Positions 1 to 45,261 of a DNA stretch of 45,261 nucleotides are shown here, piece by piece. Below the pieces are notes generated by a model. It did not search any database. It was not told where the DNA came from and worked only from the letters and a program-made list of their open reading frames with translations. Both the position numbers and the translations under genes were made by a program. Source of the stretch: Lachnospiraceae bacterium. GTDB taxonomy: Bacteria; Bacillota; Clostridia; Lachnospirales; Lachnospiraceae. The DNA lies in assembly GCA_017436305.1 (NCBI GenBank), contig JAFSDJ010000064.1:1-45261 (forward strand), given 5' to 3'. How positions within the stretch are numbered: the first letter of the stretch is position 1; every line of letters begins with the position of its first letter.

Positions 1-65
1 ACCTCAATTACATCATCCGGTTTTTGCGCGAGTAACGAGGCAAGCGTAGACGCTTGCGTATGCAT
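1..65 (-). other. Partial reading frame entering from the left edge; possible end of an element integrated at rlmD
   Basis: On the minus strand a second frame, different from rlmD, is open from within the rlmD 3' end to the window edge. It ends in AQKPDDVIEV, with a possible ATG at 65. From memory, Clostridia carrying elements integrated at the 3' end of rlmD/rumA often show a short conserved ORF beside the gene with a similar KPDD-IEV segment; this was not searched. The stretch is visibly richer in G and C than the rest of the window. It also holds a perfect 8-bp inverted repeat, GCAAGCGT (40-47) and ACGCTTGC (50-57), with a 2-base spacer. It could instead be ordinary 3' flanking DNA. Confidence 0.3.
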
Positions 66-84
66 TTGCCGACTCCCGCGTTCA

Positions 85-1503
85 TCAAGACAAATCCCTT
101 TGTCTCGATGTCGGGACAAGAGAACAGACAGTCTCCACATGCCCGCTATGCCCAAACTGATCCACAGCCCGAACCCGCTTTATCTCATACCCATTCTCCC
201 GAAGATACTTCAAATCCCTGGCCAGCGTAGCACTGTCACAGCTTACATAAACAATCCGCTCCGGTTTCATTTTCACCATGGTGTTCAGACATGCCTCATC
301 ACACCCTTTTCTCGGCGGGTCTACTACGATTACATCCGCATATATCTGCTCTTTTTCATACTTCTCAGGCAACACTTCTTCTGCCTTTCCAACAAAAAAC
401 TCAGCATTCTCAATATGATTTAAAAGAGCATTCTCCTTTGCATCCTCAATTGCCTGGGAAACAATTTCTACACCGTAAACCTGCTTTGCCTTTTTGGCTA
501 AAAACAGGGAAATAGTTCCAATCCCACAATATAAATCCCAGACAGTCTCTTTACCTGTTAAGTTAGCATACTCTAACGCAAGTCCATACAACTTTTCTGT
601 CTGAGCCGGATTTACCTGATAAAAGGACAATGGAGAAATCCGGAATTTTGTATCGCCAATGTAGTCTACAATATATGAGTTTCCCCATAAAGTTTTAACA
701 CTGTCGCCCATAATGACATTTGTATTTTTTGTATTAGGACTGATAGAAATACTGGTAATGTGTTTATTTAAATTAAGCTCAAGCCCTAAAAGCCCGTCCA
801 CAAACTCCTTACTCTGTGGCAGACTATTTCCATTTATCACAACACAAACCATAATCTCTCCGGTAGTAAATCCGGTTCGAATCAGTACATGGCGCACAAG
901 CCCTTTTCCGGTCTGCTCATCATAAGCAGGAATAAAAAATTTCTCCATAAAAGCCAGCACATACTCTAAAATAACCTTATTTTCCACAGGTCCAAGATAA
1001 CAATCCGTATTGGCAACAATAGAATGAGTTCTTCCTGCATAAAATCCCGTTATCAATTTCCCATTTCTATCTGTTCCAACCGGATATTGTGCCTTATTAC
1101 GAAAATGATAAGGATACTCCATTCCCACAATTGGCTCCATTACTTCATCAAGTACCTCTTTCGGAATCCCGCCAATTCGAAGCAGATTATTTCTTACCTT
1201 ATTTTCCTTCCACTCCAGCTGCTTTTCATAGCTTAACGCCTGGATCTGACAGCCACCGCACTGCTTGTGAAAAGCACACTTTGGTGTAACACGAAAAGAA
1301 GAAGGTGTAAGCACCTTCTCTAGCCTTCCGTATGCATAATTCTTTTTCGCCTTTACAATTTTAACTTCCGCCACATCTCCTATTACGGCATCCTTCACAA
1401 AGATTGGATAACCCTGAAATTTTCCAATTCCTTCTCCATCAGAACCCATATCTTCAATTGTGACCACCAGCAAATCATTTTTCTTAAAATTTAAACCATC
1501 CAT
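85..1503 (-). CDS. rlmD: 23S rRNA (uracil(1939)-C(5))-methyltransferase RlmD (RumA family)
   Basis: This SAM-dependent enzyme makes m5U at position 1939 of 23S rRNA. The 472-residue protein has an N-terminal TRAM domain (about residues 8-70), then a cysteine cluster (CAFHKQCGGC) of the iron-sulphur type found in this family. The C-terminal methyltransferase domain shows the SAM loop VWDLYCGIGTISLFLA, the VVDPPRKG motif, the nucleophile motif VSCDSATLARDL and the terminal HVETV. The length is normal for the family. The start lies one base after the yhaM stop, with GGAG upstream, so the two are co-transcribed. After HVETV the tail (CSLVPTSRQRDLS) looks individual, and an overlapping open frame leaves toward the window edge, as expected if a mobile element has rebuilt the 3' end. 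Confidence 0.93.
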   Translation of the reverse strand: MDGLNFKKNDLLVVTIEDMGSDGEGIGKFQGYPIFVKDAVIGDVAEVKIVKAKKNYAYGRLEKVLTPSSFRVTPKCAFHKQCGGCQIQALSYEKQLEWKENKVRNNLLRIGGIPKEVLDEVMEPIVGMEYPYHFRNKAQYPVGTDRNGKLITGFYAGRTHSIVANTDCYLGPVENKVILEYVLAFMEKFFIPAYDEQTGKGLVRHVLIRTGFTTGEIMVCVVINGNSLPQSKEFVDGLLGLELNLNKHITSISISPNTKNTNVIMGDSVKTLWGNSYIVDYIGDTKFRISPLSFYQVNPAQTEKLYGLALEYANLTGKETVWDLYCGIGTISLFLAKKAKQVYGVEIVSQAIEDAKENALLNHIENAEFFVGKAEEVLPEKYEKEQIYADVIVVDPPRKGCDEACLNTMVKMKPERIVYVSCDSATLARDLKYLRENGYEIKRVRAVDQFGHSGHVETVCSLVPTSRQRDLS

Positions 1504-1504
1504 T

Positions 1505-2446
1505 TTACATCTCCGTAGCCTTCACATTAGACTCAAACAACCGGTTATATCCAAGCCAACCTGTCTCCCTGGTGCCTTCTAACAGCTCCATAAAAGTCTC
1601 CATCTTAGCATCTGTATTATCCGCAAAATTAAGTGCCACAGCTTCAACAATCGCCGGCTTCTTCGGAGAACCATATTCATATTCCCCATGATGAGCCAAA
1701 ATACAATGCTTAATTTCTCCGGCAACTTTCTTAGGAAATCCCGGAATCTTAGCAATTTTTTCACCAATCATTTCAGAACCAATTACAATATGTCCAAGCA
1801 GCTGTCCTTCGTCTGTATAATCGTTTTCCGGGAACAGAGACAGCTCCCTTGTTTTTCCAATATCATGAAGCATGGCAACCGCAATCAACAAATCCCATTT
1901 TAAAATCGGATAAGCACTTGCGTAAAAATTGCACAGATTTGTCACACTTAACGTATGCTCTAAAAGTCCCCCGACAAATCCATGATGCACACTTTTTGCC
2001 GCTGAAGAAGTTTTAAAAGCCTTAATAAACTCCTGATCCTCCACAAAAAAGCTTTCCATCAGCTTTTTAATGTAAGGATTTTCCATTTTCTTTATGTAAG
2101 ATAGAAGTTCCCCATACATTTCTTCAATATTCTTCTTACTTACAGGCAAATAGTTAGCAGGGTCATACTCACCCTCTTCACATCTTCGTACACGCTTTAC
2201 GTTAATCTGGTTAGCCCCCTGAAACGAGTTAACCTCTCCATAAACTTCAATATAATCAAGCGTATCAAAATCCGCAATCCCTGCACTATTGGGGTCCCAG
2301 ATCTTCGCATCAATGGTCCCCGTCTTATCCTGCAAAATAACATTTTCATAAGGCTTCCCATTCTTTGTCACTGCCGACTGCTTAAACTTACAAAGATATA
2401 TATCAAATACCCTGTCTCCCTCTTTATAATCCTGAATAAATTTCAT
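1505..2446 (-). CDS. yhaM: 3'-5' exoribonuclease YhaM (OB-fold plus HD domain)
   Basis: This family degrades RNA, and single-stranded DNA in vitro, from the 3' end and takes part in mRNA turnover in Bacillota. The N-terminal third is an OB-fold nucleic-acid-binding domain (KNGKPYENVILQDKTGTIDA). The middle and C-terminal part is an HD phosphohydrolase domain with HHGFVGGLLEHT, the metal-binding AMLHDIGK and the later ILAHHGEYE. I start at the ATG at 2446, which gives 313 residues, close to the 314 of Bacillus subtilis YhaM, because AAGAGGA sits at the right distance (2454-2460). The longer in-frame ATG at 2488 has no good ribosome site. The gene is followed after one base by rlmD. Confidence 0.9.
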   Translation of the reverse strand: MKFIQDYKEGDRVFDIYLCKFKQSAVTKNGKPYENVILQDKTGTIDAKIWDPNSAGIADFDTLDYIEVYGEVNSFQGANQINVKRVRRCEEGEYDPANYLPVSKKNIEEMYGELLSYIKKMENPYIKKLMESFFVEDQEFIKAFKTSSAAKSVHHGFVGGLLEHTLSVTNLCNFYASAYPILKWDLLIAVAMLHDIGKTRELSLFPENDYTDEGQLLGHIVIGSEMIGEKIAKIPGFPKKVAGEIKHCILAHHGEYEYGSPKKPAIVEAVALNFADNTDAKMETFMELLEGTRETGWLGYNRLFESNVKATEM

Positions 2447-2572
2447 AATTCTGTCCTCTTTCTTTTTATTATAGTTTTCCATCTTCACTTATTCTAAACC
2501 GTATTACCACTGGAACACTGGCATACTTTGTAAACCTTTGCGGGGAATGTTCAGATAATTCATTCAAAAATC

Positions 2573-3886
2573 CTACTTACTCTCCGTCAAAGTAATCTCC
2601 ACTTCCATATCAATATATTCCCCACCACTATATCTTTTAATATACAGCTTCAAGGTCTCTCCCGGTTTCTTAGACAAAAGAACCTTTTTATAATCTGCAA
2701 AGGAAGTAAGGCTTGTTAAACCTGCCTGCACAATCACATCATTGCTTAAAATTCCGGCCTCCATAGCCGGTGACTGCATGGCAACCTCCGTTACATAGGC
2801 TCCATAAGGCATTCCATTGTTTTCATATGCCTCCCTTGTAACATCCTGTCCATAAATTCCTGCATAGGCCAAAGCTTCTCCGTTAGAAAGCTTTTCAACA
2901 ACACCCTTTAATTCTGATATGGCAATAGCCGATAAAATATGCCCTTCCCGTAAATCAGTAGACTGTTTTGTAATAATTCCAAGCACTTCTCCTGATAAAT
3001 TAATCAACACTCCACTTGCATTTTCACTGCCATACATATCCGTATCCAAAATTTTGTAAAGTCCATCCACCAGACTTAACGTATTTCCTGTTGAGGTTAC
3101 CATACCATAAGACAAAGATCCCTTTTGTCCCACGGGGCTTCCAATAGCAATAACCGGTCTTCCCAAAATGAAATTATTGTTGGTGGTGCCTAACTGGGCA
3201 ATGGCAATTCCTTCTTTTTCCTCTTGGGTAAATCCGGCATATTTCACTCCGAAAACCCCTAATCCCGTTTGATTATCTACACCTTTTAACTGGGCTTCCT
3301 TCACTACGCCATTATCAAAGGTTATCCGATATTCGTTAGCCTCTGCTAACTGGTTAGCTTCTGCTAACACAAGGTATTCTACACCATTATCAGCTACAAT
3401 CACGCCTGAAATGCTATTCTCATTTTCAAAGGTTTCCTGTAACCAGTTTGTATCCTGGGTTACTCCTGTTACAGTAGTCATAAAATCCTCTGATTTGGAA
3501 GAAAGCTCGTAAAGGCTTTCATATACATTTCCGTAATCTTCTACAGAAATTTCTTTACTTTCGCTCATATCAATCTGCTCTAAAATGCTTGCTTCCATTT
3601 CTTCCTGCAAAGCATCCTCTGTAAGCATGGCATCCGGTAAAATTTCCTCTTCCTCTGTAGGAAATTCCACCTTAGTGATTTCCTCCGGGTACAACATATT
3701 ACTGATTACCGGCTCTAAAACCAAAAAAGTAAAGCAGGCAACCATACCAAATACAACTGCTGAAAATACAGTCACAATGGTTCTGCGTACAAGCTTCTTT
3801 TTATTAACAGGTCTTTCCTTAATAGTCTCCCTTATAAAAGTGGTAGATTCCCTATTTTTATCTTCTCTATTTTCCTGATTATCCAT
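2573..3886 (-). CDS. Membrane-anchored HtrA/DegP-like protein with PDZ domain; catalytic triad missing (pseudoprotease)
   Basis: The 437-residue protein has a basic cytoplasmic N-terminus, one membrane segment (about 35-57), an acidic linker (70-115), a trypsin-like S1C domain (about 155-335) and a C-terminal PDZ domain (about 340-435, with SPAMEAGILSNDVIV). The fold is recognisable from SGVIVADNG, VIAIGSPVG and INLSGEVLGI. Lined up by eye against active HtrA proteins, the catalytic positions are replaced. NNHVV reads EANQL (His to Asn178), LTDLAV reads QTGLGV (Asp to Gly208), and GNSGG reads ENASG (Ser to Ala290). It is therefore unlikely to cut proteins and more likely binds peptides or acts as a sensor or scaffold outside the membrane. 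The frame is intact, so this is not simple decay. Confidence 0.8.
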   Translation of the reverse strand: MDNQENREDKNRESTTFIRETIKERPVNKKKLVRRTIVTVFSAVVFGMVACFTFLVLEPVISNMLYPEEITKVEFPTEEEEILPDAMLTEDALQEEMEASILEQIDMSESKEISVEDYGNVYESLYELSSKSEDFMTTVTGVTQDTNWLQETFENENSISGVIVADNGVEYLVLAEANQLAEANEYRITFDNGVVKEAQLKGVDNQTGLGVFGVKYAGFTQEEKEGIAIAQLGTTNNNFILGRPVIAIGSPVGQKGSLSYGMVTSTGNTLSLVDGLYKILDTDMYGSENASGVLINLSGEVLGIITKQSTDLREGHILSAIAISELKGVVEKLSNGEALAYAGIYGQDVTREAYENNGMPYGAYVTEVAMQSPAMEAGILSNDVIVQAGLTSLTSFADYKKVLLSKKPGETLKLYIKRYSGGEYIDMEVEITLTESK

Positions 3887-3934
3887 CTCTTACTCTCTAT
3901 ACTTTCTCTTATTAAATTAGGATACCCCAAGCCC

Positions 3935-3980
3935 TTACACAGCCTGACATCAAGTGTCCGGCTACTGTGTAAATAGTAAC
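3935..3980 (-). repeat. Leader repeat family R1, copy upstream of the HtrA-like gene
   Basis: On the minus strand this begins GTTACTATTTACACAG and points toward the HtrA-like gene. It folds on itself: TTACACAG (3935-3942) pairs with CTGTGTAA (3965-3972), and CCTGACA (3943-3949) pairs with TGTCCGG (3955-3961) with one mismatch. The core matches the copies near 6.5, 16.0, 18.3, 26.6, 31.9, 34.3 and 44.8 kb. Confidence 0.7.
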
Positions 3981-4051
3981 AATTTAAGCTCTTTTAAGTA
4001 TATCGGATAGCTTCTTTATTGTAAAGGTTCGTAGTATTTTTTTACAATGTA

Positions 4052-4060
4052 TGCTATACT
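4052..4060 (+). promoter_or_regulatory. Candidate extended -10 promoter of mutS2
   Basis: TGCTATACT is an extended -10 element (TGn plus TATACT at 4055-4060), with no convincing -35 box 17 bases upstream. It would give a leader of about 60 bases before the mutS2 ATG. The rest of the 3887-4128 spacer holds the R1 repeat and fragments of it. Confidence 0.4.
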
Positions 4061-4063
4061 AAG

Positions 4064-4102
4064 GTTGCTGTTTGAATAGCAACTACTACGTTTACTGTTC
4101 AC
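4064..4102. repeat. Two end fragments of repeat family R1 in the mutS2 leader
   Basis: GTTGCTGTTTGAATAGCAAC (4064-4083) is a small hairpin. In reverse complement it resembles the R1 start GTTACTATTCACACAG. TTTACTGTTCAC (4091-4102) matches the R1 terminal repeat on the plus strand, pointing to mutS2. They look like remnants of one or two elements; the mutS2 ribosome site follows at 4114-4120. Confidence 0.45.
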
Positions 4103-4128
4103 CACGTTTATTAAGAGGAATAAAAATT

Positions 4129-6498
4129 ATGGATAACAAAGCATTACGAGTACTTGAATACAATAAAATAATAGATTTGCTTACCGAAAAAGCTTCCTCC
4201 GACCCGGGACGGGAGCTTTGTAAGTCCCTGACTCCTCTACTTGATTTAGAAGAAATTCAGTTAGCACAGACTTACACAAAGGATGCCCTGTCAAGATTAT
4301 TCAAAAAGGGCAGCACCTCTTTTGGAGGCAACCGGGATTTAACTTATATTTGCAAGCATCTGGAAGTAGGCGGCTCCTTAAATGCTATAGAGCTGTTACA
4401 AATTGCAGCTCTCCTTGAAAATGTAGCACGGGTAAAAAGCTTTGGCCGCATGGAAGGTAAGGAATTTACAGACAGCTTAGACAGCTTTTTTGAGCAGTTA
4501 GAGCCTCTTACCCAGTTAAGTAGCCAGCTTCGCAGATGTATTTTATCAGAAGACGAAATTGCTGATGATGCCAGCTCAAACCTTCGTCATATCCGCAGGC
4601 AGATGACCATTACCGGAGACAAAATTCACAGCCAGTTAAATTCCATGGTAAACGGCTCTTATCGTACTTATTTGCAGGATGCTGTAATTACTATGAGAGA
4701 TAACCGTTACTGTATCCCGGTAAAAGCAGAATACAAAAATCAGGTGTCAGGTATGGTTCACGACCAGTCCGGAAGTGGCTCTACTTTATTTATTGAACCT
4801 TCTGCCATTATTGATTTAAATAATAAGCTAAAGGAATTATCCTTACAGGAAAAGGAAGAAATCGAGAAAATTTTAAGAGACCTTTCTATTCTTTGCAGTG
4901 AGCATACGCTAACTTTTAAACAAAATGCAGAGCTTATGACCTTTCTTGATTTTACCTTTGCCAAGGCTTCATTAGCTTTGGAGCAAAATGCTACAGAACC
5001 GATTTTCAATGAGCGTGGATATATTAACATCCGCAAGGGCCGTCATCCTCTTTTAAAAAAGGATAAAGTAGTGCCCATTGATATCTATTTAGGAGATGCC
5101 TTCAGCCAGCTTATTATTACAGGACCTAACACAGGCGGTAAAACCGTTTCCCTAAAAACCGTTGGTTTATTTACTTTAATGGGACAATCGGGACTTCATA
5201 TTCCGGCATTAGACAGAAGTGAACTAGGCATTTTTACAAATGTTTTTGCAGATATTGGGGATGAGCAGAGCATTGAGCAGAGCTTATCCACATTCTCCTC
5301 CCACATGACAAACATTGTCCACATTTTAAAGGAGGCAGATTCCCGTTCCCTGTGTTTATTTGATGAATTATGTGCAGGAACAGACCCTACAGAGGGAGCT
5401 GCGTTAGCCATTGCTATCTTAGAAAATTTAAAAAACAGGGGTGCCTCCACCATGGCAACTACCCACTATAGTGAGTTAAAGGTTTACGCTTTATCTAAAG
5501 ACCATGTAGAAAATGCCTGCTGCGAATTTAACGTAGAAACATTAAGTCCTACCTACAGGCTTTTAATCGGTATTCCCGGAAAAAGTAATGCCTTTGCTAT
5601 TTCAGGCAAATTAGGCTTATCGGATAACATTATTGAAAATGCCAAAAAACAGCTTTCCACAGAGGAAGAAAGCTTCGAGGATTTATTATCTGATTTGGAA
5701 AAAAGCCGTGTTATTATAGAAAAGGAACAGTTAGAAATCCAAACCTACAAACAGGAAATTGAAGCCTTAAAAAAACAATTAGAGGCAAAACAGGATAAAA
5801 TCGAAGCCTCCAGAGAACGTATTTTACGGGAAGCCAACGAAGAAGCAAGAGAGATTTTACAGGATGCAAAAGCAGTTGCAGATGAAACCATCCGTTCCTT
5901 CCAGAAATACGGCTCTAACACTTCCATGAAGGAAATGGAACAGAAACGAAACAAGGTAAGAGAAAAGATTTCTGAAAAAAATTCCAAGCTTTCTTTAAAA
6001 GCAAAAGAAACTCCGAAGGGGGGCTTAAATCCAAACCAGATAAAATTAGGCGACAGCGTAAAGGTGCTTTCCATGAATGTTAAAGGTACTATCAGTTCCA
6101 AGCCGGATGCCAAAGGAATGCTTTTTGTACAATGTGGCATTATCCGTTCCAAAGTACACATAAGCGACTTGATTCCTGTATTGGAAGAAGATATTAAGGC
6201 ACCTAATTTAACGAGAGCCAGAAATGGACGCATTAACGTTTCCAAAGCCTCCAATATTTCTCCGGAAATCAATCTTCTTGGAAAAACTGTAGATGAAGCT
6301 ATTGCCGCTTTGGATAAATATTTAGATGATGCTTATGTAACACACCTGCCAAGCGTGCGTATTGTTCACGGTAAGGGTACAGGTGCCCTAAGAAATGCCG
6401 TACAAAATCATCTGAAAAAACTGTCTTATATTAAATCCTTCCGCCTGGGCGAATTTGGCGAAGGTGATGCAGGTGTTACAATCGCAGAATTCAAATAA
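4129..6498 (+). CDS. mutS2: Endonuclease MutS2 (ribosome rescue and anti-recombination factor)
   Basis: MutS2 is a MutS-like ATPase without the mismatch-recognition domain. It was described as an anti-recombination nuclease and more recently as a sensor of collided ribosomes. The 789-residue protein shows core and clamp domains with a long coiled coil (about 495-630). The ATPase has Walker A GPNTGGKT (about 332-339) and Walker B CLFDELCAGTDP (Asp near 412). A KOW-like segment (KLGDSVKVLS) and a C-terminal Smr domain (RIVHGKGTGALR) follow. The Smr start motif reads INLLG rather than LDLRG. I start at the ATG at 4129 because AGAGGAA is 8 bases upstream and the length matches B. subtilis MutS2 (785); an in-frame start at 4072 would be built from repeat sequence. 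Confidence 0.94.
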   Translation: MDNKALRVLEYNKIIDLLTEKASSDPGRELCKSLTPLLDLEEIQLAQTYTKDALSRLFKKGSTSFGGNRDLTYICKHLEVGGSLNAIELLQIAALLENVARVKSFGRMEGKEFTDSLDSFFEQLEPLTQLSSQLRRCILSEDEIADDASSNLRHIRRQMTITGDKIHSQLNSMVNGSYRTYLQDAVITMRDNRYCIPVKAEYKNQVSGMVHDQSGSGSTLFIEPSAIIDLNNKLKELSLQEKEEIEKILRDLSILCSEHTLTFKQNAELMTFLDFTFAKASLALEQNATEPIFNERGYINIRKGRHPLLKKDKVVPIDIYLGDAFSQLIITGPNTGGKTVSLKTVGLFTLMGQSGLHIPALDRSELGIFTNVFADIGDEQSIEQSLSTFSSHMTNIVHILKEADSRSLCLFDELCAGTDPTEGAALAIAILENLKNRGASTMATTHYSELKVYALSKDHVENACCEFNVETLSPTYRLLIGIPGKSNAFAISGKLGLSDNIIENAKKQLSTEEESFEDLLSDLEKSRVIIEKEQLEIQTYKQEIEALKKQLEAKQDKIEASRERILREANEEAREILQDAKAVADETIRSFQKYGSNTSMKEMEQKRNKVREKISEKNSKLSLKAKETPKGGLNPNQIKLGDSVKVLSMNVKGTISSKPDAKGMLFVQCGIIRSKVHISDLIPVLEEDIKAPNLTRARNGRINVSKASNISPEINLLGKTVDEAIAALDKYLDDAYVTHLPSVRIVHGKGTGALRNAVQNHLKKLSYIKSFRLGEFGEGDAGVTIAEFK

Positions 6499-6621
6499 AC
6501 TATTCACACAGCAATCTGACACTTGCGGTCAGGCTGTTAAAACATGATTTGGGTGATGGTTTCTGCTTCCCAAAGGGAATTCGCATGCCATTATTTCAAG
6601 CAACAACCATAACCACGAAAT
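6499..6621 (+). repeat. Leader repeat family R1, near-full-length copy filling the mutS2 to response regulator gap
   Basis: The copy starts one base after the mutS2 stop (ACTATTCACACAG) and ends at the response regulator's AGGAGG. It carries CTGAC..GTCAG pairing arms (6516-6533), a CATGATT box, and a second half, GGTTTCTGCTTCCC..GGGAATTCGCATGC. That second half matches the reverse complement of the 26.6-kb copy (GGTTTCTGCTTCGCGAAGCG). It therefore shares most of its length with that 128-bp element, although its own far terminal repeat is poor. Confidence 0.65.
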
Positions 6622-6632
6622 AGGAGGTTTCT

Positions 6633-7343
6633 ATGGTAACAAAACAGAAAATTTTAATTGTAGATGATGATAATAATATTGCAGAATTAATTTCCCTTTA
6701 TTTAACAAAGGAATGCTTTGACACCTTAATTGTCAATGATGGAGAGTCTGCATTAGAATCATTAAAAACCTTCGAGCCTAACTTAATTTTATTAGATTTA
6801 ATGCTTCCGGGCATAGACGGCTACGAGGTTTGTCGGTCAGTCCGCGCTAACTCCAACATTCCAATTATTATGCTTTCTGCAAAAGGCGAAATCTTTGATA
6901 AAGTGTTAGGTTTGGAGCTTGGTGCTGATGATTATATGGAAAAACCTTTTGATTCCAAAGAGTTAGTGGCAAGAGTAAAAGCCGTTCTTCGTCGCTACAA
7001 ACAGGTTCCTACAGCAATCGAACCTGTAGATAATACAAAAAAAGTAGAATACACCGACTTAGTCATAAACTTAACCAATTATTCCGTTCTCTACATGGGA
7101 AAAGTTGTGGAAATGCCTCCAAAAGAGTTAGAGCTTTTGTATTTCCTTGCTTCCTCTCCCAATCAGGTCTTTACAAGAGAACAGCTTTTAGACCAGATTT
7201 GGGGCTATGAATACATTGGAGATACCAGAACGGTAGACGTACACATTAAAAGACTTAGGGAAAAAATTAATGACCATGCAGAATGGGGACTTGCCACAGT
7301 ATGGGGTATTGGTTACAAATTTGAAACAAAATCAAGAGGATAA
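6633..7343 (+). CDS. OmpR/PhoB-family response regulator
   Basis: This is a DNA-binding response regulator of 236 residues. The receiver domain (1-120) has the acidic pocket D11-D13, the phospho-acceptor Asp55 (LILLDLMLPG) and the conserved Lys in DYMEKPF. The C-terminal winged helix (about 135-232) includes VFTREQLLDQIWGYE and TRTVDVHIKRLREKI, typical of the OmpR class. AGGAGG lies 5 bases before the ATG. The sensor kinase follows after 3 bases, so the two form one operon and a cognate pair. The stimulus cannot be read from sequence. The only DNA upstream is a repeat element, so its promoter may lie in that repeat or before mutS2. Confidence 0.93.
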   Translation: MVTKQKILIVDDDNNIAELISLYLTKECFDTLIVNDGESALESLKTFEPNLILLDLMLPGIDGYEVCRSVRANSNIPIIMLSAKGEIFDKVLGLELGADDYMEKPFDSKELVARVKAVLRRYKQVPTAIEPVDNTKKVEYTDLVINLTNYSVLYMGKVVEMPPKELELLYFLASSPNQVFTREQLLDQIWGYEYIGDTRTVDVHIKRLREKINDHAEWGLATVWGIGYKFETKSRG

Positions 7344-7346
7344 GCT

Positions 7347-8774
7347 ATGAAGAAAACATTATACTCTAAATTTTTGTTAGCTTATGCTATTTTTGGTTGC
7401 TTTGGTTTTATTGTGGTTGCTACTTTTTCTTCCAGTCTGACTTTAGAGCACTTAAAAAGAGAACAGGCTGAAACCTTATACAAAGAGGCTTCCCTTATAT
7501 CCAAAACCTATGCATCGGAGCTTTATTCCAACCAGATAACCATCGAATCTGCCTATACCCAGCTTAATGCACTAGCTATTTATCTTTCCGCCCAGATTTG
7601 GATTGTAAACCCATCCGGTACTGTTGTACTTCATTCCGGTGCAGCTACCAACGTAAACAATCCGAAAGTCATTGCTAACTTTGACCCTGCAGTAACTGCA
7701 GATTCCTACTATGTAACCGGTGATTTTTTTGGCGAGTTTGGGGAAGAGATGTTAAGTGTTTTTACACCAATTTCCTCCAATTACAAAATCAAGGGCTATG
7801 TAATTATTCACAAACCAATGAGTGATATTTGCGAGTCCAGCGACAGCCTTTTGGGAGTTACTTACATTACCCTTGTATTACTTATTTTATTGTCACTTAT
7901 TATTTTATTTTTCTTTACGGAAATGTTTTATGTTCCACTGAAAAAGATTATTACTGCCACCGAGCAGTATGCCAGTGGAAACATGCACTATGAGCTTTCT
8001 GTGGAAAGCACTGACGAAATGGGATATTTAGCCGCCTCCTTAAACTATATGGCAAGCGAAATCGCCCGCTCCGAGGATACCCAGAAAAAATTTGTAGCTA
8101 ACGTTTCCCACGATTTTCGCTCTCCTCTTACTTCCATTAAGGGTTATTTAGAGGCTATGTTAGACGGCACTATTCCGCCGGAAATGCACGAGAAATATTT
8201 AAATATTGTGTTAAACGAAACAGACAGACTTACTAAGCTTACAAATAGTCTTTTAACTTTAAACAACTTAAATACAAAGGGAATGATTTTAGAATGTAGC
8301 GACTTTGAAATCAACCGCATGATTCGTGAGACGGTTGAAACCTTTGAAGGAACCTGCAATAAAAAACAACTTGTGGTAGACTTAATCCTTACCGGAAATG
8401 AAATGTATGTAAATGGCGACATGACCAAAATCCAGCAGGTATTATACAACCTGTTAGACAACGCCATTAAATTTTCAAACAATAACTCGGTTATTACCAT
8501 CGAAACAAGAGAAAAAAATAACAAGCTTTTCGTCTCTGTAAAAGACAACGGAATCGGTATTCCAAAAGACAGCTTAAAGCTTATTTTTGATCGTTTTTAC
8601 AAAACTGATTTATCCAGAGGCAAAGACAAAAGAGGAACCGGCTTAGGCCTTTCCATTACCAAAGAAATCATCCACTCCCATGGGGAAAACATTAACGTTA
8701 TCAGCACCGAAGGCGTAGGAACCGAATTCATCTTTACCTTACAGAAGTCTGAAAACATGGATGATGAGGATTAA
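7347..8774 (+). CDS. Membrane sensor histidine kinase
   Basis: This partner of the preceding response regulator has 475 residues. It has a membrane segment at about 9-29, an extracytoplasmic sensor region of about 130 residues, and a second membrane segment at about 168-190 (TLVLLILLSLIILFFF). Then come a HAMP domain, a HisKA dimerisation domain with the phosphorylated His255 in VSHDFRSPLTSIKGYL, and an ATPase domain with the N box (LYNLLDNAIKFS), G1 (VKDNGIGIP) and G2 (RGTGLGLSI). This is the standard ResE/WalK-like architecture. The sensor part has no family I recognise, so the ligand is unknown. The gene ends before a strong terminator shared with the convergent trmL. Confidence 0.92.
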   Translation: MKKTLYSKFLLAYAIFGCFGFIVVATFSSSLTLEHLKREQAETLYKEASLISKTYASELYSNQITIESAYTQLNALAIYLSAQIWIVNPSGTVVLHSGAATNVNNPKVIANFDPAVTADSYYVTGDFFGEFGEEMLSVFTPISSNYKIKGYVIIHKPMSDICESSDSLLGVTYITLVLLILLSLIILFFFTEMFYVPLKKIITATEQYASGNMHYELSVESTDEMGYLAASLNYMASEIARSEDTQKKFVANVSHDFRSPLTSIKGYLEAMLDGTIPPEMHEKYLNIVLNETDRLTKLTNSLLTLNNLNTKGMILECSDFEINRMIRETVETFEGTCNKKQLVVDLILTGNEMYVNGDMTKIQQVLYNLLDNAIKFSNNNSVITIETREKNNKLFVSVKDNGIGIPKDSLKLIFDRFYKTDLSRGKDKRGTGLGLSITKEIIHSHGENINVISTEGVGTEFIFTLQKSENMDDED

Positions 8775-8800
8775 ACAAAAGCTGTGCTCCTACACAGCTT

Positions 8801-8842
8801 ACTGCATAGTCAATTTGTACAATCTGTTCTTGAAAGTGACTT
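8801..8842 (+). repeat. Repeat family R2, copy 1
   Basis: This 42-base stretch matches 37113-37154 at about 38 of 42 positions by eye. It includes ATAGTCAA, the near-palindrome around TTGTACAATCT, and TTCTTGAAAGTGACTTTA. It lies in the convergent space after the histidine kinase. A perfect hairpin, AAGCTGTG/CACAGCTT (8777-8798), precedes it. Confidence 0.7.
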
Positions 8843-8885
8843 TATGCTATGGAAGTAGGCCACCCACATCCTGATCCTATATATC

Positions 8886-8930
8886 AAAAAGTCGTACCAG
8901 TTAGCCTTTGCTAACCAGTACGACTTTTTT
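8886..8930. terminator. Bidirectional intrinsic terminator between the histidine kinase and trmL
   Basis: The arms GTCGTAC-CA-GTTAGC and GCTAAC-CA-GTACGAC enclose the loop CTTT. They are flanked by AAAAA on the left and TTTTTT on the right, so the hairpin can stop transcription from both convergent genes. Confidence 0.9.
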
Positions 8931-8931
8931 A

Positions 8932-9426
8932 TTATTCTTTCCAATTAAGCCTGTGAAGCTCTCCTTCTAACTGCATGTTGGAAAAATTATTTTGTCTTAA
9001 CGCCTCATACAGCACAATCGCCACTGAATTGGACAAATTCAAAGAACGAATCTTTTCAAGCATGGGAATACGAATGCAGGTTTCCTCATAATCCACCAGA
9101 ATTTCTTCCGGTATTCCGGCACTTTCTTTGCCAAACATAATAAAATCATCCGGCGAAAACTCCACATCTGTATAAACATGCTTTGCTTTCGTTGTGGCCA
9201 TCCAGATTTTGGCATTGGGATGTTTCTCTAAAAACTCCCGGAAATTCACGTATCTGGTTACATCCAAGTGCTCCCAGTAGTCCATTCCGGCACGCTTAAT
9301 GGATTTCTCATCCAGCTTAAATCCCAATGGTTCAATTAAATGAAGGCTCGTTCCCGTTGCCACACAGGTACGGCCAATATTTCCTGTATTCGCCGGAATT
9401 TCCGGCTGATGTAAAATAATGTTCAT
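8932..9426 (-). CDS. trmL: tRNA (cytidine(34)-2'-O)-methyltransferase TrmL
   Basis: This SPOUT-class (SpoU-like) enzyme methylates the ribose of the wobble base in tRNA-Leu isoacceptors. The 164-residue length is typical. Motifs are the N-terminal NIILHQPEIPANTGNIGRTC, the FGKESAGIPEEIL segment and the C-terminal knot with RIPMLEKIRSLNLSNSVAI. The start is 2 bases downstream of the aminotransferase stop, so it is the last gene of the lrp, aminotransferase, trmL run. It ends at a bidirectional terminator. Confidence 0.92.
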   Translation of the reverse strand: MNIILHQPEIPANTGNIGRTCVATGTSLHLIEPLGFKLDEKSIKRAGMDYWEHLDVTRYVNFREFLEKHPNAKIWMATTKAKHVYTDVEFSPDDFIMFGKESAGIPEEILVDYEETCIRIPMLEKIRSLNLSNSVAIVLYEALRQNNFSNMQLEGELHRLNWKE

Positions 9427-9428
9427 AA

Positions 9429-10604
9429 TTAGGAATTCTGTTCCTTTCTAAGCTTTGTAACAAATCTGTTCAGTCTTTCAATGGCAGTTTTTAAGTTTTC
9501 CAGAGAATATGCATAGGAAATTCTAAGGAATCCTTCACCACAGTCACCAAAAGCTGTTCCGGGAACAACTGCAACTTCCTCTTCCTGTAAAAATCTGGTA
9601 GCAAACTCCTCAGAAGTCATACCAAATTCCTTAATACAAGGGAATATGTAAAAAGCACCATATGGCTCAAAGCACTCTAAGCCCATTTCTTTAAACGCAT
9701 GAATCAGATAACGTCTTCTCTGATTGTAAGCTTCTCTCATTTGAGCTACTGCCTCGTCACCATTTTTCAAAGCTTCCACAGCAGCATACTGGCTTGTAGT
9801 AGGTGCACACATAATGGCAAACTGATGAATTTTAATCATCTGCTCGATAATTGCTTTTGGTCCACAGGCATAACCAAGTCTCCATCCGGTCATGGCATAT
9901 GCCTTAGAAAAACCGTTAATAACAATGGTTCTTTCCTTCATACCATCAATATTGGCAATGGAAACATGGTCTCCATTATAGGAAAGCTCTGCATAAATCT
10001 CGTCAGAAATAACGAAAATGTCATGCTTAATAATAACTTCTGCAATAGCCTCTAAATCCTCACGTTCCATAATAGCCCCTGTTGGATTGTTAGGGAACGG
10101 CAAAATCAATACCTTTGTTTTGTCTGTAATAGCATCCTCTAACTCTTTTGCTGTGAGTCTGAACTGGTTTTCATGCTTTAACTCAATAATAACCGGCTTT
10201 GCTCCTGCTAAAATGGCACATGGCTCATAAGAAACATAGCTTGGCTGGGGAATTAACACCTCTTCACCCGGATTAATCATAGCACGAAGACCAATATCAA
10301 TAGCTTCTGAGCCACCTACTGTTACGATTACTTCATCATTATAATGATACTCTAAATTCATACGTCTTTTTAAATATTTACAGATTTCTACTTTTAACTC
10401 TTTTAAACCTGCATTAGAAGTATAAAAAGTACGTCCTTTTTCCAAAGAATAAATACCTTCATCCCTAATAAACCAAGGAGTCTCAAAATCCGGCTCTCCT
10501 ACACCTAATGAGATGGCATTTTCCATTTCGCTTACGATGTCAAAGAACTTTCTAATACCTGAAGGCTTTAATGCAACTACCTGATCTGCTAATGGATTTC
10601 TCAT
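9429..10604 (-). CDS. PLP-dependent class I/II aminotransferase (aspartate/aromatic type)
   Basis: This fold-type I aminotransferase of 391 residues belongs to the AspC/PatA-like group. Visible features are SLGVGEPDFETP near the N-terminus, the PFPNNPTGAIM motif, ISDEIYAELSY (Asp contacting the pyridine nitrogen) and the PLP lysine Lys234 in INGFSKAYAMTGWRLGY. The C-terminal arginine that holds the substrate carboxylate is in FLRISYA. The substrate cannot be fixed from sequence. The start codon overlaps the stop of the Lrp-family gene by 4 bases, so the regulator and enzyme are translationally coupled. The regulator may therefore control amino-acid use through this enzyme. Confidence 0.88.
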   Translation of the reverse strand: MRNPLADQVVALKPSGIRKFFDIVSEMENAISLGVGEPDFETPWFIRDEGIYSLEKGRTFYTSNAGLKELKVEICKYLKRRMNLEYHYNDEVIVTVGGSEAIDIGLRAMINPGEEVLIPQPSYVSYEPCAILAGAKPVIIELKHENQFRLTAKELEDAITDKTKVLILPFPNNPTGAIMEREDLEAIAEVIIKHDIFVISDEIYAELSYNGDHVSIANIDGMKERTIVINGFSKAYAMTGWRLGYACGPKAIIEQMIKIHQFAIMCAPTTSQYAAVEALKNGDEAVAQMREAYNQRRRYLIHAFKEMGLECFEPYGAFYIFPCIKEFGMTSEEFATRFLQEEEVAVVPGTAFGDCGEGFLRISYAYSLENLKTAIERLNRFVTKLRKEQNS

Positions 10605-11083
10605 GGTGTAATCTTCATCCTTTCATCTGTTGTTTTGTTTGCTAAAATGGTTCCGTGGTCTTTATATTTCTTTAAGATAAAGTGAGTTGCTGTACTAAGC
10701 ACAGACTCCATGGTTGATAACTTGTCAGAAACAAAGTTGGATACCTCTTTTAAGGACTTTCCTTCTAATGTAACTAAAAGGTCATAACCACCTGAAATCA
10801 GATATACTGCACGAACCTCCGGATATTTGTAAATTCTTTCTGCAATATTATCAAATCCCTGACCTCTCTGAGGTGTTACACGAACCTCAATTAAAGCAGT
10901 TACCTTATCAATAGAAGTTTTCTCCCAGTCGATTAAAGTATGATAACCACAAATCACACCTTCCTCTTCCATTTTCTTTAACTCGTTAGCCACATCAATC
11001 TCCGGCATCCCTAAAATCACAGCCAGCTCTTTAATATCTATACGGCTGTTTTTCTCTATAATAGATAAAATTTGTTCTCTCAT
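10601..11083 (-). CDS. Lrp/AsnC-family transcriptional regulator
   Basis: The 160-residue protein has an N-terminal winged helix-turn-helix (NSRIDIKELAVILGMPEIDVANELKKMEEEG, split here only for description) and a C-terminal RAM/AsnC effector domain (about 60-140). The effector domain includes ALIEVRVTPQRG and YLISGGYDLLVTLEG. Family members sense amino acids and form octamers. The gene overlaps the aminotransferase downstream by ATGA. An AAGGAGAG ribosome site precedes the ATG, after an AT-rich spacer of about 80 bases. Confidence 0.9.
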   Translation of the reverse strand: MREQILSIIEKNSRIDIKELAVILGMPEIDVANELKKMEEEGVICGYHTLIDWEKTSIDKVTALIEVRVTPQRGQGFDNIAERIYKYPEVRAVYLISGGYDLLVTLEGKSLKEVSNFVSDKLSTMESVLSTATHFILKKYKDHGTILANKTTDERMKITP

Positions 11084-11165
11084 ACGTATACTCTCCTTAT
11101 ATTATATTTTCTTTATTATAATTATCAGCCTTGGCAAATATCCCTCATAGACTACACATTTACGC

Positions 11166-12161
11166 CTATTCATTAAGGCCTAATGCTTTATACAGTTCAT
11201 CTGTCTTAGGCGGCTCTAAAAATCTGCTTTCTTCTCCGCTTATTACTACTCTATCGTTGTTATCGGTTGTTTTTCCAATAACAGCTGCATGAATTCCCTC
11301 TTCCTCCAGGGTAGCAACCAGATCATGCCCCTTGTCAGTAATCATAAGCAAACTACCGCTGGAAATCAGCTCATAGGGGCTAACGCGGAAAAATTCGCAG
11401 ATTTCAACTGTCTCCTGTTTTATAGGAATCTTTTTTAAGTCGATTTTCAGTCCAACGCCTGCGCCTTCTGCCATCTCCCATAGGGCTCCAAAAATTCCAC
11501 CCTCTGTTACATCATGCATAGCACCTACGCCGGACTTAACCGCGGTGGCGGCCTCCTTTACAATGGAAAGGTACTGATCAAATCCCTTGGCTGTATTGAT
11601 TAAGTGGCTTGGATATTTGGTTAAAAGCTCTTCTTCCTTTTCCTTTGCTAAAATAGAAGTTCCCTCTAGTCCAATCCACTTACTAACCACTACATCCTGA
11701 TGAGGTTTTATATTTTTCTCAGAAAATAACTGATCTTTTTTTCCTTTTCCAATGCCTGTTACAGTAAGTACAGGTCTGTTTACTGCATCTGTAATTTCTG
11801 TATGTCCACCTAAAACCTGCATATTTAATTTAGCACATTCAGTCTCAATATCGGCCATAATATTTTTAATATGGGCTTCTCTTGTCCTAGGTGGTAACAA
11901 CGCTGTAACCATAATACCAATCAGCTCTCCACCACTGGAAGCAATATCATTGGCGGTAATGTGAACTGCTAACTTTCCCACATCCTCTTTTGCTCCTGTA
12001 ATAGGGTCCGTGGATACAATAAAGGTTTCATCTTCCTTAAGCTGTAAAATAGCACAATCCTCACCTACACCGGGCCCCACTAACACTTCATCCCGCCTGT
12101 TATGTACTTGTTTTAATATGGAACGTTTCAAGACTGCTTCCGGTACTTTTCCAATTTTCAT
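11166..12161 (-). CDS. AIR synthase (PurM)/HypE-like ATP-binding protein
   Basis: The 331-residue protein is related to the PurM, SelD and HypE superfamily, whose members form dimers and bind ATP in a glycine-rich N-terminal half. It shows the N-terminal GVGEDCAIL, STDPITGAKEDVGKLAVH, ANDIASSGGELIGI and GGHTEITDAV. The C-terminal half carries HDVTEGGIFGALWEMAEGAG and EEEGIHAAVIG. It is closer to HypE (carbamoyl dehydratase of [NiFe]-hydrogenase maturation) than to true PurM. However, none of the other hyp genes, and no hydrogenase or purine gene, lies in the window. The real substrate is unknown. It follows the VanW gene after about 75 bases. Confidence 0.8.
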   Translation of the reverse strand: MKIGKVPEAVLKRSILKQVHNRRDEVLVGPGVGEDCAILQLKEDETFIVSTDPITGAKEDVGKLAVHITANDIASSGGELIGIMVTALLPPRTREAHIKNIMADIETECAKLNMQVLGGHTEITDAVNRPVLTVTGIGKGKKDQLFSEKNIKPHQDVVVSKWIGLEGTSILAKEKEEELLTKYPSHLINTAKGFDQYLSIVKEAATAVKSGVGAMHDVTEGGIFGALWEMAEGAGVGLKIDLKKIPIKQETVEICEFFRVSPYELISSGSLLMITDKGHDLVATLEEEGIHAAVIGKTTDNNDRVVISGEESRFLEPPKTDELYKALGLNE

Positions 12162-12182
12162 ATATACCTACCTATACAACGA

Positions 12183-12210
12183 TAGGAAGTTCCACTTCTG
12201 AAACTTCCTA
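12183..12210. other. Hairpin between the VanW gene and the AIR synthase-like gene
   Basis: The 9-bp arms TAGGAAGTT and AACTTCCTA enclose a 10-base loop. There is no T-run on the minus strand, so it is a poor terminator. It may be an mRNA-stabilising or processing structure between the two genes. Confidence 0.5.
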
Positions 12211-12237
12211 ACATAGTTCTATTTTGTTACTATTTTA

Positions 12238-13764
12238 TTACTGACCTGCTGCCGCCTGCTGAGCCGCCTGTTGCTGTGCTATGGCTGCCTGCTGCTGTGC
12301 TAAAGCCGCCTGAGCTGCTGCCTGTGCAGGATCCGTTGTAACTGCTGCAATTACATTTCTTACATGATCAATGCTCTGTGTTGCAATAGCTGCGTTTACC
12401 GCTGCTGAAGCATTTGGATCCGGAGAAGCTGTTCCTACAACTGCTGTTCTTGGGGTCATCTTATAAGTACTCTTATTTACCTGAGTACGACTTTCTTCCA
12501 CACCATCTACGGTAACGACTTTCCAAAGCTGTGCCACATAGCCTGTATGCGCTGACTGGACATTGATAAATCCAATGGGCTGACCGCCGTCTGCAATTAC
12601 TTTTTCTCCTTCCGGCGCAGTTTTTTTGACAACTTCACTTACATAGCTTACTTCTCTGTTTGATGGTCTTGTTTCTACACCATAAATTGTGAAAGTAATC
12701 TTTTTATCTGCTGTAACACCTTCTATATAAATTGGATGCTCTAAATTGTTGGTAAATTTAAAATCCTTTGCTGTTCCGGCAATAGCCGCATCTGCCGAAG
12801 GATCAACATAAGTAACAATCATAGAATGATTGTGACGTTCTGTTACTTCTAACTCTGCCTTTAAAACAGCATTGTACAATGTAGTAGAAACCTGGCAAAT
12901 ACCACCGCCTAAGCTGTCTACCACCATACCATTTAAATAAGAACCGGCTTCAAAATATCCGTTTTCTGTTGTAAATGGACTTACTGTTTCGTACATGGAG
13001 AAAGAATCTCCCGGATAAAGCAATGTGCCATTTACAAGTCTGCATCCGTTTGCCACATTTCCAGAGCGGTTAGAACCTGAGGAAGAATAGTTGGTTGTAA
13101 AAGTACCAAGTACATCTTTTACTTTAGATAATTCTTCTTCTGTTCCTCTAGGTTGTTCTACGGCAACCTGTAAATCAATTGCATCATCCTGTCCGGTCCA
13201 CTCTGTAGTAAGATAATCATAAATTAACGACGTAGAACCTGCAACATCAATTACAACACCTGTCTGTCCCGGTTCAATGACAAACTCACCATTTTCTCTC
13301 CTTAATGTAGCATCCTCTGCAGATACGTTAAACTCTGCACAATCTTCCTCTACAATTTTAGAAATGGCTTCTTTATCAAAGTCATAGGTAATTGGAAGTA
13401 CTTCTTTTTCGTATTCCAAATCCTTTAACGCTTTATACCTTTGTACAATATTTCCTACTTTTCCAATGGAAAGGGCTTCTTCCACTACTTCTTCATTGCT
13501 CCAGCTTATGTTAAAATCTCCAACTGAAACAGACAGTTGATTGTTGTTCATAGCATTTAAAGTAATGACTGAGTCTTTTAATGAGGAAACATATTCATTC
13601 ACTGCTGAAACTGCTTCCTGTTCAGTCATTCCTGAAACATCAACTTCACCAATGAAAACATTATTTTCAATGGTATCCTTACCGGATGCTGCATCTGCTT
13701 CCATCCCCCCCAAAAACAACAGGGACACAAAAACTGCAAACAATGGAATAATATACTTTCTCAT
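12238..13764 (-). CDS. Secreted VanW-family protein with peptidoglycan-binding-like domain and Ala/Gln-rich tail
   Basis: The 508-residue exported protein has a signal peptide at 1-25 (IIPLFAVFVSLLFLGG, then ADAA). A PG_binding_4-like domain covers about 35-205. The VanW domain (about 220-345) has GGGICQVSTTLYNAVL and TERHNHSMIV, and a G5-like segment follows (about 365-440). The last 40 residues are almost only Ala and Gln (LAQQQAAIAQQQAAQQAAAG). VanW domains are common in Clostridia and were named from vancomycin clusters, but their reaction is not established; a cell-wall role is inferred. No other van gene is present. In the leader, an 8-bp hairpin, TTTAGAGA/TCTCTAAA (13791-13813), lies 27 bases before the ATG. 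The ribosome site is GAGGAGAG. Confidence 0.87.
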   Translation of the reverse strand: MRKYIIPLFAVFVSLLFLGGMEADAASGKDTIENNVFIGEVDVSGMTEQEAVSAVNEYVSSLKDSVITLNAMNNNQLSVSVGDFNISWSNEEVVEEALSIGKVGNIVQRYKALKDLEYEKEVLPITYDFDKEAISKIVEEDCAEFNVSAEDATLRRENGEFVIEPGQTGVVIDVAGSTSLIYDYLTTEWTGQDDAIDLQVAVEQPRGTEEELSKVKDVLGTFTTNYSSSGSNRSGNVANGCRLVNGTLLYPGDSFSMYETVSPFTTENGYFEAGSYLNGMVVDSLGGGICQVSTTLYNAVLKAELEVTERHNHSMIVTYVDPSADAAIAGTAKDFKFTNNLEHPIYIEGVTADKKITFTIYGVETRPSNREVSYVSEVVKKTAPEGEKVIADGGQPIGFINVQSAHTGYVAQLWKVVTVDGVEESRTQVNKSTYKMTPRTAVVGTASPDPNASAAVNAAIATQSIDHVRNVIAAVTTDPAQAAAQAALAQQQAAIAQQQAAQQAAAGQ

Positions 13765-13968
13765 AATGCTCTCCTCGTGTTATAATCTGATTTAGAGAAA
13801 AAGTCTCTCTAAATATTCCATAGAATTATCTGCTGTTAGACTATAGAAACAGCTAATGGTAATACTAGGGATAAGATTAAAATAATAATAATGATTGTTG
13901 AAAAAATTTGTTTTGATTTTTTACTATTAAACATTTTGATTCACCTTCTTACTGAAAGGATATTATAT

Positions 13969-14586
13969 ATGAATTTTATTATTTTGGCAAGCTTTATTGT
14001 GTTTGGAGTGTGGCTTACCTATCAGCTTTCCAAGTCCAATAAGGACAATGAAAAAGCAGAAAAAGAATTTTGGCAACGGGAGCACGAAGCTAACTCTGTT
14101 CGAAAGAAGTCACTTGACTCTCTTAATTACATTGAAATTCCTATGGATAGGCTCCCTTTTTCAGTCCTTACCGACAATGAACAGATTAAAAACTGTATAG
14201 ACCAGATTCTTGCCCTTAGTGAAGTAAAAATTGTTAATTTTACAGGTCTTACAAACACGGACTTAAAACTGGAATATGGCACAGCCAATATCACTGTTTT
14301 ATCTGAATATGACCAAAACTACACGTTGTTAGCCAGAACCTTGTATACATGGGGCAATCTGTTATATGATGCCGGTTATGTAACGGAGGCCGTTCTTCCT
14401 TTGGAATTTGCTATTTCCACCGGCACTGACATTAGTGGTAATTATAAGCTTTTAGCCACTATTTACAGAGACAGGGGACAGGTTTCAAAAATTGAGGACC
14501 TTATTCTGGCTGCGGAAAACCTAAACTCCATAATGAAAAAGCCTATTCTTTCCCTTCTTTCGGATATCGTCCATGGCGAAAAATAA
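13969..14586 (+). CDS. Small membrane-anchored protein of unknown function, possibly TPR-like
   Basis: I do not recognise a named family. The 205-residue protein begins with one hydrophobic segment (about 2-20, IILASFIVFGVWLTYQL). A charged linker and a soluble helical C-terminus follow. The stretch LYTWGNLLYDAGYVTEAVLPLEFA, then YKLLATIYRDRGQ, has the spacing of tetratricopeptide-like helices. The ATG at 13969 is chosen because GAAAGGA (13954-13960) precedes it; an upstream in-frame ATG at 13891 has no ribosome site. The last 44 bases overlap the 3' end of the convergent dnaQ-like gene. Function is unknown. Confidence 0.7.
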   Translation: MNFIILASFIVFGVWLTYQLSKSNKDNEKAEKEFWQREHEANSVRKKSLDSLNYIEIPMDRLPFSVLTDNEQIKNCIDQILALSEVKIVNFTGLTNTDLKLEYGTANITVLSEYDQNYTLLARTLYTWGNLLYDAGYVTEAVLPLEFAISTGTDISGNYKLLATIYRDRGQVSKIEDLILAAENLNSIMKKPILSLLSDIVHGEK

Positions 14587-15262
14587 TCTGATCCATATAA
14601 CGGCTTGCTTCACTTTTTGTCAGCTTGTCAATGTTGTATTCAGGAGTTAGCGAATGATAACTTAATAGCTTCAAAAGCTGTTCTTTCTGGGACCTTGTAG
14701 CAGGTCCCTCTTTTTTAACCTGATATATTAGCTTTTTAGGGGAAAACAGCTTATCTTCCTCTTTATAAAATCTATCCTTTAAAAGATTAAACAGTGCATA
14801 AGTAGCCCGGGCATCTTCTAAGGCTCTGTGTGCCTGATGTTCAATACCAAAATAACTGCATAAATATGTTAGTCTTCTACTCTCCAATTCCGGCAAATAT
14901 GCCCTTGCAATGGCTAACGTATCCACTCCTTCTCTTTCATAGGAATATCCCTGATTCACTGCTGCCCTTTTTAAAAAAGAATAGTCAAACAAAATACTAT
15001 GCCCTAACAGGGGATAATCTTCTGCAAACTCCATATATTCCGGCAATACATGCTCAATATAGGAAGCCTGTGCTAACTCTTCATCGGTTATATGGGTAAT
15101 ATTTTCTACCGCCTCAGTTAAAGTTCTTCCCGGATTTACAAGCATCTGGAAGGTTTCCACCAGCTTACCATTTTGGATTTTTAGTGCGCCAATTTCTATA
15201 ATTTTATCTTTTTTGGGGTTCAGCCCGGTAGTTTCCAAATCCACTACGATATAAGAGTCCAT
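14543..15262 (-). CDS. DnaQ-family 3'-5' exonuclease (DEDDh, PolIII epsilon-like)
   Basis: The 239-residue exonuclease has all three motifs. ExoI is VVDLETTGLNPKKDKIIEIG (Asp and Glu). ExoII is LLGHSILFDYSFLKRA. ExoIII is HRALEDARATYAL, with the catalytic His and Asp of the DEDDh class. A C-terminal extension (about 170-239) includes a small helical segment (ATRSQKEQLLKLLSYH) that may bind DNA or a partner. It is a stand-alone nuclease, distinct from the domain inside PolC. It lies 38 bases downstream of nth, so the two may be co-transcribed. Its 3' end overlaps the convergent 13969 gene. Confidence 0.88.
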   Translation of the reverse strand: MDSYIVVDLETTGLNPKKDKIIEIGALKIQNGKLVETFQMLVNPGRTLTEAVENITHITDEELAQASYIEHVLPEYMEFAEDYPLLGHSILFDYSFLKRAAVNQGYSYEREGVDTLAIARAYLPELESRRLTYLCSYFGIEHQAHRALEDARATYALFNLLKDRFYKEEDKLFSPKKLIYQVKKEGPATRSQKEQLLKLLSYHSLTPEYNIDKLTKSEASRYMDQIIFRHGRYPKEGKE

Positions 15263-15300
15263 CTTTTATCCCTTGTTACTAATTATAACCTTGGCAGTAA

Positions 15301-15960
15301 CTATCCTTTCTTAGCTTTCTTTTTCGCTGAGGTATTTTTCTTGTAATAGGAGCAGTATTCTGTTAAAAAACATTCTTCGCACTTAGGATTTCTGGCCATA
15401 CAGATTTGTCTCCCAAAGGTAATAACCTGTATGTTGTATAAAATCCAGTGATCCTTTGGCAGAACCTTCATTAAATCCTGCTCAATTTTTACCGGATCTT
15501 CTTCTTTTGTAAAGCCTAATTTCTTGGAGATTCTCTTTACATGAGTATCTACTACCACACTTGGCTCATGAAAAATATTGCCTCTGATTACATTAGCTGT
15601 TTTTCGTCCCACTCCCTGTAAGGCAGTCAGTGCATCTATATCCGATGGCACTTCTCCACCATGAATGATTAGCAAGTCCTTAGAGCAGGCAATAATATTT
15701 TTTGCCTTATTGTGGTAAAATCCCGTAGGCTTAATATCCTGCTCTAACTCCTTTAAATCAGCGTTGGCAAAATCCTCTATGCTTTTGTACTTCCTAAACA
15801 AATCCTTTGTTACAATGTTTACTCTGGCGTCAGTGCATTGGGCACTAAGCATGGTAGCAATTAATAGCTGCCAGGGATTTTCATGATCTAAATAGCACTT
15901 ATACTCGGTTGTATACACCTCATCCAGTTTGTCTAATATTTCTTTTGTACGTTTCGTCAT
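15301..15960 (-). CDS. nth: Endonuclease III (DNA glycosylase/AP lyase)
   Basis: Nth removes oxidised pyrimidines and cuts abasic sites in base excision repair. The 219-residue protein has the helix-hairpin-helix LTALQGVGRKTANVI with the catalytic Lys, then VVDTHVKRISKKLGF with the catalytic Asp. A C-terminal [4Fe-4S] loop, CMARNPKCEECFLTEYC, has the spacing C-x6-C-x2-C-x5-C. The ATG at 15960 follows AGGAG by 6 bases; a longer frame to 15993 runs into repeat sequence and has no support. The leader consists almost entirely of an R1 repeat copy. Confidence 0.95.
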   Translation of the reverse strand: MTKRTKEILDKLDEVYTTEYKCYLDHENPWQLLIATMLSAQCTDARVNIVTKDLFRKYKSIEDFANADLKELEQDIKPTGFYHNKAKNIIACSKDLLIIHGGEVPSDIDALTALQGVGRKTANVIRGNIFHEPSVVVDTHVKRISKKLGFTKEEDPVKIEQDLMKVLPKDHWILYNIQVITFGRQICMARNPKCEECFLTEYCSYYKKNTSAKKKAKKG

Positions 15961-15975
15961 ATACATTCTCCTGTA

Positions 15976-16028
15976 AATCATGCCGTTACACAACCACCCG
16001 GGTGTCCGGCTACTATGTAAGCAGCAAC
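15976..16028 (-). repeat. Leader repeat family R1, copy upstream of nth
   Basis: The minus strand starts GTTGCTGCTTACATAG, followed by TAGCCGGACACCCGGGTG and ending in the CATGATT box just before the nth ribosome site. The centre has become the palindrome CACCCGGGTG. It starts about 11 bases after the stop of the upstream radical SAM gene and points toward nth. Confidence 0.65.
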
Positions 16029-16038
16029 TTCACATGCC

Positions 16039-17778
16039 TCACAAAACCTGATGTATGGAAGCTTCATAAGTAAGTGGTGACCGGTTTTTATAATCAAATA
16101 GTAAAAAAACAGGCAGTAAAAGCTTCTTTCCGGTATTTAAATCATAGTCAAAAACCTCTATATGGGTCATTTTAGCCATCTGTCTTGCGTCATACTGTGT
16201 ATAATCAGGCAAAATTGTTCTCTCCTGAGCTTCCTTTCTGTAAAAAGCACGCATAGCTTCTTTATAAGGAGTTAAATCCTTTGAAAACTCCGGACGACTT
16301 TTGGCATTTTCCCTTAAATAAAAATCCATTGTAAGGAGCTCCCTAAATAGATTTTCTTCATAGAATACCGGAAGTTGCTCATTGCTAACTGCCGCTATTC
16401 TATTTATAGCAAATTCTAATAAAACCTGATACCGGTAAGTTCTGGAAGGAGTGCTTACAAAATATCCCATTTTTTCATAATAAGAAGCCAATGCTTCATA
16501 CAGTGCAAACGGGGTGTCAAAAAGCTTTTCCAATATGGGAATGGTAGCGGTAAACTGGTTGCTGTTATAATAAAGCTCCACCATTTCCTCAATCTGTTTT
16601 AATTTCCGTATCTCTTCGTAAGAAATCCATTTTGTATATAGCACCTCATAAGGCTCTCTGGTAGTATAAACAATGCCATATTCTTTTGCATTATGATATA
16701 TTTTAGAACCCTTTAACACTTTTAAAAAACCAAGCTGCAACTGTTCCGGTTTCATGGCATATACATCATTAAAAGACCTTTGAAAAGTTTCATAATCCTC
16801 ATAAGGAAGTCCGGCGATTAAATCTAAATGCTCGTGAATATTGTTCCCCTGCTTAATAGCCCCAACGATTTTACTTAATTTTTCCACATCCATAACTCTG
16901 TCAATCTCAGAAATAGTTGCAGGATTTGTGGACTGAACTCCAATTTCTAACTGAACCGCTCCCGGTCTTAATGTATTTAAAAGTGCAATTTCCTCTTCAT
17001 TTAAAATATCTGCTGCCACTTCAAAATGGAAATTGGTAATTCCGTTGTCATGGTCCTTAATATACTGCCATATGCCCATTGCATGAGCATGATTGCAGTT
17101 AAAAGTACGGTCTACAAATTTTACCTGAGCTACCTGATTGTCTAAGAAAAACTGAAGCTCCTTTTTTACAATTTCTAAATTTCGAAGTCTTACTGTTTTA
17201 TCAATGGAAGAAAGGCAATAACTGCATCTGAAAGGACATCCTCTGCTTGACTCATAGTAAATAATTTTATTTTGAAAATCCTCCAGATTTCCATACAAAA
17301 ATGGAAGCTTATTTAAATCAGTTAAAGGTCTGTCCTCCGTTTTCCCTTCCTGATATGTAATGCCTTTTATAGAGGCTAATTCCCTGTTTCCTTCCACATA
17401 ATATTCCATTAACTCTAAGAAGGTTTCTTCTCCTTCTCCCCGCATAATACCGGTAATTTCCGGATGTCCGGTTAGCACCTGCTCACTATTATAGGAAACC
17501 TCCGGACCTCCAAGCCATATAGGAACCCCAGGCAGTATTTTTCTGATTTCCTCTGTTAAAGTAAGAATAGCTGATATATTCCAGATATAGCAGGAAAATC
17601 CAAGTACATCCGGCTTTTTTTTATAAATATCTCCCATAATTTCGTCTAAGGACTGATTGATAGTATACTCAGCTAACTCTATATGCTCTTTATATGAGTT
17701 AGCATAAGCTCTTAGACTGTAAAGTCCGGGATTTGAATGTATGTATTTTGCATTTAAGGCTACTAATAAAAATTTCAT
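16039..17778 (-). CDS. B12-binding-domain radical SAM protein (DUF4080 type)
   Basis: The 579-residue protein has a cobalamin-binding-like Rossmann domain (about 1-135, with LGFSCYIWN and PIWLGGPEVSY). A radical SAM barrel follows, with the cluster motif GCPFRCSYC (Cys181, Cys185, Cys188). A C-terminal DUF4080 region contains PSRTYRYQVLLEFA. Related proteins carry out methyl transfer or unknown chemistry, so the substrate is not assignable. It overlaps the tadA stop by 4 bases (ATGA) and is probably co-expressed with tadA. The domain calls rest on motif recognition. Confidence 0.85.
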   Translation of the reverse strand: MKFLLVALNAKYIHSNPGLYSLRAYANSYKEHIELAEYTINQSLDEIMGDIYKKKPDVLGFSCYIWNISAILTLTEEIRKILPGVPIWLGGPEVSYNSEQVLTGHPEITGIMRGEGEETFLELMEYYVEGNRELASIKGITYQEGKTEDRPLTDLNKLPFLYGNLEDFQNKIIYYESSRGCPFRCSYCLSSIDKTVRLRNLEIVKKELQFFLDNQVAQVKFVDRTFNCNHAHAMGIWQYIKDHDNGITNFHFEVAADILNEEEIALLNTLRPGAVQLEIGVQSTNPATISEIDRVMDVEKLSKIVGAIKQGNNIHEHLDLIAGLPYEDYETFQRSFNDVYAMKPEQLQLGFLKVLKGSKIYHNAKEYGIVYTTREPYEVLYTKWISYEEIRKLKQIEEMVELYYNSNQFTATIPILEKLFDTPFALYEALASYYEKMGYFVSTPSRTYRYQVLLEFAINRIAAVSNEQLPVFYEENLFRELLTMDFYLRENAKSRPEFSKDLTPYKEAMRAFYRKEAQERTILPDYTQYDARQMAKMTHIEVFDYDLNTGKKLLLPVFLLFDYKNRSPLTYEASIHQVL

Positions 17779-18284
17779 TCCGGTTTCCTTTTTTTCTTTT
17801 CTCTAAGCTTTTTAAAAAAGTTTGTGAGCATTTGGCTACATTCTTTTTCCATAATGCCTCTTGTTACTTTTACCTGATGATTAAACTGTTCCATTTCCAA
17901 AAGATTTAAAATAGAACCGCCGCAGCCTGCCTTTGGATTCATGGATGCCATAATCACTTCACTGACTCTGGCCTGTACAATGGCTCCTGCGCACATCTGA
18001 CAGGGCTCTAATGTAACGTACAGGCTACACCCTTCCAAACGCCAGTCTCCTAACTTTTTACTTGCTTTTTTTATGGCAGCAAGCTCTGCGTGAGCCAGTG
18101 TATTTTTGTCGGTATTTCTCCGGTTATAGGCTCTGGCAATAATTTTTCCTTCATAAACGATTACACATCCTATGGGAACCTCTTCTAATGCCTCTGCCTT
18201 TTTGGCCTGCTTAATGGCTTCCTTCATATATTTATCATGAAGGGAATATTCTCTTTTTTCTATCTTTTTTGCTAAATCTGCCAT
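17775..18284 (-). CDS. tadA: tRNA-specific adenosine deaminase TadA
   Basis: TadA converts adenosine 34 to inosine in tRNA-Arg(ACG). The deaminase zinc motifs are plain: NTLAHAELAAIKKA (HAE, with the catalytic Glu) and LEPCQMCAGAIVQA (PCxxC). I start at the ATG at 18284 (169 residues) because AAGGA lies 11 bases upstream. The longer GTG start at 18314 falls in the terminal repeat of an R1 element, and its extra residues (MNSNARILET) are repeat-derived. The gene overlaps the radical SAM gene by 4 bases. The upstream divergent space to 18437 holds the repeat and promoter sequence. Confidence 0.92.
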   Translation of the reverse strand: MADLAKKIEKREYSLHDKYMKEAIKQAKKAEALEEVPIGCVIVYEGKIIARAYNRRNTDKNTLAHAELAAIKKASKKLGDWRLEGCSLYVTLEPCQMCAGAIVQARVSEVIMASMNPKAGCGGSILNLLEMEQFNHQVKVTRGIMEKECSQMLTNFFKKLREKKKRKPE

Positions 18285-18303
18285 AGTCTCTAAAATCCTT
18301 GCA

Positions 18304-18374
18304 TTACTGTTCACACATGAATCATGATATCTCGTAACCTGACAAAAAATATATAGCTACTGTGTAAACATTAA
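18304..18374 (-). repeat. Leader repeat family R1, short copy upstream of tadA
   Basis: This 71-bp unit has imperfect terminal inverted repeats, TTACTGTTCAC (18304-18314) and GTAAACATTAA (18364-18374). On the minus strand it contains ACACAGTAGC, TTGTCAGG and the CATGATT box. It lacks the GGTTTCTGC middle hairpin of the 26.6-kb copy. It points toward tadA. Confidence 0.65.
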
Positions 18375-18437
18375 ATCCTTGCTAACAGTTAAAAACATGA
18401 TACAATAATTTATATCTTAACATAAAGAGGTAACGAT

Positions 18438-19154
18438 ATGCAAATATGCGGTTTAAATAAAACAACTCTATTAGACTATCCGGAACATGTGGCTGCTACT
18501 GTATTTTTAGGTGGCTGTAACTTCCGCTGTCCTTTTTGTCATAACAGCGATTTGGTTCTAAGACCCGATTCTTTACAATTGATTCCAAAAGAAGAGTTTT
18601 TTTCTTTCCTAAAAAAAAGAACTCATATTCTAACAGGGGTATGTGTTAGCGGCGGCGAACCCACACTTTATAAAGAATTGCCTGATTTTATAAAGATAAT
18701 AAAGGATATGGGTTTTTTAGTAAAACTGGATACTAACGGCTCAAATCCTGCTGTTATAGAGCATCTGTTAAAGGAAAATCTGCTAGATTATATTGCAATG
18801 GATATTAAAGGAGAAAAAGAGAAGTATGGGGAAATTGTAGGATTTACCCCCAGAAACAACACAAAAATACAGGATTTCCAAATTGGCCTTATCGAAGCCG
18901 CTGTAGAAATCATTCGAAACAGTGGCATTTTATATGAATTTAGAACCACTGTAATAAAGGAATTTCACACAAAGGAATCCTTTGAAAAGATTGGTTTATG
19001 GTTACATGGAAGTGACAATTATTTTCTCCAGAATTTTGAAAACAGTCCTAACGTTATTTTAGCGGGCTTTCACAGCTATGAAAAAGAGGAACTTCTGGAA
19101 TTCTCCAAAGTTCTTACTCCTCACTTTAAAAAAGTAGGTATCCGGGGAATTTAA
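18438..19154 (+). CDS. NrdG2-type radical SAM activating protein (anaerobic NTP reductase activase family)
   Basis: The 238-residue radical SAM protein has GGCNFRCPFCHNS (Cys27, Cys31, Cys34) near the N-terminus, the SAM-binding GVCVSGGEPTL and the KLDTNGSNP strand. This matches the group annotated as anaerobic ribonucleoside-triphosphate reductase activating protein (NrdG2 form). Such proteins generate a glycyl radical on a partner enzyme. No nrdD or other glycyl radical enzyme is in the window, so the partner must be elsewhere and is not certain. AGAGG precedes the ATG. The 3' end has a short palindrome, GGGGAATT/AATTCCCC (19144-19162), across its stop codon. Confidence 0.85.
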   Translation: MQICGLNKTTLLDYPEHVAATVFLGGCNFRCPFCHNSDLVLRPDSLQLIPKEEFFSFLKKRTHILTGVCVSGGEPTLYKELPDFIKIIKDMGFLVKLDTNGSNPAVIEHLLKENLLDYIAMDIKGEKEKYGEIVGFTPRNNTKIQDFQIGLIEAAVEIIRNSGILYEFRTTVIKEFHTKESFEKIGLWLHGSDNYFLQNFENSPNVILAGFHSYEKEELLEFSKVLTPHFKKVGIRGI

Positions 19155-19163
19155 AATTCCCCT

Positions 19164-19958
19164 CTATGCAAAATAATACCCAAATTCACCTACTGCTTTT
19201 TCATACTCTTCATTTTCAAATCTTCTATCTTCCGGTTTCGCCGGCACGAAATTAGGAAATCCAAACATTGCAGCTACCATTTCTTCTCTGTAATAATAAT
19301 TTCCCGGAACTCCTACTAAAAATTTATCTCCCTCCTTCTTAATTAGAATGTGTCTGTAATTAAAATATCCGTGAAGAAGGAAGCTGTTATGCTCTAATGG
19401 CGCTAAATCCGCAGACAGCTCACTAAGTTCACTGATTCTGGACATATAGTATTCGTTATTTTCTAATACTCTCATTTTGCCTGTTTTTTGTGTATTATCT
19501 TTTTCTATATCTTTTTCTTCCCTGCTTATCCCACTCTCTTCAGTTGGAATACTTTCAATGGTAACACTTTCAATCTCATCCCTGCTAATTTGCTGCATTT
19601 TAATTTCCGGTGCCTTTTTTATTTCCGCAGGTGCTTTTTTTTCGCGTTTTTCACAAATTTTTCTGCAATTCTCCATGAGCAATTCAATTTTCACAGACTC
19701 ATAAGGTTCTCTCCAAGAAAATTCAAAGCTTTTCTGCCAGTCAGCTTTTTCAATTTCCATCCATCTTGTATAAAATGCTTTGTCATTTTGAGACACAACA
19801 AATTTACATTCTATAGGATAAAGACATGGTATTTTCTTTATGTAGATTTCCACTTTTCCGGTATTATTACGGAAAAATATCTTGGCACTGCCTACATTTT
19901 CAACCTGATTTTCCCCATCCTCATAATCCAAATAACGTATATCCCTGTAAAAATCCAA
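19164..19958 (-). CDS. Uncharacterised protein (DUF6128-like, Lachnospiraceae)
   Basis: I recognise this only loosely as the DUF6128 type. The 264-residue protein has a basic/aromatic N-terminal domain (FYRDIRYLDYEDGENQVENV, then strand-rich sequence to about 105). A charged, low-complexity linker covers about 108-165. A C-terminal domain follows with SFLLHGYFNYRHILI, VGVPGNYYYREEMVAAMFGF and a closing FGYYFA. There is no signal peptide or membrane segment. The likely start is the TTG at 19958, because AGGAGG (19965-19970) sits 6 bases before it; the in-frame ATG at 19979 lies upstream of that site and has none of its own. It converges with the NrdG2-type gene. Function is unknown. Confidence 0.7.
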   Translation of the reverse strand: MDFYRDIRYLDYEDGENQVENVGSAKIFFRNNTGKVEIYIKKIPCLYPIECKFVVSQNDKAFYTRWMEIEKADWQKSFEFSWREPYESVKIELLMENCRKICEKREKKAPAEIKKAPEIKMQQISRDEIESVTIESIPTEESGISREEKDIEKDNTQKTGKMRVLENNEYYMSRISELSELSADLAPLEHNSFLLHGYFNYRHILIKKEGDKFLVGVPGNYYYREEMVAAMFGFPNFVPAKPEDRRFENEEYEKAVGEFGYYFA

Positions 19959-20052
19959 AATACCCCTCCTTGTCCACATATTCCACTAACTATATGTATG
20001 CACAAAAAGGGGTATTTATTCCTATTTTTATTACCGTTAGCAACCACTAACT

Positions 20053-21138
20053 TTAATATTCCTGCGTATCTAAATATTTCAGATAGTTCACTACCATCAG
20101 GGCAATTTTCAAGGTCAATGCATCATCAAATACACGAATGTCCAGTCCGGTAGATTTTTGTAATTTTTCTAAACGATACAACAGCGTATTCCTATGAACA
20201 AAAAGCTTTCTGGCTGTTTCCGACACATTCAGATTATTTTCCATAAAGGTATTCACTGTAGTTAAAGTTTCTTCATCTAAATTGTCCGGTCTCTGCTGTC
20301 CAAATATTTCTTCAATAAACATCTGGCACAAATTTACAGGAAGCTGGTAAATAAGACGTCCAATGCCTAAAGTTCCATAGGATACTACATCTTTATCTAC
20401 ATAAAAGATTTTGCCCACATCCAAGGCCATTTTAGCTTCTTTGTAGCTTTTTGAAACATCTTTTAATTCCTCTACAATGTTTCCGTAAGCAACTTTAACC
20501 TTTATCATAGCTTCTGAATTAATCATGTCCACAATGGTGCGGCAAACTTCCTCTGCCTGTTGGTAGCTTTCAGAAGTTTCTAATTGTTTAATAATAATAA
20601 TATTTTTTTCATCTACAGCCGTAACAAAGTCTCCCGCCTGTGGTGAAAACAGGCTTTTAAGCATTTCCAATGCCCCATTATCTTTATCATATTTTGCCTC
20701 TACCAGACAGACTACTCTTGGCACCTGAATATCAATACGCAACTTCTTTGCCCGGTTGTAAATATCAACAAGCAACAGATTATCCAAAATCAAATTCTGG
20801 AAGAAATTATTCCTATCAAACCTTTCTTTATAGGCAATAATCAGGTTTTGAAGCTGGCTTACTGCAATTTTAGCAATAGTATAATCTTCGTTATTATCCT
20901 CACATACTAAAACATAAGCCACTTCCCCTTCATCATATATCTTCAAATACAAATGCCCCGCCACCACCTGGCTGTCTGCCACAGAAGCAATGAACTCCTC
21001 TATGCAAATTCCGTCAATCTGAATATTATGACAGGTATCTGCCACAATATTCCCTGTTTCGTCTACTACGGTAAGTTCCACCTTTGTAATTGCCTTTAAT
21101 TCCTCAATACTGGTCTGAATAACTCCTGCTGATATCAT
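20053..21138 (-). CDS. PucR/CdaR-type transcriptional regulator
   Basis: The 361-residue regulator has an N-terminal sensory region (about 1-110, with VELTVVDETGNIVADTCHN) and a GGDEF-like degenerate middle domain (about 130-270). The C-terminal helix-turn-helix of the PucR/CdaR class is NVSETARKLFVHRNTLLYRL. Relatives respond to metabolites such as sugar acids or purines. Here the neighbour upstream on the same strand is an msmK-like sugar ABC ATPase, which suggests a carbon-uptake link, but a terminator separates them. GAGGAGG lies about 12 bases before the ATG. The target is unknown. Confidence 0.83.
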   Translation of the reverse strand: MISAGVIQTSIEELKAITKVELTVVDETGNIVADTCHNIQIDGICIEEFIASVADSQVVAGHLYLKIYDEGEVAYVLVCEDNNEDYTIAKIAVSQLQNLIIAYKERFDRNNFFQNLILDNLLLVDIYNRAKKLRIDIQVPRVVCLVEAKYDKDNGALEMLKSLFSPQAGDFVTAVDEKNIIIIKQLETSESYQQAEEVCRTIVDMINSEAMIKVKVAYGNIVEELKDVSKSYKEAKMALDVGKIFYVDKDVVSYGTLGIGRLIYQLPVNLCQMFIEEIFGQQRPDNLDEETLTTVNTFMENNLNVSETARKLFVHRNTLLYRLEKLQKSTGLDIRVFDDALTLKIALMVVNYLKYLDTQEY

Positions 21139-21218
21139 CTACTGCCTAATCCTCCTCGTCACCTAAGGCGACACTTTCTATAATTTAGTCCCTCTTCTAA
21201 AAGGAACTTCTCAATTTT

Positions 21219-21247
21219 AAAAAGGGGAGATACCAACGTATCTCCCC
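21219..21247 (-). terminator. Intrinsic terminator after the msmK-like gene
   Basis: The arms GGGGAGATA and TATCTCCCC have a 6-base loop and are followed on the minus strand by TTTTT. The hairpin sits just after the ABC ATPase stop codon. Confidence 0.9.
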
Positions 21248-21261
21248 TCTATAGTTAAATT

Positions 21262-22374
21262 CTAGTTTGTAATAATCATCTCTGTTTCTTTGTCAAAGAT
21301 GTGAATCTTTTCAACATCAATTGCAAACTTAACGATGTCGCCAGGTCTAGCTGTTGTACGAGAATCAACTCTAGCTGTCATTGGGAACTCTTCTAAATCA
21401 AAGTATAAGTAAACTTCTGCACCAAGTAATTCATATACTTTTACAGTTGCTTCAAATGTGCTCTGTGGAGAAGCTTCTACCATCATTTCTGAATCATATA
21501 CATCTTCCGGACGGATACCAAATGTAACTGTTCTTCCATTGTAACCGCCTTCGATTAACTTTTTAGATTTTGCAGGTGGAAGTGGAATGAAGTGACCAGC
21601 TACTTTTAATACTGCTGTATCATCTACAACTTCTACTACTGCATCTAAGAAGTTCATCTGTGGTGAACCCATGAAACCAGCAACGAATAAGTTGTTTGGT
21701 TTAGAGTATAAGTTCTGTGGTGTATCAACCTGCTGTACAATACCATCTTTCATAACTACGATTCTTGTACCAAGTGTCATAGCTTCTGTCTGGTCATGTG
21801 TTACGTAGATAATGGTAGTACCTAATCTCTGATGTAATTTTGCAATTTCGATACGCATCTGTACACGAAGTTTTGCATCTAAGTTTGAAAGTGGTTCGTC
21901 CATAAGGAATACTTTAGGATTACGAACGATAGCACGACCCATAGCAACACGCTGTCTCTGACCACCTGATAAAGCTTTTGGTTTACGATCAAGAAGTGGA
22001 GTTAAGTCAAGAATCTTAGCTGCTTCTTTAACCATTTTGTCGATTTCATCTTTTGGTACTTTTCTTAATTTAAGACCGAAAGCCATGTTATCATAAACTG
22101 ACATATGTGGATATAACGCATAGTTCTGGAATACCATTGCGATATCTCTGTCTTTTGGTTCTACATCGTTTACTAATTTATCACCGATTCTCAGTTCACC
22201 TGAAGAAATATCTTCAAGACCTGCGATCATACGAAGTGTAGTAGATTTACCACATCCTGAAGGTCCTACAAAAATGATGAATTCCTGATCTGCGATTTCA
22301 AGGTTGAAATCTTTAACTGCTTCAAATCCGTTTGGATATACTTTACAAACGTTTTTTAAAGATAAACTTGCCAT
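21262..22374 (-). CDS. msmK: Sugar ABC transporter ATP-binding protein (UgpC/MsmK/MalK family)
   Basis: The 370-residue CUT1-type ATPase has Walker A GPSGCGKST (about 36-44), the Q-loop VFQNYALYPHMSVYDN, the signature LSGGQRQRVAMGRA, Walker B VFLMDEPLSNLDAKL, the H-loop YVTHDQTEAM and a C-terminal TOBE/regulatory domain. No permease or binding-protein genes are adjacent. This fits the known MsmK arrangement, in which one ATPase serves several sugar importers. Its codon use looks smoother than that of its neighbours, as in a highly expressed gene. It has its own terminator. The ribosome site is an AGGAGG-type sequence 7 bases upstream. Confidence 0.9.
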   Translation of the reverse strand: MASLSLKNVCKVYPNGFEAVKDFNLEIADQEFIIFVGPSGCGKSTTLRMIAGLEDISSGELRIGDKLVNDVEPKDRDIAMVFQNYALYPHMSVYDNMAFGLKLRKVPKDEIDKMVKEAAKILDLTPLLDRKPKALSGGQRQRVAMGRAIVRNPKVFLMDEPLSNLDAKLRVQMRIEIAKLHQRLGTTIIYVTHDQTEAMTLGTRIVVMKDGIVQQVDTPQNLYSKPNNLFVAGFMGSPQMNFLDAVVEVVDDTAVLKVAGHFIPLPPAKSKKLIEGGYNGRTVTFGIRPEDVYDSEMMVEASPQSTFEATVKVYELLGAEVYLYFDLEEFPMTARVDSRTTARPGDIVKFAIDVEKIHIFDKETEMIITN

Positions 22375-22515
22375 TTAAATTTTCCTCCTAAAATTTGCAT
22401 TCTTCTCACGGCTGTTAAAAACCCTATTGCAAGTATATAATAAGCGTGAGTTTTTGCCTATACTCTTATTACACAAAGATTTTAATTTTTCCTATACATG
22501 TTGCCCAAAATCCTT

Positions 22516-23988
22516 TTATTCTTCTCCATAAAAAGCCAACTGGTTTTTGCCCCGTTTCTTTGCCAGATAAAGCCCTTTATCCGCTGCTTTGTATAAATCC
22601 TGAAAATTATCTGCATCCCTTGAAAAAACTGCACAACCAATACTTGCTGTTACTTTATATTTAGAATATTGTCCTACCTTCATATCCTTAAATATACCTG
22701 CAACTTTATCTGCTTCTTTCTTTAAAGTAGCATCATCTTTAATGTCCTTTAAAAAAATAACAAATTCATCTCCACCAAGTCTTCCTATAATATCTGTCAT
22801 ACGAAACTCTGCTTTTAAACGCATTCCAATTGTACGCAGTACCTCGTCTCCAAAGGCATGACCTCTTGTGTCATTAATCTTTTTAAAGTTATCAATATCT
22901 AAAACAAACATAAGTGCCTGCCCATCAGGATTTTCAGCTATATATTCTTTAATCTTTCGCTCTGTTGCCATTTTATTATTTAGCTCTGTGAGCTGGTCTG
23001 TATCTGCCTTGGCTTCCAGTTCTTTGTTCTCATTGTAATATTTTAACTTGCTTAATACATTCATAACTACTACCAGAGTAAAAAATATTGCAAGGGCAAT
23101 CACCATATTAATTACCATAGTCCGGGTTGCAGACCATGCGCTGTTTCTCATAATCTCCACGTAATGGTTAGTAATACCCATAACGAAGCTCCATTCCCCA
23201 ATATCCAGAGCTGTAAAAGCACAATATATCTCCTTGCCATCAACGGGTACTACAATATTTCCCTTATCTTCCAGAGAAATATGTTCCTTTACTTTTTCAA
23301 TGGATTTTGAGGACACTTTTACTTCTTCCATATAATCATAAAAGTTTTCCACAGAAGACAGCTTTGAAGTACTGGAATAAATCATGTTACCCTCTGCATC
23401 TATAAGGGCAAACCAGGTTCTTCCATCATAATCGGAAATGTTAATATATTTTTTTAATAAATCCGGTTTTAAATAGGAAATTACATATCCGTTTTTACGA
23501 TTTAATGGTGTAGCAACAGCAATGGCAGAATTATTGCTAATACCATCATCCTTTAAATATATGTAATAGGTTCCCATTCCCATATTGTTTAAATGAAACT
23601 CTTCAATATTAATCTGAACAGGTTCCCCCATATTGGAAATACCTTTTCCATTTTCATCAACCATAACAGCTGCATAAGTAAGGTTTGTACTTAACAGGGC
23701 AGATAAGTACTGTTGTACCTGCTCATCCTCTCCCACTTCTTCCTTATCCAGTAAAACTGCAATAGGATCCTGGGCATCCCCTACCTGCTTTAAATAACCG
23801 GATGCCTTGGTACTATACCCTTTCATAACTGCATTAATTCCTGCTTCTGTTTCCCGATTTACCCGTTCACTTTGAGTTGTTCCATAGTGATAAAGCATCA
23901 GAGTTACTACAACAAAAAACACTATTGCAGGAACAATCCATTGCAGCAAAATATTCTTTTTAGCTGAATTTTGTTTTCTCTTTCCCAC
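22516..23988 (-). CDS. Membrane diguanylate cyclase (extracellular sensor plus GGDEF)
   Basis: The 490-residue protein has a membrane segment at about 15-33, an extracytoplasmic Cache-like sensor (about 40-275), a second membrane segment (about 290-310) and a GGDEF domain (about 340-488). The active-site motif is RLGGDEFVIF. The inhibitory I-site RMTD lies exactly five residues before GGDEF, so feedback by cyclic-di-GMP is likely. The enzyme should make cyclic-di-GMP from GTP in response to an outside ligand. It follows a YesL-like gene and an HD-GYP gene on the same strand with short gaps, forming a c-di-GMP cluster. Confidence 0.9.
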   Translation of the reverse strand: MGKRKQNSAKKNILLQWIVPAIVFFVVVTLMLYHYGTTQSERVNRETEAGINAVMKGYSTKASGYLKQVGDAQDPIAVLLDKEEVGEDEQVQQYLSALLSTNLTYAAVMVDENGKGISNMGEPVQINIEEFHLNNMGMGTYYIYLKDDGISNNSAIAVATPLNRKNGYVISYLKPDLLKKYINISDYDGRTWFALIDAEGNMIYSSTSKLSSVENFYDYMEEVKVSSKSIEKVKEHISLEDKGNIVVPVDGKEIYCAFTALDIGEWSFVMGITNHYVEIMRNSAWSATRTMVINMVIALAIFFTLVVVMNVLSKLKYYNENKELEAKADTDQLTELNNKMATERKIKEYIAENPDGQALMFVLDIDNFKKINDTRGHAFGDEVLRTIGMRLKAEFRMTDIIGRLGGDEFVIFLKDIKDDATLKKEADKVAGIFKDMKVGQYSKYKVTASIGCAVFSRDADNFQDLYKAADKGLYLAKKRGKNQLAFYGEE

Positions 23989-24045
23989 TGACGTTCACCT
24001 GTAATGGATTTCTCCATTCTCTTCCTGTCTCTCTCGTTTCCTCAA

Positions 24046-24699
24046 TCAGTTTCCAATCTCTTCGGTTCTATCTTCCTCTGTTTCTTCCTTAGGCTCAAAT
24101 TTTTTAAAAATAGGCCCCATAATACATGCATTTGTATAGCTTACAACGGAAAATCCCAGCCCCATAACCAGTGGCAGCCATTTTAACGAAGATAATAGCA
24201 AATAAATTGGAATAATACAAAAAATAAGCATTACCAATGTTTTTGGAATCTGTAAAATACTAATAAAAAGCGCATTTTTCATTGTATTTTTAATAGTATT
24301 TTCAAATCTGGAAAGCACCGGAAATACATATAAAAATTCAAATGAAAATAATAGGACCCCAATATAAACAATACATTGTACAACCTGCACAAAGCTTCCT
24401 TCCATACGATTAATAAGAATAAATTCTCCACCTATTACAATTCCGATAAAAAATAAAATAAGCCATATAACCGTAGACTGCTTAAAATTTTCTTTAAAGG
24501 ATCGAAAGAAATCTTTGGTTACGTATCCTTCTTCCTCTTTTGCCATACGCAAAGATACATAATAAAGAGCTGTTGTAGCAGCACCTATAGTAAAAACAGG
24601 AATACAGCATACAAGATAAAGGACATTTAAAATAACCAAATCTGCTGCCTTATTTAGAAATGTCATAACTGGTCCATCCAGATTAAATAAACTTCTCAT
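24046..24699 (-). CDS. YesL-like integral membrane protein (DUF624)
   Basis: The 217-residue hydrophobic protein has about five membrane segments. Examples are AADLVILNVLYLVCCIPVFTIG, which begins near residue 18, and the FIGIVIGGEF, IVYIGVLLFSFEFLYVFPVL and LVMLIFCIIPIYLLL regions. The pattern fits the YesL/DUF624 family. Members often lie beside sugar uptake genes and their role is unknown. Here it lies between an HD-GYP gene (3 bases upstream) and the diguanylate cyclase. The last residues are acidic and charged. Confidence 0.8.
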   Translation of the reverse strand: MRSLFNLDGPVMTFLNKAADLVILNVLYLVCCIPVFTIGAATTALYYVSLRMAKEEEGYVTKDFFRSFKENFKQSTVIWLILFFIGIVIGGEFILINRMEGSFVQVVQCIVYIGVLLFSFEFLYVFPVLSRFENTIKNTMKNALFISILQIPKTLVMLIFCIIPIYLLLSSLKWLPLVMGLGFSVVSYTNACIMGPIFKKFEPKEETEEDRTEEIGN

Positions 24700-24702
24700 C
24701 TG

Positions 24703-25965
24703 TTAATCTCTTCCTTTTCCTTTAAAAGTCCCGTATACTTGAGAAAATTTTTCATTCATCTGCTTGTGGCGTAAAAGCATCTGTTCAGACTCTTCTTTTG
24801 CCTTCTTTATAATATAATCGTAATTTTCAGATACGACCTTTACAATTTCTTTGCTAAGCCCATTTTCAGATGCTTCTTCATTTAAGCTTGCGATGATTTC
24901 CTGCTTACTCATAGGTTTTCTATGCAGACGGGTATTTAACATAGCTGTCATAGCATCTGCTACCTGAAGTATTTTCTGGGACTGATTTAACTCACTGCCT
25001 TTTAATCCTTTTGGATAACCTTTTCCATCTAACCGTTCATGATGAGCCAAAGCAATGGCTAATACCTCTTTATCCATGCGGTTTTCCAAAATGCGTTCTG
25101 TCACTTCCACATGTGTTTCCATTAATTCTCTGTCTTCCTTACTGAAGATTTTTTCAGAGTCAATTAAAGATTTTGGAATGGCAAGCATACCTATATCGTG
25201 TAACAATGCCCCATAATAAAGTTTTACAATGGCAGCTTTATCAAACTCCATAAATTTTGCTATTTCTTCACAAATGCAAACACAGGTTACACTGTCTACA
25301 ACCTTATACTTACTTCGAAAACTTAAGCAGTACATAAGCATTTCCATAGCCTGCTTCTTTTCTTCGTTGGTAAACATGATGTAATCCATGAGCTCATCCA
25401 GCTCTTCTTCGTACTCATCTGTTTCAATTTTGTGAAATATGTTATATTTTAGTTGTGCCTGCGAAAAAAGACTGATGGCTTCTTCGGCATATTTCGTTCC
25501 TGCATGCTGATTGAACATGGAATAATCAAATTTGCTGCCTAAAGCATTGTGATAAATATCTACTTTTTCTGCAAAATTTATGTAACCTGCAATATCCTTA
25601 TATGGAAAATCAAGCTGTTTCAATCCCGAATAATCCAAATTGTGATATAGAAGAATTTTGGCCTTCTCTTTTAACGGAGATAAATTATTTATAAACAAAT
25701 ATCCATAAATCGAATGGGGAAGGGGCTCTCTCATTTCAAGACGAAGCATATCCCCCAGGTTATCGGTTTTATAAGCACCAATATCGTGTAAAGTAGCTAA
25801 CATGGCAAACTCAGCCATTTCAAATTTCTCAAAATTTCCTTTACATTCCATCATTTTATAAACAATATAAGCCGTCCTTGAGCCGTGCTTCATTAGCCGC
25901 TTGTCAATAAGCTTTAACGTATCTCTTGTCAACAAAAAAATGTTTTTACTACTAATAAAATCCAT
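24703..25965 (-). CDS. HD-GYP domain protein with an extra N-terminal HD domain
   Basis: The 420-residue cytoplasmic protein holds two HD-type domains. The C-terminal one is a full HD-GYP domain with ALLHDIGMLAIP and AHHERLDGKGYP, the signature of cyclic-di-GMP phosphodiesterases with metal ligands present. The N-terminal one (about 15-150) has MLATLHDIGAYKTD and ILLYHNLDYSG, so it keeps HD but lacks GYP. It is the first gene of the set HD-GYP, YesL-like, GGDEF and would degrade what the cyclase makes. AGGAGG lies before the ATG. No sensor domain is present, so input may come through the YesL-like protein. Confidence 0.88.
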   Translation of the reverse strand: MDFISSKNIFLLTRDTLKLIDKRLMKHGSRTAYIVYKMMECKGNFEKFEMAEFAMLATLHDIGAYKTDNLGDMLRLEMREPLPHSIYGYLFINNLSPLKEKAKILLYHNLDYSGLKQLDFPYKDIAGYINFAEKVDIYHNALGSKFDYSMFNQHAGTKYAEEAISLFSQAQLKYNIFHKIETDEYEEELDELMDYIMFTNEEKKQAMEMLMYCLSFRSKYKVVDSVTCVCICEEIAKFMEFDKAAIVKLYYGALLHDIGMLAIPKSLIDSEKIFSKEDRELMETHVEVTERILENRMDKEVLAIALAHHERLDGKGYPKGLKGSELNQSQKILQVADAMTAMLNTRLHRKPMSKQEIIASLNEEASENGLSKEIVKVVSENYDYIIKKAKEESEQMLLRHKQMNEKFSQVYGTFKGKGRD

Positions 25966-26042
25966 AACCCCCAGCCTCCTAACCTATACTATCAAAAAAA
26001 CTGATTCTTTTCAATGTATTGCTTCATTAGTTTCTATAAATT

Positions 26043-26522
26043 TTATAAAAATAAAATCATGGGCGTATAGCGTACTCCTTCTTTTTCCTGCTCTTTGTCC
26101 GTATCCTGAAAACCCAGTTTGTGATAAAAACCTACTCCATAAGGGGATGAGTTAACTGTTACTTTAAACTCACCCATTTCCGTTATGAGGTACTTTTTTA
26201 AATACTCTATCAAAGCCCTGCCTACACCTTGATAATGGTACCTTGCATCTACAAAAAGGAGGGATATATGGGTACAGTCCCGAAGGCTTATCATACCAAT
26301 GTTTTTCCCTTTATAAAAAGCACCAAATATTTGGTAATACCCCCTTAAAAACATTTTATAAAGAGTAGGATCCGTAATAAAATCCTGAAAACTTTTAATG
26401 CCTTCTTCTGTATAATCCTCTGCCTCAAAGCGCAAAAAGGTTTTCCACACTATCCCCATCACATCCTCGTATTCATCCTGATATATAGAGCGTATCTGTA
26501 GCTTTTTGCTTTCTAATTCCAT
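26043..26522 (-). CDS. GNAT-family N-acetyltransferase
   Basis: The 159-residue acetyltransferase shows LLFVDARYHYQGVGRALIEYL, the acetyl-CoA pyrophosphate loop (QGVGRA), and a C-terminal YGVGFYHKLGFQDTD motif. The substrate is unknown. It lies about 77 bases upstream of the HD-GYP gene on the same strand and could be the first gene of that unit. Its own leader contains a full R1 element (26547-26674) and an unusually long T-run just before the start. Confidence 0.83.
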   Translation of the reverse strand: MELESKKLQIRSIYQDEYEDVMGIVWKTFLRFEAEDYTEEGIKSFQDFITDPTLYKMFLRGYYQIFGAFYKGKNIGMISLRDCTHISLLFVDARYHYQGVGRALIEYLKKYLITEMGEFKVTVNSSPYGVGFYHKLGFQDTDKEQEKEGVRYTPMILFL

Positions 26523-26546
26523 AGTATCCCTCTTTTTTTTTTATAC

Positions 26547-26674
26547 TACTGTTCACTTCGTTACCAGTAGCCCTTGGTTTCTGCATGCTAATTCGCTTCG
26601 CGAAGCAGAAACCAACTCTCCAATCAAACTAGTACGTAGCCTGACAGCAAGTGTCGGCTACTGTGTGAAAAGTA
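26547..26674 (-). mobile_element. Best copy of repeat family R1: 128-bp MITE-like unit with terminal inverted repeats
   Basis: Ends TACTGTTCAC (26547-26556) and GTGAAAAGTA (26665-26674) are inverted repeats matching at 9 of 10 positions. Inside are three hairpins. CTACTG/CAGTAG lies at 26547-26570. TTGGTTTCTGC/GCAGAAACCAA (26574-26615) encloses TTCGC/GCGAA. AGCC-GACA/TGTC-GGCT lies at 26638-26660. It fills the gap between the ldh stop (7 bases away) and the GNAT leader and encodes no protein. It matches the 6.5-kb copy over most of its length. Confidence 0.7.
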
Positions 26675-26680
26675 TCTTTT

Positions 26681-27658
26681 TTATATTACCTTATTAATAA
26701 GAGGTAGTCCATTTTCCAATGCATAAGCATTTTCTAAAGTTTCCACCGCAATAGACTGCATGGCCTCTCTTGTAAAGAATCCCATGTGAGAAGTAATAAT
26801 CACATTTGGGAAGGTGGTAAGTCTGGCTAAAAGGTCGTCCTCCATAATGTCGTTGGAACGGTCCTCATAAAATACTCCTTCCTCTTCCTCATATACATCC
26901 AGTCCCACTCCCGCAAATTTCTTACTTAAAAGTCCTTCAATTAAAGCTTCAGTATCTATTAATGCTCCTCTGGATGTATTAATTAAATACACATTATCTT
27001 TCATTTTGCTAATAGCTTTTTTGTTAATTAAGTGTTTTGTTTCTTTTGTAAGGGGACAGTGAAGGCTTATAACATCTGCCTTTTTCATCAGTTCATCCAG
27101 GGATACATATTCTACATCCAATCCTTTTACCGGATATGGATCATATGCCAGTACTGACATGCCAAAACCCTCTAAAATCCTTATCATAGCCTGTCCAATT
27201 TTACCGGTCCCAATAATACCGGCTGTTTTATTGTGCAAATCCCGACCCATTAAGCCATTAATGCTCATATTAAAATCTCTGGTTCTGCTATATGCCTTAT
27301 GGGTAAAACGGTTTACAGATAGCAACAGTGCCATAGCATATTCTGCCACTGCTTCCGGAGAATAGCTTGGTACACGCAGTACGGCTATTTTGTCCTCTGC
27401 TGCCTTAATATCCACATGATTGTAGCCTGCACTTCGTAAAAGAATCGCTTTTACTTTCATATCATAAAGCCTTTCAATCATCTGTTTATTCACATAATCA
27501 TTGACAAAAACACAAATAGCATCATAGCCTGCTGCCATGAAAATAGTTTCCTCATTACATGGTACTTCCATAAAATGTAAAGAAAAGCCATACTCTTTAG
27601 CAAGTGGTTCAAACCAGATGCGGTCGTATGGCTTTGTAGAATAAAATGCAATTTTCAT
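26681..27658 (-). CDS. ldhA: D-lactate dehydrogenase (D-2-hydroxyacid dehydrogenase family)
   Basis: The enzyme reduces pyruvate to D-lactate with NADH, recycling NAD in fermentation. The 325-residue length is typical. The nucleotide-binding loop is AGIIGTGKIGQAM, followed by the catalytic region LINTSRGALIDTEAL (Arg), a Glu in VGLDVYEEEEG, and the catalytic His in VIITSHMGFFT. The start is the ATG at 27658, with the ribosome site AAAGGAT upstream. Other D-2-hydroxyacids are possible substrates, but DVYEEEEGVF and HMGFFT are typical of D-LDH. Confidence 0.88.
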   Translation of the reverse strand: MKIAFYSTKPYDRIWFEPLAKEYGFSLHFMEVPCNEETIFMAAGYDAICVFVNDYVNKQMIERLYDMKVKAILLRSAGYNHVDIKAAEDKIAVLRVPSYSPEAVAEYAMALLLSVNRFTHKAYSRTRDFNMSINGLMGRDLHNKTAGIIGTGKIGQAMIRILEGFGMSVLAYDPYPVKGLDVEYVSLDELMKKADVISLHCPLTKETKHLINKKAISKMKDNVYLINTSRGALIDTEALIEGLLSKKFAGVGLDVYEEEEGVFYEDRSNDIMEDDLLARLTTFPNVIITSHMGFFTREAMQSIAVETLENAYALENGLPLINKVI

Positions 27659-27738
27659 AATCTTTGAAATCCTTTCTGTGATTTATTCCTTCAAATCTTA
27701 TGATATACATTTTATTCATTTTTTTAAGTACTATTCAC

Positions 27739-28668
27739 TTATCCGAAAAGTCCTGCAAAAAAATCTCCAATGGACTTCCCAAGACTGTCAAAAAAGCTTC
27801 CCAGGGAATCAAAAAATCCCTCATTCTCTAAGTGGTTTAATATATCATCCCCATACTTTTCGTATAAATCTGCTGCCTGATCTAAAAGCATATTTGGGTC
27901 TAAATTTAACTCTTTTACCTTTAGCATAACCTGAACAATCTGCTCTTTATCACCCTCTGTTAAAACAACACCAAAAGCTTCTTCCCCATCTTCAATGGCT
28001 CTTCTAATGTCCTCTTCTGATTCCAGTTCCCCGGCCGCAATTTTTTCTTTGATAAAGGCAACAAGAGCTTCTACATCTTCATTGCTCATGCTCTGATTAT
28101 TGTTTAAAATCTCTCCGGTAGTTACTAACTCATTTAAAGCAGTATCTAATACTGTATCTTCTACGGCTTCACCGGTTAATTCCTCGTAAGCTCTAAGAGC
28201 ACCGATTAATCCAGCCGTTCCGGATATGTTGGTAGGACCCACAACTAAAATATCTGTATTTTCAACTCCTGCTGTAAGAAGAGCGTTTCGGTACATACCC
28301 GTTGTGCAATAGTCAATATTTTTGGTAGTAACCACTACACCATGACCTTCCTCTGCCGGTGTTACTAACACACTGGATAAGGACTTTGAACCAATCACAG
28401 AAGCATCCACATAGGAATCTAAATACTTATGTTCTTCCTCATTGGTAATATACACAACGTTATAATTGTCCAGATCGTTAATGGTCAGTCCCATAAGTCC
28501 AAGTACAGTTGCTTTCTGCTCCTCTGTTAAATCTGCTCCTAATGCAATAAATGGCTTTGAAGTATCAATATTCACTATTTTGCCATTAGGGCTGCTTGCA
28601 AGAGCTGTCATTCCAAAGAAACATACAAGCATACAAAGGGTCATAAACATAGATACAATTTTTTTCAT
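27739..28668 (-). CDS. Secreted DUF1002-family protein
   Basis: The 309-residue protein has a clean signal peptide (MKKIVSMFMTLCMLVCFFGM, then TALA). The DUF1002 region begins SKPFIALGADLTEEQKATVL and contains VDASVIGSKSLSSVLV and DILVVGPTNISG. A helical C-terminal part follows, and the end (about the last 25 residues) is rich in Phe and Gly. The family is widespread in Bacillota and its role is unknown. The ATG at 28668 has AGGAGGA 5 bases before it; an upstream in-frame ATG at 28695 lies just before the neighbour's stop region and is not supported. The hydrolase gene upstream ends 19 bases before. Confidence 0.85.
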   Translation of the reverse strand: MKKIVSMFMTLCMLVCFFGMTALASSPNGKIVNIDTSKPFIALGADLTEEQKATVLGLMGLTINDLDNYNVVYITNEEEHKYLDSYVDASVIGSKSLSSVLVTPAEEGHGVVVTTKNIDYCTTGMYRNALLTAGVENTDILVVGPTNISGTAGLIGALRAYEELTGEAVEDTVLDTALNELVTTGEILNNNQSMSNEDVEALVAFIKEKIAAGELESEEDIRRAIEDGEEAFGVVLTEGDKEQIVQVMLKVKELNLDPNMLLDQAADLYEKYGDDILNHLENEGFFDSLGSFFDSLGKSIGDFFAGLFG

Positions 28669-28687
28669 AATATTCCTCCTGATTTTA

Positions 28688-29623
28688 CTACACAACAGAT
28701 AGTATCCAATTGAGAAGGTCTTTATAGACCTGCTCTCTTATCCCCTCGTTTAATAATTCATGTCTGCATTCATTATATAATTTTAACTGAACTTTGGTCA
28801 AATCCAAATTCAGGTATTCATCATAAAGCTTCTTTGGTCCTTCACCATAATCACCTACCGGATCTTCCATACCGGATGCTATTAATATAGGCAGTTTCTT
28901 TGGTATTTCCTTAAGCCCTTCCTGATTCCAGGTTCTTTTCATCAATTCAAATAAGGTACTAAAACCATTTAAAGTAAAAGTAAATCCACACAAATCGTCT
29001 TCTAAATATTTATCAACTGCATCTGTATCTGAAGAAAACCAGTCTATCGTAGTCCTCTTATTTACAATCCGTTTTTCATAAGTACCAAAGGCAAGAGCGT
29101 TAATAAACAGACTTTTGTGTTTTTTCCCTTGAAATACAGTAAGTATTTTGGTAAGAACCGCCACTATACGAATCAGTGCTTTGGGCTTGATGCCGGTTCC
29201 TAATATAATAGCACCATCAATGCCTTTTCCATATCTCATAAGGTAATTGCGGAGAATAAAGGAACCCATACTATGTCCAATAATAATGTACGGAACGCCT
29301 AAATATTGTTCCTGGGTTATCTTTTTTAAACGATGTACGTCTCTTACCGCTACGGTTGCCGGGTCCTGATCACAAAAGTAACCAAAGGGCATACCACTTT
29401 CTCTTGCTGTATCTCCATGTCCTAAATGGTCGTTTCCTACTACTACAATCCCATGGGCGGCTAAAAATCTGGCAAATTCGTCGTAACGGGCAATATATTC
29501 AGCCATACCATGAACCAGCTGTACTACACAAACAACATTTTCTGTTTCAGGAAGCCACTTTATTGCGTGAATTTTCGTTTTCTGATCTCTGGAATCAAAG
29601 GTAAATTCTTCTCGTTTAATCAT
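28688..29623 (-). CDS. Alpha/beta hydrolase (monoacylglycerol lipase/lysophospholipase-like)
   Basis: The 311-residue serine hydrolase has the cap-containing Hydrolase_4 fold. The oxyanion region is VQLVHGMAEYIARYDEFARF, the nucleophile elbow GHSMGSF, the acid near LIASGMEDPVGDYG and the catalytic His in YNECRHELLNE. VVGNDHLGHGDTA is typical of the monoglyceride lipase group. The substrate is unknown. It lies 41 bases downstream of metG, with a GGGGG ribosome site before the ATG. Confidence 0.87.
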   Translation of the reverse strand: MIKREEFTFDSRDQKTKIHAIKWLPETENVVCVVQLVHGMAEYIARYDEFARFLAAHGIVVVGNDHLGHGDTARESGMPFGYFCDQDPATVAVRDVHRLKKITQEQYLGVPYIIIGHSMGSFILRNYLMRYGKGIDGAIILGTGIKPKALIRIVAVLTKILTVFQGKKHKSLFINALAFGTYEKRIVNKRTTIDWFSSDTDAVDKYLEDDLCGFTFTLNGFSTLFELMKRTWNQEGLKEIPKKLPILIASGMEDPVGDYGEGPKKLYDEYLNLDLTKVQLKLYNECRHELLNEGIREQVYKDLLNWILSVV

Positions 29624-29664
29624 AGTAATGCCCCCTTTGCTTTATGACATAAATTCTGTATTTT

Positions 29665-31635
29665 CTAGCAGATTTCTGCTCCTGCCGGCATATCTTTTTC
29701 CGGTGTAAGAAGTGCTAAGTTTCCTTCAGCATCTTCTGCACATAAAAGCATGCCTTCTGATAATACGCCCGCTAACTTGGCCGGCTTTAAGTTTACTAAT
29801 ACCATAACTTTTTTGCCTACCATTTCTTCTGCAGAGTAATGAGCTTTAATACCGGAAACAATTTGTTTTACTTCGCTTCCAATCTGTACCTGTGAACAAA
29901 GTAATTTTTTGCTTTTTGGTACTTCTTCACAGGCAATAATTTTACCTACCCGGAACTGCATTTTTTCAAAATCATCAAAAGTGATTTCCGGTTTCTTTTC
30001 TATATCAATTACTTCTTCTGCATCTTCTGCTACAGGAGCTTCCGCTTCTTTTTTACGCTGTTCAAACATGGCTTCTGCCTTTTCTACTACTTCTTTGGCA
30101 TCCAGTCTTGCAAATAAAATTTCAGGCTTATCTGTTACTTTTGTGCCACTTTCGTAAAGACCGAAGGTTTTTGTTTCTTCAAAGCCTCTGACTGTTGCAT
30201 TTAACTGGTCCGCAATTTTCTTTGTAGTAGATGGCATAAACGGCTCAAGTAAAGCTGCTCCAATTAAGATTCCCTCTACAAGGTTATATAATACAGTAGA
30301 AAGTCTGTCTTTCTTTGCTTCGTCCTTTGCTAAAACCCATGGCTCTGTTTCGTCAATGTATTTATTTAAGCGTTTAAATAGTGTGAAAATTTCTGTGATA
30401 GCATCTGCCACACGTAAATCTTCCATCTTAGCCGCTACTTTGTCGTAAGCACCGGTTGCAACTGCCTTTAAGTCAGCATCTACGTCTTCTGCTACGCCTT
30501 TGTCTGCCACAACACCGTCAAAATATTTGTTGCTCATGGAAATGGTACGGTTTACTAAGTTTCCAAGAGTATTTGCCAAATCAGAATTTAAACGTTCTAC
30601 TAATAATTCCCAGGAAATCACACCGTCATTTTCAAATGGCATTTCGTGGAGTACGAAGTAACGAACTGCATCTACTCCAAAGAAATCTACTAAATCGTCT
30701 GCATAAATAACATTTCCTTTGGATTTACTCATTTTGCCGTCACCCTGTAATAACCAAGGATGTCCAAATACCTGTTTTGGAAGTGGCTCGCCCAGTGCCA
30801 TTAAGAAAATAGGCCAGTAAATTGTATGGAAACGGATAATATCCTTTCCAATCAGGTGTAAATCTGCCGGCCAAAGCTTATTGTACTGGTCTGTGCTGTT
30901 ACCGTCTGCATCATATCCGATACCGGTAATGTAGTTGGTCAGGGCATCTAACCATACATAAACTACATGTCTATCATCAAAATCTACCGGAATACCCCAC
31001 TTAAAGCTTGTTCTGGATACACAAAGATCCTGTAAGCCCGGAAGTAAGAAATTGTTCATCATTTCATTTTTTCTGGAAACCGGCTGGATAAATTCCGGAT
31101 GAGTATTAATATGTTCAATTAAGCGGTCTGCATATTTACTCATTTTAAAGAAATATGCTTCTTCTTTGGCCGGTTTTACTTCTCTTCCACAGTCCGGACA
31201 TTTGCCGTCTACTAACTGGGATTCTGTCCAAAAGGATTCGCAAGGTGTACAGTAAAGTCCTTCATAAGCTCCTTTATAAATGTCTCCCTGGTCGTAAAGA
31301 CGTTTGAAAATTTTCTGAACCTGTTTTTCATGAAAGTCGTCCGTTGTACGAATAAATTTATCATAAGAGGTATCCATTAAGTCCCAAAGTCCTTTAATGG
31401 TACCTGCCACATTATCTACAAATTCTTTTGGAGTAATGCCTGCTTCTTCTGCTTTTAATTCTATTTTCTGTCCATGCTCGTCAGTTCCTGTCTGGAAAAA
31501 AACGTCATAGCCATCTTTTCTTTTAAATCTGGCAATGCTGTCTGCCAAAACGATTTCATAACTGTTTCCGATGTGTGGTTTACCGGAAGTATAAGCGATT
31601 GCTGTTGTTATATAATACTTTCCTTTATGTGTCAT
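29665..31635 (-). CDS. metG: Methionine-tRNA ligase
   Basis: MetG charges tRNA-Met. The 656-residue protein shows the HIGH motif (GKPHIGNSYE), a zinc knuckle (CTPCESFWTESQLVDGKC, then PDC) and KMSKSKGNVI. The anticodon-binding helices are followed, at about 550-656, by a C-terminal tRNA-binding EMAP-like domain (FRVGKIIACEEVPKSKKLL). The length fits the dimeric form with a C-terminal domain. The leader region 31636-31955 holds a long hairpin and an R1 copy. I searched it for a T-box (GGTGGNACCGCG) and found none. Confidence 0.97.
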   Translation of the reverse strand: MTHKGKYYITTAIAYTSGKPHIGNSYEIVLADSIARFKRKDGYDVFFQTGTDEHGQKIELKAEEAGITPKEFVDNVAGTIKGLWDLMDTSYDKFIRTTDDFHEKQVQKIFKRLYDQGDIYKGAYEGLYCTPCESFWTESQLVDGKCPDCGREVKPAKEEAYFFKMSKYADRLIEHINTHPEFIQPVSRKNEMMNNFLLPGLQDLCVSRTSFKWGIPVDFDDRHVVYVWLDALTNYITGIGYDADGNSTDQYNKLWPADLHLIGKDIIRFHTIYWPIFLMALGEPLPKQVFGHPWLLQGDGKMSKSKGNVIYADDLVDFFGVDAVRYFVLHEMPFENDGVISWELLVERLNSDLANTLGNLVNRTISMSNKYFDGVVADKGVAEDVDADLKAVATGAYDKVAAKMEDLRVADAITEIFTLFKRLNKYIDETEPWVLAKDEAKKDRLSTVLYNLVEGILIGAALLEPFMPSTTKKIADQLNATVRGFEETKTFGLYESGTKVTDKPEILFARLDAKEVVEKAEAMFEQRKKEAEAPVAEDAEEVIDIEKKPEITFDDFEKMQFRVGKIIACEEVPKSKKLLCSQVQIGSEVKQIVSGIKAHYSAEEMVGKKVMVLVNLKPAKLAGVLSEGMLLCAEDAEGNLALLTPEKDMPAGAEIC

Positions 31636-31749
31636 GTTGCTTCTCCTTTTGCTGCTTTTATGCTTATTATACCCTTTTTTCTATAAAATGGGAATAAAAA
31701 TAGACTAACATAGGCGGAAAAGTTAGTCAAATTTTTATTATCCGGTGTG

Positions 31750-31871
31750 GGAAACGAGGGTTTTAGCAAACAGGACGCCCACCCGTAAAACACATAGTCC
31801 ATTCACAACCTACAACACCCGTTGAAAAGGTTTTCGAATGAACGATGTGTTTTACGGGTGGATTGGTTTCC
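31750..31871. other. Long imperfect hairpin (possible structured RNA or palindromic element) in the metG/DUF885 spacer
   Basis: A perfect 17-bp stem is formed by CCACCCGTAAAACACAT (31779-31795) and ATGTGTTTTACGGGTGG (31845-31861). Inside are CATTC/GAATG, AACC/GGTT and CAAC/GTTG pairs; outside is GGAAAC/GTTTCC (31750-31755, 31866-31871). The whole unit can fold as one rod. It lies between divergent genes, so it is not a terminator of either. The rest of this 320-base spacer is AT-rich and shows no ORF. Confidence 0.75.
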
Positions 31872-31880
31872 GCAAAAATT

Positions 31881-31905
31881 GCCTGATTGCTGTATGAATA
31901 GTAAC
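31881..31905 (-). repeat. Leader repeat family R1, end fragment upstream of metG
   Basis: The minus strand reads GTTACTATTCATACAGCAAT and then CAGGC, matching the start of the 6.5-kb copy. It borders the long hairpin and points toward metG. Confidence 0.55.
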
Positions 31906-31955
31906 GAAATTTCTCTCATAGAATAGAACAAATCAAAAAAAGAAAGCTGCCGGTT

Positions 31956-33902
31956 ATGAGAATTCAGAGAAAATTTTTTTTACAGGCACTTGCCATTCTT
32001 GCGTGCGGGATTGTAACATTTTTGATTTTTTACTATGGGAGAAGCGGTCATTTTTTTGGTTTGGAGAAGATTAGTGAAAATGCCAAATTTGAAGCTCTAT
32101 GTGCACAGCTGTTTACAGAGCAGTTGTCCGGTGATTCTTTGAGTCTTCATTTTACGTTGCGAGAGCCCTCTTTGTATGGAATTTCAGATTCCGAAATAAC
32201 TCTTCCGGTTTATAGTAAGGAGCAGGAAAGGGCAGCAGCAACCTCGGCTGAAAATGTAAAAAAGCGTTTTTCTACAATTAAGCGCTCCGCTTTATCCAAA
32301 GAGCTTACACATAGCTATGATGTACTGGATTATTTTTTGAAATATAATCTGGAAGGCTATCGGTACAGCTATTTAAGCGAGCCCTTTAGTGCTTTTTCCG
32401 GAATCCAGACAGAATTCCCCCTTCTTTTAACAGAATATGCCTTTGACTCGGAAAAAGATGTGGAAAACTATTTACAAATTTTAGATCGTTCCGGCTCTTA
32501 TTTTCAGGGACTTATGGAATATGAAAAGGAAAAATCCCGGGCAGGACTGTTTATGTCTGATAAAGAGGCAGATAAGATAATAGACTGGTGTATGGATTTT
32601 GCAAAGCCCAAGGAAAACCATATTTTAATTACTACTTTTGAGAAAAAGCTGGAAACTCTCTTTACGGAAGGGGAAATTTCTTCTTCTGAAAAAAATTACT
32701 ACCTCACTCAAAACAAACGGCTATTAACTACTGTATTATTTCCTGCCTATGAATCTTTAGGGGACTGCTTTTTAGTATTAAAAGGCACAGGAAAAGATAT
32801 TGCCGGACTCTGCCGGGATGAAAATGGAAGGGAATATTATGAATATTTGGTAAAATCTAAAGTAGGAACAGATAAATCCATATCGGAAATTAAAGCCATG
32901 TTATCAGAAAAACTGCAAAGCGATTATCTTCTTTTACATAGTACGGTAGCTGCACTGCCGGAGGGAGCCTATGAAAATTTTCAGGATCCGTTATCAAATC
33001 TTACCCCATCAGAAATTTTGGAAGATATAAAAAAACGAATGACTCAGGAGTTTTCATTTGAAATTAATGAATCTTACAGCTATACGGTAAAGGATGTGGA
33101 TGCTTCCTTAGAGGCCTACACCAGTCCGGCTTATTATTTTACACCGCCTTTGGATGCTGTTTCGCAAAATGTTATTTATGTGAATAATGCTACTACCAGT
33201 AAAGGAATTGAGCTTTATACCACCCTTGCCCATGAAGGGTTTCCCGGACATTTGTATCAGTCGGTAAGCTTTCAGACCTATGGGGATAAAAATGATTTAC
33301 CACCTTTAAGAAGTCTGCTTTATTTTGGGGGATATGTGGAAGGCTATGCTACTTATGTGGAAATGATGTCTTACGAATATGCTACCCGGTGCGGTAATGA
33401 GCTTTGTAATGACCCAAGTCTGGGGACTATGTATCAGGCCTTTGCCGTAGACAGAAGCTTACAGCTTTGCCTTTACTCGCTCCTTGATATTATGATTCAT
33501 TATGAGGGAATGAGTGTGGCAGATATTGCTCCTTATATGCATAATCTGGGTATTACAGATGAGGAAACAATAGAGGCCATTTATTTTTATATTGCCTCGG
33601 AACCTGCTAACTATTTAAAATATTATATTGGTTATTTGGAAATTTTGGAATGTAAGGAATTAGCAATGGCTAACTGGGGTGATTCCTATAGCGATGCGAA
33701 GTTTCATAAACTGTTGTTGGAGCTTGGTCCTTCTCCATTTCCTTTAATAAAAAAAGCTATTCTCGATTCTGCCGGGAATAGCTTTCATTTTGCTTCCTGT
33801 TTATTTCTAAAATATTCTGTAAGGGTATTTAAAGTCTTTTCAAGTACCTTCTGCTCTGTTTCATCTAAGTGGCTTACAACCTCTTCAATCATATCATCAT
33901 GA
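31956..33902 (+). CDS. DUF885-family putative metallopeptidase, membrane-anchored; C-terminus runs into antisense MarR DNA
   Basis: The 648-residue protein has an N-terminal signal anchor (LQALAILACGIVTFLIFYYG) and a DUF885 body. The likely metal site is TLAHEGFPGHLYQ, with GGYVEGYATYVEMMSYE downstream. Members are thought to be zinc peptidases acting outside the membrane; the substrate is unknown. Similarity to the family seems to end near FHKLLLELGPSPFPLIKKAI. The next 45 or so residues come from the MarR terminator hairpin and the antisense of the marR 3' end, so the original stop appears to have been lost. The overlap with marR is 118 bases. The ribosome site is weak. Confidence 0.82.
   Translation: MRIQRKFFLQALAILACGIVTFLIFYYGRSGHFFGLEKISENAKFEALCAQLFTEQLSGDSLSLHFTLREPSLYGISDSEITLPVYSKEQERAAATSAENVKKRFSTIKRSALSKELTHSYDVLDYFLKYNLEGYRYSYLSEPFSAFSGIQTEFPLLLTEYAFDSEKDVENYLQILDRSGSYFQGLMEYEKEKSRAGLFMSDKEADKIIDWCMDFAKPKENHILITTFEKKLETLFTEGEISSSEKNYYLTQNKRLLTTVLFPAYESLGDCFLVLKGTGKDIAGLCRDENGREYYEYLVKSKVGTDKSISEIKAMLSEKLQSDYLLLHSTVAALPEGAYENFQDPLSNLTPSEILEDIKKRMTQEFSFEINESYSYTVKDVDASLEAYTSPAYYFTPPLDAVSQNVIYVNNATTSKGIELYTTLAHEGFPGHLYQSVSFQTYGDKNDLPPLRSLLYFGGYVEGYATYVEMMSYEYATRCGNELCNDPSLGTMYQAFAVDRSLQLCLYSLLDIMIHYEGMSVADIAPYMHNLGITDEETIEAIYFYIASEPANYLKYYIGYLEILECKELAMANWGDSYSDAKFHKLLLELGPSPFPLIKKAILDSAGNSFHFASCLFLKYSVRVFKVFSSTFCSVSSKWLTTSSIISS
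33749..33785 (-). terminator. Intrinsic terminator of the marR gene, inside the DUF885 ORF
   Basis: The arms GCTATTC (33756-33762) and GAATAGC (33776-33782) are followed on the minus strand by seven T. The hairpin abuts the marR stop. On the plus strand the T-run is poor, so it mainly serves marR. Confidence 0.85.
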
Positions 33903-34231
33903 AACTTCTTATGATGGTAAAATGCCTTTTTACCTCTAGGTGTTAAAGATACTAAAACAACCCTTCTGTCCTCTTCGCTACGGACTCTTTCTACATAATT
34001 TTTTTTCACTAAAGAGTTAATGGCAATGGTCAGAGTACCGGTTGTTACGTTTAAAGTTTTGGCAACGGAAGACATGTTTTTGGCGCCGCTTACGCCAATT
34101 GCTTCAATCACATGCATGTCGTTAGTTGTCATGTTTTTGTACTGTCCGGTGCGGATTGCTTTTTCTTCTATTTCGTTTATATCTTTAAATAATCCCACTA
34201 ATAGCTGGTTTAGGGCCTTGTTAATACTCAC
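33785..34231 (-). CDS. MarR-family transcriptional regulator
   Basis: The 148-residue regulator has a winged helix with MHVIEAIG, NMSSVAKTLNVTTGTLTIAI and YVERVRSEEDRRVVLVSLT (recognition helix and wing). Its shape is like the fatty-acid regulator FabT, but no fab genes lie nearby, so the target is unknown. I start at the GTG at 34231 because AGGGGAAG (34237-34244) precedes it and family members begin here. The frame stays open to 34429, but those extra residues are encoded by two facing R1 repeats and have no family match. Confidence 0.85.
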   Translation of the reverse strand: MSINKALNQLLVGLFKDINEIEEKAIRTGQYKNMTTNDMHVIEAIGVSGAKNMSSVAKTLNVTTGTLTIAINSLVKKNYVERVRSEEDRRVVLVSLTPRGKKAFYHHKKFHDDMIEEVVSHLDETEQKVLEKTLNTLTEYFRNKQEAK

Positions 34232-34241
34232 AGTTTCTTCC

Positions 34242-34288
34242 CCTGTCAGATAGAGAGCTTTGTTACCGGCTACTATGGAAACAATAAC
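34242..34288 (-). repeat. Leader repeat family R1, copy adjoining the marR ribosome site
   Basis: The minus strand reads GTTATTGTTTCCATAGTAGC and then CGG, ending in CTGACAGG, which runs into the ribosome site. It resembles the 16.0-kb copy and points toward marR. Confidence 0.55.
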
Positions 34289-34297
34289 CAACCTATC

Positions 34298-34342
34298 GTC
34301 ACTATGCACACAGCTTTTAGACATTTGCCGGCAGACTGCGTA
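34298..34342 (+). repeat. Leader repeat family R1, copy in opposite orientation in the marR leader
   Basis: The plus strand reads GTCACTATGCACACAG, then GACATTTGCCGGCAGACTG and the box AACATGAT. It faces the 34242-34288 copy head-on and is the only clear copy not aimed at its downstream gene. Confidence 0.5.
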
Positions 34343-34400
34343 ACAACATGATAAACAATCTATCTTTTCATTTGCATATTTACGTTTCCTAATCAGTGGC

Positions 34401-34429
34401 ATTATAGCACATATTTCTAGGTAAATCAA
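34401..34429 (-). promoter_or_regulatory. Sigma-A-type promoter of marR
   Basis: TTGATT and TATAAT are separated by 17 bases on the minus strand, predicting a start near 34394 and a leader of about 160 bases made largely of R1 repeats. Confidence 0.7.
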
Positions 34430-34472
34430 TGGAAATACTTTGAAAGTCGAATTATTTTTTTATCAAAGTATT

Positions 34473-35498
34473 TTATAATTTTGCCTTGATATGTCCTACG
34501 TTTTTTATAAGTACGGAAATACTTCCATCCTGATTAGTAATAAATTCTACTCTGCCCGGGTCCTTGTACTGTTCCATGGGAATTTTAATTTCTATACCGG
34601 AGTCTGTGGTTAAATGTTGTGTCTCATATTTTTTGGTAGTGCGCTCACTTTGAGGAGCAACTTCCTGCTTTACCATATCATATTTTTCCATTTTATCCTG
34701 AAATTCGATTTTTAATTCCGGCTTTTCTTCAAAAATTTTTTCTGCAATTTCCTCTACCATAAAGCCACCATTTTCTTCCAAGGCCTCGTTAATTATATTT
34801 TTTGCACGCATGGTTTCTTTGTAAAGGTCCGTTTCGTCATAATAGTTGTTCTGCACAGTTTCTACTGCTTTTGTTACGATGGAAAGCTTAGATTTGTGGG
34901 ATAGTTCACTGCTACACTTTAAGAACAGGTAGGTAAAATAGTTAGTTTTTTCTCCATTTACTTCATACTTTTTCTCAATGGCGCGTACAGACAAATCTTC
35001 TAAATCAATAATGGCTGCTTCTGAAAGCCTCTGGCTTTCTGCCGGTAGGATGGAACGGTGTTTGATAATCTCATTTTCATTTCCTTCTCCTTCCTCTACA
35101 GACTTTGTGCGGTGAGTGTAGGATTCTTTATAATTCATTTTTAAAATGGCTAACTGTTCCCTGTCATTGGCCTTAAACCGCACAATTACCAAATCTGCCG
35201 GCGGAATATCAATGTTTGAGTTCATAATCTGGTACAAATAATTTGCCATGTCCTGACTCATAGGAATGAAATTTTCCTCGCTGTACTGGATAAGCATCTG
35301 GTAAACTTCGGATTCTTTTTCGTAAAATTTGCATTTTTTGCAGTCATCGCTGGACATGATTTTATAAATGTGTTCTCTTAAAAAGTCTGCAAAATCCGAG
35401 CCAAACTCAATTTCCGTATCTGATAAAACAGGGAGCCCCACAAGGGAGTCCATAATATGTACAATCACTCTTTTAATTCTTATGTCTTCTTTCTGCAT
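34473..35498 (-). CDS. Nucleoid-associated protein of the NdpA/YejK family
   Basis: The 341-residue protein matches the NdpA (37-kDa nucleoid-associated) family by its opening IKRVIVHIMDSLVGLPVLSD and the later PADLVIVRFKANDREQLAIL, plus a charged helical C-terminal half. Family members bind the nucleoid, and some occur in phage or plasmid neighbourhoods. The frame has ATGs at 35504 and 35498; the latter is favoured, since AGGAGG is 9 bases upstream rather than 3. It overlaps the Mrr-like gene by about 26 bases, so translation is coupled. A short cysteine pair (CKKCKFYEK) near residue 54 could bind metal. Confidence 0.8.
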   Translation of the reverse strand: MQKEDIRIKRVIVHIMDSLVGLPVLSDTEIEFGSDFADFLREHIYKIMSSDDCKKCKFYEKESEVYQMLIQYSEENFIPMSQDMANYLYQIMNSNIDIPPADLVIVRFKANDREQLAILKMNYKESYTHRTKSVEEGEGNENEIIKHRSILPAESQRLSEAAIIDLEDLSVRAIEKKYEVNGEKTNYFTYLFLKCSSELSHKSKLSIVTKAVETVQNNYYDETDLYKETMRAKNIINEALEENGGFMVEEIAEKIFEEKPELKIEFQDKMEKYDMVKQEVAPQSERTTKKYETQHLTTDSGIEIKIPMEQYKDPGRVEFITNQDGSISVLIKNVGHIKAKL

Positions 35499-35952
35499 TA
35501 GCATCTTCCTCCTCTATCATAGCCAGTAAATATTCTCTGTCCCAGAGAAGTATTTTCAGCTTTGCAGCCGCCTCTATGGCCGGCTTTGTAAAAAACTGGT
35601 TTGTGAGCACCGCTCCTACCATTCTATCATAATAATCCCTTCCTGCGTAAGCCTCTTGTACTGCTTTTACTCCTACAGAGCCTTCGTAGCGCTTACACTG
35701 GATGGCGTAAGTAACGCCTTCTTTCTGGGCTAAAATATCAACGCCAAAGTCTCCGCTGCCGCGGGTTACTTCTACTTCGTCGAAGCCACGTGTTTCAAGA
35801 AGATGGCTGCAATAGACTTCAAATTCATGGCCTTCCATCTGGTCTAAGTCGTATGCTTCGCCTTGTTTTCTTTTAACTATAATGTAGATAAATACTGCAA
35901 TGGCTACAAATATAATTGATATAATAATTAAATTCCGATAATCCAAATTCAC
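35473..35952 (-). CDS. Membrane-anchored Mrr-type restriction endonuclease domain protein
   Basis: The 159-residue protein has one N-terminal membrane segment (about 8-26, LIIISIIFVAIAVFIYIIV) and a cytoplasmic Mrr_cat nuclease domain. The PD-(D/E)xK core is visible: Glu43 in GHEFEVYC, Asp72 in GDFGVDIL and Q85-C-K87 in YAIQCKRYE. It is complete, without the winged helix of classical Mrr. The downstream NdpA-like gene overlaps it. Such nucleases can cut modified or foreign DNA, but this membrane form has no assigned role. A defence or DNA-turnover role is inference. Confidence 0.85.
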   Translation of the reverse strand: MNLDYRNLIIISIIFVAIAVFIYIIVKRKQGEAYDLDQMEGHEFEVYCSHLLETRGFDEVEVTRGSGDFGVDILAQKEGVTYAIQCKRYEGSVGVKAVQEAYAGRDYYDRMVGAVLTNQFFTKPAIEAAAKLKILLWDREYLLAMIEEEDANAERRHKN

Positions 35953-36036
35953 GAAATGTTCCTCCTATGCTTTGTGAAAATTTTCTTTTCTTATTCACGT
36001 TGGGGAAGGGATTGACAGCACGGCTACCCGGAAGGC

Positions 36037-36066
36037 TTTACAAATGTTTCTAAAGTATATTATAAT
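36037..36066 (+). promoter_or_regulatory. Sigma-A-type promoter of the AEC transporter gene
   Basis: TTTACA and TATAAT are separated by 18 bases. The predicted start near 36073 lies downstream of the ATG at 36044, which favours the TTG at 36095 as the true start. Confidence 0.6.
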
Positions 36067-36094
36067 CTCATGTTGGAGAAAGAAGGTAATTAAT

Positions 36095-37057
36095 TTGAGT
36101 AATTTAATATTTAGCCTAAATGCTACAATTCCCATATTTTTAACGATGGTAATCGGCTACATATTACGCCAAGTCAAATTCATAGACGATTCCTTTGTTA
36201 ATACGCTAAATAAGTTCAATTATAACATAACTTTACCCGTTTTGTTGTTTTTAGACTTGTACAATGCGGATTTTTATAAGGTGTGGGATACAAGATATGT
36301 GCTTTATTGCTTTTTTGTGACACTTGCCTGTTGTCTGATAATTACAGGATTGTCCCTTGTATTCTTAAAAGATAAACAGATTCTTGGAGAATTTATTCAA
36401 GGTTCTTATCGTGGTAGTGCGGCAGTTTTAGGGTTAGCATTTATTCAGAATATTTATGGAACAGCTCAGGTGACTCCCCTTATGATTATTGGAACGGTAC
36501 CCCTTTATAATGTTTTTGCGGTGATTATTTTGTCGCTGACAAATCCAAAGGAAATGGCAGAGGGGAAACATTCCCTTGATAAAGCCCGTCTTAAAAAGAC
36601 AGCTCTTGAAATTTTAAAGACTCCTATAATTATAGGAATTGTGCTTGGGATGATGGTTTCTTTATCAAAAATTACTTTGCCGGAAATTACACTAAAAACT
36701 GCCAAAAACTTTTCCACCCTTGCCAGTCCTCTTGCTTTGATTGGGTTGGGAGCAGCTTTTGAAGGAAAGAAGGCATTAAAGAAACTGGCACCCACATTGA
36801 CTGCTTCTTTTATCAGACTAATGGTGCAGCCTGGGGTTTTTCTTCCCCTGGCTGCTTACATGGGTTTCCGGGATGAAAAAATGGTTGCCCTTTTAATTAT
36901 GTTAGGTGCACCTACTACGGCAAGCTGCTTTATTATGGCGAAAAATTTAGGGCATGAAGGAGTGCTGACCTCAAGTGTGGTAGTGACTACTACTTTCCTT
37001 AGCTCTATTACCTTGACTTTCTGGCTGTTTTTATTAAAGTCGCTTGGGTTTATTTAA
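36095..37057 (+). CDS. AEC (auxin efflux carrier) family transporter
   Basis: The 320-residue membrane protein has about ten hydrophobic segments, as in bile/auxin efflux-type carriers. Examples are ATIPIFLTMVIGYILRQVKF at the N-terminus, FFVTLACCLIITGLSLVFL in the middle, and SVVVTTTFLSSITLTFWLFL at the end. GSYRGSAAVLGLAF is a typical family segment. Bacterial members carry malate, malonate or other organic acids; the substrate is unknown. The TTG at 36095 is preceded by AGAAGG at 8 bases and fits the family N-terminus. The in-frame ATG at 36044 also has a GGAAGG but sits inside the promoter. Confidence 0.83.
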   Translation: MSNLIFSLNATIPIFLTMVIGYILRQVKFIDDSFVNTLNKFNYNITLPVLLFLDLYNADFYKVWDTRYVLYCFFVTLACCLIITGLSLVFLKDKQILGEFIQGSYRGSAAVLGLAFIQNIYGTAQVTPLMIIGTVPLYNVFAVIILSLTNPKEMAEGKHSLDKARLKKTALEILKTPIIIGIVLGMMVSLSKITLPEITLKTAKNFSTLASPLALIGLGAAFEGKKALKKLAPTLTASFIRLMVQPGVFLPLAAYMGFRDEKMVALLIMLGAPTTASCFIMAKNLGHEGVLTSSVVVTTTFLSSITLTFWLFLLKSLGFI

Positions 37058-37112
37058 TTTTGGAGAAATTTCCTATATAAATCAGGGTACAGGAAGCCCT
37101 TTCACAACTTGC

Positions 37113-37154
37113 CACATAGTCAAATTGTACAATCTATTCTTGAAAGTGACTTTA
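37113..37154 (+). repeat. Repeat family R2, copy 2
   Basis: It matches 8801-8842 at about 38 of 42 positions. Like that copy it lies between a plus-strand gene and a convergent minus-strand gene. It contains the palindrome ATTGTACAAT and the near-palindrome AAAGTGACTTT, and ends next to the EAL gene stop. Confidence 0.7.
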
Positions 37155-37155
37155 A

Positions 37156-38790
37156 TTAAAACAGCTCATCAAAATTTGATATTGGCATAGGTTTTGCATA
37201 ATAATAACCCTGTGCCATATCACAACCGCAATCCTGTAAAAATGCGGCCTGTTCCTTTGTTTCTACTCCTTCTGCAATTAAATCAAGTCCAATATCCTTT
37301 GTCATATGAATGGTGTGGGCGATAATTTTCTGACCCCTTTCTGACTCGATAAAGTCGTTTAAAAATTCCCTGTCAATTTTGATTACGTCAAAAGGTGTGT
37401 TTTTCAATGTATTTAAAGAAGATGCACCAGAGCCAAAGTCATCCATTAAGAGGGTGTAACCTTCCTTTTTCAGGGAACGGATTACACGGTCAATGTTAAT
37501 ATTCTGTACTGTCTCGGTAATCTCTAACTCTAAAAGCTCTCTTGGTATCCGATATTTTTCCAGTAAGTTTTTCAAAGTAATAATTAATTGATCCTTCAAG
37601 AGATGTACTCTGGACACATTGACAGAAATGGGCACCGGCTTCTTTCCTTCATCAATCCATCTTCTGATAGCGATACAGGCCTGCTCCCACATATACTCGT
37701 CCAGCTTAACAATAAAGCCATTTTCCTCTAACACGGGAATAAAATTAATAGGGGAAATCGTACCAAGCTCCGGATGAATCCAGCGGACGAGAGCTTCAGC
37801 ACCTATCATCTCGTTATCAGCGATGCTATATTTAGGCTGTAAATACATAACAAACTGACCTGTCTGCAATGCATTTCCCATGTTGTCCTCTACAAACTTC
37901 CGGCTGTAAAGAGTACTCTTTAAATCTTCCTTATAAAACGCAATATTTTGAAGGGCATTTCCTTTAATAGTTTTTCTGGCTAAACTAGCAGAATCCCCCA
38001 TATGTCTTATTTCAGTTGTTTTTTCTGTTACCAGATAAACTCCAAAAGCTAACCGGTAATGGATGTCCTTATAATGGTCTAAATGGGATTCCAGATAATG
38101 AATAAACTCTACCAACTGTTTTTCATCCTGATATTTGGTAACTACCATAAACAAATCTGCACTTAATCTGGCATAGAGCTGTTCTTTATTACAAAGGCTT
38201 TTTAAAGTATCTAAAATATTTGCAAGAACCTCTGTTCCAACGTCTTCTCCATAAAGCTCATTAATCATTTTGAACTTTTCCACATCAAACTGGATAAAGG
38301 CAAAATTATCATCAGGATATTTAGCAAACTGCTCCCTGACAGCTGCGGAAAAAACTTGAGGATTACGATCCATAGTAATATGCACCATTTGTTTCTTCTG
38401 CATAATTTCAATATCTGTCATAGGTTCTAAGGAGCCTGCCATTTCCACAATCTGCTTCTGTTCATTTTTTATAAAACGAGTAATAATTTTATACCACTGG
38501 AAACCTTCCTTACAGTTAAGATGGCATTGAACCTCCAGTTTATGTTCCTCTATGCCTATTTTTATGCCCTTTTCAATCTGTGACATGAAAATTTCAAAGA
38601 CATTTTTATCTTCCGGCAACACAAGGTCTTTTACCAATAATACCTGTAATGGATTTTCCGTATCTGAAACCATTCTGGAAATGTAATCTCCAAACACCTG
38701 CCAGCTGTTTTCCTTGCAATTCCAATAAAAAAACATACTTTTGGGATCGGAAAACAGAATATTCATCATTTTTTGCTGAACATCTCCCAT
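37156..38790 (-). CDS. Cyclic-di-GMP phosphodiesterase (degenerate GGDEF plus EAL)
   Basis: The 544-residue cytoplasmic protein has a PAS-like N-terminus (about 1-125) and a GGDEF-like domain (about 130-280) whose motif has decayed to LSADLF, so it cannot be a cyclase. The EAL domain (about 300-544) has all expected residues: EALVRW, ISVNVS, LEITETVQ, LMDDFGSGASSL, VIKIDREF, LIAEGVETKEQ and GYYYAKP. It should hydrolyse cyclic-di-GMP to pGpG; the decayed GGDEF may bind GTP as an activator. With the cluster at 22.5-26 kb, this makes three c-di-GMP enzymes in the window. AGAGGTG precedes the ATG. Confidence 0.9.
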   Translation of the reverse strand: MGDVQQKMMNILFSDPKSMFFYWNCKENSWQVFGDYISRMVSDTENPLQVLLVKDLVLPEDKNVFEIFMSQIEKGIKIGIEEHKLEVQCHLNCKEGFQWYKIITRFIKNEQKQIVEMAGSLEPMTDIEIMQKKQMVHITMDRNPQVFSAAVREQFAKYPDDNFAFIQFDVEKFKMINELYGEDVGTEVLANILDTLKSLCNKEQLYARLSADLFMVVTKYQDEKQLVEFIHYLESHLDHYKDIHYRLAFGVYLVTEKTTEIRHMGDSASLARKTIKGNALQNIAFYKEDLKSTLYSRKFVEDNMGNALQTGQFVMYLQPKYSIADNEMIGAEALVRWIHPELGTISPINFIPVLEENGFIVKLDEYMWEQACIAIRRWIDEGKKPVPISVNVSRVHLLKDQLIITLKNLLEKYRIPRELLELEITETVQNINIDRVIRSLKKEGYTLLMDDFGSGASSLNTLKNTPFDVIKIDREFLNDFIESERGQKIIAHTIHMTKDIGLDLIAEGVETKEQAAFLQDCGCDMAQGYYYAKPMPISNFDELF

Positions 38791-38880
38791 AACTTGTCAC
38801 CTCTTTTTCTATCCTATCTATACTTCTTAATAAATTATTCCACGTTAACAGTTTAGTAATTAAATATTATCACAAAATAC

Positions 38881-38913
38881 CAAAAAGGAACAGCCTGTTT
38901 TCAGACTGTTCCT
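38881..38913 (-). terminator. Intrinsic terminator after spmB
   Basis: AGGAACAG-c-CTG, loop TTTT, CAG-a-CTGTTCCT is followed on the minus strand by TTTTTG, 57 bases after the spmB stop. It closes the spmA-asnS-asnA-spmB run before the EAL gene. Confidence 0.85.
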
Positions 38914-38970
38914 ATATTATTTTAGACAAATCACAATATTTATGTTACAAAACCAAGAATTATCTGTCTT

Positions 38971-39495
38971 TTACATCATTTTCGCCAATATAACGCTTGC
39001 TACAGTTCCAGCCAAAGTAGACAAAAGTGCACCTGTTAAGGTGTATTTAGTCTTTGTAACCTTTGCTGCCATAAAGTATACAGACATTGTATAAAAAATT
39101 GTTTCTGTACAGCTCATCATCAAAGATGCTATAAGCCCCATTCCGGAGTCTGTTCCATACCTTTTAAAGATATCCAGCACAAGCCCTGTAGCTGCCGAGG
39201 AAGAAAACATTTTAATCAGACTAAGGGGTACCAACTCTCCCGGAAAACCTATTTGTTCCGTTAGCTGTCCGAACAGACCACCAATAAAATCCAGAAATCC
39301 GGAGGCTCGTAACACTCCTACTGCCACCATAAGTCCAATCAGAGTAGGCATAATGTTTACTACCGTCATAAGCCCATCCTTAGCACCCTTTATAAATTCC
39401 TCGTATACCTCTACTTTTGCCGTAATTCCATAGGCAACAATATAAAAAATTATTAGAGGAATCAAAATATTAGAAATATTGGCAAGAACACTCAT
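38971..39495 (-). CDS. spmB: Spore maturation protein B
   Basis: SpmB is a membrane protein with a nucleoside-recognition (Gate) domain that, with SpmA, is needed for full dehydration of the spore core. The 174-residue protein has several membrane segments and the typical ANISNILIPLIIFYIVAYG, IKMFSSSAATGLVLDIF and SLMMSCTETIFYTMSVYFMA. It normally sits directly behind spmA; here asnA and asnS lie between them. A GGAG ribosome site precedes the ATG. The terminator at 38881-38913 follows. Confidence 0.9.
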   Translation of the reverse strand: MSVLANISNILIPLIIFYIVAYGITAKVEVYEEFIKGAKDGLMTVVNIMPTLIGLMVAVGVLRASGFLDFIGGLFGQLTEQIGFPGELVPLSLIKMFSSSAATGLVLDIFKRYGTDSGMGLIASLMMSCTETIFYTMSVYFMAAKVTKTKYTLTGALLSTLAGTVASVILAKMM

Positions 39496-39606
39496 GTTTG
39501 TCTCCGTCTTTGCCTCTTTCTAAATTTTATGTGATTTGTGCAGGCTATATGACTAATAGTCACTGGCGATCAATATCATTTTTGACAGCCTCATATCTTT
39601 GGATAA

Positions 39607-40617
39607 CTATAGTAAGTTAATTCCGCCTTCTTCAGCCTGTTTGCAAATATCTTCCGGCCAGATAGAGGACTGCACCTCGCCAATGTGGGCTTTTCTTAAG
39701 AAAAACATACAAATTCTGGACTGTCCGATACCACCACCGATGGTTAGCGGAAGCTCACCATTTAATAAGGATGCCTGGAAAGGAAGCTTTGCTCTGTCTT
39801 CACAACCTGAAATTTGAAGCTGTCTCTTTAAGGATTCTTCATTAACTCTGATTCCCATAGAAGAAAGCTCTAATGCCATATCAAGCACCGGATAATACAC
39901 TACAATATCTCCATTTAAATCCCAGTCATCATAGTCCGGGGCTCTGCCGTCATGTTTTTCGCCGGAGCCTAAAGCTCCACCGATTCCCATAATAAATACG
40001 GCACCTTTTTCTTTAGCAATAATAGTTTCTCTTTCCTTTGCTGTTAAATCAGGATACTTATCTTCCAGTTCCTGTGCTGTTACAAAAGTAATTTCTTCCG
40101 GCAAAATACAGTTAATATAATTGTATTTATTAGCCATATGTTTTTCTGTAACACGAAGTGCTTCATAAACAGATTTTACTGTTTCCTGAAGGTAATCCAC
40201 ATTTCTTTCTTCTTTTCCAAGAATCTTTTCCCAGTCCCACTGGTCTACAAAAATAGAGTGAATGTTATCGGTATCTTCATCTCTTCTAATAGCATTCATA
40301 TCGGTATACAAGCCTTCCCCTTTGGAAAAACCGTATCTTTTTAATGCCATACGTTTCCACTTTGCAAGAGAGTGAACGATTTCCACTTCTTTATCCTGCT
40401 GTTCTTTAATGCCAAAGCTTACCGGTCTTTCCACACCGTTTAAGTTGTCATTTAAACCGGATTCCGGTGTGACAAATAATGGTGCAGATACACGTTTTAA
40501 ATTTAACTGGGTAGCCAGTTCTCTTTCAAAGAAGTCTTTTACTCTTTTAATGGCTACTTCAGTTTCCTTAATATCTAAGGGTGATTCATAGCCCTCTGGT
40601 ATCATGATTTTGCTCAT
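39607..40617 (-). CDS. asnA: Aspartate-ammonia ligase (asparagine synthetase A)
   Basis: AsnA makes asparagine from aspartate, ammonia and ATP. It resembles class II aminoacyl-tRNA synthetases. The 336-residue length is close to E. coli AsnA (330). Motifs include [46 protein letters not shown] and the C-terminal [17 protein letters not shown]. The ATG at 40617 is chosen for GGAGGAAATTAC just upstream; an in-frame ATG at 40662 lacks support. asnS is 65 bases upstream on the same strand, so synthesis of Asn and Asn-tRNA charging are joined in one unit. Confidence 0.95.
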
Positions 40618-40682
40618 GTAATTTCCTCCAAGATATATTTTTATTAGCAGTTGCTTACTCACTTTCCGGTTATTTACAATTC

Positions 40683-42074
40683 TTACAGTTCACAGTTATT
40701 AACAGTTCTTGGGAACGGAATTACATCGCGAATGTTACTCATACCTGTTAAGTACATAACACATCTTTCAAATCCAAGTCCAAATCCTGCATGTCTTGCA
40801 GTACCGTATTTACGCAAATCTAAATAGAAATCGTAATCTTCAGGATTTAAATCAAGCTCCTTCATACGATTTAACAGCTTATCGTAGTCATCCTCTCTCT
40901 GGCTTCCTCCGATAATTTCACCAATGCCCGGTACAAGGCAGTCCATAGCTGCTACTGTTTTGTTGTCATCATTCATTTTCATGTAGAATGCTTTAATATC
41001 CTTTGGATAATCAGTAACGAAAACAGGACGTTTAAATTCTTTTTCTGTTAAGAATCTTTCATGCTCTGTTTGTAAATCACAGCCCCAGGATACTTTATAT
41101 TCAAATTCATCATTGTGTTTTTCTAAAATTTCAATGGCTTCTGTGTAAGTTACATGACCAAAATCAGAATTAACAACGCCTTCCAATCTTTCGATAAGTC
41201 CCTTGTCTACAAACTGGTTGAAAAATGCCATTTCTTCCGGAGCATTTTCCATTACATAACGGATAATGTATTTAATCATACTTTCTGCTAACATCATGTC
41301 GTCTTTTAAGTCTGCAAATGCCATTTCAGGCTCAATCATCCAGAACTCTGCCGCATGTCTAGTTGTGTTGGAATTCTCTGCTCTGAAGGTTGGTCCAAAG
41401 GTGTAAATGTTTTTAAATGCCATGGCATAGGTTTCACCATTTAACTGACCGCTAACTGTTAAGTTGGTAGGCTTGTTAAAGAAATCCTGTGAAAAATCTA
41501 CTGCTCCATCTTCTGTTTTTGGAATGTTGTTTAAATCCATTGTAGTAACCTGGAACATTTCTCCTGCACCTTCACAGTCACTTCCTGTAATCAGTGGAGT
41601 ATGCACATAAACAAATTCTCTTTCCTGGAAAAATTTGTGAATGGCATAGGCAATTAGGGAACGAACTCTGAATACTGCCTGGAATGTGTTAGTTCTTGGT
41701 CTTAAATGAGAAATTGTTCTTAAATATTCAAAGGAATGTCTCTTTTTCTGTAATGGGTAATCCGGTGCAGAAGCTCCTTCGATTTCTACACTGGTTGCCT
41801 GTATTTCAAAAGGCTGCTTTGCCTGTGGTGTTTCTGTTACAACACCTTTTACAATCAGGGCAGCACCTACGTTACATTTGCTTATCTGTTGGAAGTTCTC
41901 TAATTTATCTGAATATACTACCTGTAATGGTTCAAAGAAAGTACCATCGTTAATTACTAAAAATCCGAAGGTCTTAGAGTCCCTTATACTTCTAAGCCAT
42001 CCGCCGATTGTAACTTCTTTTCCAATGTACTCCTCCTTGTTTCTAAATAACTGTTTGATTGATACCAAATCCAT
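40683..42074 (-). CDS. asnS: Asparagine-tRNA ligase
   Basis: AsnS charges tRNA-Asn. The 463-residue class II synthetase has an N-terminal OB-fold anticodon domain ([20 protein letters not shown]) and motif 2 ([20 protein letters not shown]). Motif 3 near the end is [16 protein letters not shown]. It heads a short asnS-asnA unit. The upstream spacer (42075-42329) contains an inverted repeat and a perfect palindrome but no T-box that I can see. The ribosome site is AAGGAGA. Confidence 0.96.
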
Positions 42075-42116
42075 AGTTAGTCTCCTTTTTCACGTTTTGT
42101 ATTGTATTTTCTTCCC

Positions 42117-42188
42117 ATTTCCCTTGGGAAATTTCACTATCCAACCAAAATGCCCTCCTTCTGTATATTTTGATAATAGGGCATTATA
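42117..42188 (-). promoter_or_regulatory. Inverted repeats around a possible asnS start region
   Basis: TATAAT lies at 42183-42188 on the minus strand. Overlapping it are AATGCCCT (42178-42185) and its inverted copy AGGGCATT (42149-42156, read on the minus strand). A perfect 16-base palindrome, ATTTCCCTTGGGAAAT (42117-42132), follows. This could be an operator or leader structure. It may instead be a weak terminator of spmA, since TTTTGG follows the arm. Confidence 0.4.
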
Positions 42189-42329
42189 CGTAGCATTCGT
42201 TCATAATCTGCTATATTTTGAAACACCGGTGATAAAAGAATATCATATTTTACATTGTATTCAAATGTAATTTCTGAAATTTTTTCTCTATCCTTACAGT
42301 ATATCCGCCTTTTCACAAAAAATCAATTA

Positions 42330-42929
42330 TTACCTATCCTTTATCTTACAATAAACAATTGCCACCAACGTACTAAACAGGGTAGCCACAATAGCCGGGG
42401 CGATAATCACTGCCGGATTTACGCTGCCGTACTGACTGCGGTAGGCTATCATATTTACGGGAATTAACTGAAGTGATGAAATATTCAGTATAAGAAATGT
42501 GCACATTTCATTGCTGGCAATCCGTTCCATATCTGAAATATAGGCGGGATTTCCCCGTTCTTTTTCCAAGTCAGCCAGCTTTTCCATTGCCTTTAATCCT
42601 GCAGGAGTACACGCCCAGCCAAGACCTAAAACATTGGCGATAATGTTGGTAGCAATGTAATCTAAGGACTCATGTCCTTTTGGGATTCTTGGAAACATAA
42701 AGTGAATAAACGGTCCCAGCCCCTTTGTAAGTTTTTTAATAAGCCCGGCGCTTTTAGCGATTTCCATAAGTCCTACCCATAAAGAAATGACTCCTGCCAT
42801 AGTAATACACAGAGTAACTGCTTCTTTGGAAGAATCAATTGCTGCCTGGGATATTTCCGCCATTTTTCCTGTAAAGGAGCCGTATAATACGCCTATGATA
42901 ATCATGAAAGCCCAGATGTAATTTAACAT
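42330..42929 (-). CDS. spmA: Spore maturation protein A
   Basis: The partner of SpmB is a 199-residue membrane protein with the nucleoside-recognition domain. Typical stretches are AFMIIIGVLYGSFTGKMAEI, NIIANVLGLGWACTPAGLKA and SNEMCTFLILNISSLQLIPV. I use the ATG at 42929 with GGAGAGG (42938-42944); the ORF to 42968 adds residues unlike the family (MVWLSCCCGEVFT). It is separated from spmB by asnS and asnA, which is unusual. It probably marks the organism as a spore former, or a descendant of one. Confidence 0.9.
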   Translation of the reverse strand: MLNYIWAFMIIIGVLYGSFTGKMAEISQAAIDSSKEAVTLCITMAGVISLWVGLMEIAKSAGLIKKLTKGLGPFIHFMFPRIPKGHESLDYIATNIIANVLGLGWACTPAGLKAMEKLADLEKERGNPAYISDMERIASNEMCTFLILNISSLQLIPVNMIAYRSQYGSVNPAVIIAPAIVATLFSTLVAIVYCKIKDR

Positions 42930-43089
42930 AGTAAAAACCTCTCCACAGCAACAACTCAGCCATACCATTCAATAAGTGCCGGAATATACATTTTGACAAA
43001 AACAAACTTATTGGCCGAACTGTTACTTTCCGTATTGTATGGTTTACTATCAATATAAGCGGTTTGTGGGTATTGTATGACTGTTTTTC

Positions 43090-44799
43090 CTATTTTATCC
43101 TAATCTTTACCTTTGCCTTTTTATTACTTCCATCGGTAGATGTGGCAGTGATTGTCACGGTCTTGCCTTTTCCGGCTTTTTTGGCGGTTACTTTGCCTTT
43201 GCTGCTTACTTTGGCATATTTCGTATTGGAGCTTGTCCATTTTAAGGTTTTGTTTACGCTTTTGCCGGTAGTTTTTATGGTTGCCTTTAGCTTCATGGAT
43301 TTGCCGGCTTTTAAAGTCTCTGAGGAAGCTTCCAATTTTATGCTTTTTACTGTGTGCTTCATAATTTTGATTTTAATAGAAGCTTTTTTGCCACTGCCGT
43401 CCTTTGCTATGGCAGTTATAGTAACGGATTTACCTGCTCCGGCTTTTTTCAGCGTGATTTTACCGTTTTTATCCACGGTGGCATTTTTTTTGTTGCTTGT
43501 TTTCCACAAAACTGCTTTATTTGTGGCATTTTTAGGTGTTATAGAAAGGGTAAGCTTTATTTTTTTGCCTGCTGCCAGCTTTTTGGAAGGGGCTTTTATA
43601 GTAAGCTTTTCTATCATTACCGGTTGTTCCTCCTTGTTCGGAGAAACATCCCCACCACTGGTTTCATAGCTTTTATCATCTGCTTCTGTGTCTTCATTTT
43701 TGTTATCCTCTGTTCCCGTGCTCTCATCAGAAGATAAATTAATGTACAATGCAGGGCGTACTCCTATTCCTTCGTAGGACACTAAAAGTCCCCTCTGGTT
43801 TGTATAACCGTAGAAATTCACATAGGTGCCATCATAGCCATACATACCGGGCCCCCGAAGCCACCAGTCACAGTTTTCTTCCATACCGGTTGCCGGACTT
43901 TTTGTGATGCCCATTGTCCATGCATAATCGCTGGCTGCTGCATGTCTGTCACCGGAGGAGGCATTTGGATTAGATGAAAAACCGTATTTTTCACTGGTAA
44001 CATCTGCTATAGACAATAGGAAAATACTATCCGTGGTGGTGTTGCCGCCTGCTGTATTGTAGCTTTCATTAGCCGGATTTGTCAGATTGGTCCGTGCTAT
44101 GGAATCTTTCTCTTCTTGTGTAAAGGCTACTTGAAGAAAACCGCCAGCACTATAATCAATTCCATCTAAGTTTTGCTCACTGCCATAGCCGTTGAGCCAG
44201 CTTCTAAGAGTGCTTTTCTCCCAGGTTATTTCCTGTTTTGATTCATTGTATTTCTTGCAATCTAATACTTCGTCCGCCACTACAAACAAGGTTTTTCCGT
44301 TATTTTCAAGTATTTTCCATTTAATTGGTTCCCATTTGTAGTAATAAGGTTGATCGTCTTTGATAATACGGCTGTATTTGATGCCATTTACCAAAACACA
44401 TATGCCCATGTAGTCATTGCCCGGGTTTTCTGTATTATCTTCCGTGACAACAGACTGGTTAATTGTCTCATTCTCATTAGAGACATTGGATGCCTCTTTG
44501 ATATTTTCATTATTTTCCTGCTCTGCTATGGCACTTTCTATGGCTTCAATTAAAGCTTTATCAGTTATTTCTGTCTGGGGATAGGTGCCAAAATCTATGT
44601 ATTTCTCTGTGGTATTTTCTACGGCTAAATCCCTTGTTTCATTTTCTGCCTGTCCTTCTGCCTGTACTTCTGGCTGTCCTTTTACCGAATTTTCCTTATT
44701 TATGGTGACAGCATTTAATATTATGGTATTTGAAAACCATAATGTTGTAAATACCAGTGCTAAATATATGATTGATTTTTTGTACTTTTTGTTTTTCAT
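43090..44799 (-). CDS. Secreted DUF6273 protein with two bacterial Ig-like (BIG2) domains
   Basis: The 569-residue protein has an N-terminal signal or anchor (IIYLALVFTTLWFSNTIILN) and an acidic linker. A DUF6273 domain follows (about 80-365), with IDFGTYPQTEI, the later WEPIKWKILENNGKTLFVVA and WLRGPGMYGYDGTYVNFYG. The C-terminus carries two BIG2 repeats (about 400-485 and 490-569), each with a TSxxxKxAxVxxxGKxTxKKAG motif. It is probably displayed on the cell surface. There is no sortase or LPxTG motif. The ATG at 44799 follows a weak AGAAG; the ORF reaches 44850, but that part is R1-repeat sequence. No homologue in the window. Confidence 0.83.
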   Translation of the reverse strand: MKNKKYKKSIIYLALVFTTLWFSNTIILNAVTINKENSVKGQPEVQAEGQAENETRDLAVENTTEKYIDFGTYPQTEITDKALIEAIESAIAEQENNENIKEASNVSNENETINQSVVTEDNTENPGNDYMGICVLVNGIKYSRIIKDDQPYYYKWEPIKWKILENNGKTLFVVADEVLDCKKYNESKQEITWEKSTLRSWLNGYGSEQNLDGIDYSAGGFLQVAFTQEEKDSIARTNLTNPANESYNTAGGNTTTDSIFLLSIADVTSEKYGFSSNPNASSGDRHAAASDYAWTMGITKSPATGMEENCDWWLRGPGMYGYDGTYVNFYGYTNQRGLLVSYEGIGVRPALYINLSSDESTGTEDNKNEDTEADDKSYETSGGDVSPNKEEQPVMIEKLTIKAPSKKLAAGKKIKLTLSITPKNATNKAVLWKTSNKKNATVDKNGKITLKKAGAGKSVTITAIAKDGSGKKASIKIKIMKHTVKSIKLEASSETLKAGKSMKLKATIKTTGKSVNKTLKWTSSNTKYAKVSSKGKVTAKKAGKGKTVTITATSTDGSNKKAKVKIRIK

Positions 44800-44825
44800 A
44801 TGTTTCAACTTCTTTTCTCTTATTT

Positions 44826-44848
44826 CCGGTTGCTGTGTGTGCAGTAAC
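44826..44848 (-). repeat. Leader repeat family R1, decayed copy upstream of the DUF6273 gene
   Basis: The minus strand reads GTTACTGCACACACAGCAAC and then CGG. It matches the 3.9-kb copy at about 17 of 23 positions and points toward the DUF6273 gene. Confidence 0.45.
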
Positions 44849-44907
44849 ATTTTATTTGTTATTTTACTGGTTATTTTTGGGGCTCTGTCTTATTTAGATA
44901 ATTATAA

Positions 44908-44953
44908 ATAAAAAGAAATAGCATCCCTGACCGCCCAAAGTTGAGGATGCTAT
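44908..44953 (-). terminator. Intrinsic terminator in front of the DUF6273 gene
   Basis: ATAGCATCC (44918-44926) and GGATGCTAT (44945-44953) form a 9-bp stem with an 18-base loop, followed on the minus strand by ATTTCTTTTTAT. Confidence 0.75.
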
Positions 44954-45009
44954 TGTTGCAATTCATTTTTCACTGAGGACAATCGGATTTTTGCTCCGAT
45001 AACCCTTTT
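44908..45009 (-). ncRNA. Candidate small RNA or terminator-type leader upstream of the DUF6273 gene
   Basis: A predicted transcript of about 100 bases starts near 45009. It contains the hairpin ATCGGA/TCCGAT (44982-45000), a single-stranded middle, and a 9-bp terminator stem ATAGCATCC/GGATGCTAT (44918-44953) followed by TTTCTTTTTAT. The terminator lies about 120 bases before the DUF6273 start on the same strand. It could therefore be a free small RNA or an attenuating leader. I do not recognise an Rfam family in it. Confidence 0.4.
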
Positions 45010-45015
45010 GAGTAG

Positions 45016-45045
45016 ATTATATACCAGGGGGACTTGTTTTTTCAA
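45016..45045 (-). promoter_or_regulatory. Sigma-A-type promoter of the candidate small RNA
   Basis: TTGAAA (45045-45040) and TATAAT (45021-45016) are separated by 18 bases on the minus strand, giving a start near 45009. Confidence 0.6.
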
Positions 45046-45085
45046 GTACCCGGACGTTTGACAGTTGAATATTAGAAAAAAGTTT

Positions 45086-45112
45086 GCAGGTCGTATAAAA
45101 CCTGCTTTTTTT
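45086..45112. terminator. Small terminator-like hairpin near the IS left end
   Basis: GCAGG and CCTGC with a 10-base loop are followed by seven T on the plus strand; A-rich sequence on the other side gives a T-run on the minus strand also. It may insulate the insertion element. Confidence 0.45.
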
Positions 45113-45167
45113 GTGTCAATTTTTTTGTTTTATTTAGTAGTAATTAGTGGTAATTATCCGAAAAGTA

Positions 45168-45176
45168 TGGTATACT
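45168..45176 (+). promoter_or_regulatory. Extended -10 promoter of the transposase
   Basis: TGGTATACT is an extended -10 (TGn plus TATACT), 21 bases before the ATG at 45197. Confidence 0.45.
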
Positions 45177-45196
45177 GAAAGAAAAACGGAGAAATC

Positions 45197-45261
45197 ATGA
45201 GAGTAACTACAACTAAATCAAAAAAATCAGAATCCTTTTATATCACTAAAAGTTTTAAAAA
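45197..45261 (+). CDS. IS1634-family-like transposase, 5' fragment cut by the window edge
   Basis: Only the first 21 codons are visible, reading MRVTTTKSKKSESFYI followed by TKSFK. From memory this is the usual opening of IS1634-type (IS4-like DDE) transposases in Clostridia. A GGAGA ribosome site precedes the ATG. The rest of the element lies outside. The identification rests on this short match, so it is moderately sure. Confidence 0.6.
   Translation, partial: MRVTTTKSKKSESFYITKSFK

Follow-up and report, generated by a model that had tools for sequence, protein, structure and literature searches.

Short, non-coding, multi-copy repeats with a patchy distribution between related species have been described as MITEAba12 (PMC6382973) and as RUP/SPRITE of pneumococcus (PMC3049150), and are presented there as likely parasitic and able to affect co-transcribed genes. 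The R1 family of scattered repeats is likely alike in each of these respects. Its end sequences are probably others, and it differs in having two inner hairpins (one covarying), in a 3' end that forms a complete small palindrome, and in that a parent insertion sequence was not found (three transposase families, two genomes and the collected loci). With REPINs (PMC3116915), R1 shares small palindromic units, a possible hairpin form and many intergenic copies, but is set apart by 8-bp duplications and inverted ends. Ribosome termination structures, which are described in PMC7518266 as conserved in mRNA and as taking part in re-initiation, are stable RNA hairpins just past the stop codon; many sense R1 copies would create such a hairpin, but in R1, unlike those structures, the place past the stop follows from insertion. 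Among the matches listed in open-licence literature, no earlier description of the R1 family was found.

The R1 repeats are interpreted here as MITE copies, a MITE being a small non-coding transposable element that is non-autonomous, with an estimated probability of roughly 0.92, because they carry inverted ends (TIRs) and 8-bp target-site duplications (TSDs), are absent from five congeners and are patchily spread over genera. The full unit is ∼132 nt long, bounded by GTTACTGTTCAC and GTGAACAGTAAC, and contains two inner hairpins; its 3' end is a 27-nt palindrome in its own right. Length across this multi-copy family was ∼132–143 nt, with a young subfamily of ∼143 nt whose copies were nearly identical. 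TIRs were present on full-length copies in two alignments (A1 and A2), and 90.9% of cells were paired over the 11 pairs of the TIR helix in 18 chosen copies. Judged by length alone, ∼130 nt leaves no room for a transposase gene.

In the window (the whole stretch of 45,261 nt that was analyzed), GGCTACTGTGTRAANAGTAAC with ≤3 mismatches gave 5 matches vs. 0 in 100 shuffles, a 15-mer with ≤3 mismatches gave 11 matches vs. ∼2 expected by chance, and six copies stood out under a covariance model with filters off. Copies and fragments were as follows.

26545–26676, minus strand: full-length MITE, 132 nt, with both TIRs and both inner hairpins (model E 1.9e-28), between a D-2-hydroxyacid dehydrogenase gene (26681–27658) and a GNAT gene (26043–26522).
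26537–26544 (left) and 26677–26684 (right), unstranded: 8-bp target-site duplication TTTTTTAT around the full-length copy, exact repeat.
18303–18374, minus strand: short internally deleted copy, 72 nt, both ends kept (model 18277–18375, E 3e-5), immediately upstream of tadA (start 18284).
18295–18302 (left) and 18375–18382 (right), unstranded: 8-bp target-site duplication ATCCTTGC around the 72-nt copy, exact repeat.
6499–6621, plus strand: degraded copy (model 6496–6620, E 4e-10) beginning at the base directly behind the stop of a mutS2/Smr-type gene (4129–6498), with a response-regulator gene (6633–7343) next; the 3' end is gone, and what remains is the 5' TIR with hairpin 1 and some of hairpin 2.
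3935–3980, minus strand: 5' half with TIR and hairpin 1 (model 3898–3980, E 1e-7), in a divergent region ahead of an HtrA-type gene (2573–3886).
15976–16028, minus strand: degraded 5' half (model 15936–16028, E 0.02), between a radical-SAM gene (16039–17778) and nth (15301–15960).
34298–34360, plus strand: degraded 5' half with hairpin 1 and a CATGAT box (model 34298–34436, E 0.0014), facing an opposite gene (34473–35498, minus strand).
34242–34288, minus strand: TIR-like fragment (34268–34288, 3 mismatches of 21), absent from the model list on its own strand up to E 10.
31881–31905, minus strand: candidate TIR fragment ahead of metG (15-mer with 1 mismatch; model E 2.1).
4064–4102, minus strand: small palindromic TIR fragment (4069–4083, 2 mismatches of 15; pattern matched on the plus strand).
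44826–44848, minus strand: weak TIR fragment before a DUF6273 gene (2 mismatches of 15), absent from the model list up to E 10.

Among the copies that the preliminary description had listed as clear, those at 26545, 6496, 3898, 18277 and 15936 were recovered by the model, and 31881–31905, 34242–34288 and 44826–44848 are end fragments at most. Its single opposite copy, at 34298, faces an opposite gene and is the better copy of a head-to-head pair with 34242–34288, 9 bases apart.

Target duplications were scored against mismatched flank pairs. With ≤1 mismatch, 8-bp duplications flanked 8 of 30 copies in this genome vs. 2 of 870 control pairs (exact duplications: five at 8 bp, none at 9–11 bp); the other 22 of the 30 were without one, and most old copies are degraded. 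In the relatives G008 and G018 they flanked 8/14 copies vs. 0/182 control pairs, and in public contigs 44/58 copies (taken from 117 pattern hits) vs. 6/3,306. The copy at 26545–26676 was missing in 5/5 congeners; its site was plainly empty in four, and the fifth (G004) holds a different small palindrome. At the tadA locus, the alignment across the genus was too divergent for an empty site to be read; elsewhere, a filled/empty contrast was seen between L246/L252 and L183. That R1 might instead consist of palindromes of the REP/REPIN type, mobilized by a tyrosine transposase (RAYT), is suggested by the short palindromes, hairpins, extragenic location and solitary small units; we give this barely any credence, since 8-bp duplications and extended TIRs favor DDE-type insertion.

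At E < 0.01, the covariance model gave 67 copies across the genome (2.6 Mb). This is a lower bound, because 150 of the 1,109 candidates from a first look were scored in the own-genome search. Genome-wide, GGCTACTGTGTRAANAGTAAC had 31 matches vs. 2 for a reversed control, and the core GACACTTGCTGTCAGGCTG had 35 vs. 0. The similarity that had been proposed between copies thus far exceeds chance, in the window as in the genome, and copies are not few. Among 60 relatives, searched under stricter filters that lose weak copies, 13 copies were found in G008, 1 in G018 and none in five congeners (E ≤ 1e-6). Public matches comprised 116 stretches; the 80 listed with titles were labeled as Lachnospiraceae, with a genus name (Anaerobium, Murimonas, Eisenbergiella, Blautia, Kineothrix, Acetatifactor or Oliverpabstia) or with a less specific title. 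R1 would be part of a MITE superfamily with common ends that spans many genomes of Lachnospiraceae-type gut bacteria. Called genes contained 0/50 TSD-verified public copies. Several contigs of this draft terminate within identical copies, which makes the element one possible source of breaks in the assembly.

An autonomous element with these ends was not found among three transposase families in G000 and G008 and in the collected loci. PF00872 had 0 hits in both genomes, and PF01609 (3 hits) and PF13610 (1 weak hit) were set aside, as no plausible end pair was seen around them by eye. Single ends with 1 mismatch lay near transposase hits only in L282 and L283. End pairs with an exact duplication, sought up to 8 kb in collected loci, gave nothing above 395 nt. 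Of 31 five-prime ends, the 20 without a known 3' unit nearby (19 stretches, two copy-rich genomes) were followed outward; 8 paired with a far end at 61–164 nt, and the other 12 had no matching far end in reach. Recurrent ORF clusters at the 116 public loci were judged by distance to the repeat alone. Viral contigs (51 stretches) held two MITE-like elements (L287 and L298) and no partner.

For orientation, genes were called with a simple codon-score script, so that start positions are approximate; an earlier, cruder caller gave somewhat different neighbors and was dropped. In the window, 5 of 6 sound copies point toward the following gene, 34298 being the exception. Genome-wide, the next gene was in the same sense for 40 of the 57 copies with both neighbors called, and both neighbors were same-sense for 32 vs. 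both opposite for 14 (P = 0.011). The 50 TSD-verified public copies were balanced (16 vs. 16), and the young subfamily in this genome nearly so (6 same-sense vs. 4 opposite). The repeat had been said always to point to the downstream gene, with a bias that random insertion would not give; neither statement holds generally, given these counts. The window bias may in part reflect detection through the 5' half, the portion that is left when a sense copy is trimmed from the gene side. Because 5'-half detection can miss antisense copies trimmed from that side, the bias was also calculated for complete copies, leaving out edge and convergent contexts. Complete copies <90 nt from a start codon were sense in 24 cases and antisense in 6, vs. 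45 and 54 at ≥90 nt; the orientation signal is therefore true locally and not universally. Copies had also been noted to start close to the previous stop, and the 5' end did lie ≤15 nt past the stop codon in 22/39 copies behind a same-sense gene. Closeness of this kind occurs in either direction: among copies with an opposite gene on their 3' side, the 3' end was ≤15 nt from that gene's stop in 11/18.

Inner hairpin 1, which lies outside the TIRs, retains pairing through compensatory changes, more than a plain MITE needs. Two full copies fold stably (z = −4.5 and −5.2). Hairpin-plus-T-run signals, sense/antisense, were 25/16 of 48 public copies, 4/4 of 26 own copies and 4/10 of 14 copies in relatives; they differed between sets and orientations, and a terminator reading is doubtful. 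At gathering score, Rfam gave 0 matches in the window; a scan of 8 loci (E ≤ 1) gave three matches, all of them sub-threshold, namely a T-box in L152 and two miRNA families in L109.

The preliminary description had proposed a family that may serve the host from its place ahead of genes, as a leader, an insulator, a terminator or a regulatory RNA, and the stable folds, the covarying hairpin, the genome-wide and near-start sense excesses and a count of 8 sense vs. 1 among solitary public units would suit such a family. It is nevertheless very improbable: the downstream genes in the window are varied, Rfam has no match for the window at gathering score, the T-run signals are inconsistent, and a dedicated leader or RNA family was rejected because copies have target duplications, sites without a copy exist and the public full copies show no overall preference for one orientation.

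A narrower proposal is that near-start MITE copies were co-opted, a sense copy providing a promoter that reads outward, an improved leader or a stabilizing 5' hairpin, with antisense copies removed by selection. The sense bias of complete copies held for all the cut-offs that were tried between 30 and 90 nt (P = 0.0009–0.006) and was absent among copies at ≥90 nt, and 5' halves are kept before start codons in this genome. However, the 90-nt cut-off was picked after looking at the data, and the bias weakens with wider cut-offs (105 nt, P = 0.02; 120 nt, P = 0.07); a rank test gave P = 0.044 for all complete copies and 0.25 for the public set alone; one subset had 1 vs. 2; and the signal from degraded copies may partly be ascertainment. 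Purifying selection alone yields the same bias. Co-option is possible but doubtful. The near-start rule is what would be expected if antisense copies in leaders were selected against, or if sense copies were beneficial.

Solitary 25–27-nt palindromes had 8-bp duplications of their own in 22 of 169 units vs. 4 of 28,392 control pairs, exact in 12 of the 22, and are either what deletions left behind or mobile units of extremely small size. We favor remnants, left after deletion between direct repeats GTTACTG (one at the 5' end, the other within the 3' unit), since full copies have the 25–27-nt unit as their 3' end, other shortened forms (45, 61 and 72 nt) also retain duplications, and the T-at-position-8 hybrids that such deletion predicts were found five times, three of them solitary with duplications of ≤1 mismatch. 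Set against this, one T-type unit stands in a full-copy context (L442), another (L438) has symmetric flanks without a clear duplication, the 12 exact duplications are not needed for remnants of old copies, and a locus that holds a full copy in one strain but a solitary unit in another did not turn up. A more speculative reading, which we consider unlikely, is of pan-Lachnospiraceae hairpin-based miniature elements mobile as a folded single strand instead of a linear duplex, with hairpin 1 selected as a recognition structure and the bare 25–27-bp palindrome, at that length unable to loop as a duplex between two transposase subunits, itself insertable with an 8-bp duplication. If true, such palindromes would be among the smallest mobile DNAs.

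Under the MITE interpretation, a transposase acting in trans would recognize the inverted ends and insert the unit between genes with a staggered 8-bp duplication; the ends, the duplications and the unoccupied sites were observed. Intergenic insertions are tolerated in both orientations, often directly past stop codons. Old copies lose their middle or one end by deletion, presumably between short direct repeats, and right before start codons mainly sense copies persist, possibly because antisense copies in leaders are selected against. Hairpin 1 probably serves the element's own life cycle, e.g., by being recognized in hairpin or cruciform form.

What had been taken for a family of regulatory leaders is thereby reinterpreted as a mobile element, and two questions are raised: what makes antisense copies scarce directly ahead of start codons, and what is the smallest DNA that can still be inserted with a target duplication.

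The dispersed repeat family proposed in the preliminary description is real. In a pattern search of the draft genome to which the window belongs (G000, 2.60 Mb in 107 contigs; the window is contig C56), the end pattern GGCTACTGTGTRAANAGTAAC was matched 31 times vs. 2 for its reversed control, and the core GACACTTGCTGTCAGGCTG 35 times vs. 0. Alignment of copies gave a full unit of ~132 nt, which exceeds most of the boxes first drawn, and its outer ends are mutual inverted repeats. The unit reads, from 5' to 3':

5' end of the unit, before hairpin 1: GTTACTATTCACACAG
Hairpin 1: CAGCC-GACA-cttg-TGTC-GGCTG
Spacer segment between the hairpins: CGTAATAGCATGATTCA
Hairpin 2: arms TTGGTTTCTGC…GCAGAAACCAA
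3' terminus of the unit: GTTACTGGTTACGGAGTGAACAGTAAC

A covariance model (R1) was built from 13 selected full copies; with 150 of 1,109 candidates scored, it gave at least 90 matches in G000 at E ≤ 1 and, as a lower bound, a working set of 67 copies at E < 0.01. These were sorted into 51 older copies and 16 younger, near-identical copies of ~143 nt with the 5' start GTTACTGTTCAGTCAGCAACAAAACACTTG. Six copies within the window were backed by the model, while the previously listed entries at 31881, 34242 and 44826 are end fragments at most. A tandem array of the element with a 138-nt period, interrupted by contig ends, was seen at G000:C10:16146-16406 and G000:C20:1-131.

Other repeats in the window were a dispersed 59-nt direct repeat, 85% identical and distinct from this family (GCTCCTACACAGCTTACTGCATAGTCAATTTGTACAATCTGTTCTTGAAAGTGACTTTA; 8786-8844 and 37096-37154), a long inverted repeat upstream of metG with 26-nt arms (31779-31861, 92%, CCACCCGTAAAACACATAG...), adjoining the 31881 fragment, and an intergenic 23-nt inverted repeat with 4 nt between arms (8883-8932, 87%), terminator-like by eye.

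The R1 repeats are insertions. Flanking 8-mers agreed with ≤1 mismatch in 8 of the 30 G000 copies having a good 3' end, vs. 2 of 870 flank pairings between different copies; exact flank matches occurred at 8 bp and none at 9 to 11 bp. Both window copies retaining two ends show this target-site duplication (TSD):

26545-26676: copy flanked by TTTTTTAT
18303-18374: shortened copy flanked by ATCCTTGC

In all five congeners the gene pair that brackets 26545-26676 was present and the element missing, the site being plainly empty in four and holding a different small palindrome in G004; the tadA-locus alignment was too divergent for such a reading. Related genomes (G004, locus L408; L183; L151) contained a sister kind bounded by GTAACTGT...ACAGTTAC, which was likewise seen as a 27-nt palindrome, and in G004 its insert occupies the exact spot of copy 26545-26676.

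At E ≤ 1e-6 and under stricter filters, by which weak copies drop out, R1 was detected in two of the 60 relatives searched, G008 (13 copies) and G018 (1), which belong to other genera; the five congeners gave no match. In G008 the unit shares its ends and layout with that of G000 but differs in its hairpin sequences, and TSDs were found in 8 of the 14 G008 and G018 copies vs. 0 of 182 controls. Public genome contigs were scanned for the 27-nt palindrome that ends full copies (3' unit, GTTACTGG N0-4 CGGAGTGAACAGTAAC), giving at least 116 stretches. Titles among the matches listed (80 of at least 116) were Lachnospiraceae, named genera (Anaerobium, Murimonas, with records marked unverified, Eisenbergiella, Blautia, Kineothrix, Oliverpabstia, Acetatifactor) or less specific names (Eubacterium, Lachnoclostridium, Eubacteriales, Clostridia, uncultured bacterium). 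For the public TSD test, the 5' end was picked from sequence alone; of 117 3'-unit matches examined, 59 were omitted because they lacked such a 5' end within range or lay too close to an edge, and an 8-bp TSD was present in 44/58 (33 exact) vs. 6/3,306 control pairs. A 142-nt element of the MITE class (small non-coding transposable elements) with an exact 8-bp TSD was also seen in a viral contig (L287:12374-12515).

Solitary palindromes such as GTTACTGGTCACGGAGTGAACAGTAAC have their own 8-bp TSDs. Among 169 small units, which include ends of full copies, 22 had flanks agreeing at ≤1 mismatch (12 exact) vs. 4/28,392 control pairs. When 71 3' units from six genomes, reached via named loci, were sorted, 15 were solitary with a TSD, 35 were ends of 106-195-nt elements with a TSD, and 21 fell in neither class. 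GTTACTG is present twice in a full copy, at the 5' end and within the 3' unit, so deletion between these repeats would leave exactly a solitary unit with its TSD kept. The hybrid predicted from such a deletion, with T at position 8, was found in five units: three solitary with a TSD, one whose symmetric flanks showed no clear TSD, and one in full-copy context. Solitary units are thus probably deletion products of full copies, a reading favoured over direct insertion of a solitary small unit. A 61-nt derivative with a near-exact TSD recurs in G062 (L463, L435) and viral contig L298, and was perhaps formed by deletion between CGCGA repeats.

Copies had been described as always pointing to the downstream gene. 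Neighbors were assigned by a codon-score gene caller, and the genome-wide count gave a sense excess: both neighbors were same-sense for 32 of the 67 G000 copies vs. both opposite for 14 (P = 0.011). Of the others, 8 lay in divergent and 3 in convergent contexts, 9 at a contig edge, and 1 overlapped a gene. Solitary small units also favored a bias (8 same-sense vs. 1 opposite of 11, P = 0.04), and the 14 G008/G018 copies gave 6 vs. 3, with 1 inside a gene. Since 50 TSD-verified public copies gave 16 vs. 16 (divergent 15, convergent 0, edge 3, inside genes 0) and the younger G000 group gave 6 vs. 4, there is no general next-gene-pointing rule for the full element.

A local sense rule near start codons emerges, at a 90-nt cut-off picked after seeing the data. 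Copies facing a start codon at <90 nt were compared as downstream sense vs. upstream antisense, with 25/43 vs. 3/23 in G000, 10/33 vs. 1/31 in public copies and 3/10 vs. 1/7 in G008/G018; 14 further copies from other genomes ran contrary to the rule (1/8 vs. 2/11). The leader idea fails as a general rule and is reduced to a position-dependent sense bias: when complete copies were pooled, 24 were sense and 6 antisense at distances under 90 nt, compared with 45 and 54 at larger ones. Cut-offs of 30 to 90 nt gave P = 0.0009 to 0.006, larger ones P = 0.02 (105 nt), 0.07 (120 nt) and 0.2 (150 nt), and a rank test across all distances P = 0.044.

Closeness to the previous gene's stop was borne out, but it is not confined to one direction: behind a same-sense gene, the 5' end followed the stop by ≤15 nt in 22/39 cases, and beside an opposite gene, the 3' end lay ≤15 nt from the stop in 11/18.

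Pairing was analyzed in an alignment of 18 selected copies from several subfamilies (A2). Hairpin 1 was paired in 91.9% of cells, with both sides changed in 7 of 9 pairs; together with the terminal inverted repeat helix, 91.3% of cells pair vs. 80.4% in shuffles, and sliding the partner by 1-3 columns lowered pairing of the two helices to 19 to 42%. Selection on the hairpin, as RNA or single-stranded DNA, would produce the hairpin 1 pairing, as would arm-to-arm copying, a mutational route. Folding against shuffles gave z of -4.5 and -5.2 for two full copies and about -2 for two degraded copies, with no consistent terminator signal across the copies examined.

No autonomous element was found in the loci and genomes examined, and 12 of 20 unpaired 5' ends had no explaining partner end within about 3 kb. 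The 8-bp TSD and inverted ends presumably indicate a DDE-type transposase. The repeats form a real family, for which a new MITE superfamily is the most fitting classification.
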